Assembly (NCBI GenBank): GCA_017645655.1
Contig: JAGCNZ010000014.1
Span: 21,479-85,478, forward strand
Direction of reading: 5' to 3'
Length of the DNA: 64,000 nucleotides
Source of the DNA: Bacteroidaceae bacterium
GTDB lineage: Bacteria > Bacteroidota > Bacteroidia > Bacteroidales > Bacteroidaceae
The notes under the pieces: generated by a model
What the model was told of the DNA's origin: nothing
Seen by the model: only the letters and a program-made list of their open reading frames with translations
The model's database searches: none
Made by a program: the position numbers and the translations under genes
Shown: positions 1 through 64,000 of the stretch, in pieces
How positions within the stretch are numbered: position 1 is the first letter of the stretch
Layout: each line of letters begins with the position of its first letter

Positions 1-570
1 GTGATGCTGGTGCTTGCCTCTGCAACCATCTTGGCAGGTCTGATAGGCATTGCAAGCAGCACGTTGACGCCTTTCGGATGGCTCAAGGCGATGAACGACG
101 GCATCATGGGCATGAGCGAACTCATTATTGTGACGCTTCTGGCGGCAGGTCTGATGCAGGTCATCCGCAAGGCTGGCGGCATCGACTGGCTGATGCAACT
201 GTTCAACAGCCGTCGGGGAAACCGAAAGAAGGCTGAGCTGAGCATGGCTGGAATGGTGGTGCTGACCGACTTCTGTACTGCCAACAACACGATTGCGATA
301 CTGAGTGTCGGTCCGCTTGCCCGCTATCTCGCTCTGCGTTACGACATTCCAGCCAAGCGCGCGGCAAGTATCCTCGACACCTTCAGCTGCCTGGCGCAAG
401 GCATCATACCTTATGGAGCACAGATGCTCATAGCAAGCGGCTTGGCAGCAATCAACCCGCTCGACATCATTCCGCACCTCTACTATCCATACATACTTGG
501 AGTAGTGGCACTTGTGTATATAATAGCAGACCCCCTAACCCCCTTTAGGGGGAATAAACAAGCAGTATGA
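1..570 (+). CDS. Na+/H+ antiporter, NhaC-type, C-terminal part (5' end outside window)
   Basis: The frame is open from base 1, so the true start lies upstream and only about 189 residues are visible. They are strongly hydrophobic, with several membrane spans. The stretch MVVLTDFCTANNTIAI and the later IIPYGAQMLIASGLA resemble the conserved core of NhaC-family Na+/H+ or Na+/organic-acid antiporters of the inner membrane. The last residues (DPLTPFRGNKQAV) are encoded by a GC-rich repeat at 527-553 that also occurs inverted beyond the next gene, so the natural C-terminus may have been replaced. The TGA stop overlaps the ATG of the next gene. The family assignment is fairly secure; the substrate cannot be told. 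Confidence 0.75.
   Translation: MMLVLASATILAGLIGIASSTLTPFGWLKAMNDGIMGMSELIIVTLLAAGLMQVIRKAGGIDWLMQLFNSRRGNRKKAELSMAGMVVLTDFCTANNTIAILSVGPLARYLALRYDIPAKRAASILDTFSCLAQGIIPYGAQMLIASGLAAINPLDIIPHLYYPYILGVVALVYIIADPLTPFRGNKQAV
527..553 (+). repeat. Left inverted repeat flanking the DUF559 gene
   Basis: The sequence starts CAGACCCCCTAA and contains the palindrome CCCCCTTTAGGGGG. Its reverse complement recurs at 998-1024 with only a few differences. The copy lies inside the 3' end of the antiporter gene and is translated there. Confidence 0.75.
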
Positions 571-953
571 TGGAGACTTACAACCATTTCCCCTATCAGA
601 ATGCAGACCCCATATACTATGCTCAGCTAAAAGACTGGGCAAAGGAAATGAGGTCTAATCCTACAGAGGCTGAATCAATACTCAGAGACCATGTCAGAGC
701 GAAGAATCTTGGCCATAAGTTCCTGTTCCAATATATAATCGGACAGTTCATTGTGGACTTCTTTTGCCCTGACTGCAAACTGGTAATCGAAGTAGATGGG
801 GGCTATCATTCGGAACCGCTGCAAGAATACGATGACGAGTTAAGGACACAAATGCTCGAAGAGTTGGGGTACAAAGTCATACGCTTCACCAACGAACGGG
901 TGCTGTATGACATTGACAATGTAGTTAACGAAATAAGAAGCTTTTTGCAATAA
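567..953 (+). CDS. DUF559 / Vsr-like endonuclease-domain protein
   Basis: A 128-residue protein with the look of the DUF559 family, which is related to very-short-patch-repair (Vsr) endonucleases of the PD-(D/E)XK fold. Visible marks are the helix TEAESILRDHVRAK near residue 32, then FIVDFFCPDCKLVIEVDGG (about 62-80) with the acidic residues expected of the active site, and the tail GYKVIRFTNERVL. Two ATG codons in tandem (567 and 570) are possible starts; the first overlaps the preceding stop. The gene sits between two inverted GC-rich repeats that continue into both neighbours' coding frames, which suggests it arrived as a small mobile unit. A nuclease role is inferred from the family; the target is unknown. 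Confidence 0.8.
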   Translation: MMETYNHFPYQNADPIYYAQLKDWAKEMRSNPTEAESILRDHVRAKNLGHKFLFQYIIGQFIVDFFCPDCKLVIEVDGGYHSEPLQEYDDELRTQMLEELGYKVIRFTNERVLYDIDNVVNEIRSFLQ

Positions 954-954
954 A

Positions 955-1635
955 ATGACTGAAACAAAAAACAAACAGGAAGTCCGAGGGACAAATCTCC
1001 CCCTAAAGGGGGACGGGGGGTCTGTCATCAACAAATATTTCAGCCTGACAGACGTGCAGCGGGAGCAGTTTGAGGCGCTCGACGCACTCTATCACGACTG
1101 GAACAGCAAGATAAACGTCATTTCGCGAAAGGATATTGACAACCTCTACGAGCATCACGTCCTGCACAGTCTTGCCATTGCCGAGCTGATACGCTTCAAG
1201 CCGGGCACCAGCATCATGGACCTCGGCACGGGCGGCGGCTTCCCGGGCATCCCGCTGGCCATCATGTTTCCCGAGGCGAAGTTCCATCTCGTGGACTCCA
1301 TCGGCAAGAAGATACGCGTTTGCGAGGAGGTCAGCAAGGCGCTCGGGCTGAAGAACGTCACGACCCAGTGGTGCCGCGCAGAAGAGGTGAAGCAGCAGTT
1401 CCATTTCGTCGTCTCGAGAGCCGTGATGCCCCTTCCCGACCTCGTCAAGATAGTGCGCAAGGCTATCAGCAAGGAACAGTTCAACGGTTTGCCCAATGGC
1501 CTCGTCTGCCTGAAAGGCGGAGAGTTGGAGCAAGAGGCAATGCCGTTCGGCAAAGCGGCACAAATCACGAACCTGAGCGACTACTTTGAAGAGCCGTTCT
1601 TCGACACCAAGAAACTCGTTTACCTACCCATATAA
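955..1635 (+). CDS. rsmG: 16S rRNA (guanine-527-N7) methyltransferase RsmG
   Basis: The protein (226 residues) methylates G527 of 16S rRNA with S-adenosylmethionine in the cytoplasm. It shows the RsmG signature NVISRKDIDNLYEHHVLHSL, then the SAM-binding loop MDLGTGGGFPGIPLAI (about residues 82-97), and the VVSRAV motif near residue 145. The homologous part appears to begin around VINKYFSL (residue 24). The first 23 residues include TNLPLKGDGG, which is the translation of the right-hand inverted repeat, so this copy uses a start codon and leader contributed by the inserted DNA. No ATG lies between that leader and the conserved part. The start is one base after the DUF559 stop codon. Confidence 0.93.
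   Translation: MTETKNKQEVRGTNLPLKGDGGSVINKYFSLTDVQREQFEALDALYHDWNSKINVISRKDIDNLYEHHVLHSLAIAELIRFKPGTSIMDLGTGGGFPGIPLAIMFPEAKFHLVDSIGKKIRVCEEVSKALGLKNVTTQWCRAEEVKQQFHFVVSRAVMPLPDLVKIVRKAISKEQFNGLPNGLVCLKGGELEQEAMPFGKAAQITNLSDYFEEPFFDTKKLVYLPI
998..1024 (-). repeat. Right inverted repeat flanking the DUF559 gene
   Basis: It begins TCCCCCTAAAGGGGGA and ends GGGTCTG, the near reverse complement of 527-553. It lies inside the 5' end of rsmG and is translated as part of TNLPLKGDGGSV. Confidence 0.75.
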
Positions 1636-1750
1636 ATAAAATGGAAGAGGGAAGAAGTGAGATGGAAGAGCGTTGCCTTGGCTCGCAAACCTGCACTGCG
1701 AAGAAACATTCCACTTACCAATAAGCCTCCGACCACTAACAAATTGACAT

Positions 1751-2389
1751 ATGAAGTATATTTCCTTCACTTTCAACCCGATACAAGAGAACACGTACCT
1801 GCTGTGGGACGAGCAGACGCTTGAGGCCGCCATCGTGGATTGCGGCTGTTGGAACCGACAAGAGGAGCAGTTGCTGGAAGGCAGCATCAGGGCGCACGGC
1901 CTGAAGATGATGTTTGCTTTGCAGACGCACGGTCATTTCGACCACACTTTCGGGCTTCCCTTCATCCACCGCACCTTCGGCCTCAAACCTATCTTCCACA
2001 CTGAGGAAGCCGAGACCTACAGGCTGATGCCCGCCATGGCTGCGGATTTCGGGCTGAACATCGGTGGCGGAATGCCTCCCATCGAACGCCTACTGAACGA
2101 TGGCGACGAGGTCCGGCTGGGAGAAACCACTATCAAACTCATCCACACACCAGGGCATACGCCCGGTTCATCCTCGTTTTACATACCATCCGATGGACTG
2201 CTGCTTTGCGGCGACACCCTGTTCCAGGGGAGCATGGGACGCACCGACCTGCCCGGCGGAAGCCTCGAGGCGGAGCTGGACAGCATCCGAAACAAGCTTT
2301 TCCGGCTGCCCGACGAGACAGTCGTACTGAGCGGACACGGCCCCACAAGCACGATTGGATGGGAAAAGGAGAACAACTGCTGCGTCTGA
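1751..2389 (+). CDS. MBL-fold metallo-hydrolase, glyoxalase II-like
   Basis: A 212-residue cytoplasmic protein of the metallo-beta-lactamase fold. The metal-binding motif THGHFDHT is at about residues 60-67, followed by HTPGHTPGSSSFY (about 136-148), CGDTLFQGSMGRTDLPGG (about 157-174) and SGHGPTSTIGWEKENN near the end. This order fits the short hydroxyacylglutathione-hydrolase-like proteins common in bacteria that lack the full GloB C-terminal domain. The likely chemistry is thioester or related hydrolysis at a dinuclear metal site; the substrate cannot be read from the sequence. It follows rsmG by 115 bases and is probably expressed on its own. Confidence 0.85.
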   Translation: MKYISFTFNPIQENTYLLWDEQTLEAAIVDCGCWNRQEEQLLEGSIRAHGLKMMFALQTHGHFDHTFGLPFIHRTFGLKPIFHTEEAETYRLMPAMAADFGLNIGGGMPPIERLLNDGDEVRLGETTIKLIHTPGHTPGSSSFYIPSDGLLLCGDTLFQGSMGRTDLPGGSLEAELDSIRNKLFRLPDETVVLSGHGPTSTIGWEKENNCCV

Positions 2390-2415
2390 GAAACCTGCTC
2401 CGTCAGCAAGCACGG

Positions 2416-2552
2416 CACAGCGAGTCAGCAAGCACGGCACGTCGTGTTTGAAAATGACCCACGTGATAAATCAATTTTACCCACGTGATATTTGAAATAT
2501 TACACGTGATATTTTCATTTTACCCACGTGATAATTTCATTTTACCCGCGTG
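2416..2552 (-). repeat. CACGTG array 1 (minus orientation)
   Basis: Boxes start at 2547 (CGCGTG), 2525, 2503, 2482 and 2460 (all CACGTG) and 2438 (CACGTC), with a doubtful one at 2416. The steps are 22, 22, 21, 22 and 22 bases. Read on the minus strand, the 22-bp spacers are of the GGTAAAATGAAATTAT type, and the single 15-base spacer is TAATATTTCAAATAT. The array fills the gap between two convergent genes. Confidence 0.88.
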
Positions 2553-2582
2553 ACGTTTTCCGACATGCCCTGTTGAGTCGCC

Positions 2583-4901
2583 CTACGGCCTCAGCACCTT
2601 GTACGCTTTTCCATTGTCCCGAATGATGTAGAGACGGGCTCCATCACCGTTCCGCTCCTGGGAAAGCGCATCAGACGGCACTTTCCGACCGCTGAGGTCA
2701 TAGACAGAAAGGCCTCCGCCGGCAGTAGGCGAGACCTGTTGCGGCGTCCCGATTCCGGTCGGCACGGTGTACTCCTTAACATACACGGCTGCCCCCTTCA
2801 GTCCTCCACGAAGGTCGACGACGACAGTCCAGCGAGTGCCATCACCCAACAAACGGCTGGACTGACGCTTGTAGATATGCCCGTCGGCGTGTCCCGAATA
2901 ACCCTTGCCCAGGGCGAACAGGCTGCTGCCCAGGGTCCCGTCGTACACGAGGTAACGCTCCGCAGTGGTCTTGCCCGAGAACAACACCGAGAGGTCGCTC
3001 GTCAGGGAAAAGCCGAGACTGAGCGACTTGTCGTTTACCTGCTCGCCGACAGTAAAGGTGAATTGGAAGACGCTGTCTTGCATCTCGGCCATCGCAATGG
3101 CATTCTCGGGCAGCGTAGCCTGGCTCGGATAGTAGAAGACGCGCCCCACGCTGTTGGCCGGACCGCAGACGAACAGGGAAGCCTCCTCGTCGCTCTGCAC
3201 CAGGGGATGTGCCAGCAAAGTACGCGCCACCTTGTCAATCTCCACTACATACTTGCCGCTCATGGGCAGGAAGGTCAGCGAATGGTCGGCATCGTCGTAC
3301 CAAAAGAAATCCGGAGCAACGTGCCACTGTTCCGGATTGTCAATGAAGTTCTGTGTAAGGCAAACCGATTGCTCCACATCTATCGTGCCACGATAACACC
3401 CCAACTGCTTCGTGGACAGCAGAGAATTGCTGCCTAATCGGACATCGTCCTCTGCCTCGCCGCCAAGCACGACCGTGACTATACTCTTGGCAGGCAGGGT
3501 GAAACGGGCATAAGGGGCTGAGCCGGCACCCATCGACATCTGCAAGCCGGAGCTTCCCTGGTTGATGAGTACGGCACCATAACTGCCGTCGGGATTCAGG
3601 AAAGCCACACAACTCACGTCCGAACCCACGCCAGCAATGCTGCTCTCAATGCGTTTGGCACCCGGCTGAGCTGCCAGGCTGGCATGCGCCATCACGAAGT
3701 AATGGGAATTGTAGCTGAGGGTGTGGTAGTCGTTTTGGTCGATATCCACGGCTCCGTAGCACGTTTGGCAACCACCGTCAAGGTTAGGTCCCATGTTGAG
3801 GTCCAGCATGAAATTCCAAACCATCACAGCCTTGCTCTGCCGCGTGACGGTATTGTAGACCAGATTCATCATGTCGGCAAGCAGTCGCGACGAGAGGTTG
3901 CGGCCATCGTTCCACGTGCCGATACTCGTCTCGGTGAAGATAATCTCCTTGTCCGGCGCTTTCTGATAAATGTCGTCGAGTTCCGTGACACTGCCCCCAT
4001 AGTCGTGCCAAGCACTGCCCACCACGAGGTCCTTGCCGTCCATATTGGGGTCGAGAGCATCGTAGAAGTTGATGGGATAGTCCTGCTGGTCAGAGATGTT
4101 GTCGTAGTTATAGTTATGGTCGAAGCAATATATCTTGGTGTGAATGCCAGCGTGGGCAAAGGCGGGAGCAAGTTTGTTGATGAATGCCGCCTCTTCCGAC
4201 CAGGGCATATAGAGGCTGGCGCAGTTGCCGCGATTGAGAGGCTCGTTCTGCGGCGTGACAGCATAAATGGGAATTCCCTCGGCAGCAAAGGCCTGAACGA
4301 AGCGCACAAAGTACTGCGCATAGGTTTCATAATGGTCAGGATTGAGCGAACCACTCGTCCAGGAATCATAGGCAACACGATTCGACAGACTCTTCACCTT
4401 CATCCACTTGGGACAAGTCCACGGCGAGCCGATAATCTTCAAGTCCGGATTGATGGCGAGAATCTCCTTGAGAATGGGGATGACATACTGCGTCTCGTCA
4501 TTATGAAGACGGAAATTCTCCAGTCCCGGCGTGTCGCAAAGCGAATACTCGGTGCTCGAGAAGTCAGAGCAACCGATACTGATGCGGACATAACTGACGC
4601 CGTAACCCCTGGTACGGGAAAAGGTGCGAGTCAAGAAGGCACGTCTGTCGGCAGGAGCCATCTGCATGAGATTGTAGGAAGCGCTGTATGTGATGGCATA
4701 CCCGAAACCGTCCATCTCCTGATAGGTCGTGGCAGGTTGCAGCGTGACATGTCTCGAAAGCTTGGTGCGCAAGCTTTGTGCCGTCGAGTACTCCATTTTC
4801 TTATTGCCGTCGGCAGTCGTCGTGTAGATTCGCACCTGCTCGGCAAAAAGCGGGAACGAAAGGAAGCAAAGGAGAATGCTGGATAGGATGCGATGTGACA
4901 T
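2583..4901 (-). CDS. Secreted glycoside hydrolase family 30 with C-terminal sorting tail
   Basis: A 772-residue exported enzyme. A signal peptide (about 1-20, ending LFAEQ) precedes a GH30-type (beta/alpha)8 barrel opening with TTYQEMDGFGYAITYSAS. The likely acid/base glutamate is in AVTPQNEPLNRG (about 219) and the nucleophile in IIFTETSIGTW (about 321); PWTCPKWMK is also typical. After the barrel and its beta-sandwich comes a domain of about 200 residues that I do not recognise. The last 45 residues (GLSVYDLSGRKV, then LYIIRDNGKAYKVL) resemble a type-A T9SS sorting signal, so the enzyme is probably secreted or surface-bound. Beta-glucosidic or beta-xylosidic substrates are usual for GH30; the exact one is not determinable. 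Its stop adjoins CACGTG array 1. Confidence 0.87.
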   Translation of the reverse strand: MSHRILSSILLCFLSFPLFAEQVRIYTTTADGNKKMEYSTAQSLRTKLSRHVTLQPATTYQEMDGFGYAITYSASYNLMQMAPADRRAFLTRTFSRTRGYGVSYVRISIGCSDFSSTEYSLCDTPGLENFRLHNDETQYVIPILKEILAINPDLKIIGSPWTCPKWMKVKSLSNRVAYDSWTSGSLNPDHYETYAQYFVRFVQAFAAEGIPIYAVTPQNEPLNRGNCASLYMPWSEEAAFINKLAPAFAHAGIHTKIYCFDHNYNYDNISDQQDYPINFYDALDPNMDGKDLVVGSAWHDYGGSVTELDDIYQKAPDKEIIFTETSIGTWNDGRNLSSRLLADMMNLVYNTVTRQSKAVMVWNFMLDLNMGPNLDGGCQTCYGAVDIDQNDYHTLSYNSHYFVMAHASLAAQPGAKRIESSIAGVGSDVSCVAFLNPDGSYGAVLINQGSSGLQMSMGAGSAPYARFTLPAKSIVTVVLGGEAEDDVRLGSNSLLSTKQLGCYRGTIDVEQSVCLTQNFIDNPEQWHVAPDFFWYDDADHSLTFLPMSGKYVVEIDKVARTLLAHPLVQSDEEASLFVCGPANSVGRVFYYPSQATLPENAIAMAEMQDSVFQFTFTVGEQVNDKSLSLGFSLTSDLSVLFSGKTTAERYLVYDGTLGSSLFALGKGYSGHADGHIYKRQSSRLLGDGTRWTVVVDLRGGLKGAAVYVKEYTVPTGIGTPQQVSPTAGGGLSVYDLSGRKVPSDALSQERNGDGARLYIIRDNGKAYKVLRP

Positions 4902-4907
4902 GATGAG

Positions 4908-6533
4908 TTATTCTGTTTTTTTAGGGCTGGCTCCTGTCGTACCGTCAACAGGCTTCTTTGGTGACGCGCCACTTGTGGCATCGACATCCACAATGGCTGA
5001 CGGGTTGACTTTGTAGGTTGCATTCTCCGCCTCGGTGTCATAAATGCATTGACGCAACTCTTGCATAGAGATGCCGACGGCATCCTTGCTCAGCTCCGGC
5101 ACGTTGTAACTCTTCAGCAGGAGAACGTTCCATTCAGGATCTTCCTGTGGAATGACAAACGGCTTATGCGCCTTGCCGTCCTTGTCAAAGTAGGCGAGGA
5201 AGAGACGAGTATAGTTCGCATCCATACGCCGACTGCTGAATGCAAACCAACGACTGTTGCTGCTCCAGGAATGGAAGCTGTCCACATCGGGTGAGTTCGC
5301 CTCGCTTAGAGGGTAGCAGTCGCCAGTCTGGATGTCTTTCACCCACAGGTCGCTCGACGTGTGCCAAATGTGGAACTGTCCATAATTGCCTTTCGTGTAG
5401 AGAATGTAACGACCGTCCGGCGACACACGCGGCACGGAGATACTCTTGTCCTCGGCAACCGCGTCGACCTCCATCACTGGCCTGCCAAATCTGCGCGACT
5501 TGGGGTCGAAGGAAATGGACATGAGGTTGTAGCGGATGCTGTCGAACTTCATGAGGAGTTGCTGCGTGTATGTACTGTCGGGCAGGGACGTGTCGAGCAG
5601 GTAATTGCGCTTGGCCGTGCAATAATACAACGTGCGTCCGTCGGGGCTCCAACACGGGAAGGTCTCGAGGTCGTCACTGGTTCTGATGATGTGACTCACC
5701 TCGTTCTTAGTGACGTCATAAAGCAGGAGGTCGCTCTTCTCGTCGAGGACTTCTATCTTTTCTGGGTAGTAGAGATGGAAGGCCTGGCCTGTCTTGTTGG
5801 TCGAGAAAGCGACGAGGTTCTCGGTTGGGTGCCACGATGGGTAGACTCCGCTCGTGATGATTGTGCTGTCTTTAAGCTGGATTTTGTGTGCTTTGCCGTT
5901 CTGGACGATGATGGTTCCGCCGTGATTGGCACGCACATGGAACAGCATGCTTTCGGTACTGCCGCTTCGGAAGTTGTGGCAGTTGATGCAGTGATTCTCT
6001 CCGTCACTGTACTGACGATTGTTTTCGTAGACTGGCACCTCGTCGAACGTCGTGAGGTTGCGCTGGTAGATGCCCAACTGGCGATAGAGCTCGTAGCCTG
6101 GCTCGATGAGTCGGTAGCTGATGAATGCGTCTATGGGTTCCTCGGCAACGCTGAACTTATAGGGTATGAAGTGCACCCAGCCGTCTGGTCGTTTGGCATA
6201 GATATCGACGGAGATGTCGCTGCCCTTGCTTGCTGTGAGGAGTGCTCGCCACTGTGTGGAGTCCATCTGCACCGTGCCGTTCTTGGCAGCGGCCGCCAGG
6301 AGTTCTTGTCCGCCTCCGCGGAGCTGTGCCACGTATGCTGTGGCTGCTGAGTCGCGACAGATGAAGTTGAGTGGCGCGATGTTGGGTGGCACAACGACTT
6401 CCTTGTAGTCGGGATAGATGTCGACCTCAGTTTTGGTTTCCGCAAACTGGCTTGGCACTTTGGCTTTTGGCTGGCAGCCGACGATGATGAGCAGTGCGAA
6501 GTATGCTATTATATATAATGTATGTTGCCTCAT
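4908..6533 (-). CDS. TolB/PD40-like beta-propeller lipoprotein with CxxCH motif
   Basis: A 541-residue protein with a lipoprotein signal (LLIIVGC, lipid cysteine at about residue 20). The middle and C-terminal parts carry repeated propeller motifs such as YPSWHPTENLVAFST, FPCWSPDGRTLYYC, VSPDGRYILYT and FHSWSSNSRWFAFSS, typical of TolB/PD40 six-bladed propellers. Before the propeller, HCINCHNF (about residues 181-188) contains CxxCH, which can bind haem c covalently. The protein ends in a low-complexity tail with the direct repeat GASPKKPVDGTTGASPKK. It lies six bases upstream of the GH30 gene and 17 bases downstream of the membrane-protein gene. Neither haem attachment nor a function is established by the sequence. 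Confidence 0.72.
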   Translation of the reverse strand: MRQHTLYIIAYFALLIIVGCQPKAKVPSQFAETKTEVDIYPDYKEVVVPPNIAPLNFICRDSAATAYVAQLRGGGQELLAAAAKNGTVQMDSTQWRALLTASKGSDISVDIYAKRPDGWVHFIPYKFSVAEEPIDAFISYRLIEPGYELYRQLGIYQRNLTTFDEVPVYENNRQYSDGENHCINCHNFRSGSTESMLFHVRANHGGTIIVQNGKAHKIQLKDSTIITSGVYPSWHPTENLVAFSTNKTGQAFHLYYPEKIEVLDEKSDLLLYDVTKNEVSHIIRTSDDLETFPCWSPDGRTLYYCTAKRNYLLDTSLPDSTYTQQLLMKFDSIRYNLMSISFDPKSRRFGRPVMEVDAVAEDKSISVPRVSPDGRYILYTKGNYGQFHIWHTSSDLWVKDIQTGDCYPLSEANSPDVDSFHSWSSNSRWFAFSSRRMDANYTRLFLAYFDKDGKAHKPFVIPQEDPEWNVLLLKSYNVPELSKDAVGISMQELRQCIYDTEAENATYKVNPSAIVDVDATSGASPKKPVDGTTGASPKKTE

Positions 6534-6550
6534 AACTGTGGAATGTGAAC

Positions 6551-8203
6551 TTAGTTGACGCCTGAATTGCTGGATGACAGGCTGGTGTAGCCCTTCTTGG
6601 TGGCTTTGAGGTTGCCGAAGAAATAGTAGTACGGATAGTATCCTTTGTACTTAGGGAAGAGCTCGTAGGCATGTCCGGGACGGTCCTTCATGTATGGTTG
6701 TGTGGCTTGCAGGAAGGATTGCAGCTGCGGCTGGCGATAGTTGAAGCCTGAGAAATGCTGCATGAGTCCCGGATTTTTGTTTTCTGCGAGCATGATGCCG
6801 TCCATGATGATGCTTGGCGGGGTTGTGCCCACAAGGGGTTCCAGGCGCTCTACGAACTGCGGCATGAGTTTCGTGTAGAGGCACACGCACAGGCTGTTGA
6901 TGAGTGCATTGCGGCTGCGTCCCTCGACGAGCATAAGGTTGTAGCCCATGAAGAGTGGTTGCTGATACTGATTCTCGAAGCTGTCGTGGATGGGTTCGGT
7001 CAGGCGGATGAGTGCCATCTCACGGTCGGCTTCTATCAGGTCGTTGCGTCGCACCATTGGGCCATACTTCTTGACGAATGCTCCTTCGAATGGCACACGG
7101 CGGAGGAGGGCAAGATATTTCTCGGCGAGCGCCCATTCGTTGCGCATCAGGGCACACTTGACTTGCAGTTTCAGGAGGCGACTTGTGGGGCCGCCCATCA
7201 CCATCTGCTCCATGCAGGCATGTTGCGAGGATTCGAGGAAGCCGCCATAGTAGTTGCCTTCGGGCACATAGAGGATGCTTGCATTGTTGTGCTCTCCGTC
7301 TACACCATGGACGTGGAGGGAATCGTAGTCAAGCCTGATGTCGTACAGGCGCTCGCCCACCTGGTCTGTCTGCACGAGTGCGATGGCGTAGGCGCATGCC
7401 ATCGGGCGGTTGCTCATAGTGGCATTTGCCCGTGCCAGCTTTTGAATGCCGACCCAGTCCTGCTTGTACTCCATGTCCATGAGGCGGCAGATGACGCGTA
7501 CATACGGGCGCTGCCACTGGTCGAAACCGATGATGGCTGCCATCGCGGCGACGATGACGAGCAGTTGCAGGCGGTTCTGCCATGGTGTCTCGTCTTGAGG
7601 AACACGAATGAAGGCGGGTGCCGGTTTCTTGCTAAAGCTGCGAATGATGACAGCCCAGATGCAGAGCACGTCCAGCGCGAGGAGGGGTATGCCGAAGATG
7701 AAGCCGGTGCGTGCCTCGACGAAGATGTCGAGACCGTGCCACGTGACGACGGCCATGTAGAAGAGCGCCGGCAGGTACTGGATGGCTCGCCATGCCGGAC
7801 GGAGCCTCATGCAGTAGCCCGTCAGCCAGCTGCCGGCGGTAAGAATCAGCGCCATGAACAGTCCGCCCAGCCACGGGTACTGATAGAGTTGCAGCATCGC
7901 CCTGCCGATATAGCGGAGGAAGCCGTAGGGCTGGGACAGGACGAACTCCATGATGCGGAGGTCTGCCACCCAGAAGCTGTATTCGCGGCTGACGTGGAAG
8001 ACGCTGCCATAGTACCATGCTGCCCAGAGCCAAGTCAGGGCAAAGAAGACGACGTGTACCGGCACCTTCGCCGCAGCAAGCCGCAAGCCGGAGCCCGATG
8101 CCTTGGGATGCCCTTCAGCACCTGCCCTCCGGTTTCGCCTTTGCGGAGAAACAGCCGGTTTCTGCACATCTTTACGAGGTTGTGGAGATGGTTTCTTGCT
8201 CAT
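6551..8203 (-). CDS. Membrane protein with large soluble domain (DUF6057-like)
   Basis: About 550 residues if translation starts at the ATG giving MSKKPSPQPRK. An upstream ATG at 8275 would add 24 residues, but those codons run into CACGTG array 2 and look non-coding. A basic, proline-rich leader (about 1-45) is followed by four or five hydrophobic spans (roughly 48-200), such as VHVVFFALTWLWAAWYYGSV. A helical soluble part of about 330 residues follows, with TPR-like spacing (MRNEWALAEKYLALLRRVPF). From memory it resembles Bacteroidota proteins labelled DUF6057, often found beside a propeller lipoprotein as here. The function is unknown. An inner-membrane location is inferred from the spans. 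Confidence 0.7.
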   Translation of the reverse strand: MSKKPSPQPRKDVQKPAVSPQRRNRRAGAEGHPKASGSGLRLAAAKVPVHVVFFALTWLWAAWYYGSVFHVSREYSFWVADLRIMEFVLSQPYGFLRYIGRAMLQLYQYPWLGGLFMALILTAGSWLTGYCMRLRPAWRAIQYLPALFYMAVVTWHGLDIFVEARTGFIFGIPLLALDVLCIWAVIIRSFSKKPAPAFIRVPQDETPWQNRLQLLVIVAAMAAIIGFDQWQRPYVRVICRLMDMEYKQDWVGIQKLARANATMSNRPMACAYAIALVQTDQVGERLYDIRLDYDSLHVHGVDGEHNNASILYVPEGNYYGGFLESSQHACMEQMVMGGPTSRLLKLQVKCALMRNEWALAEKYLALLRRVPFEGAFVKKYGPMVRRNDLIEADREMALIRLTEPIHDSFENQYQQPLFMGYNLMLVEGRSRNALINSLCVCLYTKLMPQFVERLEPLVGTTPPSIIMDGIMLAENKNPGLMQHFSGFNYRQPQLQSFLQATQPYMKDRPGHAYELFPKYKGYYPYYYFFGNLKATKKGYTSLSSSNSGVN

Positions 8204-8250
8204 TATTTCATTCAGTTTCGATATCCTTTTCAGGGTGCGCTGACAAGCGC

Positions 8251-8387
8251 GACGTGGGGTGATGCAAAACATCACGTGGGTTGATTGAAATTATCACGTG
8301 GGTAAAATGAAATTATTACGTGGAATATTTAAAATATCACGTGGGTAAAATGAAATTATTACGTGGGTCATTCGAAATCATCACCTG
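8251..8387 (+). repeat. CACGTG array 2 (plus orientation)
   Basis: Boxes start at 8251 (GACGTG), 8273, 8295, 8317 (TACGTG), 8338, 8360 (TACGTG) and 8382 (CACCTG). The steps are 22, 22, 22, 21, 22 and 22. The last five boxes show the standard 22-21-22-22 core. The array lies between the end of the M60 gene and the start of the membrane-protein gene, both on the minus strand. Confidence 0.88.
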
Positions 8388-8407
8388 CGACGTCTGCATT
8401 CTTGCCA

Positions 8408-11400
8408 CTATTTCACGAGCATCTTCTTGCCGCCCACGATGTAGAGACCCTTTGCGGGCTTGCTCACACGCTGGCCTGCGACGTTGTAGATGCCGCCGGC
8501 ATTTCGCTTGTCAGACTTTCCTTGAACCGCCTCGATGCCGTTGGGGTCATCCCAGACATAGGTGAAGGGGGAGATTCCCTCGGCGAAGACTAACGACGTA
8601 CCATTGTATATGTAGCCGCTCTCCGTTTCGCAGAAGGTGCCGGCGAGTATGGTCCTGCCATTCTCGGCGATGCTGACTGCGTCCTGGAAAACGACCGGTT
8701 GGCCTGCCAGGAACGTCTCGGGAGTGACGTCGACTATGCAGCCATCCGTCAGAATGCCGGTGCCCGCCCAAGTGTCGAACGGCAAGCGGAGAGCCTGAAC
8801 GCCCTCGCCGCTCTTGGTGAACGTGAGGCTCGTGGCTGTGAAGTCCATCGGATTGAAGAACTTCCTGTCGCCATCGATGACAATCGACTGGGCAACACTG
8901 TCGGGACCAACCACGTTGACGTATGCCAGAAGCTCCTCCGTTGGCATTCTCTTAGAGGTCTGACCGGGCTTGACGATAGCGATGGAGTTGACCGGAAGCG
9001 GGCTGATCTCGCTCTTGCCCGCAGTGCCCGTGCCGTAGTAATACACCACGTGAGGCGTCGGATCACCCTCGTAGTACACCGTCATCTCGCCACGATAGAG
9101 CGCCGAACCATAGGGAACAAGCACCTCATAGCCGTTCGCCTCGCAAGCATATATCTTAAAGCCACCCTGCACCTTCGCCTGAACATTCGTCGGGAAAGAG
9201 AAACTGTTCTTGTTCGACAAGTAAACCAAGTTGCCGTCATTGTCGTAAACCTTGTATCCAATGGCTCCCGAACCCATTACCTTGTAGGTAGTCTTGCCGC
9301 TGCTGGTGCTCGTGGTGTAGTAGTAACCATTCGTCTGGTACTCGTCCACAAAGTCACTCCACTGCCCGACATCAGCATAGCCGATAGCCACCTCACCGTC
9401 GTCGTACGCCACACGGTTGGAACCTTTGGGCTTACCCTCCAGCGGACCGTCGAAGATGGCAGGCGACGGCTTGATGCGGTCGTCGATAAAGCAGATGCTC
9501 GGGGCTTTCGGATACTGATGCATATAAGCCTTCGCCTCGTCGATGTCCTGCTGAGTAGTGGTCACCCAATACTCGCCGTAGTCGCCCACAAAGTACTTGT
9601 CGTAAGGAACAAACATGCCGTTCACCTCGAAGAGCTCGCTCAAGTCAAGCTGAGCAGCATCGCACATCTTCTTCGCCATATGCAGATAGTCGGTCTTGCC
9701 ATAAGTGATTCTGCCACCCACGACACCCTCAGCATTCTCCAGACTAGCATCGTATGGGCCTGTACGCTTCTGTATGGGATCCTGACGCAGCATCTTAAAA
9801 AGCGTAGGATAAAAGGCAGGGTTGTGTCCCTGAACGTGGAAGTAAAGGTAAAGCTGGAAGTAGAAACGAGTCTGCTCCCATATGTCCATGCCAAACCATC
9901 CCTTGCCCTGAGCAAAGTCCTCAAGCGTCTTGGTAACCGTAGTGCCACGCGTCGTCGTCACACCTTGCAGGAAGACATTGGCGTTGGAGAACAGGTTGTT
10001 GCTCACCTCGGTAGCCCCCACGATGTTGAAGCATGCCTGATGGTTGTGCCCAATCTCGTGCGAAGGACCCCATATGGCACCCCCGCTCGACGTCATCGTA
10101 TTGTAGTTCATCACGGTGGAAATGGTGCCGTCACTATAGTAGGTGCCGTACGTCGTAGAATACATGTAGCCGTGATTGACGGAAAAGGCATTCCAAATAT
10201 TGCGGAAACGCCCCTGCAAGTCCTCCTTGAACCCCATGAGGTCTTCCTCCAGGTCAACGAAGTTGCTCCACACACGCAGCAGACCTTCCACCTCTCCTGT
10301 CTTGCCGATGGCACTCTTCACCAGGTTGGTAAGCATTGCAAAGACAACGCGCTCGCACTTTAGGTTGACGGTGTTGCTCTTGTTGAGCAGCTTCTCATAG
10401 AGGAGCGTCCAGTCCTGATTGGTCATGCCGCGAGTATAGTCGAAGTAGCCTTGCAGCTGTCCGCCCTCGATATGTATCTTAGCCGCAGGATAGTCGGCAA
10501 GGTACTTCTCAGGGTCATTGAGCTGATAGAAGATGTACAGCGTGCTTGGCTGACTCATTAGCACAGCATTGAGACCAGCATGAAGATTTGTCGTTGTCCC
10601 AGTAGGATGGTCGCCCGGGCTTTCGGTGTCAATCACGACCTCAGCCTGCAAAGTGCAGTCTGCGTTGGGCTCCTCGTCTACATAAATATAGATTATGTCC
10701 CCGGTGTCTCCCACGATGCCCGTCGGCCCTGAGAGTTTACCGAAAGCATTGCTCATGCCGGCATATTCGTTCCACGACATCTTCTGGTTGTTACTGTAGA
10801 CAAAGTAATCGTCTCGAACGCGGAAGAACTTTTCGAAGCCTTCCCTCGTGTAGCCCGTCGAGGCAGTAAAGCTTTCCCACGTGTCGTTCTTAACCTTCAG
10901 GACCATCGCCTTCATGTTGTCATTCAAGGCAGCAAAGTCGGCGTTCCCGGCCAAGGCCTCATCCGTGAGAGCCTGTATCTCGTCCTTGAGCACAGTGCAT
11001 GCCTTGTCCTGGAACAGGTTGGCGAGAGCAGCCTTATATGTGTTGAGGTTCTGCATCAAGTCGTTATATGCAGTGAGCTTGGAGCGCTCTTCAGCAATGA
11101 AGCCTTCGTCGAGCTCTGCTTCCTCGAATCCCCACACACTATTTTCGTTGTTGGTGTACCAACCTACGACACTGTTGCCTGCGTCGCAATGCAAGCCAAC
11201 GTTATTAGCGTCGACGATGTAATAAGTCACAGTTGTTGCGTCGGCAGTGCGCTGGAGCGTGAAGCCCTTAGACGGTTTGTTCAGTTGCGTGCGGTACGGC
11301 GTGCTGTATGCGCCGTTCTGCAAGGTGACATAACGTTGCGTGCACATGTTCTGCAAGATGCTCGTGCTGCCTGTTCCTGCGACGAGAGTCCAGTACTGAG

Positions 11401-12550
11401 CAAGCTTGCCGGCATCTTTTCCTTCACATGAGATGATGTTTGAGGCGAAGTTCTCGGTGATGTAGTTCGACTTGTTGACGTTCTTGATGCGATAGTACTT
11501 GCCGACAACCGGCTCGCTCAATCCGCTTAAGGCAAACAGGTTGTCCTCCACCTCCTGCAATGTGTAGTTCTCTGCCAGGGTGATGCTCCAATCGGAACCT
11601 TGGTCGCCTTGACACGCCCACTTGTACAGGGTTGTGCCGTCGCCGTTGAGGTTCAGACACACATTGCCCGAGAAGCTTTCATTCTCGGAGAGATTGATGA
11701 AGGCATCGTTGGTACCGTTGTTGGGGCTGAACTGAATGTAGATTGTGTTGGCGGTGGCAGATGGCGAGCGGAAGTTGTCGTCATCGTTCAGGTATCGACC
11801 CGTGCTTGCATTGCGAAGCGTGTAGCCGTTGCCAGCCTTCGTGATGAGCCAAACCTGTGCCAGGGTATTGTCGTTCTTGGCAGCGCCCTCAGTGTTGGTA
11901 CCGTTGTCAGCGAGGCGCACGTTGGTACTGCGGCGGCTTGTGAGGCGAACGATGTTCTTGCTGCTGAGCACATAATTGACGTATGCTCTGCCGGTGAGGT
12001 TGCCTAAGTCGGAGAACGTGATGGTTCGGAAAGCCCAGTCACGGTCGCCTCCTTGACTGCCGACACCCGATGCACCAATCAACGAACCGTTGTTGTTCTG
12101 CAGATAATAGCGGTCCATGCTGCGCAACGACCAGTGCCCTGCCGCGTCGAACTGCGCGATGGTGTAGAAATACTTGTCTGCCACGGTGGCATTGGTGCCG
12201 TTGTTCTTGCTTGGAGTCACGTTGCAGTAGTAGTTGCCCAGGCCCGACTTGAGGAAGTACTGGCCGTCCGTCCCCGTCTCTTCGAGCTGGACGAGATAGC
12301 CGAGGCTGGACTCTGCATCTGCTCCGTTGGGAGTAGATGTTGAGACGCCGAGCGTATTGCCTTCGCCCTCGAGGGTGAAAGCGGTGGTCGATGCGTTGTA
12401 GAGGACATACCACTGCCCCGTCTGGAGTGTGGTGGCAGCGCTGCCCACATTGATGATTTTACCTGCGAATTCGCTTGTCTGTGCCCAGGCGGAAGTAGTG
12501 CCGAGCAGTGCGATAAGTGACGCTAAAAGCAATCTGATCTGGTTTCTCAT
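8408..12550 (-). CDS. Secreted M60-family (enhancin/mucinase-type) metalloprotease
   Basis: A 1380-residue exported protein with a signal peptide (about 1-23, ending SAWAQ). The catalytic zinc motif HEIGH is in AIWGPSHEIGHNHQ (about residue 828), followed by the ATEVSNNLFSNANVF helix; both are hallmarks of peptidase M60, a family acting on mucin-type glycoproteins. The first 480 residues hold at least two similar segments with WYVLYN and YTLRNASTGRYL wording that may be lectin-like beta-trefoil domains (inference). The C-terminus (GGIYNVAGQRVSKPAKGLYI, then GGKKMLVK) looks like a type-A T9SS sorting tail, so the enzyme is probably released or displayed on the surface. It is the largest closed gene of the window, and a weak TATCTTTG element lies upstream at 12590-12597. 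Confidence 0.88.
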   Translation of the reverse strand: MRNQIRLLLASLIALLGTTSAWAQTSEFAGKIINVGSAATTLQTGQWYVLYNASTTAFTLEGEGNTLGVSTSTPNGADAESSLGYLVQLEETGTDGQYFLKSGLGNYYCNVTPSKNNGTNATVADKYFYTIAQFDAAGHWSLRSMDRYYLQNNNGSLIGASGVGSQGGDRDWAFRTITFSDLGNLTGRAYVNYVLSSKNIVRLTSRRSTNVRLADNGTNTEGAAKNDNTLAQVWLITKAGNGYTLRNASTGRYLNDDDNFRSPSATANTIYIQFSPNNGTNDAFINLSENESFSGNVCLNLNGDGTTLYKWACQGDQGSDWSITLAENYTLQEVEDNLFALSGLSEPVVGKYYRIKNVNKSNYITENFASNIISCEGKDAGKLAQYWTLVAGTGSTSILQNMCTQRYVTLQNGAYSTPYRTQLNKPSKGFTLQRTADATTVTYYIVDANNVGLHCDAGNSVVGWYTNNENSVWGFEEAELDEGFIAEERSKLTAYNDLMQNLNTYKAALANLFQDKACTVLKDEIQALTDEALAGNADFAALNDNMKAMVLKVKNDTWESFTASTGYTREGFEKFFRVRDDYFVYSNNQKMSWNEYAGMSNAFGKLSGPTGIVGDTGDIIYIYVDEEPNADCTLQAEVVIDTESPGDHPTGTTTNLHAGLNAVLMSQPSTLYIFYQLNDPEKYLADYPAAKIHIEGGQLQGYFDYTRGMTNQDWTLLYEKLLNKSNTVNLKCERVVFAMLTNLVKSAIGKTGEVEGLLRVWSNFVDLEEDLMGFKEDLQGRFRNIWNAFSVNHGYMYSTTYGTYYSDGTISTVMNYNTMTSSGGAIWGPSHEIGHNHQACFNIVGATEVSNNLFSNANVFLQGVTTTRGTTVTKTLEDFAQGKGWFGMDIWEQTRFYFQLYLYFHVQGHNPAFYPTLFKMLRQDPIQKRTGPYDASLENAEGVVGGRITYGKTDYLHMAKKMCDAAQLDLSELFEVNGMFVPYDKYFVGDYGEYWVTTTQQDIDEAKAYMHQYPKAPSICFIDDRIKPSPAIFDGPLEGKPKGSNRVAYDDGEVAIGYADVGQWSDFVDEYQTNGYYYTTSTSSGKTTYKVMGSGAIGYKVYDNDGNLVYLSNKNSFSFPTNVQAKVQGGFKIYACEANGYEVLVPYGSALYRGEMTVYYEGDPTPHVVYYYGTGTAGKSEISPLPVNSIAIVKPGQTSKRMPTEELLAYVNVVGPDSVAQSIVIDGDRKFFNPMDFTATSLTFTKSGEGVQALRLPFDTWAGTGILTDGCIVDVTPETFLAGQPVVFQDAVSIAENGRTILAGTFCETESGYIYNGTSLVFAEGISPFTYVWDDPNGIEAVQGKSDKRNAGGIYNVAGQRVSKPAKGLYIVGGKKMLVK

Positions 12551-12697
12551 AATATGTTAGATTTAGTTTAATGCAAGCATATTTGGGTACAAAGATAATA
12601 AAAAATGTTCATGCGCGCGAAGAAATTCCACTTTTTTTCGCGCTACATGCCCGAAAAGGCACAAATCGCTCTCCTGCGCGACGAATCGCGCGGGCTT

Positions 12698-13642
12698 CTA
12701 ACCAATAATAAGCGACAGGAGGTAAGTGAGATAGCAGATGACGAGCAAAGCGCCTTCGAGGCGGTTGATGCGTCGTCCTGTGGCGGCAACAAGCCAAACC
12801 AGCACGACGCTGCCGAAGAAGACAAGCCAGTCCTTCAGCGTAATCTCCGTGACAGTCATGGGAACGATGCTGCTGCAGGTGCCTATGACGAATGCGATGT
12901 TGAAGACATTACTGCCGATCACGTTGCCGAAAGCGAGTCCGAGGCTGCCCTTCTTTGCTGCCACTACACTTGTGGCAAACTCCGGCAGGCTGGTTCCTGC
13001 GGCAAGGATGGTCATTCCTATCACGCTCTCGCTGATTCCGAAATCCCTTGCCACCGAGGCTGCATTGTCCACGAGCACGCGTCCGCCAAACACCAGAGCC
13101 GCCATGCCAAGCAGAATCAGCAGGATGAGTTTCGGCATCGGGGTCTTCTCCTCGAGCACCACGTCCTTTGCCTCCTTCCTGTCAGCCATGGCAATTCGGT
13201 AGGCCATGTAGAGGTAACCGCAGAAGAAAGCGACCATGACGAGGCCTTCCCACGTGGAAACCGTGCTCTTTGTGTAGGCAAAGAGGACAAGCATAGCCGT
13301 CGTCAGCACGCAAATCGGGAAGTCGCGAACGAGCATGGACCTGTTCACGGCAAGCGGGCTCATGAGGGCTGAACCGCCGATAATGACGAGGATGTTGAAG
13401 ACGTTGCTGCCGATGATGTTGCCCACGCTCATGTCCGAACTGGCACGGAGCACGCTCAGGAAACTGACCATGAACTCCGGCAGACTCGTCCCGAGCGCCA
13501 CCACCGTCAGTCCTATCACGAGTTCGCTGACCTTCAGGCGCCGAGCCAAGCCGCTTGCACCGTCCGTAAACGTGTTCGCACCCCATAGGACAATGGCGAT
13601 GCCGGCTATGATGAAGACAATTTCAAGAAGGAGTTTTTCCAT
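12698..13642 (-). CDS. Calcium/sodium antiporter (CaCA family, YrbG-like)
   Basis: The ATG giving MEKLLLEIVFIIAG is chosen because the 33 residues upstream (to 13741) look non-coding and hydrophilic; this gives 314 residues. The protein has about ten membrane spans and the two inverted alpha-repeats of the cation/Ca2+ exchanger superfamily: VALGTSLPEFMVSFLS with GNIIGSNVFNILVIIG in the first half, and AAGTSLPEFATSVVAA with GNVIGSNVFNIAFVIG in the second. Acidic residues in both GTSLPEF motifs bind the cation. It probably extrudes Ca2+ in exchange for Na+ at the inner membrane. It is transcribed divergently from the TPR gene, with more than 700 bases between. Confidence 0.9.
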   Translation of the reverse strand: MEKLLLEIVFIIAGIAIVLWGANTFTDGASGLARRLKVSELVIGLTVVALGTSLPEFMVSFLSVLRASSDMSVGNIIGSNVFNILVIIGGSALMSPLAVNRSMLVRDFPICVLTTAMLVLFAYTKSTVSTWEGLVMVAFFCGYLYMAYRIAMADRKEAKDVVLEEKTPMPKLILLILLGMAALVFGGRVLVDNAASVARDFGISESVIGMTILAAGTSLPEFATSVVAAKKGSLGLAFGNVIGSNVFNIAFVIGTCSSIVPMTVTEITLKDWLVFFGSVVLVWLVAATGRRINRLEGALLVICYLTYLLSLIIG

Positions 13643-13954
13643 AAACGCCTGCAAAGGTACGAAGAAATTATAAATAATAAAAGAATCCGAAGAATTAATT
13701 TGCAGACGCCCTCCTGCAGCCCACCGACCCATCCGGCACAAAATGTAAAGATTTTTCCGAAGACGGAGTTGAGTCTCTGAAGTATTGCCCTACCCTTTCC
13801 GGGGTTGCGCCACGACAATTTCGATTGCCTGAACAGGATTTTAAGGCGTTGTCTGGAGAGCCTTTTGAAACGCCTTTGTAACAATCTAAGAATAAGGCAC
13901 TTGCAAACGACACTTGTCAAAAACAAAATTACAGCCAGCCAAATTGCAAAATAT

Positions 13955-14047
13955 AACGTGTGATAATTGAAAATATCACGTGTAATAATTAAAATATTAC
14001 GTGTGAAAATTGCAAACATCACGTGTTACATTTTCATTTATCACAGG
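13955..14047 (+). repeat. CACGTG array 3 (plus orientation, more diverged)
   Basis: Boxes start at 13955 (AACGTG), 13977, 13998 (TACGTG), 14020 and 14042 (CACAGG), with steps of 22, 21, 22 and 22. The spacers differ most here (for example TGATAATTGAAAATAT), yet the spacing is exactly that of the other arrays. It stands upstream of both divergent genes. Confidence 0.85.
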
Positions 14048-14296
14048 GAGTGTTTTCGATTTTCACCTTTTGCGACAGAAATCCTGACGTGCCTGCCCAC
14101 ATGGAATGTAATGTTTTTTTCGTCTTCTCCATTAGCCACACCGGCAAACTCATGCTTTGAGGCTCATTTTCACGACTCGGAAGACTTCCCGACGAAAAGA
14201 AGCCATTTTCTCCTTTCGAAACGCGATGAAATATACCGAAAAAGGGTGTAAATTGTTCTATTTCTCGTTTTTTAAGTTTCGTTAATACTCTTAATG

Positions 14297-14327
14297 TTGG
14301 CAGATTTGGTATTTCTTCTTACCTTTG
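14297..14327 (+). promoter_or_regulatory. Bacteroidota-type promoter for the TPR gene
   Basis: TTGG at 14297-14300 and TACCTTTG at 14320-14327, separated by 19 bases, match the -33/-7 pattern of Bacteroidota sigma-ABfr promoters. The start codon is about 80 bases further on. Confidence 0.65.
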
Positions 14328-14405
14328 CACACGGAAACGAACGAATCACTTACAATTTGTTCGGCAAGTTAACCTGAAGTTGCACATTATATAATAAGTA
14401 GAAAA

Positions 14406-15815
14406 ATGAAGAAACTCACTCTCGCCATGTTGCTCGCGCTCATCGGAGCAACCGCAATGGCACAGAATTTCGAAGGTAGCACCATTGAAGAACGCATCGC
14501 GTTCTCTACTGGCGACAACGAGGACTCCATCAAGACCGCCAAGGGCTACATCACCATGTTCCAGCAGACAAATGCGAACAAGGATTATCTGGACATGTAC
14601 GAAAACTACAAGTGGATAAAGCAATATGCGCCCTTCGCGCAGAACGGCATCTACTCGCAAGGCCCGTTCATGTTCTATAACCTTATCAATGCAGAACAAG
14701 ACCCCGTCAAGAAGCGCAGATACTTCGACGAAATGATGGAGCTCTTCGAGCTTCGCCAGAAGAACCTCAACGCCCTGAACTCTTTCGCAAAGACGAAGAG
14801 CACACTGGGCGACGTGCTGAGCGTGAAGGCTGAGTACTACAACTGGACGGCTCCTGCTGTCCTCGGGGAGAACTTCGACCTTCGTGGCTCGTACAAGAAC
14901 TTCGCCGAAGCCATCAAGATGGTTAACGAGCAGGGCGGTCGCGAAATTACAGGCAGCTTCCTCCAGACCTTCTTCCTGGTAAGCGACGCCATCTACAAGG
15001 CTACCAATGGTGGCACTCGCGAACAGTATCTGCAGGACTACCTGGACAGCAAGGACGCATGCGAGAAGATGCTCCAACTGGCCAAAGAGGCTCAGGAGGC
15101 TGGCGACACCATCAAGGCCCAGCAGCTCGTGGCAACCTACGACGCTCCTCTGGCTGCCATCGAACAGATTTTCTCACAGAGCGGAGCTGCCGACAGCGCA
15201 CAGATCATCAGCATCTATACCAAGAAGTTCGATGGATATAAGAACGACATCAACAAGCTGAACTCCAGCCTGACCATCATGCAGGACAACGACTGCGACG
15301 AGTCGGACATCTACTATCAGTATGCCGAAGCCGCTTACGCACTGGAACCCTCCTACACCAGCGCCATCGGTCTGGCACAGAAGGCACAGAAGGACGGCCA
15401 GCTCGACAAGATGCTCGAGTACTACAACAAGGCCCTCGAACTCACTTCGAGCGACGAAACCCGCGGCAAGATTTGCCTGAACATCTGCAACGGCCTGACA
15501 AAGAGCAAGCAATACACAGGTGCCCTGACCTACGCAGAAAAGGCAATCGCCTACAATCCCGACCTGACAGGCAAGTCCTACCTGAAGATGGCCAACATCT
15601 ACGCCCTGCTGGGTCAGTACGGCGAAGCAACTGCATACTGCGGAAAGGCTGCTGCTTCAGACATCACAGTCAGCGGTTCTGCAGATCGTCTGAAGGCTAA
15701 CATCCAAAAAGCACAGGCCAGCCAGGCCGCCAACGCTGCAGCCCTGAAGGCTTACAACGACTTCAAGGCTCGCCAGAAGGCAGAGGAAGACTTCTGGAGC
15801 GGCGGAAAGAAATAA
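14406..15815 (+). CDS. Secreted tetratricopeptide-repeat protein
   Basis: A 469-residue protein with a signal peptide (MKKLTLAMLLALIGATAMAQ). It is almost entirely helical, with TPR-like helix pairs, clearest at about 290-430 in SDIYYQYAEAAYALEP, MLEYYNKALELTSSD, ALTYAEKAIAYNPD and LKMANIYALLGQYGEA. The C-terminus is an Ala/Lys/Glu-rich helix ending EEDFWSGGKK. The organisation fits a periplasmic or outer-membrane scaffold protein conserved among Bacteroidales, but no enzymatic function is visible. It has its own promoter and a clear hairpin terminator, so it is probably monocistronic. Codon choice is strongly biased toward C-ending codons, suggesting high expression. Confidence 0.75.
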   Translation: MKKLTLAMLLALIGATAMAQNFEGSTIEERIAFSTGDNEDSIKTAKGYITMFQQTNANKDYLDMYENYKWIKQYAPFAQNGIYSQGPFMFYNLINAEQDPVKKRRYFDEMMELFELRQKNLNALNSFAKTKSTLGDVLSVKAEYYNWTAPAVLGENFDLRGSYKNFAEAIKMVNEQGGREITGSFLQTFFLVSDAIYKATNGGTREQYLQDYLDSKDACEKMLQLAKEAQEAGDTIKAQQLVATYDAPLAAIEQIFSQSGAADSAQIISIYTKKFDGYKNDINKLNSSLTIMQDNDCDESDIYYQYAEAAYALEPSYTSAIGLAQKAQKDGQLDKMLEYYNKALELTSSDETRGKICLNICNGLTKSKQYTGALTYAEKAIAYNPDLTGKSYLKMANIYALLGQYGEATAYCGKAAASDITVSGSADRLKANIQKAQASQAANAAALKAYNDFKARQKAEEDFWSGGKK

Positions 15816-15859
15816 CACGCTCACCAAAGCCTCGTCCCCAAAGGACAGGCTCACCAACC

Positions 15860-15894
15860 AGACCCGCTGTGCCACAAAGCATGGCGGGTCTTTT
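15860..15894 (+). terminator. Intrinsic terminator of the TPR gene
   Basis: The stem AGACCCGC (15860-15867) pairs with GCGGGTCT (15884-15891) across a 16-base loop and is followed by TTTTCG. Confidence 0.7.
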
Positions 15895-15945
15895 CGTAAC
15901 GAGAAACATTTTATTTGTAAAAAAGGTTAAAAAAATGGCCTAACC

Positions 15946-15977
15946 TTTGTCTTAGTTAAGAAAATTTAGTAACTTTA
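15946..15977 (+). promoter_or_regulatory. Promoter of the Gfo/Idh-Tat operon
   Basis: TTTG at 15946-15949 and TAACTTTA at 15970-15977 with a 20-base spacer fit the Bacteroidota consensus. The first start codon of the operon is 56 bases downstream. Confidence 0.6.
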
Positions 15978-16033
15978 CACACTGAAAGTGCACTTTTACC
16001 ACAAAATCAGGGTAAAACAGACACAAACCAACG

Positions 16034-17110
16034 ATGAAAAAGATTAAAATCGGCATCATAGGACTCGGCAGAATGGGACGCAAGCACCTCGCGGAACTTG
16101 TGGCCTGCGACTACTGGGACGTCAAATATACCTGCGACATTAATCCCGAAAAGGCTAAGCATTCACACCAGATAGCACCCAATGCCATCTTTACAACCGA
16201 CGAACGAGACCTCTGGAACGACCCGGAAGTGGAGTGCGTCGGTCTTTTTGCATTGGCAGACACCCGCGCAAGCCGAATCGAGAAAGCAGTCAAGGCAGGC
16301 AAACACGTCATCTGCGAAAAACCACTCGCCTATAAGCTCAGCGAGGAATGGGACGTCGTACGGCTCGAAGAGTCAACCGACAAATTCTGCACCGTCAACC
16401 TATACCTGCGAAATGCCTGGTACACGCAAGCCATGAAGGACTTCGTCAAAAGCGGAGAAATCGGGGAACTCGCTATCATTCGCATCTGTCACATGACTCC
16501 CGGCCTGTCACCAGGAGAAGGACACGAGTACGAGGGTCCGTCTTTCCACGACTGCGGAATGCACTACGTGGACATCGCTCGATGGTATGCCGACTCAGAA
16601 TACAAGACAGGACACGCGCAGGCCATCCGCATGTGGGACTACAAAGACCCGTGGTGGCTGCAGTGTCACGGCACATTCGAGAACGGCGTCGTCTACGACA
16701 TCACCCAAGGCTTCATCTATGGACAGCTTGCAAAAGACCAGACGCACAACTCCTACACCGAACTCATCGGCAGCAAGGGCTTTGTACGCATGACACACGA
16801 CTTCAAGACAGCCGTCGTGGAGATGCATGGCGAACACGAGACCCAACGCATCGAACAGCCTTATGGGGACAAGAACATCGACCGGCTCTGCAAACTCATG
16901 GGCGAAGCTATCCTGACCGGCAAACGCCCTGAGTCCCTACCCCGCTTCCGCGACGCAGCCATCGCAAGCGAGTACTCCTGGAAAATGCTCGAGGATGCCC
17001 GACGCAACGACCTGCCATCGAAAGGCACGCCCGAAGAACTGGAACAGATTCACTACCGTCGCGCACATGCCACCGATGGCTACGGACTCATCGACCGACC
17101 GCACAAATAA
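16034..17110 (+). CDS. Cytoplasmic Gfo/Idh/MocA-family oxidoreductase
   Basis: A 358-residue NAD(P)-dependent sugar dehydrogenase-like protein without a signal peptide. The Rossmann motif GIIGLGRMGRKHL is at residues 7-19 and the family motif CEKPLAY near residue 98. The catalytic region includes FHDCGMHYVDIARWYAD (about 177-193), with the conserved D and H of the family. Members oxidise or isomerise sugars and inositols. As first gene of a run with TatA, a Tat-exported paralogue, a DUF1080 protein and an isomerase/epimerase, it may act on the imported product of a periplasmic 3-keto-sugar pathway. That assignment is inference from context. Confidence 0.87.
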   Translation: MKKIKIGIIGLGRMGRKHLAELVACDYWDVKYTCDINPEKAKHSHQIAPNAIFTTDERDLWNDPEVECVGLFALADTRASRIEKAVKAGKHVICEKPLAYKLSEEWDVVRLEESTDKFCTVNLYLRNAWYTQAMKDFVKSGEIGELAIIRICHMTPGLSPGEGHEYEGPSFHDCGMHYVDIARWYADSEYKTGHAQAIRMWDYKDPWWLQCHGTFENGVVYDITQGFIYGQLAKDQTHNSYTELIGSKGFVRMTHDFKTAVVEMHGEHETQRIEQPYGDKNIDRLCKLMGEAILTGKRPESLPRFRDAAIASEYSWKMLEDARRNDLPSKGTPEELEQIHYRRAHATDGYGLIDRPHK

Positions 17111-17148
17111 CAAATCCTGAATCTACAAAAACTTAAAACCATATAAAT

Positions 17149-17358
17149 ATGACAAACCAACTCTTGTTCCTCGGCAGTATTGGCAGCCAGGAAATCATTA
17201 TCATCGCACTCGTCATCCTGCTCCTCTTCGGCGGCAAGAAGATTCCCGAACTGATGCGCGGCCTCGGCAAAGGCGTATCGCAATTCAAAAAAGGCATGAA
17301 AGACATTGAAGAAGAAATCAATGCCGAGCCCGAAAAGAAAGAAGTTCCGCACCCTTAA
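17149..17358 (+). CDS. tatA: Sec-independent translocase subunit TatA
   Basis: A 69-residue protein with the TatA layout: a short N-terminus, one membrane helix (EIIIIALVILLLF, about 14-26), the hinge GGKKIPEL, an amphipathic helix (MRGLGKGVSQFKKGMKDIEEEI) and a charged tail. TatA forms the pore-like assembly that moves folded proteins with twin-arginine signals across the inner membrane. It lies 38 bases after the first oxidoreductase gene and 79 bases before the gene of a likely Tat substrate; tatC is four genes further on. Confidence 0.93.
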   Translation: MTNQLLFLGSIGSQEIIIIALVILLLFGGKKIPELMRGLGKGVSQFKKGMKDIEEEINAEPEKKEVPHP

Positions 17359-17437
17359 CAGCGCGCCTTTGTGCTAAGCATCAAAGAAATTCAAAACAAA
17401 TAACATAAGTTTAACCATCCAAAACAAAACATCTCTT

Positions 17438-18958
17438 ATGAAAGACATGTCAAGAAGATCGTTCCTCAAGGCAGGAACTGCAGCAACAGCTGCCCTCGCA
17501 ATGGCTCCCGCCGATGTCCTCGGCAAAGCTAAGGCAAAGAAAAACGTACCAACAGGCAAGATTAAACTCCTCGGTGTAGGTGTTGGCGGACGTGGTCATG
17601 CAGACATTAACGGCGTTACCTACAAGGGCAAAGACGAAATCTACGACGACATCGAGTTCATCGGCATGTGCGACGTGGACTTCAAGTACGCTAAGGGTGT
17701 CCTCGAAGAATACCAGAGGCTCTTCCCCAAGATGAAGGTCTACAACGACTACAAGAAGATGTATGCCGAACTGCTGGACCAGGCCGACGCAGTCATCTGC
17801 GGTACCGCCGACCACACACACGCCATCATCTGTGCAGAAGCTCTGGCAGCAGGCAAGCACGTTTACTGCGAAAAGCCCCTCACACGTACCGTTTACGAAT
17901 CTCGTCTGCTCACAAAGCTCGCTGCAAAGGCTGGCGTTGCTACTCAGATGGGTAATCAGGGTTCAAGCGGCGAAGGTGTGAACCTGACTTGTGAATGGAT
18001 TTGGAACGGTGAAATCGGCGAGGTAACACGCGTTGATGCCTTCACCGACCGTCCCATCTGGCCACAAGGCCTGGAACGCCCCACTGAGGTGCACGAGATT
18101 CCCAGCACTCTGAACTGGGATGCCTTCATTGGCCCCGCTCCCAAGCGTCCCTACAATTCCATCTATCATCCCTGGAACTTCCGCGGCTGGTGGGACTTTG
18201 GCACAGGCGCTCTCGGCGACATGGCTTGCCACATCTTGCATCCCGTCTTCAAGGCTCTCGACCTCGGTTATCCCATCAAGGCTGAAGGTAGCTCCACACC
18301 TCTGATGTCCGACTGCTGCCCCAGCGCTCAGGTCGTTAAGCTGACTTATCCCGCTCGTCCCAACCGTCCGAAGGTTGCAATGCCCGAGGTTGTGGTGACT
18401 TGGAGCGATGGTGGCATTGTGCCCTTCCGTCCCGAAGGTCTCGCAATCGGCAAGAACCTCAACGTAAGCGGTGGTGGCGCTATCTTCTATGGTACTAAGG
18501 ACATCCTCGTAGTAGGTTGCTACGGCGAGAAGCCTTACCTGGTAAGCGGCCGTGTTCCCAATGCACCAAAGGTTTGCCGTCGCGTTACGGAAAGCCACCA
18601 GCGCGACTGGATCCGTGCTATCAAGGAAATCCGTGCTGGCAAGAAGGACTGGACAAGAACCGCTTCCGACTTCAGCGAGGCAGGTCCCTTCAACGAAATG
18701 GTTGCCATGGGTGTAGTCGCTACACGTCTGCAAGGCCTGAACCAGGTGCTGGATTGGGATGGCGAAAACATGCGCTTCACCAACATCCCTGAGAACGCAA
18801 CTGTTCGCTCCATGCTCAAGGACGGCTTCTCAATTCACGACGGACACCCCACATTCGACAAGAAGTGGACAGAACCGGTCAATGCACGCGAGTTCGCAGC
18901 AGAACTCATCAAGCCGAAGTACCAGAATGGCTATGTTCTGCCTGAGCTTCCCGCATAA
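17438..18958 (+). CDS. Tat-exported Gfo/Idh/MocA-family oxidoreductase
   Basis: A 506-residue protein that opens with the twin-arginine signal MSRRSFLKAGTAATAALAM (residues 4-22) and an Ala-rich hydrophobic core. The Rossmann fold follows (LLGVGVGGRGHADING), then EKPLTRTVYESRL and a long C-terminal domain with HPWNFRGWWDFGTGALGDMACH. Tat export fits an enzyme that must fold around its NAD(P) before leaving the cytoplasm, as known for glucose-fructose oxidoreductase. It probably oxidises a sugar, perhaps at C3, in the periplasm, in partnership with the next two exported proteins. The neighbouring tatA and tatC supply the transporter. The substrate is unknown. Confidence 0.88.
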   Translation: MKDMSRRSFLKAGTAATAALAMAPADVLGKAKAKKNVPTGKIKLLGVGVGGRGHADINGVTYKGKDEIYDDIEFIGMCDVDFKYAKGVLEEYQRLFPKMKVYNDYKKMYAELLDQADAVICGTADHTHAIICAEALAAGKHVYCEKPLTRTVYESRLLTKLAAKAGVATQMGNQGSSGEGVNLTCEWIWNGEIGEVTRVDAFTDRPIWPQGLERPTEVHEIPSTLNWDAFIGPAPKRPYNSIYHPWNFRGWWDFGTGALGDMACHILHPVFKALDLGYPIKAEGSSTPLMSDCCPSAQVVKLTYPARPNRPKVAMPEVVVTWSDGGIVPFRPEGLAIGKNLNVSGGGAIFYGTKDILVVGCYGEKPYLVSGRVPNAPKVCRRVTESHQRDWIRAIKEIRAGKKDWTRTASDFSEAGPFNEMVAMGVVATRLQGLNQVLDWDGENMRFTNIPENATVRSMLKDGFSIHDGHPTFDKKWTEPVNAREFAAELIKPKYQNGYVLPELPA

Positions 18959-18981
18959 ATAACTACATAGTTTACGTAACG

Positions 18982-19842
18982 ATGAAACTTAGAAACATCC
19001 TTGCCGCAGCAGCATTTGCTGCTGCGGCTGGCGTACAGGCTCAGCCTCAGTACGTCGTTATCGAGAACCCTCAGGTTGACCTCAGCACTCTGAAGGTCGA
19101 CAAGGAAGGCTATTATGTACTCTTCGACGGCTCAAGCCTCAATGGCTGGCGTGGCTACTGCAAGGACCACATCCCCAGCAAGTGGAACATCAAGGACGGT
19201 GCTCTGCACTTCGACGGCCGCGGACAAGGCGAGGGCGGCGACATCATCTTCGCTCACAAGTTCAAAGATTTTGTGTTCGAGATTGAATGGAAGATTGCAG
19301 AAGGCGGCAACTCCGGCATCTTCTACCTTGGCAAAGAAACTGCCACAATCAACAACGACGCTCCCAAGACCGAGGAGACGAAGGCTGGCAATGTGACCAT
19401 CACACAGACCATCGACAATCGTGGCAAGCTCAACTACCAGCCCATCTACATCAGCTGCCCCGAGTGCCAAGTGCTTGACAACGAACGCCATCCTGACGCA
19501 AAGCTCGGCGCTACTCTCGGCATCCGTCAGAGCACAAGCCTCTACGACATGATTGTCGCTAAGCCACAGAACGCTAACCCTGCCGGTCAGTGGAACAAAG
19601 TGAAGATTGTCGTGAAGAACGGCAAGGTTACTCACTACCAGAACGGTGTGAAGGTGCTGAGCTACACTTTGGCCGACAAGTCATGGGTCGACTTGGTGCA
19701 GACCTCTAAGTTCAGCCAGAAGAACTGGCCTCTTGCTTACGAGATCATGAAGGACTGTGGCAAGGACGCTGGCTACTTTGGAATGCAAGACCATGGCGAC
19801 GAGGTTTGGTATCGCAACATACGCGTCAAGGTGCTCAAGTAA
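18982..19842 (+). CDS. Secreted DUF1080 protein (3-keto-disaccharide hydrolase family)
   Basis: A 286-residue protein with a signal peptide (about 1-20, ending GVQAQ). The DUF1080 concanavalin-like fold is marked by YVLFDGSSLNGWRGY (about 49-63), GNSGIFYLGK, ECQVLDNERHPDAKLGATLG and the final GYFGMQDHGDEVWYRNIRVK. The family is now described as 3-keto-disaccharide hydrolase: it cleaves glycosides already oxidised at C3. The preceding Tat-exported oxidoreductase would make such a substrate. The 23-base gap and shared strand support one operon. The exact glycoside cannot be read. Confidence 0.85.
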   Translation: MKLRNILAAAAFAAAAGVQAQPQYVVIENPQVDLSTLKVDKEGYYVLFDGSSLNGWRGYCKDHIPSKWNIKDGALHFDGRGQGEGGDIIFAHKFKDFVFEIEWKIAEGGNSGIFYLGKETATINNDAPKTEETKAGNVTITQTIDNRGKLNYQPIYISCPECQVLDNERHPDAKLGATLGIRQSTSLYDMIVAKPQNANPAGQWNKVKIVVKNGKVTHYQNGVKVLSYTLADKSWVDLVQTSKFSQKNWPLAYEIMKDCGKDAGYFGMQDHGDEVWYRNIRVKVLK

Positions 19843-19875
19843 ACCCTATACATTATTTAAATATAAGGCAACAAG

Positions 19876-20763
19876 ATGAAAAAGATTCTTATGATTGTCT
19901 GCCTTGCCGCTACCTTCTTGGGGTATGGCACAGGAGCAGATGCGAAGAAGAAGGACATCGCCTTCCAGATGTACAGTGTACGTGACCTCATCGGCAACCC
20001 TGAGAAGTATGCTCAGAACCATGAGAGCACGCTGAAGGCTCTGGCGAAGATGGGCTATACTGCTGTCGAGGCAGCAAACTATGGTGACGGCAAGCTCTAT
20101 GGCGTCAGCCCAGAGCAGTTCAAGGCCGACATCGAGGCAGCAGGCATGAAGGTGCTCTCAAGCCATGTCGGTCACAACCTGAACGACAACGAACTGAAGT
20201 CCGGTAACTTCGACGGCGCCCTGCAATGGTGGGCACAATGCATCGACGCACACAAGCGTGCTGGCATGAAGTACATCGTCAACCCGGGCGTCAACTATCC
20301 GAAGACTCTTGCCGAAGCAGAGGTTATCTGCAAATACTTGAACAAGGTTGGCGAGATGGTGAATGCAGCCGGCATGAAGTTCGGCTACCACAACCATTCG
20401 CACGAGTTTGGCAAGGTAGAAGGCAAAGTGTGGTACGACTACATGGTCGAGCATACAGATGCCGACAAGGTATTCTTCGAGATGGACGTCTATTGGGCAG
20501 TACGCGGACAAGTGAGTCCCGTCGAGTACTTCAACAGGTATCCTGGCCGCTTCACCTTGCTTCACATCAAAGACCACAAGGAGTTCGGCGAGAGCGGCAT
20601 GGTAGGCTTTGACGCCATCTTCAACTATGCCGACAAGGCTGGCCTGAAGTATCCGATTGTCGAGCTTGAAGGCAGCAACAGACCTAACATTCTGGATGGC
20701 ATGAAGGTTTGTGCAGACTACCTGAAGGCTGCAAAGTTCGTCAAGGCAACTTACAACAAATAA
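19876..20763 (+). CDS. Secreted sugar phosphate isomerase/epimerase-type TIM barrel
   Basis: A 295-residue protein of the AP-endonuclease-2-like (xylose isomerase-like) TIM-barrel superfamily. A signal peptide (ending GADAKKK, about residue 24) precedes DIAFQMYSVRDLIG. Metal-binding and catalytic marks include SHVGHNLND, KFGYHNHSHEF (about 170-180), FFEMDVYWAVRGQ, LLHIKDHKEFGESG and PIVELEGSNRPN. The export signal is unusual for isomerases acting on phosphorylated sugars and argues for a free or keto sugar in the periplasm. It lies 33 bases after the DUF1080 gene. Confidence 0.85.
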   Translation: MKKILMIVCLAATFLGYGTGADAKKKDIAFQMYSVRDLIGNPEKYAQNHESTLKALAKMGYTAVEAANYGDGKLYGVSPEQFKADIEAAGMKVLSSHVGHNLNDNELKSGNFDGALQWWAQCIDAHKRAGMKYIVNPGVNYPKTLAEAEVICKYLNKVGEMVNAAGMKFGYHNHSHEFGKVEGKVWYDYMVEHTDADKVFFEMDVYWAVRGQVSPVEYFNRYPGRFTLLHIKDHKEFGESGMVGFDAIFNYADKAGLKYPIVELEGSNRPNILDGMKVCADYLKAAKFVKATYNK

Positions 20764-20772
20764 GTTTAATGT

Positions 20773-20868
20773 AATTCATAATTCTTAATTCATAACTCAT
20801 AATTAAAAGCAACGCTGATAGTCCGTCAGTGAAAAGAATTATGAATTGTGAATTAAGAATTATGAATT
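20773..20868. repeat. Long AT-rich inverted repeat before tatC
   Basis: The arms 20773-20804 and 20837-20868 (32 bases each) are reverse complements with about three mismatches. They are built from the word AATTCATAATTC, and the loop is about 32 bases. The right arm ends 10 bases before the tatC start codon, so the hairpin could affect tatC translation. Confidence 0.75.
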
Positions 20869-20878
20869 GCTTTCAGTT

Positions 20879-21724
20879 ATGGAGTTAGAAGACAAGAGTA
20901 AGACAGAACAGATAGAAGAGGAAGAGGTTCAAGAAGGTGCGATGTCCTTCTGGGATCATCTTGAGGTGCTGCGATGGGCATTGTTTCGCAGTGCATGTGT
21001 GCTTATGGTAATCATGATAGGCACGTTTATTGCTATGCCTTACATCTTCGACCGCTTCATTCTCGCTCCCACGAGCAACGATTTCATTACGTATAGATGG
21101 CTCAACGCCATAGGTGGAGGCGTTGTGAAGCTCTCGCAAGACTTTGATGTGCAGATTATCAACATCAACGTCGCGAGCCAGTTCATGACGCATATCTCGA
21201 CGTCTATTTCCTTGGCTGCTGTCATTGCGTTCCCCTACTTTATTTGGGAGATTTGGAGATTCATCGAGCCAGCCCTGTTTGAAGACGAGGTGAAACACTT
21301 GAAGCCAGCCTTTTTCGGAGGCACGGTGATGTTCTACATCGGATGTGCCATCGGCTATATGCTCGTCTTTCCATTCACTTTCCGCTTCCTTGTGGAATAC
21401 AACCTGAGCCCTAACATCACAAACCAAATCAATCTGCAGAGCTACATCGACAACTTCACGATGCTCATCCTTGTCATGGGCATTGTCTTCGAGATGCCTC
21501 TGCTTGCCTGGCTGCTTGGGTTGCTGGGCATTCTCAAGAAGAGTTTCCTTCGCGAGTACAAGAAGCATGCAGTCGTCGTGCTTCTCATCTCCGCCGCCAT
21601 CATTACACCGAGCGGCGACCCATTTACCCTGATGCTTGTCTTCATTCCGCTTTACGTGCTCTATGAGCTGTCGATTCTTGTTGTAAGGGACAAACGTAAA
21701 GCACGTAAAACAGAAGCCGCATAG
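20879..21724 (+). CDS. tatC: Sec-independent translocase subunit TatC
   Basis: A 281-residue polytopic protein starting MELEDKSKTEQ. An ATG 12 bases earlier is possible but overlaps the hairpin arm. Motifs typical of TatC are MSFWDHLEVLRW (about 22-33), FPYFIWEIWRFIEPALFEDE (about 117-136) and the six hydrophobic segments, with GIVFEMPLLAWLLGLLG late in the protein. TatC recognises twin-arginine signals and, with TatA, forms the translocase. No tatB is seen, as is usual in minimal Tat systems. Its position right after a predicted Tat substrate locus is functionally telling. Confidence 0.93.
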   Translation: MELEDKSKTEQIEEEEVQEGAMSFWDHLEVLRWALFRSACVLMVIMIGTFIAMPYIFDRFILAPTSNDFITYRWLNAIGGGVVKLSQDFDVQIININVASQFMTHISTSISLAAVIAFPYFIWEIWRFIEPALFEDEVKHLKPAFFGGTVMFYIGCAIGYMLVFPFTFRFLVEYNLSPNITNQINLQSYIDNFTMLILVMGIVFEMPLLAWLLGLLGILKKSFLREYKKHAVVVLLISAAIITPSGDPFTLMLVFIPLYVLYELSILVVRDKRKARKTEAA

Positions 21725-21818
21725 CCGCATTTACACGCTATTTGAGCTATTTTTTTACACACAATTGGCAAAAGTGTGCACCTTTGGCACATAAAACGAA
21801 GAAAAAATGCATTATTTC

Positions 21819-21849
21819 TTGCACGAAAGTAAATAAAGTCGTAACTTTG
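21819..21849 (+). promoter_or_regulatory. Promoter of the OmpA-family gene
   Basis: TTGC at 21819-21822 and TAACTTTG at 21842-21849 with a 19-base spacer match the Bacteroidota -33/-7 pattern. Confidence 0.65.
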
Positions 21850-21904
21850 CGGCAACTAAAAGCGTGTTAAATAACCTATTAGAAAGAGAAAAAGTACAAA
21901 AATA

Positions 21905-23017
21905 ATGTTAACCAACTTTATGAACATGAAAAAGATTACTCTCGTTATTGCTATGTTCGCCATGGCAATGGCTGCCAGTGCACAGAACGCTGGTCAGAAG
22001 TTTTTCGACAATTGGTCAATTGGTGCTGAAGGTGGCGTAAGCACAAACCTTCACGAGTGGGACACTCCCAACGGTGCAGTTGCAGGCATCAACCTGACAA
22101 AGGGCATCACTCCCGTGCTGAGCTTGGAATTCCAGCTGCAGGCAGGCTTCAACGACAACGCTAACTGGAACATGGGTCACAGCAGTAACATTGTTGACAA
22201 CATGTCAATCTTCGGTAACACCAAGATTAACCTGATGAACTGGTTTGGTGGCTACAAGGGCACACGTCGTGTCTTCGAGATTCAGGCTCGCGGCGGCCTC
22301 GGCTACATGCGCGAGTTCTATCCCAACCCTGTAGTAAATAAAAGCACAGGAGCGAGGGCAGCAGGAAATACCAACAGCGGTAACGACTTGAACCGCTTTG
22401 CGACAAAGTTCGGTATTGACTTTGACTTCAACCTTGGCAAGCAAAAGGCTTGGACCATCAGCCTCCGTCCCGCAATTATCCTCAAGGGCGGCAACTTCAT
22501 TCCTTCCAACGAGGAACACGGCTGCGAGAATGGCAGTGGCTGCAATGCTTACACTCACAACGCTGTTGGTCAAATCACCGCAGGTGTGACTTACCACTTC
22601 AAGACCAGTGCCGGCAACCACCAGAACTTCGCATACGTAGCTCCCGTTGCTGTCACAAACGTAGTCGAGAAGATTGTTGAGAAGCCCGTTGAAAAGGTTG
22701 TCGAGAAGGTTGTCGAGAAGGTTGTCACCAAGAACGTTGGTGGTGGTAACATCACTGTTGAGTTTGCTCAGAACAAGGCAAACCTCAGCAACACTGCTAA
22801 GGCTAAGCTGAACACCATCGAGAAGGGCGTTTCTGTTGCTATCGACGGTTATGCTTCTCCCGAAGGCACAAAGGCTTACAACCAGAAGCTCTCTCAGCGT
22901 CGTTGCGATGCAGTCAAGAGCTACCTCGAGGATCGTGGCGTGAAGGTTATCGACGCTAAGGCTCACGGTGCTGAAGCTGAAGATTCTCAGCGTGTTGTTT
23001 ACGTTACTATCAAGTAA
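21905..23017 (+). CDS. OmpA-family outer-membrane protein
   Basis: A 370-residue protein from the first ATG; inner ATGs at 21920 and 21926 are possible, and the latter gives a classic MKKITLVIAMFAMAMAASAQ signal. About 200 residues of beta-barrel-like sequence follow. A linker of repeated VEK(I/P/V)VEK units (about 254-277) leads to an OmpA-like peptidoglycan-binding domain that is shorter than usual: VEFAQNKANLSNTAKAKLN, VAIDGYASPEGTKAYNQKLS, QRRCDAVKSYLEDRGV. It probably links the outer membrane to peptidoglycan. It has its own promoter and a strong terminator, and its codon use suggests abundant expression. Confidence 0.9.
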   Translation: MLTNFMNMKKITLVIAMFAMAMAASAQNAGQKFFDNWSIGAEGGVSTNLHEWDTPNGAVAGINLTKGITPVLSLEFQLQAGFNDNANWNMGHSSNIVDNMSIFGNTKINLMNWFGGYKGTRRVFEIQARGGLGYMREFYPNPVVNKSTGARAAGNTNSGNDLNRFATKFGIDFDFNLGKQKAWTISLRPAIILKGGNFIPSNEEHGCENGSGCNAYTHNAVGQITAGVTYHFKTSAGNHQNFAYVAPVAVTNVVEKIVEKPVEKVVEKVVEKVVTKNVGGGNITVEFAQNKANLSNTAKAKLNTIEKGVSVAIDGYASPEGTKAYNQKLSQRRCDAVKSYLEDRGVKVIDAKAHGAEAEDSQRVVYVTIK

Positions 23018-23047
23018 TTGCACACAGTAATTAACAAAGATTTATTT

Positions 23048-23081
23048 AAGAGGATGTGCCGTCGGGTGCATCCTCTTTTCT
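23048..23081 (+). terminator. Intrinsic terminator of the OmpA-family gene
   Basis: The hairpin AAGAGGATG / CATCCTCTT encloses a CG-rich loop and runs into TTTTC. Confidence 0.75.
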
Positions 23082-23145
23082 TTAACCTGCCTCCGATTTG
23101 CCCCAAGCGGGTGAAGAGGGACAGAAAACGACATTCCGAAAAACA

Positions 23146-23619
23146 ATGAAAAAGTATGTATTTATGGTCGCAACGGCCATCATGATTTCGCTGAGTGCGG
23201 CTATGACGAGCTGTGCCGATGCTGAGGAGGGAGAGTCGAAGGGCGATTGGGAGCTGCGAAACGCTATCAACGGCTTCGGCTGGCACATCGAAATGCTGAA
23301 GGACGCCAACAACAACTGGCTGCGATGGGAAGAGGCTACCGAAATATACTTCTACGTGAAGTTCAGCGCGAGCAATCACAATTTCTCATCCGAGAAGTTC
23401 TACTACAAAGACGGACTGGGCGACAACTCGACCCGCGAAGTATACAACGCTAACAACAACACGGCCTACACCATCAAGGACGCGAAAATCATCGAAGGCA
23501 CCGTTGCCGGAGAGCCCTATTTCCGCATTACGCTCAAGAAGAAACCTGGCTCGTCGATGGAGGGCACGCTGTATTTCTATCGCGAGAAGAAAACCTTCGA
23601 AGTCATCATGATGCGATAG
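23146..23619 (+). CDS. Small predicted lipoprotein of unknown function
   Basis: The start is placed at the ATG giving MKKYVFMVATAIM, because the 16 upstream residues look like terminator read-through. The product is about 157 residues. A lipobox-like AAMTSC puts the lipid cysteine near residue 22. The mature part is short, with aromatic and acidic residues (WELRNAINGFGWHIEMLK, then WLRWEEATEIYFYVKFSAS), and ends in a beta-rich stretch, KKTFEVIMMR. I do not recognise the family. It lies downstream of the OmpA terminator and before CACGTG array 4. Confidence 0.6.
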   Translation: MKKYVFMVATAIMISLSAAMTSCADAEEGESKGDWELRNAINGFGWHIEMLKDANNNWLRWEEATEIYFYVKFSASNHNFSSEKFYYKDGLGDNSTREVYNANNNTAYTIKDAKIIEGTVAGEPYFRITLKKKPGSSMEGTLYFYREKKTFEVIMMR

Positions 23620-23657
23620 TTTCGGAGAGACGAAACAGGCGACCTTGGAAAACGCAG

Positions 23658-23770
23658 CACGTGAGGTCTGAATTTTACCCACGTGATAATTTCATTTTAC
23701 CCACGTAATATTTGAAATATTACACGTGATATTTGAAATTTAACCACGTTACGATTGAGGACATCGCGTG
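23658..23770 (-). repeat. CACGTG array 4 (minus orientation)
   Basis: Boxes start at 23658, 23680, 23702 (CACGTA), 23723 and 23745 (CACGTT), with a weaker CGCGTG near 23765. On the minus strand the core from 23745 back to 23658 has steps of 22, 21, 22 and 22. It sits between two convergent transcription units. Confidence 0.87.
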
Positions 23771-23798
23771 CTTTGTTTACGAAGACTGCTTGATAAGC

Positions 23799-23843
23799 AT
23801 ACAGAGAGGGCGTGTCAAACATGATGACACGCCCTCTCTGTAT
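23799..23843. terminator. Perfect 19-bp hairpin between convergent genes
   Basis: The arm 23799-23817 (ATACAGAGAGGGCGTGTCA) is the exact reverse complement of 23825-23843, with a 7-base loop. It lies 32 bases past the end of the minus-strand aromatic operon and can serve both strands. There is no long T-run on either side. Confidence 0.7.
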
Positions 23844-23874
23844 CGTTTCCGACGACTTGTGTCGAGCCTGATTC

Positions 23875-24273
23875 TCAGCAGAATTCCTGCAGGGATTTCT
23901 CGCCGATGACTTGCTTCGTGCGTTCGGTGTCGGACGTCCGGAAGACCAGTATGCCCTTGCCCGAAAGCAGGAAGGAGTACATGTAGGCAATGCTGATGTC
24001 TGCCTCGGCGAAGAGTGCCAGCACGCGAGCTGCTTCGCCGGGCTTGTCCTCGAGTTGGATGGCAAAGACGTCGGTGAGCGTCGCCGTGATGCCCTGCTCT
24101 TTCAGGACGATGAAGGCACGCTCCGGGTCGTCGCAGATGATGCGATAGATGCCGAAATCCTGCGTGTCGGAGATGGTGGAGGCTATTATCTGGATGCCTG
24201 CTCCCTTGAGCACGTTCAGCACGGTAAGCAGCGTGCCGCGCTTGTTCTCGATGAAAATAGAAAGCTGTTTCAT
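23875..24273 (-). CDS. Tandem ACT-domain protein (second copy)
   Basis: A 132-residue cytoplasmic protein made of two ACT domains. The first is MKQLSIFIENKRGTLLTVLNV and the second begins about residue 66 with DVFAIQLEDKPGEAARVLAL. ACT pairs bind amino acids and regulate enzymes of their metabolism. It directly follows a phenylacetate-CoA ligase gene and is a paralogue of the product of 25614-26042, so it probably senses aromatic amino acids or their derivatives. It is the last gene of the operon. Confidence 0.82.
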   Translation of the reverse strand: MKQLSIFIENKRGTLLTVLNVLKGAGIQIIASTISDTQDFGIYRIICDDPERAFIVLKEQGITATLTDVFAIQLEDKPGEAARVLALFAEADISIAYMYSFLLSGKGILVFRTSDTERTKQVIGEKSLQEFC

Positions 24274-24285
24274 GAGTGTCTTTAT

Positions 24286-25602
24286 TTATTGATATACTTT
24301 GCGTTTGTCGACCACTCGAACTGCCTTGCCCTCGCTGACGGGCAGCGTGCCCTTGGGAACCAGCTTCACGATGGGCGTGAGGAGTATTTCGTCCTTCAGC
24401 GCACGCGTGACATTCTTCGTCAGCGACTGCAGACGTGCGTAGTCGTCGGTAAACATCTCTGCCAACTCGACCTCGACCGTCATGTTGTCATTGTCGTTGT
24501 CCGTGGTGAGCGTAATGAGGTAGTTGCTTGCCAATTCGGGGAACGTCATGAGAATCTTCTCGATTTGAATGGGGAAGATGTTCACGCCGCGGAGCACCAT
24601 CATGTCGTCGCTGCGGCCCTTCATGCGGTCGAGGCGGACATGGTTACGTCCGCAAGGACAAGTGCGGCCGAGCACACGAGTCAGGTCACGCGTGCGATAC
24701 CTTATCAAAGGCATAGCCTCGCGCCTGAGCGTGGTCAGCACCAATTCGCCAATCTCCCCGTCGGGAACGGGCTCGAGGGTCTCGGGATCGACAATCTCGA
24801 CGATGTAGTAGTCCTCCCAGAAGTGCAGACCGTTCTGCTCCTGGCACTCGAAGCCGACGCCCGGGCCACACATCTCGGACATGCCGAAGCTGTTGTAAGC
24901 CTTCACGCCAAACATCTTCTCAATCCTCTGACGCTGCTCCTCCGAGTGAGGCTCCGCGCCGATGGCGAACGTCTTCAGCTTCGTGTCTCTCCTCGGATCG
25001 ACGCCTTGTTCCTGCATCACCTCGTAGAGGCGGGTCAGATAGGACGGGACCGCATGAATGGCAGTCGTGCCAAAATCCTTGATGAACTTAATCTGGCGAA
25101 GCGAGTTGCCTGCCGCCGCCGGCACTGTCAGCATGCCAAGTCGCTCGGCGCCATACTGGAAACCGAGCCCTCCGGTGAACATGCCGTAGCCTGACGAGTT
25201 TTGAAAAACGTCGTCGGGACGCAGGCCGACCATCCACAGATTACGTGCCACCTGGTTCGCCCACTCGTCGAGGTCGTTCTTTGTATGCAGGATGACGGTC
25301 GGGTTGCCTGTCGTGCCGCTGCTGGAATGCAGGCGAACGCAGTCGGTCAGGGGCACTGCGGCGAGCCCGAAAGGATAGGTGTCGCGCAAGTCTTGCTTGG
25401 TGGTGAAGGGAAGTTTGCGCACGTCTTCGGGCGACTTGATGTCCTCCGCCTTGATGCCCATCTCTTTGAACTTCTGAGCATAGAACGGCACGCCGGCACA
25501 CCTATTGATGGTCTCTTGCAGACGCGCTGTCTGCAGTTTGCTTATTTCCTCTCGAGAGAGTGTCTCGTACTCGGGATGAAGATACGGGGAATTAACATCC
25601 AT
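24286..25602 (-). CDS. paaK: Phenylacetate-CoA ligase-type enzyme (second copy)
   Basis: A start at the ATG giving MDVNSPYLHPEYETLSREE yields 438 residues, matching its paralogue's length; the longer frame upstream overlaps the ACT gene. This is an adenylate-forming enzyme with the phosphate-binding loop LHSSSGTTGNPTVILHT (about 87-103), SFGMSEMCGPGVGFECQE (about 235-252) and YRTRDLTRVL plus CPCGRNHVRLDRMKGRSDDM near residue 320. It forms aryl-acetyl-CoA from aryl-acetate, ATP and CoA. With IorAB it can link aryl-acetates and aryl-pyruvates in either direction. Confidence 0.88.
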   Translation of the reverse strand: MDVNSPYLHPEYETLSREEISKLQTARLQETINRCAGVPFYAQKFKEMGIKAEDIKSPEDVRKLPFTTKQDLRDTYPFGLAAVPLTDCVRLHSSSGTTGNPTVILHTKNDLDEWANQVARNLWMVGLRPDDVFQNSSGYGMFTGGLGFQYGAERLGMLTVPAAAGNSLRQIKFIKDFGTTAIHAVPSYLTRLYEVMQEQGVDPRRDTKLKTFAIGAEPHSEEQRQRIEKMFGVKAYNSFGMSEMCGPGVGFECQEQNGLHFWEDYYIVEIVDPETLEPVPDGEIGELVLTTLRREAMPLIRYRTRDLTRVLGRTCPCGRNHVRLDRMKGRSDDMMVLRGVNIFPIQIEKILMTFPELASNYLITLTTDNDNDNMTVEVELAEMFTDDYARLQSLTKNVTRALKDEILLTPIVKLVPKGTLPVSEGKAVRVVDKRKVYQ

Positions 25603-25613
25603 GATGATATGTT

Positions 25614-26042
25614 TTATGCCCATTGGGCGAGTGACTCCTCGGATATATAGGGAAGATTGTTTTCGACGATGGTCTTGCAAGCTAGTTCCGTATTGTCTGT
25701 ACGGAAGACAAGGATTCCCTTTCCACCATAGAGGAAGGTATAGACGTAAGTGATGCTGATGCCAACCTTGCTGAAAAGTTCTACGACATCGGCAGCACAA
25801 CCAGGCTTGTTGTCGAGTTCAAGCGCAAAGACATCCGAAACGGCAACGGCAATGCCAGCCTTCTTCAGTTCTTCGCAGGCACGCAGGGGTTCAGCACACA
25901 CGATGCGCAGGATTCCATACTCGGCAGTATCGGCAATGGTGATGGCCACCAGTTGCACGTTGGCTTTCTTTAGCTGCTGGAGGACTTGAACCAAAGTTCC
26001 TGAGGTGTTCTCCAGAAAGACTGATAATTGATGGATAGTCAT
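25614..26042 (-). CDS. Tandem ACT-domain protein (first copy)
   Basis: 142 residues with two ACT domains: MTIHQLSVFLENTSGTLVQVL at the N-terminus and DVFALELDNKPGCAADVVELF from about residue 66. It is clearly related to the protein at 23875-24273. The gene is wedged between two paaK genes with gaps of 23 and 11 bases, so paaK-ACT appears as a duplicated pair. A role as amino-acid-sensing partner of the ligase is inferred. Confidence 0.82.
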   Translation of the reverse strand: MTIHQLSVFLENTSGTLVQVLQQLKKANVQLVAITIADTAEYGILRIVCAEPLRACEELKKAGIAVAVSDVFALELDNKPGCAADVVELFSKVGISITYVYTFLYGGKGILVFRTDNTELACKTIVENNLPYISEESLAQWA

Positions 26043-26065
26043 ATCTTTTGTTGAGGGTTTAAAGT

Positions 26066-27373
26066 TTAGAGTTTGCGCTTGTCAATGATGTGAGCACTCT
26101 TGCCTTGGCTGCGCTCAAGTGTACCAGGAGCCTTCAACTGCACCTTGGCAGAGATGCTGAGAACACTCTTCAGTTTGGCCGCCAACCTCTTTTCCAGGTC
26201 ATCGATAGCTGCTGGAGTATCGAAGGTAGCGGTAAAGTATTCTTGGCGAAGCTCTACCTGAACCTGAAGGGTATCGAGGTTGTTGACGCGATCCACAATA
26301 AGCATGTAACGCGGTGCGAACTCAGGCATACTGAGTACCACACTCTCCACCTGGGACGGGAAGACATTGATGCCGCGAATGATAAGCATGTCGTCACTAC
26401 GGCCCTCGATGCGGCTCATGCGGATAGCAGTACGTCCGCAGTTACATTGACCAGTCATCAGCGAACAGAGGTCGCGTGTACGATAACGAAGCAACGGCAT
26501 TCCTTCCTTCGTAAGAGTTGTGAAGACAAGTTCGCCAGACTGTCCGTTAGGCAGGGGTTCAAGGGTAACAGGATTGATGACTTCAGGGTAGAAGTGATCC
26601 TCGCAAATATGTGAGCCATGCTGCTCTTGGCATTCATAGCTGACACAAGGTCCCATAATCTCACTCAGACCATAGAGGTTGTAGCCCTTCAGCCCCAGAC
26701 GCTCCTCAATCTCCTTACGCATGCTTTCCGTCCAAGGCTCTGCCCCAAAGGCTCCAGAACGCAGTTTAAGGTCCTCCTTCTTGATGCCCAGCTTATCCAT
26801 CGTCTCCGCAAGATAAAGGGCGTAGGATGGTGTGCAAGCAATGCCGGTAATGCCCAAGTCGCGAATCAACTTCAGATGCTTTTCGGTGTTGCCTGTGCCT
26901 GCGGGGATTACAGATGCTCCCAGATGCTCTACACCATAGTGGGCACCCAAGCCGCCAGTGAACAGTCCGTAGCCGTATGCTACAGAGAAAATATCGTCAC
27001 GCGTAATGCCGTAAGACGTCAAGCAGCGAGCCATACATTCGCTCCACACCCCAACATCCTTACGGGTATAGCCAACGATGGTGGGATTGCCCGTCGTGCC
27101 GCTGCTGGCATGGACTCGAATTATCTCGCTCTGAGGGGCGGCCTGCAAGCCAAAGGGATAGTTGTCACGCAAGTCCTTCTTGGTAGTGAAGGGCAGTTTC
27201 TTGATGTCCTCGATGGTTTGAATGTCATCGGGACGGATGTCCATCTCCTGCAACTTATTGCGATAGAAAGGGACATTGTGATAGACATACTCCACGATTT
27301 TATGGAGACGCTTGCCCTGCAAGGCACTCATCTCATCGCGGCTCATGCACTCTTTGTTAGGATTCCAAATCAT
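26066..27373 (-). CDS. paaK: Phenylacetate-CoA ligase-type enzyme (first copy)
   Basis: A 435-residue adenylate-forming enzyme with RVHASSGTTGNPTIVGYT (about 90-107), GLSEIMGPCVSYECQEQ (about 234-250), YRTRDLCSLMTGQCNCGR and SRIEGRSDDMLIIRGINVFP. This set is characteristic of PaaK. The expected reaction is ATP-dependent CoA thioesterification of phenylacetate or a related aryl-acetate in the cytoplasm. It lies 45 bases after the aminotransferase gene. Its divergence from the second copy suggests different aryl substrates (phenyl, hydroxyphenyl or indolyl), which the sequence does not settle. Confidence 0.88.
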   Translation of the reverse strand: MIWNPNKECMSRDEMSALQGKRLHKIVEYVYHNVPFYRNKLQEMDIRPDDIQTIEDIKKLPFTTKKDLRDNYPFGLQAAPQSEIIRVHASSGTTGNPTIVGYTRKDVGVWSECMARCLTSYGITRDDIFSVAYGYGLFTGGLGAHYGVEHLGASVIPAGTGNTEKHLKLIRDLGITGIACTPSYALYLAETMDKLGIKKEDLKLRSGAFGAEPWTESMRKEIEERLGLKGYNLYGLSEIMGPCVSYECQEQHGSHICEDHFYPEVINPVTLEPLPNGQSGELVFTTLTKEGMPLLRYRTRDLCSLMTGQCNCGRTAIRMSRIEGRSDDMLIIRGINVFPSQVESVVLSMPEFAPRYMLIVDRVNNLDTLQVQVELRQEYFTATFDTPAAIDDLEKRLAAKLKSVLSISAKVQLKAPGTLERSQGKSAHIIDKRKL

Positions 27374-27417
27374 GATGGAGTGTATTATTTGACGATTTAC
27401 TATTTACAATTTGTGAT

Positions 27418-28740
27418 TCACTGATTGTTTGCCTCGAATATCTGCATGCGTTCCTCCAGCTGACCATACTGATGGTCTTCTATGAAGGAAGTGCAGACAC
27501 GCAGTCCTTCCTGATGTGAACCGGTGGTAATGAGGGAGATGGCCGACACACCATAGTACATTAGCTCACGAGCAAGTTCTCCACTCGTCATATTCTTGTA
27601 GCCGATGGTGAAATAGAAGCCATCAGCTACAGGACGATCCAAGTCGCGGTCATAGACCACATGGAAGCCATGACGCAAGAAGATATCTTTCAGCTTGCGA
27701 GCTCGCTCGCCATAAACTTTTACCTCGTCACGGAAACAATATTCGCCATCACAGGCTGCACGGAACATCTCTGCCAACGCATATTGTGCAGAATGACTAG
27801 TGCCACTGCTCAAAGCATAAAGCATACGAGTGGAGAAGACTAGGCCGAAAGGCAAGCCCTCATAGCGAGCGCTGAGGTCGGGGAAGTGGCGATGGAACAA
27901 CTTGTCGCTGATGCACACCACTCCGATACGTTCACCGGCATACGAGAATGCCTTCGAGCCGCTGATAAGCAACATATAGTTATCAGTATAGCGAGCTACG
28001 GTTGGTTGATATGGAGGCTCAAACGGAACGCTCAAATCCTCGCGGAAGTCCATTGCGAAGTAGGCAAGGTCCTCCATTACGATTGCGTCATACTTCGTTG
28101 CCAACTCGCCGATAGTCTGCAGTTCACTCTCAGTAAGACATACCCATGAGGGATTGTTGGGATTAGAATAAACGATGGCGCAGATGTTCCCTTTTTTTAA
28201 ATAGCTTTCGAGCTTTGCACGCAACTTGTCGCCACGATAGTCATAAACATCGAAAGTCTCATACTTCGCACCTTGTACCTGCAACTGCATCTTCTGGACA
28301 GGGAAGCCTGGATCAATGAACAACACGGTATCCTTCTCCTTGCAAGCCTGTGAGCAAGTAAGGAAAGAAGCGAATGTGCCCTGCATAGAGCCGCAAACGG
28401 GCACACAACCCTCCGCAGCAATGTCCACACCAATGAAAGCCTTCACAAAGCGCGAAGCCTGTTTCTTCAGTTCTGGATATCCCTGAATATCAGGGTAACT
28501 GTGAGCAATGCCGTCTTGAAGAGACTTAATCTGTGCCTTCACTCCCACCTCAGCGGCAGGTAGTCCGGGAATGCCCATCTCCATCTTGATGAACTCTACC
28601 CCACTCTCCATCTCTGCCATTGCAGCCACCTGCTTCACTTCGCGAATGGTAGCTTTGGCAAAGTCCTGAATACCCATTTGAGCTATCAGCCCATCAACGA
28701 TTGATTTAGGTATAGGTGTCGTCTTCTTATTGTCTTGCAT
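27418..28740 (-). CDS. PLP-dependent class I/II aminotransferase
   Basis: The ATG giving MQDNKKTTPIPK is taken as start; a GTG six bases upstream is possible. The protein (about 440 residues) is a fold-type I aminotransferase. The PLP lysine is in LLISGSKAFSYAGERIG (about 264), with YSNPNNPSW (about 190) and MEDLAYFAMDF before it. In this operon its most sensible role is exchange between aromatic amino acids and aryl-pyruvates, which IorAB then uses. It begins six bases beyond iorB. Confidence 0.87.
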   Translation of the reverse strand: MQDNKKTTPIPKSIVDGLIAQMGIQDFAKATIREVKQVAAMAEMESGVEFIKMEMGIPGLPAAEVGVKAQIKSLQDGIAHSYPDIQGYPELKKQASRFVKAFIGVDIAAEGCVPVCGSMQGTFASFLTCSQACKEKDTVLFIDPGFPVQKMQLQVQGAKYETFDVYDYRGDKLRAKLESYLKKGNICAIVYSNPNNPSWVCLTESELQTIGELATKYDAIVMEDLAYFAMDFREDLSVPFEPPYQPTVARYTDNYMLLISGSKAFSYAGERIGVVCISDKLFHRHFPDLSARYEGLPFGLVFSTRMLYALSSGTSHSAQYALAEMFRAACDGEYCFRDEVKVYGERARKLKDIFLRHGFHVVYDRDLDRPVADGFYFTIGYKNMTSGELARELMYYGVSAISLITTGSHQEGLRVCTSFIEDHQYGQLEERMQIFEANNQ

Positions 28741-28745
28741 AAACA

Positions 28746-29318
28746 CTATTGATTTGCTTGTACGCCGGCATCGAAGGCCTTGAGGTTAGCCTCGACCACC
28801 TGCTCTCCCTTACGGGCGAACACGGTAGCAATGGCCTGGCGGAGGCTTTCCACGGAGAGGATGCCGATGTAGGGAGCCGCCATGCCCAGCAGCACCATGT
28901 TAGCGCCCCTGGGGTTGCCGCAGTCCTTAGCCACCGTATCGATGTCGAGCTTGATGCTCGGCAGGGTGTCGAGCTCCGTCTGCAAGGCCGCCTCGTCGGG
29001 ATAGTTGGGGATGTTGACGAAGGGCTTTGAGCTGGTGACAATCTTGCCGTCCTTGCTGAGATATGCCAGATAACGCATTGCCTCCATCGGCTCCATCGAG
29101 ATGATGAGGTCGGCACCTGCCTCGGCAATGAGGTCGCTCCAGATGGGCTCCGTAGAGAGCCTCAGATTCGACTGCACGTCGCCGCCTCGCTGGCTCATGC
29201 CGTGCACCTCAGCCTGCTTGAGGAAAAGCCCTGCCTTCGTGGCGGCTTCGCCTATGATGGTTGCGATGGAGAGGATGCCTTGTCCTCCAACACCGCATAA
29301 TATAATGTCTTTCTTCAT
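28746..29318 (-). CDS. iorB: Indolepyruvate oxidoreductase subunit beta
   Basis: Starting at MKKDIILCGVGGQGILSIA, the protein is 190 residues, the usual size for IorB. The GVGGQG motif (about 8-13), QAEVHGMSQRGGDVQSN (about 37-53) and DCGNPRGANMVLLG are family marks of the gamma-type domain of 2-oxoacid:ferredoxin oxidoreductases. With IorA it decarboxylates aryl-pyruvates to aryl-acetyl-CoA, reducing ferredoxin, or runs the reverse carboxylation. It starts two bases after the iorA stop codon. Confidence 0.92.
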   Translation of the reverse strand: MKKDIILCGVGGQGILSIATIIGEAATKAGLFLKQAEVHGMSQRGGDVQSNLRLSTEPIWSDLIAEAGADLIISMEPMEAMRYLAYLSKDGKIVTSSKPFVNIPNYPDEAALQTELDTLPSIKLDIDTVAKDCGNPRGANMVLLGMAAPYIGILSVESLRQAIATVFARKGEQVVEANLKAFDAGVQANQ

Positions 29319-29320
29319 GC

Positions 29321-30898
29321 CTATTGCTTCTTTTCTCTTGCATGTCTCGCGAAAGTTTGTATGCATTCCCTTCTCGGAATGATGACGGAGACACCTTTAT
29401 ACTCAATCTCTTCCTTGATGACGCGAGTTATCTCGGGCATGTTCTTAGGCAGAGGCACTACGACACGCACGTGTTCCGGCTCGACGCCAAGGCCGAGGCA
29501 GATGGCCTCGTACTTATTTGTGCCTGCAGAGTCCTGTCCGCCTGTCATGCCAGTAGTCAGGTTGTCGGAGATGACGACAGTGATGTTGGACTTGTCATTC
29601 ACGGCATCGAGCAAGCCGGTCATGCCACTGTGGGTAAATGTCGAGTCGCCTATGATTGCAACAGCCGGGAAGAGTCCTGCATCGGCAGCGCCCTTCGCCA
29701 TCGTAATGCTTGCTCCCATATCCACACACGACGAGAGGCTCTGGAAGGGAGGCAACGCGCCGAGCGTATAGCAGCCGATGTCGCCGAACACGCGATGCTC
29801 GGGATAGTCTGCCAACACTTGATTCAGGGCAGCATAGACGTCTCTGTGTCCGCAGCCCTGACACAACTGAGGCGGACGCGCAGCCATGTTCTTGGCAGGA
29901 GCAAACACAGCTCCTGTTGCCTTGCCTAATGCCTTTGCTACATTGTCAGGAGTAAGTTCGCCTGTCCGAGGAAGGTCGCCAGTCAAGCGTCCTTTCACGG
30001 GATAACCTGCGCCGAGCAAGCCCTTGACGAGTTCCTCTACGACGGGCTGTCCGTCCTCGATGACGAGAAGCTCGTCGCACTTTGCAGCCAAAGCCTTTAT
30101 CTTCTCTTCGGGCAAAGGATATTGCGATATCTTGACGAGATTGGCATCACTGCCGAGGGCTTCCTTCACGTAGTTGTACGCGATGCCGCAAGCCAGGATG
30201 CCTGTCTTCGAGGCAGCTGCCTCTACCTTATTATATATGCTCTGCGCCGAAGCCTGCTTCATGGCATCCTGCTTCTCGAGGAGTGCCACGTACTTCTTCC
30301 TCGCGATTCCCGGCAGGAGCACCCACTGGTCTGTAGCAGGCGAAAGGGCTTTCTCGGCAATTGGTTCCGTGACCTCCACCGCTGCACGAGAGTGAGCCAG
30401 ACGGGTCACGACACGCAGCACGATAGGCTCGCCAAGCTTCTCCGAGAGGTCGAAGCCGTAGGCCATCATGTCGTAAGCCTCTTGCTGATTGGAAGGCTCA
30501 AGGCAGGGAACGAGTGCGAACTTCGCATAGAAACGCGAATCTTGCTCGTTCTGCGAAGAGTGCATCGAAGGGTCGTCTGCCGCGAGGACAATGAGTCCGC
30601 CCTTCACGCCAGTAATGGCACTGTTCACAAAAGCGTCGGCACAAACATTCATGCCCACGTGCTTCATGCAAACAAGGGCACGCTTGCCGGCATACGACAT
30701 ACCGAGCGCCGCTTCCATCGCTGTCTTCTCATTGGTGCACCAACGTGAGTGGACACCACGTTCCTTAGCAAGAGGATGGTTCTGTATGTATTCGGTGATT
30801 TCCGTGCTGGGCGTCCCCGGGTAGGCATACACGCCGCTTAGTCCGGCGTTGATGGCACCGAGAGCAACAGCCTCATCACCTAAAAGGAGTTTCTTCAT
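29321..30898 (-). CDS. iorA: Indolepyruvate oxidoreductase subunit alpha (no C-terminal ferredoxin domain)
   Basis: Starting at MKKLLLGDEAVALGAINAG gives 525 residues. The pyruvate-binding domain has YAYPGTPSTEI (about 24-34) and the TPP domain has CQGCGHRDVYAALNQ (about 345) and GDIGCYTLGALPPF; GDSTFTHSGMTGLLDAVND fits the TPP magnesium site. Longer IorA proteins carry a C-terminal domain with two [4Fe-4S] clusters. Here the protein ends soon after PRRECIQTFARH, so those cysteines are missing, and electrons may pass to a separate ferredoxin. The gene opens the aromatic operon, 45 bases after folE on the same strand. Confidence 0.92.
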   Translation of the reverse strand: MKKLLLGDEAVALGAINAGLSGVYAYPGTPSTEITEYIQNHPLAKERGVHSRWCTNEKTAMEAALGMSYAGKRALVCMKHVGMNVCADAFVNSAITGVKGGLIVLAADDPSMHSSQNEQDSRFYAKFALVPCLEPSNQQEAYDMMAYGFDLSEKLGEPIVLRVVTRLAHSRAAVEVTEPIAEKALSPATDQWVLLPGIARKKYVALLEKQDAMKQASAQSIYNKVEAAASKTGILACGIAYNYVKEALGSDANLVKISQYPLPEEKIKALAAKCDELLVIEDGQPVVEELVKGLLGAGYPVKGRLTGDLPRTGELTPDNVAKALGKATGAVFAPAKNMAARPPQLCQGCGHRDVYAALNQVLADYPEHRVFGDIGCYTLGALPPFQSLSSCVDMGASITMAKGAADAGLFPAVAIIGDSTFTHSGMTGLLDAVNDKSNITVVISDNLTTGMTGGQDSAGTNKYEAICLGLGVEPEHVRVVVPLPKNMPEITRVIKEEIEYKGVSVIIPRRECIQTFARHAREKKQ

Positions 30899-30942
30899 AT
30901 TAAATTTTCTGAGTAATCTGAGTATTATGAATATTCCGAGAC

Positions 30943-31527
30943 CTAAGCCCTGATGAGTTGCAAGAACTCCTCGCGCGTCTTGGCTTGATTGAATGCGCCG
31001 CAGAAGTCGCTGGTCGTCGTGATGCTTCCCTGCTTCTGTACACCTCGCATCTGCATGCACATATGCTGTGCCTCGACCACCACCATCACGCCCAAAGGCT
31101 TGAGGGCTTCCTGAATGCAGTCGCGAATCTGCTTCGTCATGCGTTCCTGTATCTGCAGGCGATGCGAGAAGCAATCCACGACGCGAGCAATCTTGCTCAA
31201 GCCCGTCACCTGTCCGTTGGGGATATATGCCACATGCACCTTGCCGTAGAAAGGCAGCATGTGATGCTCGCAGAGGGAATAGAAGTTGATGTCACGCACA
31301 ATGACCATCTGCCTGTAATCCTCGTTGAACTTTGCCGAGTTGAGAATTGCCACCGGGTCTTGTTCATAGCCTTGCGTGAGGAAGGTCATTGCTCGAGCCA
31401 CACGCTTGGGTGTCTTGACGAGCCCTTCGCGCTGAGCATCCTCGCCGAGGAGGTCGAGGATGGCACGGATATGTTCCGAGATTTGCTGCTGAGTTGGGGT
31501 GAGCTCGTGCTGATAATGTTCTTCCAT
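30943..31527 (-). CDS. folE: GTP cyclohydrolase I
   Basis: A 194-residue enzyme converting GTP to dihydroneopterin triphosphate, the first step of folate synthesis. Recognisable parts are [14 protein letters not shown] (about 35-48), [20 protein letters not shown] (about 84-103) with the zinc cysteine and catalytic histidines, [20 protein letters not shown] and the second zinc cysteine in [10 protein letters not shown]. Its length is standard. It starts four bases after the stop of the SPOR gene and probably belongs to the same operon as tpiA. Confidence 0.96.
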
Positions 31528-31530
31528 GCT

Positions 31531-32052
31531 TTACAATCTTGTGTTAATCTTACTTTTCACGACGACAGCTTCCCTGAAGATACCCATCGCGCGAATCTGT
31601 CCGAGGACTTCCCTCGCCTCTTCGCGTGTGCGGAAATCACCGACTCGGCAGAGCCAATGTGGCGAGACGAAACTCACATAGACAGAGTGCTCCGGAAAGG
31701 AATTCCTGAAGCGCAAGCCAGCAGCCCGCGCCTCAGCTTTTCCTTTACGAGAGTTATCGCCGAAGTACACCTGGATACGATACCCGTTCATCTTCACTTT
31801 GGGACCAAGCGAGAGGCTGTCCGTTGTTGCAGTTTGCGTGGAGTCTTGCAAAGTACTGTCAACCTGCTTCTTCTGCGCAGGCTTCGAGACGATGCTCTTT
31901 GCTCCGTTTACGAGATCCGTGATGGCTTTCTCCTGATGCAGAATGATTCTTCCCACCGAGTCAGCAGCCTGCTGAATTTTGTCGGTGAAGGTCTGCTGGG
32001 CATTAAGCGTCATTGCGCTCAGCCAGATGGTAAGGGCAAAGATGTACTTCAT
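31531..32052 (-). CDS. Exported SPOR-domain protein
   Basis: The start MKYIFALTIWLSAM (ATG at 32052) gives 173 residues with a signal peptide cleaved near NAQQ (about 19). A linker rich in Asp, Ser and Thr precedes the C-terminal SPOR domain, VKMNGYRIQVYFGDNSRKGK to the end, including WLCRVGDFRTREEAREVLGQIR. SPOR domains bind peptidoglycan stripped of stem peptides, often at the division site. Its place between tpiA and folE is a gene order familiar in Bacteroidales, probably without a metabolic reason. Confidence 0.85.
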   Translation of the reverse strand: MKYIFALTIWLSAMTLNAQQTFTDKIQQAADSVGRIILHQEKAITDLVNGAKSIVSKPAQKKQVDSTLQDSTQTATTDSLSLGPKVKMNGYRIQVYFGDNSRKGKAEARAAGLRFRNSFPEHSVYVSFVSPHWLCRVGDFRTREEAREVLGQIRAMGIFREAVVVKSKINTRL

Positions 32053-32067
32053 AATTGTATTTACCAT

Positions 32068-32180
32068 TTAATCATTTACCATTTTCCATTTATTCTTTTT
32101 ACCATTTACAATTGTTGTGTCATGAGAATGACTCTCTCGTCGTGTCTGTCTGTAAATGGTAAATGGGTAAATCGTAAATG
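32068..32180. repeat. Low-complexity TTTACCATTTA-type repeats between tpiA and SPOR genes
   Basis: The segment contains words such as TTTACCATTT, AATCATTTACCATTTTCC and, further on, the complementary AATGGTAAATGGGTAAAT. The two halves can therefore pair into an AT-rich hairpin. Similar short-word repeats occur at several other junctions in the window (27385, 39690, 50145, 58565). Confidence 0.5.
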
Positions 32181-32183
32181 TTT

Positions 32184-32942
32184 TTACTTCCAAGCGTCGA
32201 TGATGCCCTTGAAGTCCGGAGCCTTGAGGCTTGCGCCGCCAATCAGGCCGCCGTCGATGTCGGGCTTGCCGAAGAGTTCGGGAGCGTTGCTTGCCTTGCA
32301 AGAGCCGCCATAGAGGATTGTCGTATCGTCGGCAGCTTGTGCTCCATACACTTCGGCCACGCATTTGCGAATGTAGGCATGAATCTCCTCTGCCTGCTCT
32401 GCAGTAGCGGTCTTGCCTGTTCCGATGGCCCAGATGGGTTCGTAAGCAATCACGATGTTCTTCCATTGTTCGGCTGTGAGATGGAAGACGCTACCCTGGA
32501 GTTCTGCCTTGCAGACTGCTTCCTGCTGGTTGTTGTCGCGCTCCTGCTCGGTCTCGCCGATGCAGAAGATAACCTTCAGGCCGTTTGCAAGGGCGAGATC
32601 GACCTTCTCCTTAAGTATTTCGGGAGTCTCGTTGTAGTATTCGCGACGTTCGCTGTGGCCGAGGATAACGTACTCAGCGCCTGTGCTCTTTACCATTGCA
32701 GCACTGACTTCGCCTGTGTATGCGCCGCTTTCCTTGTTGGCGCAATTCTCTGCGCTGACGGCGATGACGCTGTCCTTCAGCAGTTCGCTAACAGTAGCGA
32801 GATGGATGAAGGGAGTGCCGATGATGACTTCACAGTTGGGCTTTTCAGCTGCCAGGGTGTTCTTCAGTTCAGTAGCGAGTGCTACACCTTCCTGCAGGGT
32901 CTTGTTCATTTTCCAGTTACCTGCTACGATTTTCTTTCTCAT
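32184..32942 (-). CDS. tpiA: Triosephosphate isomerase
   Basis: A 252-residue glycolytic enzyme interconverting dihydroxyacetone phosphate and glyceraldehyde 3-phosphate. It opens with [14 protein letters not shown] (catalytic Lys 12), and has [12 protein letters not shown] (catalytic His about 98), [16 protein letters not shown] (catalytic Glu about 171) and [15 protein letters not shown] with the phosphate-binding loop. Its length is standard. It lies 19 bases after the DoxX-type gene. Confidence 0.97.
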
Positions 32943-32961
32943 GAGTTTTAATTTTTAATTA

Positions 32962-34098
32962 TTATTTGTTAATTCTTAATTCTTCTGGTGTTGGGAGGTC
33001 TGTGGAAGGCCATTTCCCCTCTACTTTGCCGTCGTGCAGGAGCATGAGGCCAGGGTTGGAGCGAATCATGGTCTTGAGCACGACTGCGTCTGCGTGGCAG
33101 AAGGGATATTCGGCGCCCGTCATCTCCACCCATTCGGCGATGGCTTCCTCTCCGCTCGACGTGAGACAGTAGAAGTCGCAGCCTGCCTCACGGCTGAAGT
33201 CGTAGAGCGAGAGCAGTTCGCCCATCACGCCGTCGTTGGCTTTCTCGAGGTAGGGAGCGACAAGCAGGAATGTGTAGCCCGGGTTGGAGAGTATCAGGTC
33301 GGTAAGGTCTTCGCCTGTCGTTGCGTCCTGAATAAAGAGGTCGCCCACTCCGGTTCGCTTCGACGCATCGACCTCGATGGTCTTTGAGTCGATGAAGGTC
33401 CAGGTGCTGTCGGGATAGTCTTCGAGCGCGAACTCCCGACGCTCGCCGTCCTTCTCCATGATGAATGTCGTAACGAACTGCCCATGACTCTGCTGGTCTT
33501 CGAACCATGCCGTGCGGATGTCGGCTCCAACGTGGTAGGGACGGAAGTCGACGACGGGCAGCCGCCAGAGGTTGTAGCTGGCGAAGAGCGCGGCAAAGAC
33601 GAAGGCCGAGAGCGCCACGATCCATTCGTATTTCTTGCCGACGAGGTGCGGCATCAGCCTGTAGTGGTAGAGAGCGACGATGGAGAGGATGAGCAGGACG
33701 ACGTTCTTGCCGAACGTTTGCCAATTGCTCAGGACGACGGCATCGCCGAAGCAACCGCAGTCGGAGACAGGGTTATTCAGGGCCAGGTAGAGCGTGAGGG
33801 GCGTCATGACGAGCATGAAACAGATGGCCGTGGAGAGCGTCAGGCGCCGACGTATGCCAAAGAGCAGATAGACGCCCATCAGGAACTCCACGATGGCGAG
33901 CACGCAGGCAAGCACCAGCGGCAGCCACTCGGGCATCATGCTGGTCAGGCCGAAGGCCGCGCCGTAGTCCTCTATCTTGTACTGAGTGCCGCGGGGGTCG
34001 ATGAGCTTCACGCCGCCAGAAAAGAGGAACGTCAGGCTGAGCACGAGACGAACCACGTTCACCGAAACGGCTGCGAGTCTATGCTTGAGCGTCGTCAC
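32962..34098 (-). CDS. DoxX/MauE-type membrane protein with thioredoxin-like C-terminal part
   Basis: 378 residues from a GTG start that overlaps the preceding gene by 20 bases. The N-terminal half has four membrane spans of DoxX/MauE type, with VRLVLSLTFLFSGGVKLIDP (about 15-34) and the cysteine pair NPVSDCGCFGDAVV (about 109-122). The C-terminal half, after about residue 170, is soluble and includes LSNPGYTFLLVAPYLEKAND and CDFYCLTSSGEEAI. It looks like a degenerate thioredoxin-like domain on the periplasmic side. A role in thiol redox chemistry is inferred. The placement before tpiA is common in Bacteroidales. Confidence 0.8.
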   Translation of the reverse strand: MTTLKHRLAAVSVNVVRLVLSLTFLFSGGVKLIDPRGTQYKIEDYGAAFGLTSMMPEWLPLVLACVLAIVEFLMGVYLLFGIRRRLTLSTAICFMLVMTPLTLYLALNNPVSDCGCFGDAVVLSNWQTFGKNVVLLILSIVALYHYRLMPHLVGKKYEWIVALSAFVFAALFASYNLWRLPVVDFRPYHVGADIRTAWFEDQQSHGQFVTTFIMEKDGERREFALEDYPDSTWTFIDSKTIEVDASKRTGVGDLFIQDATTGEDLTDLILSNPGYTFLLVAPYLEKANDGVMGELLSLYDFSREAGCDFYCLTSSGEEAIAEWVEMTGAEYPFCHADAVVLKTMIRSNPGLMLLHDGKVEGKWPSTDLPTPEELRINK

Positions 34099-34633
34099 CG
34101 AAGGTCAACTTAATCAGGCCGAAGACGGCATAATTCAACATATCCATATAGTTGGCGTCAACGCCCTCGCTCACCAAGGTGTCGCCCTCGAGTAGTTCAA
34201 TTTGCTTCGTACGGAAGACTTTCATGAGGATGAGGTCGGTGTAGCTGCTGATGCGCATGCCTCGCCAAGCCTCGTCATAGTCGTGATTCTTGCGGAGCAT
34301 CAGTTGCAGAGCCTCGTTCGCATGCTTGTCGTAAGCCTCGACAGCCTCGTCAACAGTCATGTCGTCTGGCTTCTCGCTGAAACCTTTCTCGAGTTGAATG
34401 AGGCCGATGATAGCATAGTTCACGATGCCGATAAACTCTGGGCGTATGCCTTCGTCAACGAGCGAGACGCCTTTCGTCTCAATGCTGCGGATGCGGTTGG
34501 CTTTGATGTATATCTGGTCGGTGAGCGACGAGGGGCGTAGGATGCGCCAGGCAGCGCCGTAATCGTGCAGTTTCTTGACGAACAGAGCGCGGCACTCGGC
34601 CATCACCTTCTCGAACTGTTCTTGGGTATTCAT
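34079..34633 (-). CDS. DUF1599 protein with two tandem copies of the domain
   Basis: A 184-residue cytoplasmic protein consisting of two related halves. Residues 6-90 have CRALFVKKLHDYGAAWRILR, then IEFIGIVNYAIIGLIQLE-like sequence. Residues 100-182 repeat this as LQLMLRKNHDYDEAWRGMR, then ANYMDMLNYAVFGLIKL. DUF1599 has been linked to nucleotide-modification contexts, but the function is not established. It is the first gene of the tpiA-folE group; a weak TATATTTG lies upstream (34657-34664, minus strand) without a convincing -33 element. Confidence 0.85.
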   Translation of the reverse strand: MNTQEQFEKVMAECRALFVKKLHDYGAAWRILRPSSLTDQIYIKANRIRSIETKGVSLVDEGIRPEFIGIVNYAIIGLIQLEKGFSEKPDDMTVDEAVEAYDKHANEALQLMLRKNHDYDEAWRGMRISSYTDLILMKVFRTKQIELLEGDTLVSEGVDANYMDMLNYAVFGLIKLTFGDDAQA

Positions 34634-34823
34634 TGACGCATTACTTAATTCGCGTGCAAATATACTACTTTATTTTCAAATACGAGGCAAGTTTCGCAGA
34701 AAAAAGTCTTATTAGGACTCATTTGGCTCGTGAGTCGAGGGCTTACGGCTTTACGGCACATACGCCAATCCCTGCCGCAGAAGAATCTGGGCGGAGAAGC
34801 GATGCAAATAATGATGAATGTGC

Positions 34824-34901
34824 ACCGCTCCAAGGCGCCGTCGCCCAGTATTGTTCCAAAGATGCTGCAAGCACATGAAGTGTGGCTGACGGAATGTCAC
34901 C
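34824..34901 (-). pseudogene. Remnant of a second BspA-like LRR gene (C-terminal fragment)
   Basis: On the minus strand, one frame reads IPSATLHVLAASLEQYWAT followed by APWSG. This matches the C-terminal stretch SATLHVPAASLEQYQTTAPW of the split LRR gene next door, and the nucleotides match 35527-35603 closely. No start, stop or rest of the gene is present, so this is a relic of a duplication. Confidence 0.75.
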
Positions 34902-34966
34902 TCTTTCAGCATCTTTTGTAACAGAAATTAGCTTGTTCCATTGCTCGACTCGGCAGGGTTAGTTGC

Positions 34967-35032
34967 TTGAATCATCATGATAATTCAATTGAATGTTCAT
35001 GATGATTCAATTGAACCATCATGAACATTCAA
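34967..35032. repeat. Three tandem 22-bp palindromes, copy A
   Basis: Three successive 22-base units fit TTGAA-N3-TCATGA-N3-TTCAA exactly. The variable triplets are TCA/TAA, TGT/TGA and CCA/ACA. A second copy with the same three-unit structure is at 49319-49384, with related flanks on both sides (for example CTCTTTCAGCATCTTTTG and GGCAGGGT upstream). Confidence 0.88.
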
Positions 35033-35059
35033 CGAACTCTCCTGCGATAAATTAACCAA

Positions 35060-35185
35060 ACACAATGGCACAAAGACTCAAAGTATTAAACCCTGAGAAA
35101 AGACACAAAGGTTCTGGCCTTGGTTGGGCTTTGTGTCTTCAGTTACGGTGCAATACTACGTGTCTTTGTGTTCTATTAAAGTGCA
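35060..35185 (+). repeat. Left member of long inverted repeat around the BspA-like gene
   Basis: The core GAGAAAAGACACAAAGGTTC, followed by TGGCCTTGG, is found in reverse complement at about 37108-37130. Similarity extends over about 120 bases on both sides, imperfectly. The two members face inward around the split LRR gene. Confidence 0.75.
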
Positions 35186-35326
35186 AACCTTTTTAGCTCA
35201 GTTTATCACATCTGTTACTTTAGTTCTCACTTAGTCAGGACCTTGAGCTTGGCTCACTTTATCAAGACCTTGACTCTGTCGAGCTCTTTCACGCTCGGCA
35301 TAGCTCAAACTAATTTGACTCTGCAC

Positions 35327-36863
35327 TCACTTAACCAAGACCTTTCTTGTTGTTCCGTTGGAGTGGCGGATGATATTGATGCCCTTGACATACGTCGACC
35401 TTTGGTTCTGCGGAGTGCTTATTTGGCGGCCATGAATGTCATAGCGGGCAGTCTCAGCCGTTGCCTCTGATGCCTTGACTTCCTCGATGGCGTCTATTTC
35501 GTCTTGTGTCATACCAACAATTGTGCCGAAGCCGCTCCAGGGCGCTGTCGTCTGGTATTGTTCCAGAGATGCTGCAGGCACATGAAGTGTGGCAGACGAA
35601 ATGGGACTATATATAAACGCATTAGAATATGTAGTGGGAATATCTTCTGCCAAGCAATAGACATCGGCCAATTTATAGCAGAAAGCAAAGGCAAAGTCAT
35701 AGATGCTGGTCACAGTGCTGGGGAGAATGACGGAGGTCATTTCAGAACAATTATAGAGGGTTCCTCTGCTGATGCTGGTCAAACTTTCAGGGAAGGTAAA
35801 GGAAGTCAGACCACACGCACGAAAAGCATAATCGCCGATAGTGGTCACGCTTTCTGGGATAGAGATGGAAGTCAGTTGGCTGCAATAATAAAATGCCTCA
35901 GTTGCTATGCTGGTCACAGTGCCGGGAATGTAGGTTCTCTTGCAGCCTGCAACCAAAGAGTTCGTAGCAGTCTCTATGATTGCATTACAATTGTTGCGCG
36001 AATCATAGACATGGTTCCCTTCATCCACATTTACAGAGGTCAATTCATTACAAGCCGATAAAAGCCCTACACCAATGCTTGTCACGTTTTTGGGAATAGT
36101 TATGGTAGTCAGGCCGCAACCCCAGAAAGTATAGTCTCCGATACTGGTCACACCTTCTGGAATAGAAACGGATACCAGATTCGAGCATCTGCTAAAAGCA
36201 TTGTTTCCGATGCTGGTCACACCACTTCCGATGGTGATGGAGGTCAGGTTGTAACACCCAGAGAAGGCCTCTTCGGCAATACCAGTCACACCGCTGGGAA
36301 TTTCTGTATTCGCACAACCCGCAACCAAGGTGTTTGTAGCAGTTTCTATAATTGCGTTACAATTATTGCGCGAATCATAGATGGTGTTTCCTTCGTCCAC
36401 AGTTATTGAGGACAGGGCATAGCAAAATGTGAAAGCACCTATGCTGATGCTGGTCACAGTGCTGGGGATGGTAATGGAGGTCAGGGCGAAACATTCAAAA
36501 AAAAGCACCATTGCAGATACTAATCATGCCTTCTGGAATAGTGATGGAGGTCAGACTTCTGCAACCAGAGAAGGCCTCTTCTCTGATGCTGGTCACGCTT
36601 CCAGGAATAGAGACGGAAGTCAACTTGTTGCAAATAAAGAAAGCACCTTCGCCGATGCTGGTCACAGGGTATGTCTTGCCGCCATGGTTTATCGACGGTG
36701 GTATTACGACTGAACCGGAATAAGAGTTGAAGTCATCGTCACGATAAGTCACGGTTGCCCCGTCTTCCGATATGTTGTAATAGATGCCGTCAACTTCGGC
36801 ATCATAGGCGCTTGCCAACACGGGCAGCAGCGACACAAGAATGAGTAAAAGTTTACGAATCAT
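35327..36863 (-). pseudogene. BspA-like leucine-rich-repeat surface protein, split by a T8-tract frameshift
   Basis: The first frame (36863 to 36495) encodes a signal peptide (ending VLASA) and the start of a BspA/LRR_5 array, ending [12 protein letters not shown]-stop. The second frame (from about 36511 to 35327) continues at [19 protein letters not shown] and runs through about ten more LRR units. It ends in a sorting tail (YDIHGRQIST, then GINIIRHSNG and KVLVK). The two frames meet at eight consecutive T on the coding strand (plus strand A8 at 36497-36504). Seven T would restore one frame of about 511 residues. Such proteins mediate attachment at the cell surface. The tract length suggests slipped-strand phase variation, but a decayed gene or a sequencing error gives the same picture. 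Confidence 0.8.
36497..36504 (-). repeat. T8 homopolymer at the frameshift of the BspA-like gene
   Basis: Eight A on the plus strand equal eight T in the coding strand. With eight the frame reads GCT TTT TTT TGA (stop); with seven it reads GCT TTT TTT GAA and joins the two halves. Confidence 0.85.
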
Positions 36864-37054
36864 AGCTATTTATATTTATTTACAATTAATACTGCCACAA
36901 AGATACGACTATCTAAGTAAAATACCAAACAAAATACAAAAAAATCTCTGCTGAACCGACAGGTCGACGATAGTCAACTGACAGGTCCTTTTCCTCATAG
37001 GGACGTATCCTTATATACGAACACGGATTGAACAGATGAAAAGGATATTGCAAA

Positions 37055-37175
37055 GGTGTTAAACAAACACAAAGATACAAAGAAACGAAGAGCACATCGG
37101 AACTGAATACACAAAGTTTGCCAAGGCCAGAACCTTTGTGTCTTTTCTCAAGGTTTATTACTTCGTGTCTTTGTG
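37055..37175 (-). repeat. Right member of long inverted repeat around the BspA-like gene
   Basis: CCAAGGCCAGAACCTTTGTG and the following TCTTTTCTCAAGG are the reverse complement of the core of the left member at about 35089-35122. Flanks rich in ACACAAAGA words continue the match. Confidence 0.75.
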
Positions 37176-37290
37176 TTCCATTAAATTAATCCGTATTATC
37201 TGTTCAATCCGTTGTTCGAAAATATCTTCGTATCTTCATGTCTTTGTGTTCTATCATTTCTATTTCTGTTACCGATTTGTACAATTTTTC

Positions 37291-37321
37291 TTGTCTATTT
37301 GAAGAATTTGCACTACTTTTG
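37291..37321 (+). promoter_or_regulatory. Promoter of purU
   Basis: TTGT at 37291-37294 and TACTTTTG at 37314-37321, spaced 19 bases, stand about 50 bases before the start codon. Confidence 0.62.
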
Positions 37322-37370
37322 CACTCGATTTCAGCACAAACAGAAGGATAACAGACAAAATAGCATCACA

Positions 37371-38243
37371 ATGAGCAAGCCTTACACCACCGCCATACTC
37401 CTGCTGCACTGCCCCGACCAGCAGGGCATCATCTCGGAAGTAACGAAGTTCATCACGGACAACAAGGGCAACATCGTCTATCTGGACCAGTACGTCGATA
37501 AGATAGAAGGGATGTTCTTCATGCGCATAGAATGGGAGCTGGAAGGGTTCCTGATTCCACGCGACAAGCTCTACGACTACATCGACACGCTCTATTCGCA
37601 GCGCTACCAGATGAAGTTCAGCCTCTACTACAGCGACAAACGTCCGCGCATGGCTATCTTCGTCAGCAAGATGAGCCATTGCCTCTACGACATGCTGGCG
37701 AGATGGAAGGCTGGCGAGTTCGACTGCGAGATTCCCTGCATCATATCGAACCACGAGGACTTGCGCTATGTTGCCGACCAGTTCGGCATTCCCTTCTACG
37801 TCTGGAGCATCAACAAAGACCACTCGAACAAAGCCGAGGTGGAGGCTGCCGAGATGCAGCTGCTCAGGAAAGAGGACGTCTCGTTCATCGTCTTGGCACG
37901 CTACATGCAAATCATCAGCGACGAGATGATAGCAGCCTATCCGCACCACATCATCAACATCCACCACTCGTTCCTGCCCGCATTCATCGGCGCGAAACCT
38001 TACCATCAGGCTTACGAACGAGGCGTCAAAATCATTGGAGCAACCAGCCACTACGTAACTGCAGAACTCGATGCAGGTCCCATCATCGAACAGGACGTGG
38101 CAAGAATCACACACAAAGACACGCCGGAAAGCCTCGTACTGAAAGGCAAGGACCTGGAAAAGATTGTCCTCTCGCGTGCCGTCTCAAAACATATCCAGCG
38201 AAAGATTCTGACCTACAAGAACAAGACCGTCATCTTCAGCTGA
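37371..38243 (+). CDS. purU: Formyltetrahydrofolate deformylase
   Basis: The ATG giving MSKPYTTAILLLHCPDQQG is chosen, because upstream codons overlap the promoter and lack protein character; 290 residues result. An N-terminal ACT domain (about 7-85) is followed by the formyltransferase-like catalytic domain, with MAIFVSKMSHCLYDML and IINIHHSFLPAFIGAKPYHQ (about 202-221; His is catalytic), then GVKIIGATSHYVTAELDAGP. The enzyme hydrolyses 10-formyl-THF to formate and THF, balancing one-carbon pools. The neighbouring convergent glyA also acts on folate one-carbon units. Confidence 0.95.
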   Translation: MSKPYTTAILLLHCPDQQGIISEVTKFITDNKGNIVYLDQYVDKIEGMFFMRIEWELEGFLIPRDKLYDYIDTLYSQRYQMKFSLYYSDKRPRMAIFVSKMSHCLYDMLARWKAGEFDCEIPCIISNHEDLRYVADQFGIPFYVWSINKDHSNKAEVEAAEMQLLRKEDVSFIVLARYMQIISDEMIAAYPHHIINIHHSFLPAFIGAKPYHQAYERGVKIIGATSHYVTAELDAGPIIEQDVARITHKDTPESLVLKGKDLEKIVLSRAVSKHIQRKILTYKNKTVIFS

Positions 38244-38265
38244 ACCACGAGGACACTTTGCAGCA

Positions 38266-38348
38266 TTATAAAAACAACGGATTCCACGAATTAAACGGAT
38301 TAACCATATAGACAAAATCCGTATAATCAGTGGAATCTGTTGTTATAA
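38266..38348. repeat. Inverted repeat between purU and glyA
   Basis: The arm 38266-38287 (TTATAA-like ends with CGGATTCCAC) pairs with 38330-38348 (GTGGAATCTG, then TTGTTATAA). Inside, AAACGGATTA and AAATCCGTATAA form a second pairing. It lies between convergent gene ends and may end both transcripts; the CCGT/GGAATC wording recurs near 37185-37215. Confidence 0.65.
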
Positions 38349-38401
38349 AATACTACCTTGTAATTTGGAGTGCCTTCTTTGTTCCGATATCTTCCGAAAA
38401 C

Positions 38402-39682
38402 TTAATAGGCGAAGATGGGATACTTCTCCATGATGGCGTTGACCTCGCTGCGAACCTGAGCGATGACAGCCTCATCTTCAGGAGCATTCAGTACGCGTTC
38501 GATGAATTCTGCCACCTTGACCATGAGGTCTTCCTTCGCACCGCGAGTCGTGAGAGCTGGCGTGCCAAGACGGATTCCAGAAGTCTGGAAAGCACTGCGA
38601 GAGTCGAAGGGCACCATGTTCTTGTTGACGGTCAGGTCGGCTGCTACAAGAGCCTTCTCTGCCACCTTACCTGTCAGGTCGGGATACTTCGAGCGCAGAT
38701 CAACCAGCATTGAGTGATTGTCCGTGCCGCCACTCACGATGTCGAAACCGCGCTTCATCAACTCGTCTGCAAGCACAGCAGCGTTCTTCTTCACCTGCTT
38801 TGCCCACTCCTTGAACTCGGGCTGCAGAGCCTCGCCGAAAGCCACAGCCTTAGCTGCGATAACGTGCTCCAGCGGACCGCCCTGAATGCCAGGAAAGACG
38901 GCGCTGTTCAAGAGAGCTGACATCTTCTTGATTTCGCCCTTCGGAGTCGTCTTGCCCCAAGGATTGTCGAAGTCTTTGCCCATGAGGATGATGCCGCCAC
39001 GCGGACCACGAAGGGTCTTGTGCGTCGTGCTGGTCACGATGTGGGCATACTTCACGGGATTCTCGAGGAGACCAGCGGCGATGAGGCCGGCAGGGTGCGC
39101 CATGTCAATCATCAGGATAGCCCCCACCTTGTCGGCAATCTGACGCATACGGGCATAGTCCCACTCACGGCTGTATGCCGAACCGCCGCCGATGATGAGC
39201 TTGGGCTTGTGCTCAAGGGCAAGCTGCTCCATCTCATCGTAATCCACGCGTCCCGTCTCCTTCTTCAGGTTGTAGCCAACGGGCTTATAGATGATGCCGC
39301 TCGTGTTGACGAGAGAGCCGTGGCTGAGGTGACCGCCGTGGTCGAGATTGAGACCCATGAAGGTGTCGCCGGGATTGAGGCAAGCGAGGAACACGGCGGC
39401 GTTTGCCTGTGCTCCGGAATGAGGTTGCACATTGGCATATTCTGCGTCGAAGAGTTTGCAGATGCGGTCGATGGCAAGCTGCTCCACCTCGTCCACCACC
39501 TGACAACCGCCGTAATAGCGTTTGCCGGGATATCCCTCGGCATATTTATTGGTCAGGCACGAGCCCATAGCTGCCATGACTTGGTCACTCACATAATTCT
39601 CGGAGGCAATAAGCTCCATGCCTCTGCGTTGTCGCTGATTCTCCTTCTCAATGAGGGAAAAGATGATTGAATCCTGATTCAT
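38402..39682 (-). CDS. glyA: Serine hydroxymethyltransferase
   Basis: A 426-residue PLP enzyme interconverting serine plus THF and glycine plus methylene-THF. It has [20 protein letters not shown] (about 17-36), [44 protein letters not shown] and the PLP lysine in [19 protein letters not shown] (about 223). Length and motif order are standard. It is convergent to purU. The start at [14 protein letters not shown] has AT-rich TTTACAATTTA repeats upstream. Confidence 0.97.
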
Positions 39683-39744
39683 TTACGATTTGACAATTTA
39701 CAATTTACAATTTATGTACAATTTAATCATTTGACTATTTATTT

Positions 39745-39770
39745 TCCCCCTAAAGGACGACGGAGGACTG
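39745..39770 (-). repeat. Solitary relic resembling the DUF559 right-end repeat
   Basis: CCCCCTAAAGGACGACGGAG followed by GACTGAGG resembles the right repeat at 998-1024 with several changes. No DUF559 gene or partner repeat is nearby; it stands between glyA and pyrI. Confidence 0.45.
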
Positions 39771-39776
39771 AGGGCC

Positions 39777-40232
39777 TTATACGAGTTTCACATCCGAAAG
39801 GCTGATTTCCCTGTTGCAATAGTGGCATTGCAGTGTGCCCCTTTCCTTGCCAAGGAAGTGGAAGCGCGTCTGCATAGGCTCGTTGTTGGTGATGCACTTG
39901 TGATTGTCGCACTTGACGATGCCGATAAGCTCTTCGGGCATCTTGACCTCCTTCTTCTCGACGACCTCATAGCCACGGATGATGCTGAGGGTGACATTGG
40001 GCGCAACGACGGAAAGCTGGTTGATTTCGTCGTCGGAGAAAAACTTGTTGGCAATCTTGATGATGCTCTTGTGTCCCATCTTCTTGCTCTTGAGGTTGTA
40101 GCCGATGGTGACGGCAGAGCGCTCCTGCTCGAGGTGAAGCAGGCTGATTACTTCGAAGAGCTTGGCGGAAGGTATGTGGTCGATGACAGTGCCGTTCTCG
40201 AGGGCAGCCACCTGAAGTTCCTGTCGTTTCAT
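39777..40232 (-). CDS. pyrI: Aspartate carbamoyltransferase regulatory subunit
   Basis: The start [20 protein letters not shown] overlaps the pyrB stop codon in ATGA fashion, giving 151 residues, the usual size. The N-terminal allosteric domain holds nucleotide-binding residues ([15 protein letters not shown]). The C-terminal zinc domain has the four cysteines of CDNHKCITN and CHYCNRE. PyrI confers CTP/ATP control on PyrB. The coupling by overlap supports one mRNA. Confidence 0.96.
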
Positions 40233-41176
40233 GAGATGATGGTTTTGTCGTTGATAATGTCCTCGAGCGTAATGCCAAGGGTGTCGCAAAGAATGGCCTG
40301 ACGTGCATAGAGGCCGTTGCGAGCCTGCTGGAAGTAGTAGGCGTAGGATGTGTCGTCGATGCTATACTCTATCTCGTTGACCCGAGGCAGGGGGTGAAGA
40401 ATCTTCATGTTCGGCTTGGCCTTCGAAAGCATGGGAAGAGTCAAGAGGTAGCGGTCCTTGACGCGTTCGTACTCGTCAAGGTCGGTGAAACGCTCTCTTT
40501 GCACGCGCGTCATATATAATATGTCTGCCCCCGCAATCGTTTCGGCATCGAAGTCCTGATGCTCGACAAACTTGATGCCCTTCTCGCGGCAGTACATCTT
40601 ATAGTACTCGGGCATGGCGAGTTCGTCGGGAGCAATGAAGTGGAATGTAGGGTTGAAGTGCCGCATCGCCGTCAGGAGGCTGTGAACCGTCCTGCCGTAC
40701 TTGAGGTCGCCCACAAGGTAGATGTTCAGGTTCTCCAGCGTTCCCTGCGTCTGGTAGATGGTATAGAGGTCGAGCATCGTCTGGCTGGGGTGCTGATTTG
40801 CCCCGTCTCCAGCGTTGACAATGGGCACGGGCGACACCTCGCTGGCATACTGCGCAGCTCCTTCCAGGTAGTGTCGCATCACGATAATGTCGGCATAGTT
40901 GGACACCATCATGATTGTGTCCTTCAAGGTCTCTCCCTTTGTGCCGCTCGTCACCTTCGGGTCGGCAAAACCGATGACTTTCGCGCCAAGGCGATTTGCC
41001 GCAGTCGCAAAGCTGAGACGGGTGCGAGTGCTTGGCTCGAAGAACAACGTAGCGACAATCTTTCCCTCGAGAAGGCGGCGATTCGGGTGCTTCTCGAACT
41101 CTTGAGCCATACGAATGAGGTACTCTATCTTCTCTCGTGTATGGTAGGCTATGGTTACAAGGCTTCTTCTTTGCAT
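40229..41176 (-). CDS. pyrB: Aspartate carbamoyltransferase catalytic subunit
   Basis: The start [20 protein letters not shown] (ATG at 41176) gives 315 residues; the longer frame runs into AT-rich repeat sequence. The carbamoyl-phosphate site is [12 protein letters not shown] (about 44-55), with [15 protein letters not shown] and [20 protein letters not shown] (about 125-144) following. HPLPRVNEI closes the active site. The enzyme makes carbamoyl-aspartate, the committed step of pyrimidine synthesis. A TATCTTTG at 41198-41205 (minus strand) may be its -7 element. Confidence 0.96.
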
Positions 41177-41209
41177 AGCTTTACAGTTTTTCAGTTGCAA
41201 AGATACAAA

Positions 41210-41291
41210 ATAATTCATAATTCGTAATTCATAATTCATAATAATTGCCACAAGAAGGAAAAATATAGAATTAGAATTGTGAATTATGAAT
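41210..41291. repeat. AT-rich ATTCATAATTC repeats between pyrB and the PBP gene
   Basis: The AATTCATAATTC word is repeated at 41210-41240 and appears inverted at 41268-41291. It is the same word as in the long hairpin before tatC. The inverted part overlaps the promoter of the PBP gene. Confidence 0.55.
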
Positions 41292-41307
41292 TAAAGTCGT
41301 ACCTTTG
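41277..41307 (+). promoter_or_regulatory. Promoter of the penicillin-binding protein gene
   Basis: TTGT at 41277-41280 and TACCTTTG at 41300-41307 with a 19-base spacer. Transcription would begin near 41314, just before the ATGs at 41321 and 41330. Confidence 0.62.
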
Positions 41308-41320
41308 TAGTCTTAAAACT

Positions 41321-43675
41321 ATGTTTTCGATGAGAAAGAAGGTTTTCCGCATCCTTTGGACGTGCTTCATATTGGGAGTCCTTGCCTTGGGCATCATCTT
41401 CAGTTGCATCTTTACAGGCGTCATCGGCTATATGCCCGACATTCAGCAACTGCAGAATCCCGTCAACAAGTTCGCCACGCAGGTCTTCTCTGCTGACGGC
41501 AAACAGCTCGGCACGTGGAGCTACAGCAGTGCCAACCGTGTCTTTGCCGACTTCAACGAACTGCCTCCGGCACTGGTGCAAGCACTCATCGCGACAGAGG
41601 ACGTGCGCTTCTACGAGCACAGCGGCATCGATTTCATGGCCTTGATGCGTGCCGTCGTGAAACGCGGTGTGCTCGGCCAGAAGAGTGCAGGCGGCGGAAG
41701 CACCATCACACAACAGCTCGCGAAGCAGCTTTACTCCGAGAAAGCAGCATCGACGATGGAGCGTGTCCTGCAAAAGCCAATCGAGTGGGTTATTGCACTA
41801 AAGCTGGAGCGATTCTATACGAAGGAGGAGATAATTGTCATGTACTTCAACTATTTCGACTTCCTTCACAACGCCGTGGGCATTAAGACGGCTGCCCAAA
41901 CATACTTCAGCAAGGAACCCGCAGCGCTCGACACATGTCAATGCGCTTTGCTTGTCGGCATGTGCAAGAACCCAAGTTACTTCAATCCCGTGCGTCGCCC
42001 GGAACGTTGCATCGACCGTCGCAATACGGTGCTGATGCAGATGGAAAAAGCCGGATTCCTTACCGAAGAGCAGCGCGAAGAGTTGCGCGAACGACCGCTC
42101 GGGCTCAACTTCCATCGTGTCAGCCACAAGGAGGGGCATGCCACCTATCTGCGCGACTACCTCCGACAGATTCTGATGGCAAAGAAGCCTGTACGAAGCG
42201 ACTATGCATCGTGGCAACACCAGAAGTACTACGAGGACTCGCTGGCTTGGGAGCAAGACCCCATCTACGGTTGGTGCAACAAGAACTACAATCGGGAGGG
42301 GCGTCCCTACAATATCTACACAGACGGCCTGAAGGTCTATACGACCATCGACAGCCGCATGCAGGAGTATGCCGAGCAAGCTGTGGACAAGCACGTCACC
42401 GGCGAATTGCAGCCGCTCTTCGACAAGGAACAGCGCGGCAACCGCAATGCGCCATATGCCTCTGCCATTTCTTCCGACAAGGCTAAGGCAGACCTTGCCC
42501 GAGCGAAGCGTCAGAGCCCGCGCTACACTGAGATGAAGAAAGCCGGACACACCGACGAGGAAATAGAAAAGGCCTTCAATACGCCTATTGAGATGGTTGT
42601 CTACACGACGAAGGGCGACAAGGATACCGTGATGACTCCGCTCGACAGCATACGCTACTACAAGTCCTTCCTGCGGACGGGCTTCATGTGCATGGACTCC
42701 GAGACGGGTCACGTGAAGGCTTACGTGGGCGGCGTCGACTACAATCACTTCCAGTATGACATGTGTACGCTCGGCAAGAACCAAGTCGGTTCTACCATCA
42801 AGCCTTACCTCTATTCCTTGGCTATGGAGAGCGGATGGTCGCCCTGCGATGTCGCTCCGAACGAGCAACGCACCTATTACGTCCCGGGAAGCGGCAATTG
42901 GACGCCGCGCAACGGCAGCCGCGCTCGCTATGGCGAGATGGTGACGCTGAAGTGGGGGTTGGCAACGAGTAACAACTGGATATCCGCTTATCTGCTGAGC
43001 CAGCTAAGTCCCGACCTGTTCGTCAAGCTTTTGCACGACTTTGGCATACTGAATCAGGACATCCACGCTTCCCTCTCCCTCTGCCTCGGTCCGTGCGACA
43101 TCTCGCTTGCCGAGATGGTCGGAGCGTATTCCGCTTTCCCGCAAAAAGGCGTACGTCGCAATCCGCTCTACGTGACGCGCATCGAGGACGGCGACGGAAA
43201 CGTGCTGGCACAGTTCCAGTCGAGAGTGAAGGAGGTGATATCCGAAGAGTCGGCCTACAAGATGATTATCATGATGAAGGGCGTCATCGACAGCGGCACC
43301 GGACAGCGAATGCGCAACCGCTACCACATCACGGCGCCGATGGCGGGCAAGACGGGAACGACCAACGACAACAGCGACGGCTGGTTCGTAGGCTATACGC
43401 CACGGCTTTGCTACGGCGCATGGGTTGGCGGTGACGAGCACGACATCCATTTTGCCAGCATGGCATACGGCCAGGGCGCTAACTCGGCACTGCCCATCGC
43501 TGCCTATTTCCTCCAGAAAGTCTATGCCGACAACCGTCTCGGCTACACTCAGTCGGAAGACTTCGACATTCCCTCCGGCTTTGATCCCTGCGGATACACA
43601 TTAGGCGGGGACGACGAGAGCGAAGAAGAGGTAGAGGAAGAAAGCGGCTTCGACATCGGGGATCTTTTTGAATAA
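41321..43675 (+). CDS. Class A penicillin-binding protein (transglycosylase/transpeptidase)
   Basis: The ATG at 41321 (MFSMRKKVFRI) is chosen because the frame upstream overlaps the promoter; 41330 is also possible. The product is about 784 residues. A membrane anchor (about 10-32) precedes the GT51 glycosyltransferase domain with ATEDVRFYEHSGIDF (about 89-103) and GGGSTITQQLAKQLY (about 124-138). The transpeptidase domain has the catalytic serine in KNQVGSTIKPYLYS (about 490), SNN in TSNNWISAY and KTG in MAGKTGTTND (about 670). It ends in an acidic tail. It polymerises and cross-links peptidoglycan in the periplasm. It is divergent from pyrB. Confidence 0.93.
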   Translation: MFSMRKKVFRILWTCFILGVLALGIIFSCIFTGVIGYMPDIQQLQNPVNKFATQVFSADGKQLGTWSYSSANRVFADFNELPPALVQALIATEDVRFYEHSGIDFMALMRAVVKRGVLGQKSAGGGSTITQQLAKQLYSEKAASTMERVLQKPIEWVIALKLERFYTKEEIIVMYFNYFDFLHNAVGIKTAAQTYFSKEPAALDTCQCALLVGMCKNPSYFNPVRRPERCIDRRNTVLMQMEKAGFLTEEQREELRERPLGLNFHRVSHKEGHATYLRDYLRQILMAKKPVRSDYASWQHQKYYEDSLAWEQDPIYGWCNKNYNREGRPYNIYTDGLKVYTTIDSRMQEYAEQAVDKHVTGELQPLFDKEQRGNRNAPYASAISSDKAKADLARAKRQSPRYTEMKKAGHTDEEIEKAFNTPIEMVVYTTKGDKDTVMTPLDSIRYYKSFLRTGFMCMDSETGHVKAYVGGVDYNHFQYDMCTLGKNQVGSTIKPYLYSLAMESGWSPCDVAPNEQRTYYVPGSGNWTPRNGSRARYGEMVTLKWGLATSNNWISAYLLSQLSPDLFVKLLHDFGILNQDIHASLSLCLGPCDISLAEMVGAYSAFPQKGVRRNPLYVTRIEDGDGNVLAQFQSRVKEVISEESAYKMIIMMKGVIDSGTGQRMRNRYHITAPMAGKTGTTNDNSDGWFVGYTPRLCYGAWVGGDEHDIHFASMAYGQGANSALPIAAYFLQKVYADNRLGYTQSEDFDIPSGFDPCGYTLGGDDESEEEVEEESGFDIGDLFE

Positions 43676-43830
43676 ATCGCAGTTCTTCTTGGATAAGCAG
43701 GGCCGACCAGGTTCTTGACCTTGACAGGCAATAATTTGCAAAAATAGTGTTGTTTTATGTCATTAGAGTGTAATTCTCTTGATATAAATCAACAAAAATA
43801 GTATTTTGATGCAAATTATACCCCTTTCCC

Positions 43831-43860
43831 TTGCAGGATGAATAAATTGTCGTACCTTTG
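43831..43860 (+). promoter_or_regulatory. Promoter with no following open frame
   Basis: TTGC at 43831-43834 and TACCTTTG at 43853-43860, spaced 18 bases, form a good Bacteroidota promoter. The first ATG downstream is followed two codons later by TAA, so the transcript is probably non-coding. Confidence 0.6.
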
Positions 43861-43866
43861 CAGTGC

Positions 43867-44004
43867 AAAAAGGAAGTAAAACTATCCAACATGTCATAAT
43901 TAGATAGTTTGAAATCTCAGGTAGAAGATTTGTTTGAAGGTTAATAATAGTTGTTAGTTTTAGTTTTTGGAGAAGCAATCCGTGAGGACCGCTTCTTTTT
44001 TTTT
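43867..44004 (+). ncRNA. Candidate small non-coding RNA
   Basis: A transcript of about 138 nt is predicted from the promoter to a terminator. A 5' hairpin AAACTATC/GATAGTTT is present around 43878-43911. The AT-rich middle carries no usable reading frame. The 3' end has the stem GAAGC/GCTTC followed by nine or ten T. I do not recognise it as 6S RNA, SRP RNA or RNase P RNA. Expression is untested; it could be the relic of a leader. Confidence 0.45.
43969..44004 (+). terminator. Intrinsic terminator of the candidate small RNA
   Basis: GGAGAAGC pairs with GCTTC, with an inner CC-GTGA-GG helix, and a run of about nine T follows immediately. Confidence 0.7.
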
Positions 44005-44112
44005 CTCCCTACGGGAGCCCCCGAGCCAGCGGAGCACAGCATGCGGAAAGCACTTTATTGACTAAAATGGCACACGCCGACGAAAAACGCAGCGCGACAT
44101 GATGGCAAACAT

Positions 44113-44205
44113 CACGTGGGTAAAATCAAATTATCACGTGTAATATTTCAAATATCACGTGGGTAAAATGAATTTATCACGTGGGTAAAATGAATTTATC
44201 ACGTG
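44113..44205 (+). repeat. CACGTG array 5 (plus orientation, best conserved)
   Basis: Five perfect CACGTG boxes start at 44113, 44135, 44156, 44178 and 44200, with steps of 22, 21, 22 and 22. The spacers are GGTAAAATCAAATTAT, TAATATTTCAAATAT and twice GGTAAAATGAATTTAT. The outer flanks GCAAACAT (left) and ATGTTTGC (right) are inverted copies of each other, giving the element terminal inverted repeats. Confidence 0.92.
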
Positions 44206-44250
44206 CGATGTTTGCAGACACAACGCGGAACATTTGCAAATGGAAAAGGA

Positions 44251-44291
44251 AATCCCCTGCTGGCAAGCGTTTCACCTGCCGGCAGGGGATT
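44251..44291. terminator. Strong hairpin past the end of the calpain-like gene
   Basis: The arms AATCCCCTGCTGGCA (44251-44265) and TGCCGGCAGGGGATT (44277-44291) pair over 15 bases with one G-T wobble. The hairpin lies 48 bases past the stop of the minus-strand gene and can serve either strand. Confidence 0.65.
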
Positions 44292-44338
44292 GGCGTCGAG
44301 CCGGAAGCAACCCAGCCTGACCGTATTATGAAAAGCAA

Positions 44339-45940
44339 TTACTCTTCTGCTTCAGCGTCGTCGACAACCGGTTCCTCCTCTTCAGGGAAGACGGGAACAT
44401 AGTTCCTGACGTTATACATACGCAGCATAGCCTCCGAGGGGTTCATGTCGTCGTATGTTGCATTGTACCTTGGCGGAGTGTAGCCACCCAGATTCTCCTT
44501 CTTGTATTGCGCCATTTGTGCGCCGGGGAAGACAAAGCGGAAGTCAATCAACCTCAGCTTCTGGTGGTCATTAGGAATCTTCAGTTTACCGTCGGTACGG
44601 TTGCTGACAGAAGATCCGGCAGGTTCGTTACCCCAAGGATTACGCATCACGAAGAGACAGTCGTCTGCATCGGTAGCCTTCATCACCGTGAAGGCATGAC
44701 CTGTGACGCTCTCCAATTCACCCATCATGACACCGCTCTCGTGGAAACCACCCACGCAAATCATGCCGTTGTCCAGAGCGTACTCAGCCACCATCGGGTA
44801 TTCGGCATTGTAGAGCCTGTCGCCCCAATCGAAGCTGAAGCTGTCGCCATTGCCCGTAAAGGGAGGAGCAGCGTGCTCAGTACCGATGCCCCCAATCTTG
44901 TTGCAATGGAAGCATGACTCCCACTTCATGAGCGCCTTTTCCAGAATCGTTGCCCAGTCATACTTGCTGTTCTTACCGGCAACCTGGAAGATGTCGCCCG
45001 AACTGTTTGCGAACACCTTGTTATCGACGACAACGTCAACAGGGTTACCCTTCGGATCGAACATATGCACAGTATAATTATTGCCGTCCTTCTCGATGAT
45101 GGACTTAATCCACATGGGGTAGTTATAAGCAAATGAAGCCAAGACAGCGCACATGCAGCAATTGCCGATACCGTGCTGGTTGACGTCGGCAGGCGAGGGA
45201 GAAGAGGTCATGGGATACAGGGTAATCGTCGCCGCACGCCACGTTCTGTTACTGCCACTTATCTCGAGCCAATTTTCGTCAGGCTGGTTGTCGGGATTCG
45301 CAAGCCACGCCTTATCATCATCAGTAGCGGCACGGTAACTTTCGAAGTGTTTGCCCATAGGAGTAGAGTTAGAATGTGACGAACCTCCCTTGATGTCTGC
45401 GTTCCACACATCCTCTCCCGTTGCGTACTGCTGACGGCTGAGATAATTGCTGCTGGAGGGTTTCGTGGCAGCTATCGCAGCGGCCTTCGTCTTATAGAAA
45501 TAATACTTTGTGGTGCCATTCTGAAGCACGAGAACCTCGCCATCATTAGCGTATATTACGTAGGTAGTTGCCGCCGAGCCACCATTCAGATGAGCTTTTA
45601 TTGCCGTGCCTGGCACGGGACCAGCCTCATCGTATTCAAGCGTATAGACAGATTCGGAGTATTTCTTCATCCATCGCATCCTGCTGGCAGTGAAGACAAG
45701 CATCTCCTCGCCATTGGAGTTGGATGTGCTACTACTCGCGACCTTCCAGCCAAGATACCAGATTCCGTCAATCTCGTTTTCTCCTGCACTCTGCACAATC
45801 TCCATGTAATTGATGTTGTCCAAAGTGATGGTGCTCATCGTTCTGTCCTTGTGAATGATGTCCAGTCGTTGCTGAGCCGATGCGACTGAGCAGATAGCCA
45901 GCATCAGAATTGCTGAGCTAAAGAGTCGTTTTGCATTCAT
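44339..45940 (-). CDS. Secreted calpain-like cysteine protease (family C2 type)
   Basis: A 533-residue protein with a signal peptide (about 1-22, ending SVASAQ). The first 230 residues show an unrecognised domain beginning IIHKDRTMSTITLDNINYM. The catalytic core follows: cysteine in NQHGIGNCCMCAVLASFAYN (about 258), histidine in SVTGHAFTVMKA (about 414) and asparagine in FVMRNPWGNEPAG (about 434), the Cys-His-Asn order of calpains. Porphyromonas Tpr is a known bacterial relative. The tail is acidic (EEEEPVVDDAEAEE) and no T9SS signal is evident. A calcium requirement cannot be judged. It has a good promoter of its own. Confidence 0.82.
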   Translation of the reverse strand: MNAKRLFSSAILMLAICSVASAQQRLDIIHKDRTMSTITLDNINYMEIVQSAGENEIDGIWYLGWKVASSSTSNSNGEEMLVFTASRMRWMKKYSESVYTLEYDEAGPVPGTAIKAHLNGGSAATTYVIYANDGEVLVLQNGTTKYYFYKTKAAAIAATKPSSSNYLSRQQYATGEDVWNADIKGGSSHSNSTPMGKHFESYRAATDDDKAWLANPDNQPDENWLEISGSNRTWRAATITLYPMTSSPSPADVNQHGIGNCCMCAVLASFAYNYPMWIKSIIEKDGNNYTVHMFDPKGNPVDVVVDNKVFANSSGDIFQVAGKNSKYDWATILEKALMKWESCFHCNKIGGIGTEHAAPPFTGNGDSFSFDWGDRLYNAEYPMVAEYALDNGMICVGGFHESGVMMGELESVTGHAFTVMKATDADDCLFVMRNPWGNEPAGSSVSNRTDGKLKIPNDHQKLRLIDFRFVFPGAQMAQYKKENLGGYTPPRYNATYDDMNPSEAMLRMYNVRNYVPVFPEEEEPVVDDAEAEE

Positions 45941-45968
45941 TGTTGTTAAATTTGGGTTAATTCTGCTG

Positions 45969-45998
45969 CAAATATAGTATAATTCTTAACACGACAAA
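45969..45998 (-). promoter_or_regulatory. Promoter of the calpain-like gene
   Basis: On the minus strand, TTTG (45998-45995) and TATATTTG (45976-45969) are separated by 18 bases, about 30 bases before the start codon. Confidence 0.55.
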
Positions 45999-46017
45999 CA
46001 AAATTCAACAATTATTT

Positions 46018-46800
46018 TTAACTTTTTTCAGAATGTCGTTGTCGGACGGCTTCAAAGAGAAGAATGGCGGCGCTAACTGAGACGTTTAATGAGTCCAAAC
46101 GACCCAACATCGGTATGCGGATGTGTGCATCGGCAGCCTGACGCCACTGATCGGTCAATCCTGTTGCTTCTGTTCCCATCACAATCGCGGTTGGACCGGT
46201 CATCGGAGTATTGTAGTAAAGACTGGAATCCTGTAGTTGTGCCGTCAGTATTTGGATGCCTTTTGCCTTGAGAAAGGTGATGCATTCTTCTGTGCTGCAT
46301 GCCACGCATGGAACCGTGAAGAGTGCTCCGACAGCAGAGCGTATGAGATTGGGATTGTAGAGGTCTGTGAGTGGGTCGCACACGATGACAGCATCGGCTC
46401 CGGCTGCATCAGCGCTTCGCAGGACTGCTCCGAGGTTGCCGGGCTTTTCTACGCTTTCGAGCACTACGATGAGAGGTGAGGCGGATAGTCTCAAGTCGTC
46501 GAGCGAAGTCTTCCTAACCTCCACGACAGCCACAACGCCCTCAGTTCCGCCCCGATAGGCGATGCGCTCATAGACGTTGCGAGCAACGGGAACGACCTCC
46601 ACATCCTGTCCGAGAGAGAGCGGAGACTCGTTCAGTTCCTCGCAGACAAAGGCGGTTCGGAGGCGAAAGCCTGCAGAGAGGCAATGCTCCACTTCGCGAC
46701 GTCCTTCCACAACAAACAAGCCGTCTGCCTTCCTCTGTGCCGACTTCTGCTGGAGCAGCAGCAGATGCTTGATGCGAGGGTTCTGAGTACTTGTTATCAC
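46018..46800 (-). CDS. SpoU/TrmH-family RNA 2'-O-methyltransferase
   Basis: A 260-residue cytoplasmic enzyme. The N-terminal substrate-binding part has NPRIKHLLLLQQKSAQRKADG and FVVEGRREVEHCL. The SPOUT domain has ESVEKPGNLGAVLRSADAAG (about 113-132), NPNLIRSAVGALF, TAIVMGTEATGL and MLGRLDSLNVSVSAAILLFE (about 228-247), the trefoil-knot SAM site. It probably methylates a ribose in rRNA; the exact nucleotide is not determinable. It lies between the calpain-like and beta-lactamase-fold genes. Confidence 0.9.
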   Translation of the reverse strand: MITSTQNPRIKHLLLLQQKSAQRKADGLFVVEGRREVEHCLSAGFRLRTAFVCEELNESPLSLGQDVEVVPVARNVYERIAYRGGTEGVVAVVEVRKTSLDDLRLSASPLIVVLESVEKPGNLGAVLRSADAAGADAVIVCDPLTDLYNPNLIRSAVGALFTVPCVACSTEECITFLKAKGIQILTAQLQDSSLYYNTPMTGPTAIVMGTEATGLTDQWRQAADAHIRIPMLGRLDSLNVSVSAAILLFEAVRQRHSEKS

Positions 46801-46827
46801 CTTTTTACTTTTTCACCTTTTTCTACC

Positions 46828-48045
46828 TTACTTCGTTCTTCCGGTGTATGCGTCGATGCCCGAGGTGTCGATTGTCTGCGAGAAGAACTTGTTGGCTGCC
46901 TCGTTCATGGCACCGTTCCAAGGCTGCGAGCCGTTGACCTGCACCACCCACAACTTGAGTTGTTTCTTGTGCCAATTGACCATGCAGTTCGTTCCCCACG
47001 CGCCGCCATGTCCGAACCACTCATTCTCGCCATCCTTCTTCGGAGCGTTCAGTCCCAAAGAATAGCCGCCGAGATTGTCGGGGCGAGTAGTGACAGCAAG
47101 TATCGACTTGACCGTCTCTTCCTTGAGAATGCGGACGCCATTGTCGCCGACGCCAAGGTTCATGAGCATCTTATAGAATTTCAGCTGGTCATTCGCCGTC
47201 GTCCAGAGGCCTGCGCCTGCCGAGGCGAAGACATGGCCGTCGTTGTACGGACGCTGCTCCCAGCCGTTCTCGAGGCGATATACTGCCTTTTGGCCTGCCT
47301 TCACGTCGTACATCTCTATCTGTTTCTTCAGCTGTTTGTCGGTGGGCCAGAACCATGTAGACTTCATCCCGAGCGGGTCGAGCACTTCCTTCTTGAGGTA
47401 ATTCTCCCACTTCATGCCCGTCACGACCTCTACGATGGCTGCGCCGATGTCGATGCCTGTGTTGGAGTACTGGTCTTTTGTGCCTGGTTCGAACGAAATG
47501 GGCGAACCTGCTGCGATGGAAGCAACTTGCCTAAGGGGAGCACCGCCCGACCAGCCGCCGCCTCGCACGTCATTCCGCTTCGCACTGCACTCGAAGGGGA
47601 AACCGCCGGTATGGTTAAGCACCATGCGAACCGTGAGCACGTTCTTGGCCTTGTGAAGCGTGCGGACGCCGTCCTTGTCGCTATCCTGCACCCAAAGCTC
47701 GTTGAACTCCGGCAGATACTTCGACACGGGGTCGTCGAGCGAAATTTTGCCTTCTTCGACCAATTTCGCGATTGTCACACCGCAGAAGCCCTTTGTCTGA
47801 GAGCATTGCATGAATACATTATCCAGACGGATCGGGCGTTTCTGCTCGACATTAGCATAGCCGATGCAGCAAGTCTCCTGCACGCCATTGTTGTAGAAAA
47901 TGCTGATTGCGCCAGGCAATTCGCCGCGGTCAAAGTAAGGTTGAAGTGCCTCTTTGGCAAACGTCGTCTTCGAATCAATGACTTTCTTCTGGCCGCTTGC
48001 ACTCACGCAACACATGACCAGCAAAAGGAAAAACAGTTTTTTCAT
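46828..48045 (-). CDS. Secreted serine hydrolase of the class C beta-lactamase fold
   Basis: A 405-residue protein with a signal peptide (about 1-18, ending SASGQ). The SxxK motif is SQTK (residues 82-85, CSQTKGF) and the second motif is the tyrosine of DQYSNTGIDIGAAIVE (about 195). This layout belongs to the beta-lactamase/EstB/D-aminopeptidase family (Pfam Beta-lactamase), whose members are often esterases or peptidases rather than resistance enzymes. A periplasmic or surface location is inferred. The substrate is unknown. TATCTTTG at 48101-48108 (minus strand) may be a -7 element, but no -33 is clear. Confidence 0.87.
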   Translation of the reverse strand: MKKLFFLLLVMCCVSASGQKKVIDSKTTFAKEALQPYFDRGELPGAISIFYNNGVQETCCIGYANVEQKRPIRLDNVFMQCSQTKGFCGVTIAKLVEEGKISLDDPVSKYLPEFNELWVQDSDKDGVRTLHKAKNVLTVRMVLNHTGGFPFECSAKRNDVRGGGWSGGAPLRQVASIAAGSPISFEPGTKDQYSNTGIDIGAAIVEVVTGMKWENYLKKEVLDPLGMKSTWFWPTDKQLKKQIEMYDVKAGQKAVYRLENGWEQRPYNDGHVFASAGAGLWTTANDQLKFYKMLMNLGVGDNGVRILKEETVKSILAVTTRPDNLGGYSLGLNAPKKDGENEWFGHGGAWGTNCMVNWHKKQLKLWVVQVNGSQPWNGAMNEAANKFFSQTIDTSGIDAYTGRTK

Positions 48046-48265
48046 AATGTTTATAATGGTTGTAGGTTATAGTTTATAGGTTAATGAAGTCTTCCGACTG
48101 CAAAGATACAACTTTTCTTTGAAATATTGTCTGTTCCCTGCCGAAAAAACCACATTATATATTTGTAAGGGCACAAAGGAGATTATTGCCGTCCGAGGGA
48201 AGGCCGGAGGCTTTACTTTTCCTGCGCTGAATCTCTTCGGGGAGAGGATGCACATAGATCCTGAA

Positions 48266-49021
48266 CTACGGGCAGACGGGGCGCACAGTGAACCCGTAGG
48301 AACGGTAGGTGTAGTACCAGCCCCACCAGCCTGTGTTGAAGTTGAAGGACAGGCTGTACCCGTTGCAGCTGTCGCTCTGGAGTGAGCGTGACAAGTAGTA
48401 GCCGTCGCTGCCGGTGTAGTAGGGGCCGTCGAGCTGGCGGCGGCCGGCGGCGGGGAGGAAGATTGAGTTGCCGTTAGGACCGGTCACTAAAGTACCGTTC
48501 ACGCTGTCTTGCGTCGTCCTCTCACAGGTGCAGTTGTTATGTAGCTCTGACACTTGTTCAAGCGTCGGCATTCGCCAGCTGCCGCCCCAGTTCACGGCGG
48601 CGACATCGTCCTCGGGGTCGAGCTCCGTCTTGCTATCAGTAAAGCCATTGTAGCCGACATAGCTAGAAATGCAATACTTCGTTATCGTGTCGTACGAGCC
48701 GTTGCACCACTTGTATGTGCTCCAGTCATAGTAGTCCTTCGACTCTGTCTCGCCCCAGGCGAAATAGTCGCCGTATTCCTCAGGGCTGTTGGCGCCGACG
48801 TTGCACGTCGCCCACTTCGTGCCAGAAGGCAAACCGAGGTCAACCCACTCGTGACTATCATCAATTGGCTCACTGTCAGTGAAAATAACTTCCTCGATTT
48901 CAGACACATTGAACTCTGTAGTCTGATTACCTGTCATGCGCACTATCATCTTCTGTGCCCACGCCGTCTGCAAGCCTGCCATCATGAAAAGCATGGCAGC
49001 AAAAAAGGTTTTAAGTTTCAT
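48266..49021 (-). CDS. Secreted FISUMP/DUF1566-like protein
   Basis: The start MKLKTFFAAMLFMM (ATG at 49021) fits a signal peptide ending TAWAQ. The longer frame begins at 49075, about where transcription itself should start, so it is unlikely. The product is about 251 residues. After a short beta segment, the characteristic HEWVDLGLPSGTKWATCNVG (about 76-95) opens a FISUMP-like domain with YGDYFAWGETESKDYYDW, WRMPTLEQVSELHNNC and GNSIFLPAAGRR. The domain is common in Bacteroidota surface proteins; its role is unknown. Confidence 0.8.
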   Translation of the reverse strand: MKLKTFFAAMLFMMAGLQTAWAQKMIVRMTGNQTTEFNVSEIEEVIFTDSEPIDDSHEWVDLGLPSGTKWATCNVGANSPEEYGDYFAWGETESKDYYDWSTYKWCNGSYDTITKYCISSYVGYNGFTDSKTELDPEDDVAAVNWGGSWRMPTLEQVSELHNNCTCERTTQDSVNGTLVTGPNGNSIFLPAAGRRQLDGPYYTGSDGYYLSRSLQSDSCNGYSLSFNFNTGWWGWYYTYRSYGFTVRPVCP

Positions 49022-49085
49022 GTTGTCTATAATTATATTTAACATTGTCGTTGCACACATTTTACCTTTTTGCACATTCTTGCCA

Positions 49086-49117
49086 CAAAGTTAGAAAGAA
49101 ATGACGAAACCGCCAAA
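49086..49117 (-). promoter_or_regulatory. Promoter of the FISUMP-like gene
   Basis: On the minus strand, TTTG (49117-49114) and TAACTTTG (49093-49086) are separated by 20 bases. Confidence 0.65.
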
Positions 49118-49318
49118 TGATTGCAGAAAAAGTAACATAATTACCCGCAATCGTACCACCAAGAGAACGCCACAAAGGAGCAGAAAGCTTTCAAGTTTAA
49201 AGAGCATACTGAGTTTGCTCTGTACACTCCGAGGTTCACCTCGTCAGGTCATCTCTTTCAACATCTTTTGGAACCGAAGGGCGCAGGTCCTTTTGCCCGA
49301 CTTGGCAGGGTGAGTCGT

Positions 49319-49384
49319 CTGAATCATCATGATGGTTCAATTGAACGTTCATGATGATTCAATTGAACCATCATGAACGTTCAA
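49319..49384. repeat. Three tandem 22-bp palindromes, copy B
   Basis: Three units of TTGAA-N3-TCATGA-N3-TTCAA; the first begins C instead of T. The sequence differs from copy A (34967-35032) at few positions, and several of the changes preserve the palindrome (for example AACGTTCATGATGATT). Confidence 0.88.
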
Positions 49385-49501
49385 ACAACTATGCAGGGTT
49401 GATTTAACCAAACACACAGATGAGAAGACACGAAGAACACATGATGGACTGTAAGTATCCATTCATTATTCGACGAGTTCACGTAATATTAAGAAATAAA
49501 G

Positions 49502-49559
49502 CCCTCGCGAGGGTGAAATCCCCGCAAGGGCGAAACGTTAGTGGAGCTGGAGGGGATTG
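49502..49559 (-). repeat. Duplicate of the ssrA 3' end and its downstream flank
   Basis: This 58-base segment nearly repeats 49657-49713. It includes the last 18 bases of ssrA (TGGAGCTGGAGGGGATTG on the plus strand) plus 39 bases of flank with CCCTCGCGAGGG. The two copies are 155 bases apart. Confidence 0.8.
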
Positions 49560-49695
49560 CTCCGGCTTGCCGCTTGAGTGAAACGAAAGTCCGGCTTTGC
49601 CGCCTGAGCATCTGCTGAAAGCAGAGCGCAAGAAGCTTTAGCTCGACAAAAGTCAACCCTCGCGAGGGTGAAATCCTCGGAGGGCGAAACGTTAG

Positions 49696-50096
49696 TGGAG
49701 CTGGAGGGGATTGAACCCTCGTCCAAACAGGGACGTCCTGTGCTTTCTACACGCTTATTCCAGCCTTCGTTTTCGAGCGCCGGCAAGACCTGGACCACCA
49801 ACCGTCGCCTTAGTTTCTAAGAGCTTCGCCACGGGATAGAAACGTCTCCCACGGCTAATTCCGATTTTTTAGCACCGCTGTATCAAACGCTTCGGAACAA
49901 CAGCTTTTGAGCGATGTCTCGTCTCAGCACCTGGTGCCGAGATAAGGCCAGTAGTCTACTGTGCTTCGACTAGGCAGCGAGAGCGTAGTTGTTTGCGCCA
50001 ATTAAATTGTCGGAAGTCAGAGATTATAGAGAGGGACAACCAGCTCTCTGCGTGCTTACACAACACCTCGACCTGCTGTCAAATCCAGTCAGCCCC
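49696..50096 (-). ncRNA. ssrA: Transfer-messenger RNA (tmRNA)
   Basis: The 5' end GGGGCTGACTGGATTTGACA (50096 downward) and the 3' end, GGGTTCAATCCCCTCCAGCT followed by CCA, form the tRNA-like half; GGGGCUG pairs with CAGCUCC as acceptor stem. The encoded tag reading frame lies at 49999-49970: GGC GCA AAC AAC TAC GCT CTC GCT GCC TAG, giving GANNYALAA and stop. The length is about 401 nt. The genomic base after the discriminator is not CCA, so CCA must be added. tmRNA rescues stalled ribosomes with SmpB. Confidence 0.96.
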
Positions 50097-50225
50097 AGTA
50101 TGATGCATTTCGAAACGGGCAGCAAAGGTACGACAAATAATTAATAATTGAAAATTAAAAATTAAAAATTATCTGTTCTATGCTGCGAAACATATAAAAG
50201 GCGCAGGCACGAAGCCATTCTCCTC

Positions 50226-52409
50226 TTACTTTTCGGGCACTTGCGGGAAGGTGAGCTTGGCCTTGTCGATGGCAGGTTGCTTGTCTGCAACTGCCTTCAT
50301 GGTGACGGAATTGCCGGCAGTCCAGGGGCTGTAGGTCACCTTGCCGTCGCAAACGATACCGATGCGAAGGGTGCGCGGCTTTTCAGCATTCTTGCCGTCC
50401 ACTTTGTGAAGACTCACCGTCACCTTCTTGCCTACCGTGACAGCCCGCAACCGATACTCCGCGAAACCGCCCAGACGATAGTCAAAGCCGTCGCCCGCAT
50501 CTTCATAGAGGCGCCCTTCTGCCCTGCCCTCGCTGTCGGGATTGACGAGAAGCGTGAGGCTGTCGGTCTTCATCTCAACAGTGTTCTGGTAGAGATTAGC
50601 CATCGGGATGACAGAGCCGGGACGCTGAGCCAGGTAAGGCTGGTAGCCGTCGTCCTTGTTCTCGAGCGGCAGGATGTCCCAATCGCCACTTGGCAAGTTG
50701 GCATCACCTGCCCATCGAGGTATCACAATTAAGTCGCTGCCAAGCATAAACGCCTTCTGCTCAGCACGAAGACTCTTGTCCCGAGCATCGGCCATGAACA
50801 CCGGACGCATCACTGGCATGCCGTTACGGCTGGCCTCTTGGAACAGTGTGTAGACGTATGGCATGAGGCGATATCGGCGATTGATAGCGGTGCGACAGAC
50901 ATCGAGGCACTCCTGGTCGAACGCCCAGGGCTCTTGCGCACGGCCGCCATCAATGCAATGGTTGCGAACGAAGGGAAAATAAACACCTACCGCAGTCCAG
51001 TTGGCTACCAGTTTCGCATTGCTGTCGCCGCAGAAGCCACCTATGTCAGGACCATTGAAGGGCTGTCCGCTCAGGCCGAGCGTAATGGACATCGGGATGG
51101 AAGCCATGAACTGCTCCCAGTTCGAATAGTTGTCGCCCGTCCAAGTCGCCGCATAGCGATGTCCGCCAAGGAAGTTGCTTCGGCTCAACACGAAGGGGCG
51201 CTTCGTCGGATTCGCCAAGAGAAGACCCTGACGACTGGCGCGTACCATGTTCAATCCATAGATGTTATGATAACGCAGATGCACGTCTGGTCGCAAGCCG
51301 TCGCCGCCATCGTGCATGTTCATGACTGGCATCGACGAACGCGGACCGCCGAAGACAGCAGGCTCGTTCATGTCATTCCAAATGCCGTCGACACCCTGTG
51401 CCATAAAGGATGGGTAGAGTGTGCTCCACCAGGAACGCACCTCGGGACGCGTGAAGTCGGGGAAATGACAGTCACCAGGCCAGACTTGACCGACGTAGGG
51501 ATTGCCCTCTTCGTCGCGCACCTCGTAGCCGTTCGCCATGAGTTGGTCGTCCACCCAATAACCTTTCTGTGCCTTGACGCCCGGATCAATCATATAGACG
51601 CTCTTGAAGTTCTTGCTGTGCAGATAGTCATTGAGCGCCTTGGGTTGCGAGAACTCCTGCGGATGGAAAGTAAATATCTTGTATTGATCCATATAATGGA
51701 TGTCCATCCAGATGACGTCGCTGGGTATCTTGTGGTAGCGCAGCGTGTCGGCAATCTCCTTGACGCGCGTGTCGGGATGATAGCTGTAACGGCATTGCTG
51801 GTAGCCAAGCGACCAGAGCGGCGGCATTTCCATCGTGCCGGTAAGGTTCACGAGCTCCTGCATGACTTCCTGCGGAGAGTTCTTCTCGATGATGACCATG
51901 CGGAAAGCTGGTCCCATGCTACGGAATACAACCTCTGTATCGGTAGTCATCCATGCCTGCCAGGTGTTGTCCGCAATGATGCCAAAACTGGTTCCGTCAC
52001 TTCGCAGGCCAAGTATCCAAGGGTGACTCTGGTAGAGATGTGTGCCGTCGTCCACGCCGTAGCAAGGGGTATCGACGTTCCAAAACTCAATAGTCTTGCC
52101 GTTGCGACGCAAAGGTCCCCACACCTCGCCGCCTCCGTAGAGGTCTGCATCTGCGTCAACCTTAATGCGAACAACACTCTTGCCCTCTTCCGTGGAGTAG
52201 ATCGGGCGAAGTTTCCACGACGAATTGACTGCGCCCTGAGGAGCCAACTCACGAATGAAGATGGGCGAAGGGCTGTGGGCTGAAGCATCATACTGCGCAG
52301 GATAGAAGACTGCAACGTCTGCCGACGCCATATAACTCTGCTGTGCTTGAAGTGTCAGGCAACATGCTGCACTCGCCACAAAGGCGAGGAATTTGATTCT
52401 TTTCAACAT
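50226..52409 (-). CDS. Secreted glycoside hydrolase family 31 (alpha-glucosidase/xylosidase type)
   Basis: A 727-residue exported enzyme with a signal peptide (ending TLQAQ, about 22). The GH31 barrel shows DVIWMDIHYMDQYKIFTF, the nucleophile aspartate in GVDGIWNDMNEPAVFGG (about 344), the acid/base region RYAATWTGDNYSNWEQF (about 421) and LSGQPFNGPDIGGFCGD. The WNDMNEP wording is that of alpha-glucosidase-type GH31. It lies 30 bases after a SusE/F-like gene and in the same run as a second GH31, so all three may act on one alpha-glucan-type or xyloglucan-type substrate. No T9SS tail is evident. Confidence 0.9.
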   Translation of the reverse strand: MLKRIKFLAFVASAACCLTLQAQQSYMASADVAVFYPAQYDASAHSPSPIFIRELAPQGAVNSSWKLRPIYSTEEGKSVVRIKVDADADLYGGGEVWGPLRRNGKTIEFWNVDTPCYGVDDGTHLYQSHPWILGLRSDGTSFGIIADNTWQAWMTTDTEVVFRSMGPAFRMVIIEKNSPQEVMQELVNLTGTMEMPPLWSLGYQQCRYSYHPDTRVKEIADTLRYHKIPSDVIWMDIHYMDQYKIFTFHPQEFSQPKALNDYLHSKNFKSVYMIDPGVKAQKGYWVDDQLMANGYEVRDEEGNPYVGQVWPGDCHFPDFTRPEVRSWWSTLYPSFMAQGVDGIWNDMNEPAVFGGPRSSMPVMNMHDGGDGLRPDVHLRYHNIYGLNMVRASRQGLLLANPTKRPFVLSRSNFLGGHRYAATWTGDNYSNWEQFMASIPMSITLGLSGQPFNGPDIGGFCGDSNAKLVANWTAVGVYFPFVRNHCIDGGRAQEPWAFDQECLDVCRTAINRRYRLMPYVYTLFQEASRNGMPVMRPVFMADARDKSLRAEQKAFMLGSDLIVIPRWAGDANLPSGDWDILPLENKDDGYQPYLAQRPGSVIPMANLYQNTVEMKTDSLTLLVNPDSEGRAEGRLYEDAGDGFDYRLGGFAEYRLRAVTVGKKVTVSLHKVDGKNAEKPRTLRIGIVCDGKVTYSPWTAGNSVTMKAVADKQPAIDKAKLTFPQVPEK

Positions 52410-52439
52410 ATAGAGTATTCCTTTATTATTATTCTTTCT

Positions 52440-53450
52440 CTACTCTACTGCAATCTTCCAGGTCGTGCCCTGCCGTCCGTCCGTAGCAGACAGGATGTAT
52501 ATGCCCGAAGAGGGAACCGTGAGGGTGACGTCAGTGCCAGATGTCGCCATGACCTGCGTGCCATCAATCGAGAAGAGTCTGACAGCCATCGGTGTCTCAG
52601 CATGGAATGATATTTGGCGACCGCTGATGTCGATGTCGGCATCTGCCTCTGGCATCACTTGTATGCCGTCGGGCAACTCCGCTCCCAGGAACTCGCCTTT
52701 GATGGTTTCCTCAAAAACGTTGACTGATATGCGATAGTATCCGTCGCTTCGTATCACCCACTTATAGTCCTCCGAACCATTGTACCAAACCTGCTTGGCA
52801 GTGAGGATGGACGCATCTTGCGTGAAAGGATGCAAGACTTTGGGGCTCCAACCGTACTGCCCATTAATCTTAAATCGCTTGGGCTCCTGGTTGTAAGTGT
52901 AGGTCTTCAACAGTCCGGTCCACTCAAAGACATTAGGATCTTCCCAATTCTGCTCCATTTGTTTGCCTGCGGTTATCTGCCAGTGACCTTCCTGACCTGA
53001 GATACCTTTGCCTTGCTCGTCTTCTACACAGCCGCCGCAAAGCCATGCCTCGTACCACCTGACGAAGAGTTCGCCCGTGAGCTGCTTGTTGGCAGGATCG
53101 ACGGTAAAGCGGTAGTTGTCTGCTTCGAAGAGAACCGACCACTCGGCTCCCACGCTGTCCGACTGGACGACATAGTCTGCCTTGTCGGACACGATGTTCG
53201 TGTCCACCAGTTTCGGCGCATAGTATCGTGTTCCGCTTGTTGTCGAACTGGTCGTCGTGACATAGAGGTCGCCCGGGAGCAGCTTGCCATGATACTTGAA
53301 GGTATAGCGGTTGGTGGTGCTCGTCGAAAAGCGCGTCAGTTGTTGGACGCCGCCTGGAACGGCAGAACCGCGAATGTAAAGGCGTGTCTGCGCATGCATC
53401 CCGAGGAAGGGAAGCAGGGAAAGGAGGATATATAAGAATGTACGTTTCAT
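52440..53450 (-). CDS. SusE/SusF-like outer-surface glycan-binding protein
   Basis: A 336-residue protein with a signal peptide (ending GMHAQ, about 21). It contains domains resembling SusE/SusF starch-binding modules, with LYIRGSAVPGG near the start, FEADNYRFTVDPANKQLTGE, GHWQITAGKQ and FKINGQYGWSPKVLHPF. No lipobox is visible, unlike classical SusE/F. Instead the C-terminus (VRLFSIDGTQVM, then SGIYILSATDGRQGTTWKI) looks like a type-A T9SS sorting tail, which would place it on the surface by another route. It lies four bases from the upstream GH31 gene, so expression is coupled. Confidence 0.75.
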   Translation of the reverse strand: MKRTFLYILLSLLPFLGMHAQTRLYIRGSAVPGGVQQLTRFSTSTTNRYTFKYHGKLLPGDLYVTTTSSTTSGTRYYAPKLVDTNIVSDKADYVVQSDSVGAEWSVLFEADNYRFTVDPANKQLTGELFVRWYEAWLCGGCVEDEQGKGISGQEGHWQITAGKQMEQNWEDPNVFEWTGLLKTYTYNQEPKRFKINGQYGWSPKVLHPFTQDASILTAKQVWYNGSEDYKWVIRSDGYYRISVNVFEETIKGEFLGAELPDGIQVMPEADADIDISGRQISFHAETPMAVRLFSIDGTQVMATSGTDVTLTVPSSGIYILSATDGRQGTTWKIAVE

Positions 53451-53454
53451 CGTT

Positions 53455-55791
53455 TTATGCTATTTCGCTAAGTGGAACATTGATGGTGATAGGCTGAGAG
53501 AGGTTGCTTGTATTGACGACGACGGTAAGGGTGCCAGTCTCCTCGTCGTATGTGACATCCGAATCCGCCACAGTCACTCCGTTGACGGTGATGCCTTCGC
53601 GAATGTAGGTGGCAGGTGTCCCGAGGAACTCTACCGTCCACTTACGTTCGATGGGCATGCCTTCGAAGGAGCCGCTGCGACGTCCGATTGTCAGCGACAC
53701 ATTGCTGTCTGTCCTGTTTTGTACAAAGTCAATCATTGTCCACGCACCTTCCTTGTACTCCTGACCCTCGCCGCGGTCCTCATAGAGTTTGCCCGAACCG
53801 TTAGCTCCGGGCACTACCTTGAGGATAATTTCCCCGGGATCGCCGACGACGGTACGGCGTACGGGATAGAACGGAATGACGCTGCCTGCACGATAGAACA
53901 CAGGGAACTCGTCGAGGGTGTACACGCTGTAGAACGACTGACTGCCGTTCAGGAGCCGGGAACGCGTCACGTCCCACCATTTTCCTGCGGGGAACCATAT
54001 CGTCCTGCCACTATAGCCGTTCTTCTGAGGCGTGTAGATTGGAGCGACAAGCATGTCGTTTCCGAACATGTACTCGTCCTCGAAGATATAGGCATTGCCG
54101 TCTTCCGGGTAATCATAGTACAGAGGGCGATTCATTCCGATGCCCGTGTCGTACGTTTCACGCGCGGCGGTATAAAGATAGGGGAACAGTTTGTAGCGCA
54201 GGCGTACTGCCTCGCGGAGCTGAGTGAAGTTGCTGTATTTCCAGATGCGGCGCTCGAGTTTGCTGTCGTTCGTGGCATGCGTACGGAAGATTGGCGTGTA
54301 GGCACCGAACTGCAGCCAGCGCAGGAGGAGTTCCGGATCGTTGTTGCCGCCCTGATGTCCCCCGAGGTCATGTCCCCAATAGGCATAGAGGACGTTGCTC
54401 GCATTACTTGTAAAGAAGATTTCATACCCGAGCATCGACCATGCGGCCCATGCGTCGCCGGAGAAGCAGATGGGGTATCTGTGCGAACCAAGGCCGCCCC
54501 AACGGTGATAGATGACTGGCCTGAGGTCCGGCCTGTTCTTTTGCATGTCCTCGAAGAACGTGTGGTTGCACCAGAATGTTTCCCCCAGCGTTTCCGAGCC
54601 TTCTGCCGGCGTGTAGCTCTTCTCCTGCCCGTGTTTGCCTACGGTGAGGGCTTGCTGCCAGTCCAACCACCAGAAGTCGACGCCTTCTCGCTCGTGAGGT
54701 CGGATGACACAACTGAAGAGGGCTTTCATGTAGTCATAGTCCTCGACCTTCCACTTCAGGGTTTGCCTCGTCCTATCTTTCAAGGCGTTTGCCATTGCCG
54801 TATAGTAGTCCTCGTGAGTTCCTACGCCATCGGAAGGGTGCAGGTTGAGTGCGGTCTTCAGGCCATGCTTGTGCAGGGAGTCGATAAGAGCAGTCGGTTG
54901 TGGGATACGGCTCTTGTTCCAGCTCCATCCTGTCCAGCCGCTTTTGTGCCAGTCCATGTCCATGATGAGCACATCCATCGGGATGTCGTGACTCTCCACA
55001 TCGCTGACGATTTGCAGGAACTCTGCTTGCGTGTAAGCCCAATAGCGGCTGTACCAGTACCCAAGGATGTACTTCGGGGGCAAAGGTACGCGTCCGCCGA
55101 CCTTTGTATAGTCCTGCAGACACTTCTTATACTCGTGACCGTAGCCGAGGAAATACCAGTCGATGGCCGTCGAATCGATTTGCGTTGCCCACCACGTAAT
55201 GCCATCTTCCTTTGGTTCGAGTGCATAAGAGGAACTTCCATCGCCCCTAAGTGTCGATGGACTCTCGTCGATGATGCTCCATCCGGCACGGGAGAGGAGG
55301 CCTTTCTCCAGGTTGCTCCGCTTGTTGTCGCCCCATGCCTGGTCGAGGGTGCGGCAGGTGCCGAGCAGGTTCAGCTTGTCGTCCTTGCCGGGATACCAGG
55401 TGACGTTTCTTCCGTTCAGCTGGAATGTGACCATCAGATTGTCGGGCTTCTTGTCTGCTTCGCTGAAGGCACTGCCCTCCTTATAGCGGAGAGTGAGGTC
55501 TTGCGTGCGGATGTAGAGGTAGCCGTCGCTTGTCTCGGTTGTATACTCGGGCACGGGCAGCCGCCGGTTGACGATGCTGAATGTGGCCCTGTCCTCAAAC
55601 AGGGCAGCATCGCTGTACTGGATGCGAATCATCTGGCTCGTGAGAACCGTGAATCGGGCATTGCCCGAAATGACTACCGCTGCAGGGTCTGCCACCGGAT
55701 TGAGCTCGTCTTCTGCGCTGACGGGCAACGCCATCAGGAAAAACGCGAGAACGAGAAAATGAAAGAATGAAAGCTTAGGATTGTTCATCAT
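53455..55791 (-). CDS. Secreted glycoside hydrolase family 31, second type
   Basis: The ATG pair at 55791/55788 (MMNNPKLSFFHF) is chosen because the longer frame reaches into the promoter. About 778 residues; the signal peptide ends PVSAED. The GH31 barrel has MDVLIMDMDWHKSGWTGWSW, the nucleophile aspartate in VDFWWLDWQQAL (about 375), PICFSGDAWAAWSMLGYEI with the acid/base aspartate (about 445) and the C-terminal beta-sandwich domains. The LDWQQ type differs from the WNDMNEP type of the neighbouring GH31, so the two should have different specificities. An alpha-galactoside or related substrate is possible; the sequence does not decide. Confidence 0.88.
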   Translation of the reverse strand: MMNNPKLSFFHFLVLAFFLMALPVSAEDELNPVADPAAVVISGNARFTVLTSQMIRIQYSDAALFEDRATFSIVNRRLPVPEYTTETSDGYLYIRTQDLTLRYKEGSAFSEADKKPDNLMVTFQLNGRNVTWYPGKDDKLNLLGTCRTLDQAWGDNKRSNLEKGLLSRAGWSIIDESPSTLRGDGSSSYALEPKEDGITWWATQIDSTAIDWYFLGYGHEYKKCLQDYTKVGGRVPLPPKYILGYWYSRYWAYTQAEFLQIVSDVESHDIPMDVLIMDMDWHKSGWTGWSWNKSRIPQPTALIDSLHKHGLKTALNLHPSDGVGTHEDYYTAMANALKDRTRQTLKWKVEDYDYMKALFSCVIRPHEREGVDFWWLDWQQALTVGKHGQEKSYTPAEGSETLGETFWCNHTFFEDMQKNRPDLRPVIYHRWGGLGSHRYPICFSGDAWAAWSMLGYEIFFTSNASNVLYAYWGHDLGGHQGGNNDPELLLRWLQFGAYTPIFRTHATNDSKLERRIWKYSNFTQLREAVRLRYKLFPYLYTAARETYDTGIGMNRPLYYDYPEDGNAYIFEDEYMFGNDMLVAPIYTPQKNGYSGRTIWFPAGKWWDVTRSRLLNGSQSFYSVYTLDEFPVFYRAGSVIPFYPVRRTVVGDPGEIILKVVPGANGSGKLYEDRGEGQEYKEGAWTMIDFVQNRTDSNVSLTIGRRSGSFEGMPIERKWTVEFLGTPATYIREGITVNGVTVADSDVTYDEETGTLTVVVNTSNLSQPITINVPLSEIA

Positions 55792-55821
55792 AATGGTTAT
55801 GGACTTTGCTTTATTTGCTTG

Positions 55822-55852
55822 CAAAGTTACACTTTTCCTGCATAACTGGCAA
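55822..55852 (-). promoter_or_regulatory. Promoter of the GH31 operon
   Basis: On the minus strand, TTGC (55852-55849) and TAACTTTG (55829-55822) are separated by 19 bases; the start codon is about 31 bases further. Confidence 0.65.
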
Positions 55853-55921
55853 GAGAAATGTGCTGAAAAATGACTTTCTTAGCGTCTTATGGACTTTGCA
55901 ACGCTATTTTCCGGCATTTTC

Positions 55922-55953
55922 TTTGCAGGTTTCAAAGGAAAATCGTAACTTTG
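55922..55953 (+). promoter_or_regulatory. Promoter of the GH43-type gene
   Basis: TTTG at 55922-55925 and TAACTTTG at 55946-55953 with a 20-base spacer, divergent from the GH31 operon promoter 70 bases away. Confidence 0.65.
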
Positions 55954-55989
55954 CGGGGCTTTATATAATATAATAAGGTATATAGGAAC

Positions 55990-56985
55990 ATGTTTCGGAC
56001 TATCTCTCTCTTGCTGACGTTTCTGTGGTCGATTGCATCGATGACGCAGAACATTACTGGGCAAAGCCCGACGGCAGTCAACCCTGTCTGGCCGCGCGAC
56101 TGGCCCGACCCGACCGTTTGGCTCGGCGAAGACGGCCGCTACCATTGCCTTGCCACCAATCCGACGCGTTCCCTTGTCTCCGACGACCTGTTCCACTGGG
56201 AGATGAGCAACGTGTCGCCCATCGACGTTGGGTCGTGGGGAAAGATGCAAGCCATTGCCCAACGCTTCTGGGCTCCCGACGTGGCAACCCTGCCGAACGG
56301 CAAGAGGAACCTCTACCTCACGCTCTACAACAGCGCCGAGGACAGCAATATCGGAGTCCTGCAGGAGTATGCGCCGGGGCAGTTCCAGTTCGTCGGCATC
56401 ATTACCAGCAGCCTGACCACGGGCATTCACGACACGATAGACCCAGAGGTGGTGACCGATCCCAAGACGGGCAAAGTGTGGCTCTTCTTCGGCTCGGTGG
56501 GCGGCATACATCGCATCGAACTCAACAAGGACGGACTATCCCTGAAGGAGGGGGCGACCTATGAGCACGTGGCGGGCCTCAAGGTGGAGGACAATCCCAG
56601 CCGCTCCAGGGTGTTCGAGGGCTCGTACCTGCACCGGCACGGCAAGTACTGGTACCTCTTCGTCAGTTCCGGCTTCTTCGGAGACCACACCTACCAGCTG
56701 AAAGTGGGTCGTGCAAAGAAGCTGACCGACGACTTCTTCGACCGTGACGGACGTCCCATGAAGGAAGGATATGCCACGACGGTGCTCCACAGCGACGAGG
56801 GCGACAAGTTCTACGGGCCCGGACACTGTGGCGAGATATTCAAGGCAAAAGACGGAGGCGAGTATATCTTCTACCATTGTCACGTGGCGGGAAGCAGGAG
56901 GCCGGGCAGCCGACCACTCTTCATCTCCCCCATCAAATGGGATAAAGAGGACTGGCCATACATGGAAGGAGGCAAACCTCAGTAG
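55990..56985 (+). CDS. Exported glycoside hydrolase family 43-type protein
   Basis: A 331-residue protein with a probable signal peptide (MFRTISLLLTFLWSIASM). The five-bladed propeller of GH43/GH62-type enzymes is suggested by PRDWPDPTVWLGEDGRYHCL (Asp in blade 1, about 38), HDTIDPEVVTDPKTGKVWLF (second Asp, about 145) and SRVFEGSYLHRHGKYWYLF (Glu, about 215). These fit the catalytic triad of arabinanases and xylosidases. It is divergent from the GH31 operon and followed by CACGTG array 6. The stop is 16 bases before the first box. Confidence 0.83.
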   Translation: MFRTISLLLTFLWSIASMTQNITGQSPTAVNPVWPRDWPDPTVWLGEDGRYHCLATNPTRSLVSDDLFHWEMSNVSPIDVGSWGKMQAIAQRFWAPDVATLPNGKRNLYLTLYNSAEDSNIGVLQEYAPGQFQFVGIITSSLTTGIHDTIDPEVVTDPKTGKVWLFFGSVGGIHRIELNKDGLSLKEGATYEHVAGLKVEDNPSRSRVFEGSYLHRHGKYWYLFVSSGFFGDHTYQLKVGRAKKLTDDFFDRDGRPMKEGYATTVLHSDEGDKFYGPGHCGEIFKAKDGGEYIFYHCHVAGSRRPGSRPLFISPIKWDKEDWPYMEGGKPQ

Positions 56986-57000
56986 GGCATCGGCAAACGT

Positions 57001-57093
57001 CACGTGGGTAAAATCAAATTATCACGTGTTAAAAATAAAATATTACGTGGGTAAAATGAATTTATCACGTGGGTAAAATGAAAACATCACGTG
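57001..57093 (+). repeat. CACGTG array 6 (plus orientation)
   Basis: Boxes start at 57001, 57023, 57044 (TACGTG), 57066 and 57088, with steps of 22, 21, 22 and 22. The left flank GCAAACGT and right flank ACGTTTTC are inverted copies with one change. The array lies between two co-oriented genes. Confidence 0.9.
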
Positions 57094-57171
57094 CGACGTT
57101 TTCAGACACGCCAAGCCAAGATTGGAAATAAAACAAACCGAAAACAATAAATAGTCAAACCACAAACTACC

Positions 57172-58560
57172 ATGACACTCATCAAATCCATCTCTGGAAT
57201 CAGAGGAACCATCGGAGGAAGAGCAGGTGATACGCTCAACCCCCTCGACATCGTGAAATTCACATCAGCCTACGCAACACTCATTCGCCGCACAACCACG
57301 GTGAAAAGCAACAAGATAGTGGTCGGCAGGGATGCCCGCATCTCCGGACCTATGGTGAAGAATGTGGTCTGCGGCACGCTCATGGGAATGGGCTTCGACG
57401 TAGTCAACATCGGACTCGCCACGACACCCACCACCGAAGTGGCAGTCACAATGGAAGGTGCCTGCGGCGGCATCATCATCACAGCCAGCCACAATCCCCG
57501 CATGTGGAACGCCCTGAAACTGCTCAACTCACAAGGCGAGTTCCTCAATGCCACTGAAGGCAATGAGGTATTACGCATCGCAGAGGCCGAAGACTTTGAG
57601 TACGCCGACGTCGACCACCTGGGTTCTTATCGCGAGGACAACACCTACGACCAGAAACACATTGACCTCGTGCTCGGACTCGACCTGGTTGACGTGGAGG
57701 CCATCAAGAAGGCAAACTTCCGCGTGGCATTCGACAGCGTCAACAGCGTCGGCGGCGTCATCCTGCCCAAACTGCTCGAACAGCTCGGCGTGAAGACCGT
57801 CACCGGTCTCTTCACCGAGCCGACCGGCGACTTCCAGCACAACCCGGAACCCCTCGAGAAGAACCTCGCCGACATCAAAGCCCTGATGCAAAAGGGCCAG
57901 CACGACATCGCATTCGTCGTCGACCCCGACGTGGACCGCCTCGCACTCTTCTGTGAAGACGGCACCATGTACGGCGAGGAGTACACACTCGTCACGGTTG
58001 CCGACTACATCCTCCAGCATACGCCGGGCAACACCGTCAGCAACCTCAGCTCCACACGCGCCCTTCGAGATGTGACCAAAAAGTATGGCTGCGACTACAA
58101 CGCTGCCGCCGTTGGCGAAGTAAACGTGGTTACCAAGATGAAGGAAACAGGCGCAGTCATCGGCGGAGAAGGCAATGGCGGCGTCATCTACCCGGCTGCC
58201 CACTACGGACGAGACGCCCTGGTAGGCATCGCCCTCATCCTCACCTACCTCGCAAAAAAGGGAATGACGGCAAGCCAACTGCGTGCAACGTATCCCCCCT
58301 ACTTCATCGCAAAGAACCGCATCGACCTTACTCCCGAGACGGACGTGGACGCAATCCTCAAAAAGGTTAAGGAAATGTACTCAAGCGAAGAGGTGAACGA
58401 CATCGACGGGGTCAAGATAGATTTCCCCGACAAGTGGGTACACCTCCGTAAGAGCAATACAGAACCCATCATTCGGGTCTATAGCGAAGCCAGCACAATG
58501 CAGGACGCCGACGCCATCGGCAAGGAGATAATGGACGTGGTCTACAGCATGGCAAAATAA
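57172..58560 (+). CDS. glmM: Phosphoglucosamine mutase-type phosphohexomutase
   Basis: A 462-residue enzyme of the alpha-D-phosphohexomutase superfamily. It opens LIKSISGIRGTIGGRAGDTL, carries the phosphoserine loop IITASHNPRMWNALKLLNSQ (about 102-121), the metal loop FVVDPDVDRLALFCEDG (about 244-260), the sugar loop GGEGNGGVIYPAAHYGRDAL (about 327-346) and the phosphate loop RKSNTEPIIRVYSEA near the end. The N(P)RMWNALK form and the following nagA gene favour glucosamine phosphate as substrate, feeding UDP-GlcNAc synthesis. A phosphomannomutase role cannot be excluded. Confidence 0.9.
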   Translation: MTLIKSISGIRGTIGGRAGDTLNPLDIVKFTSAYATLIRRTTTVKSNKIVVGRDARISGPMVKNVVCGTLMGMGFDVVNIGLATTPTTEVAVTMEGACGGIIITASHNPRMWNALKLLNSQGEFLNATEGNEVLRIAEAEDFEYADVDHLGSYREDNTYDQKHIDLVLGLDLVDVEAIKKANFRVAFDSVNSVGGVILPKLLEQLGVKTVTGLFTEPTGDFQHNPEPLEKNLADIKALMQKGQHDIAFVVDPDVDRLALFCEDGTMYGEEYTLVTVADYILQHTPGNTVSNLSSTRALRDVTKKYGCDYNAAAVGEVNVVTKMKETGAVIGGEGNGGVIYPAAHYGRDALVGIALILTYLAKKGMTASQLRATYPPYFIAKNRIDLTPETDVDAILKKVKEMYSSEEVNDIDGVKIDFPDKWVHLRKSNTEPIIRVYSEASTMQDADAIGKEIMDVVYSMAK

Positions 58561-58594
58561 CTAACAACCATAAACTATCAACTATCAACTTTCT

Positions 58595-59758
58595 ATGTTA
58601 ACACAAATCATCAATGGTAAAGTCCTGACACCGCAAGGATGGCTCAAGAACGGCAGCGTCATCCTGCGCGACAACAAGATTCTGGAAGTGACTAACTGCG
58701 ACCTGGCAGTCATCGGAGCAGACCTCATCGACGCAAAAGGCATGTGTGTCGTGCCCGGATTCATCGATATGCACGTCCACGGCGGCGGCGGCAGAGACTT
58801 CCAGGAAGGCACGCCAGAAGCATTCCGAACTGCTGTGGAAGCACACGCGAAGCACGGCACGACCGCCATCTTCCCGACGCTCAGCAGCAGCACGGTGCCC
58901 ATGATAGAGAAAGCAGTACAGACTTGCTCCAAACTCATGCAGGAAAAGGACTCACCCATACTCGGCCTTCACCTCGAAGGACACTATCTCAACCCCACAA
59001 AGGCCGGGGCACAACAGCCCGGATGGATTAAGAACCCAGACCCCAACGAGTACATACCCATCGTAGAACACTCGGACAGCCTGACACGCTGGGACGCCGC
59101 TCCGGAACTCCCGGGCGCCCTCCAGTTCGGACGCTACTGCGCAGAAAAGGGAATCCTGCCCAGCATCGCACACACCAACGCTGAATACGACGACGTGAAA
59201 GCCGCCTTCGAAGCAGGATTCACCCACGTCACGCACTTCTACAACGCCATGCCTGGCTTCCACAACAAAATGGGATACAAGTACGAGGGCACAGTCGAAA
59301 GCGTTTATCTCATTGACGACATGACCATAGAATGCATTGCCGACGGCATACACGTTCCGCCCACAATCCTCCGCATGGCATACAAAATCAAGGGAGTTGA
59401 GCGCATGGCAGTCATCACGGACGCACTTGCAGTGGCTGCCGCAGGAGCAGACGCAAAGGCTTTCGACGACCGAGTCATCATCGAAGACGGTGTCTGCAAA
59501 CTTGCCGACCGCAGCGCTCTGGCCGGCTCCATCGCGACTACCGACCGACTGGTACGCACGCTGGTACAGCAAGCGGAAGTGCCTCTCGAGGATGCTGTCC
59601 GCATGGCAAGCGAGACGCCGGCGCACATCATGGGCGTCTTCGGCAGGAAAGGCGCCTTGGCTCGCGGCAAAGATGCCGACGTTATCATACTCGACGAGAA
59701 ACTCAACGTACGTTGCGTATGGCAAATGGGCAAGATTATCGAGAACACATTATTCTAA
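58595..59758 (+). CDS. nagA: N-acetylglucosamine-6-phosphate deacetylase
   Basis: A 387-residue cytoplasmic amidohydrolase. CVVPGFIDMHVHGGGGRDF (about 50-68) starts the TIM barrel, HGTTAIFPTLSSS follows, and the metal ligands are in GLHLEGHYLNPTK (Glu about 129), SIAHTNAEYDD (His about 190) and THFYNAMPGFHNK (His about 211). The catalytic Asp lies in AVITDALAVAA (about 274). It removes acetate from GlcNAc-6-P in amino-sugar recycling or mucin use. It lies 34 bases after glmM, in one probable transcription unit. Confidence 0.93.
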   Translation: MLTQIINGKVLTPQGWLKNGSVILRDNKILEVTNCDLAVIGADLIDAKGMCVVPGFIDMHVHGGGGRDFQEGTPEAFRTAVEAHAKHGTTAIFPTLSSSTVPMIEKAVQTCSKLMQEKDSPILGLHLEGHYLNPTKAGAQQPGWIKNPDPNEYIPIVEHSDSLTRWDAAPELPGALQFGRYCAEKGILPSIAHTNAEYDDVKAAFEAGFTHVTHFYNAMPGFHNKMGYKYEGTVESVYLIDDMTIECIADGIHVPPTILRMAYKIKGVERMAVITDALAVAAAGADAKAFDDRVIIEDGVCKLADRSALAGSIATTDRLVRTLVQQAEVPLEDAVRMASETPAHIMGVFGRKGALARGKDADVIILDEKLNVRCVWQMGKIIENTLF

Positions 59759-59841
59759 TAGCCTGCTCGCAACACACAGTTCACAATCAACCCTAACACC
59801 CTACAGCATTGAACATCATACGGCGTCTTTGGCAAAAAGCC

Positions 59842-62800
59842 ATGAATAATGAGGCACTACGACAGAAGTTGCGCATCATCATCTTCCAGAGCGACACCCC
59901 GCTCGGCAAGGCTTTCGACGTCGCTTTGCTCTGCTGCATCGTAGCCAGCATACTGATTGTCGTCCTGGAAAGCCTGAAGGGTATGCCGCCGACGGCAAAG
60001 CTGGTATTCACCGTGCTTGAGTATGTCTTCACATTCTTCTTTACGCTCGAATATCTGTGCCGTCTCTACTGCTCCGACAAGCCACGCGACTATGCCCTGA
60101 GCTTCTTTGGTATTGTGGACTTGCTAAGCACGTTGCCACTATACATAGGCTGGCTGTTCGGCCCGGTACGCTACTTGATGGTGGTGCGCACCTTCCGCCT
60201 CATCCGCGTCTTTCGCGTGTTCAAACTCTTCAGTTTCCTGCAAGAGGGCGACCTCCTGATGCGCTCCATCATTGTCAGCGCCCCGAAGATAGGAGTATTC
60301 TTCCTCTTCATGGTGATAATGGTCATCAGCATGGGCACCTTGATGTACATTGTGGAAGGAAGCATCCCGGGCACGCCGTTCACCGACATCCCGACCAGCA
60401 TCTACTGGGCAGTCGTGACGATGACGACGGTGGGATACGGCGACATCGCTCCCTCCACGTCCATCGGGCGAGTGCTTTCCGCGATTGTCATGCTGATGGG
60501 CTACACCATCATGGCTGTCCCGACGGGTATCGTCAGCGCTCAGATGGTGCACGACCACAAGTCGGAACACAAGAAAGAGGTCTGCCCGGAGTGCGGCTCG
60601 CCCCTACCCTTCGATGCGCATTTCTGTCCGTTCTGCGGCATGAAACAAGACGCGACGAAGACATTGAAGAGCATCAAGACGCCATTGACGCTGCTGCTGC
60701 TCGTCTTTCTGCCTTTCCTCACACTGAATGCGCAGGACCAACTGCTGTCGGGCACGGTGATTGGCACAGCCGAGAGTGTTGACTACGCTACCGGAGAAGC
60801 CAGCACAACCGTGAATACTGCGGCAAATGCCTTCGACGGAGATCTCTCCACCTACTTCGCTTCTTACGAACGCAGCAAGACATGGGTGGGACTCGACTTG
60901 GGTGAGCCACACGTCATCACTCGCGTCGGCTGGTCACCTCGCAATGACAGTCATGGTCCGCAGCGCGTGCTGTTGGCACTCTTCGAGGGTGCCAACGACC
61001 CGAGTTTCATGGATGGCGTCCCGTTATATCTGATAGGTGAGGAAGGCACAATTGGCGAGATGAGTTATGCCGACGTGAACGTGACAAGAAGCTTCCGTTA
61101 TGTTCGATATATCGGCCCTGCCGATGCCAGATGCAACATAGCGGAAGTCGCTTTCTTCGGGCACGCTGCGGAAGGCGACGACACGCATTTCTATCAGGTG
61201 ACAAACCTGCCGACTCTGTCGTTTCATACTGTCGACAACGTTGATCCCTACGACAAAGTCAACGAAATCACTTCGGCCTTCACGATTATCTACGCAGACG
61301 GCACGATGATTCAGGAAGAGAGTGGCACCACGCGACTCCGCGGAAATGCGTCGATGGCCCATCCCAAGAAGCCTTACCGCATTAAGTTCGACGAGTCGCA
61401 TCGCATGTTCAAGAACTCCGACATGCGTTCTCCGGCAAAAGCCAAGAAGTGGACTCTCATCAACAACTACGATGATAAGACGCTGATGCGAAACCTCGTG
61501 GCATTCGAGATAGCACGCCGCATGGGCTTCGACTACGTGCCGTGGAGCAAACCGGTGGACGTCATAGTCAATGGCGAATACAAGGGTTGTTACCAACTGA
61601 CCGACCAGTTGAGTATCGATCCGCACCGCATCAACATCACGGAGATGACGCCTGACGACATAGACGGGGACTTCGTGACAGGCGGCTACCTGTTGGAACT
61701 CGACGGTTATGCCAGCCAGGAAGCTTCGTGGTTCACCAGTGTGGCAGGCAATCCCATTACCATCAAAAGCCCCGACGACGAGGAAATCATGCAGGAACAG
61801 GCAGACTACATACGTCGCGAATTCAACCTAATGGAGGCTAAGATACTGGCTGCGAACTTCAACGACCCTGTCTTGGGATTCCGCTCGAAACTCGACGAGA
61901 GGAGTCTTCTGCAGTATTTCCTGTCCGAAGAGCTCGCTGGAAATCCCGATGCCTTCTGGAGTTGCTACTTCACAAAGGAGCGATGCGAGGATTTTTTCCG
62001 TGTAGGGCCGGTCTGGGACTTTGACAATGCGTTCGACAACGACTACCGAAACTTCCCGACGAACGACATCGGGGACTTCCTCTCCCTTGCCCGCGGCGGT
62101 GCTGGCAACTCGCGAGCATTGCTACAAAGACTGTTTTCCGATGAGGTTCTTCGAGACTCGATGGCAGCGATGTGGAACGCTGCGCGAGCTGAAAGAGGCA
62201 TCAACGCAGAGAGCCTCAACGCTTATATCGACTCGACGGCACAGGAGATGATGCAGTCGCAACGACTGAATTTCATACGTTGGCCCATTCTGAATCAGAC
62301 CGTGCAGGTCAATCCGCGAGCCGGCGGGTCATATGAAGTCGAGGTTGGCTGGCTGAAGGAATACGTCGAGAACCGCATCCCGTGGCTCGACATAGCTGTC
62401 AATCCCGATAACGACGGCGAGGGGCAGGAAGTCATGGAAATCGCAACGGCGGCCGACTTGGCAAGCTTTGCCAACCGCGTCAATGCGGGCGAGGCTAACC
62501 TATGTGCTGTGCTGACGGCCGACATCGACTTCTCCGCCTATCGGTCCACAATGATAGGAGTAAGCACTCGCTACAAGGGAGAGTTCGACGGCGCTGGTCA
62601 CAGCATAAATCTCAACTTGCAGCGCTATGCCGACAATGCAGGCCTGTTCTGTTACCTGGGGGGCTATGTGCACGACCTCACCACGACGGGCACCATCTCG
62701 ACCACGGCAAAGTATGCCGCAGGCATTGCCTCGGACACAGAGAACGCCACGATAGAACGGTGCCAGAGCCATGTCAACATCGTCAGCACGGTGAATGGCG

Positions 62801-64000
62801 ACGGCACTCACGGCGGCATTGTAGGAGTATCGCATGCTGGTTCCATCATCCGCGACTGCCTGATTACCGGCGACATGCGGGGCAGTCAGACGACGTGCTG
62901 CGGAGGTGTCTCCGGCTGGTCCGACGGCGCTACCCATATCTCGAACTGTCTCATCACAAGCCATTTCACGGTGAGCATCAACAGCAGCGACATGGTGTCT
63001 CGCAACCCGAGCTGCGTCACGTCGGTCAACAACTACATTTCCAGCAATTGGAACGCCTCGGACGGATGCGGCGGCACAACTGTGCTGACGGAAAATCAGG
63101 TGTCCTACGGCGAGGCTTGCTTCCTGCTCGAAGGCAAACTGCCGGGCAGTACGACATGGCGACAGACACTCGGCTCGGACATCACTCCCGTGCCGGATGC
63201 GACGCACGAAATCGTCTATTCCATCGCCCAACTGCATTGCGACGGCACGCCCTACACCTCGATTGGCGACTTTACCAACGATGCGTCGCTCAACGGACAA
63301 GATGAGCATCAATACGCAGACGGTATATGTCAGTACTGCGGGCACGTCGACATGAACAGCATGGCTCGTGATGAGCGTGGATACTACGAGATTGCATCGG
63401 CCGAGAGGCTCAAGTGGTTTGCCGACATGATAGACCGAGGATACACCGACATCTGTGGCGTGCTGACCGACGATATTGACTTCACGGACTACCCCAGCAC
63501 GATGCTTGGCGACGCGAGGCCTTTCGCTGGCACATTCGACGGCAACGGCCATGCCATCACCATCGCGCTGGTTCGCTCTGCAGACTACGCCGGACTCTTC
63601 GGCGCAGTGTCGGGCACGGTGCAAGACCTCACTGTGCGTGGTACGATAACCACAAACAAGAAGTTTGCCGGCATGGTGGCCGACCTCAGGGGGGGCACGC
63701 TGCTCCGCTGCCAGAGCTACATCGACATCTACGCCACCATCAATGGCGACGGCACGCACGGCGGCCTGACAGGTCTCTTCAGCGACGGAGCCAACATCAA
63801 CACGCTGCAGGATTGCATCTTTGCAGGCAGCATAAACGGCCCGTATGTCAACAGTTGCGGAGGCCTCGTCGGCTGGGCCACAGAGACGGGAATCATATCG
63901 AACTGCTTCATGATGGGTGAGATGAACATCAGTTCAGCAGGTGGTGACATCATCAGTCGCAATAACAGCAGAACCATCATCCTCGACACATACTACTACA
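59842..64000 (+). CDS. In-frame fusion: voltage-gated K+ channel-like protein joined to a CotH/F5-8C/GLUG exported protein (3' end outside window)
   Basis: One frame runs without a stop from the ATG at 59842 to the window end (1386 codons). Residues 1-240 form a six-span channel with an S4-like RTFRLIRVFRVFKLF (about 118-132) and the selectivity filter TMTTVGYGDIAPS (about 194-206). A zinc ribbon (CPECG, then CPFCG) ends at residue 266. A perfect signal-peptide-like stretch follows directly (SIKTPLTLLLLVFLPFLTLN). Then come an F5/8-type module (FDGDLSTYF, WVGLDLGEPHVI), a CotH kinase-like region (TRLRGNASMAHPKKPYRIKF, VGPVWDFDNAF) and GLUG/beta-helix repeats. An internal ATG at 60640 could start the exported part alone. 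The junction is the chief oddity of the window. Confidence 0.75.
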   Translation, partial: MNNEALRQKLRIIIFQSDTPLGKAFDVALLCCIVASILIVVLESLKGMPPTAKLVFTVLEYVFTFFFTLEYLCRLYCSDKPRDYALSFFGIVDLLSTLPLYIGWLFGPVRYLMVVRTFRLIRVFRVFKLFSFLQEGDLLMRSIIVSAPKIGVFFLFMVIMVISMGTLMYIVEGSIPGTPFTDIPTSIYWAVVTMTTVGYGDIAPSTSIGRVLSAIVMLMGYTIMAVPTGIVSAQMVHDHKSEHKKEVCPECGSPLPFDAHFCPFCGMKQDATKTLKSIKTPLTLLLLVFLPFLTLNAQDQLLSGTVIGTAESVDYATGEASTTVNTAANAFDGDLSTYFASYERSKTWVGLDLGEPHVITRVGWSPRNDSHGPQRVLLALFEGANDPSFMDGVPLYLIGEEGTIGEMSYADVNVTRSFRYVRYIGPADARCNIAEVAFFGHAAEGDDTHFYQVTNLPTLSFHTVDNVDPYDKVNEITSAFTIIYADGTMIQEESGTTRLRGNASMAHPKKPYRIKFDESHRMFKNSDMRSPAKAKKWTLINNYDDKTLMRNLVAFEIARRMGFDYVPWSKPVDVIVNGEYKGCYQLTDQLSIDPHRINITEMTPDDIDGDFVTGGYLLELDGYASQEASWFTSVAGNPITIKSPDDEEIMQEQADYIRREFNLMEAKILAANFNDPVLGFRSKLDERSLLQYFLSEELAGNPDAFWSCYFTKERCEDFFRVGPVWDFDNAFDNDYRNFPTNDIGDFLSLARGGAGNSRALLQRLFSDEVLRDSMAAMWNAARAERGINAESLNAYIDSTAQEMMQSQRLNFIRWPILNQTVQVNPRAGGSYEVEVGWLKEYVENRIPWLDIAVNPDNDGEGQEVMEIATAADLASFANRVNAGEANLCAVLTADIDFSAYRSTMIGVSTRYKGEFDGAGHSINLNLQRYADNAGLFCYLGGYVHDLTTTGTISTTAKYAAGIASDTENATIERCQSHVNIVSTVNGDGTHGGIVGVSHAGSIIRDCLITGDMRGSQTTCCGGVSGWSDGATHISNCLITSHFTVSINSSDMVSRNPSCVTSVNNYISSNWNASDGCGGTTVLTENQVSYGEACFLLEGKLPGSTTWRQTLGSDITPVPDATHEIVYSIAQLHCDGTPYTSIGDFTNDASLNGQDEHQYADGICQYCGHVDMNSMARDERGYYEIASAERLKWFADMIDRGYTDICGVLTDDIDFTDYPSTMLGDARPFAGTFDGNGHAITIALVRSADYAGLFGAVSGTVQDLTVRGTITTNKKFAGMVADLRGGTLLRCQSYIDIYATINGDGTHGGLTGLFSDGANINTLQDCIFAGSINGPYVNSCGGLVGWATETGIISNCFMMGEMNISSAGGDIISRNNSRTIILDTYYY
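60640..60642 (+). other. Possible internal start codon of the exported CotH/GLUG protein
   Basis: The ATG is the last codon of the zinc-ribbon motif (FCGM). Translation from here gives MKQDATKTLKSIKTPLTLLL and onward, a normal signal peptide ending LNAQ. If used, the long frame would encode two proteins that share a frame without a stop codon between them. Confidence 0.45.

Follow-up and report, generated by a model that had tools for sequence, protein, structure and literature searches.

Tandem arrays with a 22-bp step accompany HU-HIG genes in Bacteroidales and are candidate operators for HU-HIG proteins

Genes encoding HU-HIG proteins are preceded more often than ordinary genes by arrays of repeats with a 22-bp step, and such arrays occur chromosome-wide in the genome (G000; 84% complete) that contains the window, the 64,000-nt stretch of Bacteroidaceae DNA analyzed here. 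Sequence comparisons make it probable that these arrays serve as tandem operators for HU-HIG proteins, with a putative dimer on each 22 bp, putative autoregulation of the HU-HIG genes, and perhaps a boundary or nucleoid role.

Spacing and internal structure of the arrays

The six CACGTG arrays that a first-pass annotation had located in the window are all present (Table 1), with scores of 83.4, 75.0, 74.6, 70.0, 66.2, and 50.5 bits under a 71-bp four-box core sequence model that was itself built partly from these six; the lowest score is that of the diverged array near 13955-14025. They are part of a set of 22-base repeats that extends over the chromosome: 411 kb of G000 contain 43 arrays, and the pattern CACGTG-N16-CACGTG occurs 390 times genome-wide compared to once for the reversed-pattern control, so the spacing is not random beyond the first six. 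Distances between box pairs in the 411 kb peak at 21, 22, 43, 44, 65, and 87. Single CACGTG boxes are less telling: the window holds 32, compared to 20.4 ± 4.7 after shuffling, and because 2 of 100 shuffles reach 32, we regard the spacing, rather than the boxes themselves, as the main evidence. A four-box pattern scan of genome contigs returned only two unrelated contigs, with the own genome possibly outside the scan.

Table 1. Arrays of 22-bp repeats in the window and the state of the same junction in related genomes
Feature	Coordinates	Strand	Setting and remarks	Same junction in relatives
CACGTG array	2438..2552	-	Convergent junction: metallo-beta-lactamase-fold gene 1751-2389 (+) / GH30-like gene 2583-4901 (-)	Array with other units in G075, G008; none found in G035
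CACGTG array	8251..8387	+	Between gene 6551-8065 (-) and 3' end of M60 peptidase gene 8408-12550 (-)	Array in G075; none found in G035, G008, G024 (gene 8408-12550 missing from G024)
Diverged CACGTG array	13955..14047	+	Divergent junction; 50.5 bits with core model; very weak fifth box	Arrays in G035, G075, G024
CACGTG array	23658..23770	-	Convergent junction	Arrays in G035, G075, G024; G012 below threshold
CACGTG array, five perfect boxes	44113..44205	+	Convergent junction: penicillin-binding-protein gene 41279-43675 (+) / calpain-like gene 44339-45940 (-)	22-step units of other sequence after the same gene in G075, G008, G035, G012, G024, G027
CACGTG array	57001..57093	+	Begins 15 bp past stop codon of gene 56041-56985 (+)	Array in G027
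Second array family of G000	34967..35032		22-bp units, dyads TTCAATTGAA and ATCATGAT; unit type that of the array preceding HU-HIG gene L208	
CAATTG/CATGATG 22-bp family, second copy	49320..49384			

The same annotation had described five or more boxes with steps of 22-21-22-22 in all six arrays. The spacing is real, but its constant part comprises only four boxes (22-21-22), to which a variable number of 22-bp steps is added on either side, and the fifth box of the diverged array is very weak. The single 21-bp step likewise holds for most arrays, with exactly one in 39 of 43; three arrays have two, one has none, and some include a 20-bp step, such as the final step of 23658-23770. The 71-bp core is gapless in 38 copies and has 30 invariant columns, compared to 2.2 expected if changes fell evenly; specific spacer bases are conserved along with the boxes within the CACGTG family. 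Information per box declines outward, from about 1.8 to 0.9-1.0 and then to 0.3-0.45 bits, with no sharp end. What had been described as terminal inverted flanks proved to be half units of adjoining degenerate repeats (GTTT..AAAC between boxes).

The box of the CACGTG family is asymmetric rather than being read as a palindrome: the first position departs from C in 39 of 241 boxes, the last from G in 2 of 241. Unit consensus sequences show a moderate excess of symmetry in most congeners and little in G000 and G016. Across 40 congener arrays, dyad autocorrelation at 11 bp is 0.124 ± 0.022 (control, −0.02). Because this signal is absent from the main G000 family, whose box is asymmetric, the dimer picture draws on the other array families.

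Arrays and HU-HIG genes

The first-pass annotation had proposed, among other possibilities, a protein-binding site with a role in the nucleoid or in regulation, and this proposal is supported by the finding of a candidate family, HU-HIG (Pfam PF18291; "HU domain fused to wHTH, Ig, or Glycine-rich motif"), which is HU/IHF-like and usually represented by several paralogs per genome. All nine array-adjoining proteins that we scanned match the PF18291 profile (54.8 to 128.2 bits; cutoff, 26.2), seven over most of the model and two over positions 45-124. The protein of locus L205, which was selected with a nearby array already known, has E. coli HU-alpha as its nearest solved sequence, at a marginal E of 0.067.

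HU-HIG is strongly matched in G000 and 20 of the 22 congeners searched (best E values below 1e-12, the lowest 7e-27); across the order, 20 of 149 genomes, counting G000, have a best E below 1e-15. HU-HIG also occurs in Bacteroides, Phocaeicola, and Parabacteroides records; a search of viral contigs with one HU-HIG protein gave no match. Outside the genus, 22-bp islands were found in five of nine HU-HIG-rich genomes and in none of 17 HU-HIG-poor ones (in which 507 kb could be read, with several genomes represented by only 4-9 kb; Fisher test, 0.002, or 0.008 without G197, which has two weak islands). Four HU-HIG-rich genomes yielded no array in 40-60 kb each.

A 22-step array lies no more than 450 bp upstream of the HU domain in 29 of 62 HU-HIG genes, and each other step from 13 to 35 scores 0-2; at the remaining 33, any upstream array falls below this threshold. 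A second set, consisting of nine Bacteroides, Phocaeicola, and Parabacteroides records and one phage-labelled scaffold, gave a 22-step array in 7 of 10 and other steps in none. By a stricter island measure (≤400 bp upstream), arrays precede 15 of the first 41 HU-HIG genes compared to 50 of 801 ordinary genes (p ≈ 1e-8). The association varies between genomes: no upstream array was found at six genes tested in G047, where both features are present, at two genes in G259, or at three of four in G008. At four HU-HIG loci (L223, L233, L234, and L235), the array lies downstream instead.

The commonest array family of the stretches read precedes a HU-HIG gene in G000, G075, G027, and G025. The dominant CACGTG array of G000 stands ∼250 bp ahead of a 153-aa HU-HIG gene (at C112; 70.4 bits), and the commonest CCGCRYGCGG array likewise precedes a HU-HIG gene in two relatives. 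When upstream units were compared with the arrays of their own genomes, the summed score was 1023 (label-shuffled mean, 559; maximum in 5000 shuffles, 874). Among the 24 upstream arrays scored, the own genome ranked first for 10 (one tie) and not first for 14; the latter include all those from G225, G168, G243, G017, and G024, whose own sets consist of 1-3 arrays.

It could be argued that another protein binds the arrays and that HU-HIG genes are merely among its targets. Arrays do lie near many ordinary genes (79 of 801 have one downstream, in addition to the upstream cases above), and the HU-HIG genes themselves have one in only about half of cases. However, HU-HIG paralogs within one genome have different upstream units, and several of these units correspond to separate genome-wide families. 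This pattern favors self-binding over one common regulator. Moreover, in G059, G179, and G202, arrays adjoin HU-HIG genes and none was found in 140 kb elsewhere. We consider a different binding protein improbable.

Positions, turnover, and comparison with known repeats

The G000 arrays are intergenic and mostly close to the 3' ends of genes. In related species, where a genome often has several array families, many of these junctions are likewise occupied by arrays, which retain the 22-bp step while unit sequences differ; at two of the window's junctions, none was found in some relatives (Table 1). One junction in this comparison, (26,27), was scored as an array but is of low complexity: the count is 15 of 20 without its three cells and 15 of 23 with them. 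The retention of the step across congener families supports the earlier suggestion that array geometry may be under selection.

That the arrays might be functionless selfish minisatellites or MITE-like repeats, tolerated at gene ends, would suit the presence of several families per genome, identical adjacent units within arrays, and insertion-tolerant positions, but we judge it very unlikely. Conservation is strongly uneven, the families seen share one fixed step, and the placement upstream of HU-HIG genes is hard to reconcile with it. The non-autonomous mobile element envisaged in the annotation lacks support: conservation fades gradually with no defined ends, single insertion edge, or terminal inverted repeats such as those of a MITE, and many positions are kept across species while sequence changes. 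Matches to Y1_Tnp (RAYT) number zero in G000 (84% complete); among 22 congeners, 6 have at least one match, which is strong in 2. A transposon-family origin is disfavored to the extent of these two tests, Y1 matches and defined ends.

An RNA-level role, as mRNA 3'-end hairpins or terminators, seems less plausible again. Besides lying near 3' ends, the arrays fold better than shuffled sequence on both strands (mean z, −3.2 and −3.3; 39 arrays), and 28 of 47 array-bearing gene ends lack an intrinsic terminator-like site of their own in a strict scan. That scan found such sites at 19 of 47 ends with arrays and 24 of 93 without; a looser scan of convergent pairs disagrees with it, giving 20 of 20 with arrays and 20 of 30 without. 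Against this role, covariation about any axis does not stand out in the G000 family, array orientation shows no relation to that of the genes (of the 27 arrays in codirectional junctions, 13 point the same way as the genes), and the array at 44113 is flanked by terminator-like sites on both sides. The only Rfam match above gathering score in the window is tmRNA.

Least likely of all are gyrase wrapping sites acting as BIMEs. In their favor, the arrays stand at gene ends, and array length and mean half-step (about 10.8-11 bp) are similar to what PMC6379681 describes for the 130-bp gyrase motif, whose arms have a 10.75-bp period. The G+C signal, however, peaks at 22 bp for G000 and 7.3 bp for congeners, being weaker at 11 bp, and the HU-HIG link and family-specific units would be left unexplained.

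Plasmid iterons and ParR/parC-type centromeres consist of direct repeats spaced regularly by one or two helical turns, which are bound cooperatively and take part in autoregulation. The arrays share with them direct repeats at a fixed step but number in the hundreds and are chromosomal; the Rep3 initiator domain was not found in G000 and is present in 6 of 30 congeners. REP/BIME elements of enterobacteria, as outlined in excerpts of PMC3733652 and PMC6379681, are likewise dispersed, extragenic, palindromic repeats, some bound by gyrase; the arrays differ in that no RAYT was found in G000, in their fixed 22-bp step, and in the replacement of units at kept positions. BrickBuilt of Porphyromonas gingivalis, according to the excerpt of PMC4596501, is a minisatellite/MITE of one family with 19 copies, a 23-nt repeat, and leader and tail segments; it resembles the arrays in being an intergenic tandem repeat of similar unit length in Bacteroidales. 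The array unit is 22 bp, and an alignment of 39 arrays, covering 80 bp either way from the center, reveals neither a leader nor a tail that is conserved. The titles and abstract openings of the papers retrieved, and passages of PMC5771137, contained no description of these arrays, and those returned for the term HU-HIG included none about this protein.

A proposed mechanism for HU-HIG proteins

Canonical HU, the textbook DNA-packing protein, binds DNA with little sequence preference, whereas HU-HIG paralogs go with distinct 22-bp repeats. We propose that one HU-HIG unit, most likely a homodimer, occupies each 22 bp (about two helical turns), which would place neighboring units on one face of the DNA, where they could contact each other. 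Each paralog would have its own unit sequence and often keep an array before its own gene, allowing autoregulation. In the genus of the window, the arrays of one paralog may come to occupy sites between transcription units by the tens or hundreds, where a coated array would probably act as a boundary or nucleoid anchor. If a paralog changed its specificity, or another took over, units would be replaced genome-wide while positions and the 22-bp step stayed.

A broader picture, which we offer tentatively, is that HU-like proteins diversified into mutually exclusive, sequence-specific chromosome coaters, each of which would read its own 22-bp repeat, control itself via the array beside its gene, and be able to take over the chromosome via hundreds of fixed sites; species might then differ in the "language" of their boundaries but not in the ruler. 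The genus would offer a natural experiment in the joint change of a DNA-binding protein and its hundreds of sites, with the positions of the sites held constant. If HU-HIG proteins do read 22-bp arrays, each array preceding a HU-HIG gene directly predicts which sequence that paralog should recognize, and a sizeable group of "HU family DNA-binding proteins" that seems to have received little study would gain a binding site together with a control circuit and a role open to testing.

Number, spacing and conservation of the CACGTG arrays

All six arrays that the first-pass annotation had claimed in the window were found in place, and the spacing that it had proposed recurs across the window's own genome (G000; an assembly of 2.74 Mb in 130 contigs, 84% complete), where CACGTG-N16-CACGTG occurs 390 times and a reversed control once. 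Within the genus, 55 of the 139 genomes contain this exact pair at least once, the highest count outside G000 being 72. A chain search of 411 kb of G000 (the window plus 346.8 kb of additional sequence) yielded 43 arrays, which extrapolates to ∼290 in the whole genome if their density is even. Exactly one 21-bp step amid 22-bp steps is present in 39 of the 43. At a threshold of E ≤ 0.001, a sequence-only model of the core, the 71-bp four-box part with steps of 22, 21, and 22 bp, matched G000 at 173 places, incomplete matches counted, with only 135 of 1308 candidates scored.

Of the arrays that could be centred (39), all but L033:15927 were aligned over the core; this alignment of 38 copies needed no gaps and has a mean column identity of 91% and 30 invariant columns, compared to 2.2 expected if changes were evenly spread. 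Choosing arrays by their boxes biases conservation toward box columns; by our count, 14 of the 30 invariant columns are spacer columns. Conservation declines outward from the core. This gradual decay and the recurrence of identical neighbouring units inside arrays suggest that arrays may have grown by duplication of units out of a conserved core.

Gene context and arrays in related species

Using genes predicted by a simple coding-score caller (our own heuristic), we could assign 41 of the 43 G000 arrays to a gene junction. Arrays occupy 10 of 34 convergent, 27 of 108 codirectional, and 4 of 37 divergent junctions, counting gaps of ≥60 bp or any gap holding an array; a further 118 narrow codirectional junctions, array-free by definition, were set aside. 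Arrays lie at a median of 50 bp from 3′ ends and 152 bp from 5′ ends, and at codirectional junctions the 3′ end of the upstream gene is the closer gene end for 21 of 27 arrays. No association between array orientation and gene direction was seen in G000.

Downstream of the same penicillin-binding-protein gene, five congeners (G075, G008, G035, G012, and G024) also carry 22-step repeats, built of different units. In stretches from seven congeners, a lag scan ranked step 22 first (level with 24 in G016), and Tandem Repeats Finder reported period 22 in all seven versus none in 268 kb from 20 other-family genomes. Twenty additional congeners, sampled at 20 kb each, gave 11 islands (stretches resembling themselves at a 22-bp shift) in seven genomes, with 0 to 2 at other lags. 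Congener islands are mostly intergenic (49 of 51), and 22 of 46 classified are convergent. At junctions orthologous to those of the window, the relative has an array in 15 of 23 cases if G000 has one and in 1 of 26 if not (Fisher P = 5e-6), counts in which cases share ancestry and are not independent, and in which 3 of the 23 stem from one low-complexity false positive.

Congener units commonly contain two dyads spaced 11 bp apart, and dyad autocorrelation (40 arrays, 20 lags) is maximal at 11 and 22 bp. In the main CACGTG family of G000, which is directional, the 11-bp peak is missing. The G+C content of congener arrays also shows strong power at the third harmonic of the 22-bp step (7.33 bp), which may reflect the CCGC family.

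Other features noted in the window and on two metagenome-assembled (MAG) contigs
Location	Coordinates	Strand	Feature
Window	35327-36863		Reading frames rich in 69-70-bp repeats that resemble BspA leucine-rich repeats
Window	43850-43970		After the penicillin-binding-protein gene; sequence conservation in several congeners; may be a small RNA gene; terminates in a terminator-like hairpin and T run
Window	49693-50096	minus	tmRNA gene, ∼300 bp from a 22-bp array
L026 (MAG contig labelled Tabrizicola)	1-180		Tandem CACGTG repeats, 21/22-bp steps, different spacers
L027 (MAG contig labelled Gemmatimonadetes)	3490-3640		Tandem CACGTG repeats, 21/22-bp steps, different spacers

Arrays and HU-HIG genes

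Strong matches to PF18291, the Pfam family of the HU/IHF-like HU-HIG proteins, were obtained in G000 and in 20 of the 22 congeners searched; the other two, G007 and G009, had only weak ones. Among 14 other-family genomes, the only strong match was in G047, the sole one previously seen with 22-bp islands (three in 130 kb). From a follow-up search of 149 genomes of the order, we sampled eight HU-HIG-rich genomes outside the genus, picked by HU-HIG count and contig size only. Islands were found in G225 (three), G168 (one), G243 (one), and G197 (two, weak), with 0 to 1 at other lags; sampled stretches of G059, G179, G202, and G259 had no 22-step islands. With G047 included, islands were seen in 5 of 9 HU-HIG-rich versus 0 of 17 HU-HIG-poor genomes (Fisher P = 0.002, or 0.008 if G197 is uncounted), the latter comprising 507 kb of readable sequence, some only a few kb each; two more read only N.

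Islands lie upstream of 9 and downstream of 1 of the 20 HU-HIG genes in a first batch, and upstream of 6 and downstream of 3 of the 21 in a second; together, 15 of 41 have an upstream island, compared to 50 of 801 ordinary genes from these genomes. With L031 and 20 more genes, the latter read as short upstream stretches (in G075, G027, G025, and G024), the set came to 62 genes. Of these, 29 show lag-22 identity of ≥28/44 in the 450 bp upstream of the domain (22 of 39 genes from the genus, 7 of 23 from genomes outside it), against 0 to 2 at every other lag between 13 and 35; paralogs in these counts are not independent. Ten of 32 matches in plasmid and phage collections, chosen before any array check, comprised records filed as plasmids from Phocaeicola massiliensis (two), Parabacteroides distasonis (one), Bacteroides finegoldii (five), and Bacteroides sp. 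CACC 737 (one), and one phage-labelled scaffold. A 22-step array lies 56 to 138 bp before the HU-HIG match in 7 of the 10 (every other lag, 0 of 10), and downstream in none. The HU-HIG gene on the phage-labelled scaffold (L274) has a weak upstream signal (26/44).

The dominant G000 array lies ∼247 bp before a 153-amino-acid HU-HIG gene (L205; 70.4 bits), a case known before the locus was retrieved. Two families predicted in advance were then found before HU-HIG genes: CCGCRYGCGG in both G075 (L252) and G027 (L259), and GCACCACG in G025 (L261). A third prediction, GGTTAACC in G024, was not borne out at the three G024 HU-HIG genes examined. Upstream units matched arrays of their own genomes with a summed score of 1023 (label-shuffled mean, 559; maximum, 874; 5000 shuffles), and the own genome was the best match for 10 of 24 upstream arrays, one tied. 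A second small HU-like reading frame (88 to 105 amino acids) lies ∼380 to 460 bp from the HU-HIG match in G027 (C24), G075 (C1), G035 (C27), and G024 (C31).

A proposed role for HU-HIG proteins

From these sequence comparisons, we infer that HU-HIG proteins probably bind the arrays, with one protein unit on each 22 bp, and that a HU-HIG protein probably regulates its own gene through the array there. The best argument for such self-binding is that paralogs within one genome differ in their upstream units. We are less sure of the function of the dispersed arrays than of this binding and autoregulation: because they sit at the ends of transcription units, they could serve as boundaries or nucleoid anchors, a role that we propose tentatively and consider possible rather than probable.
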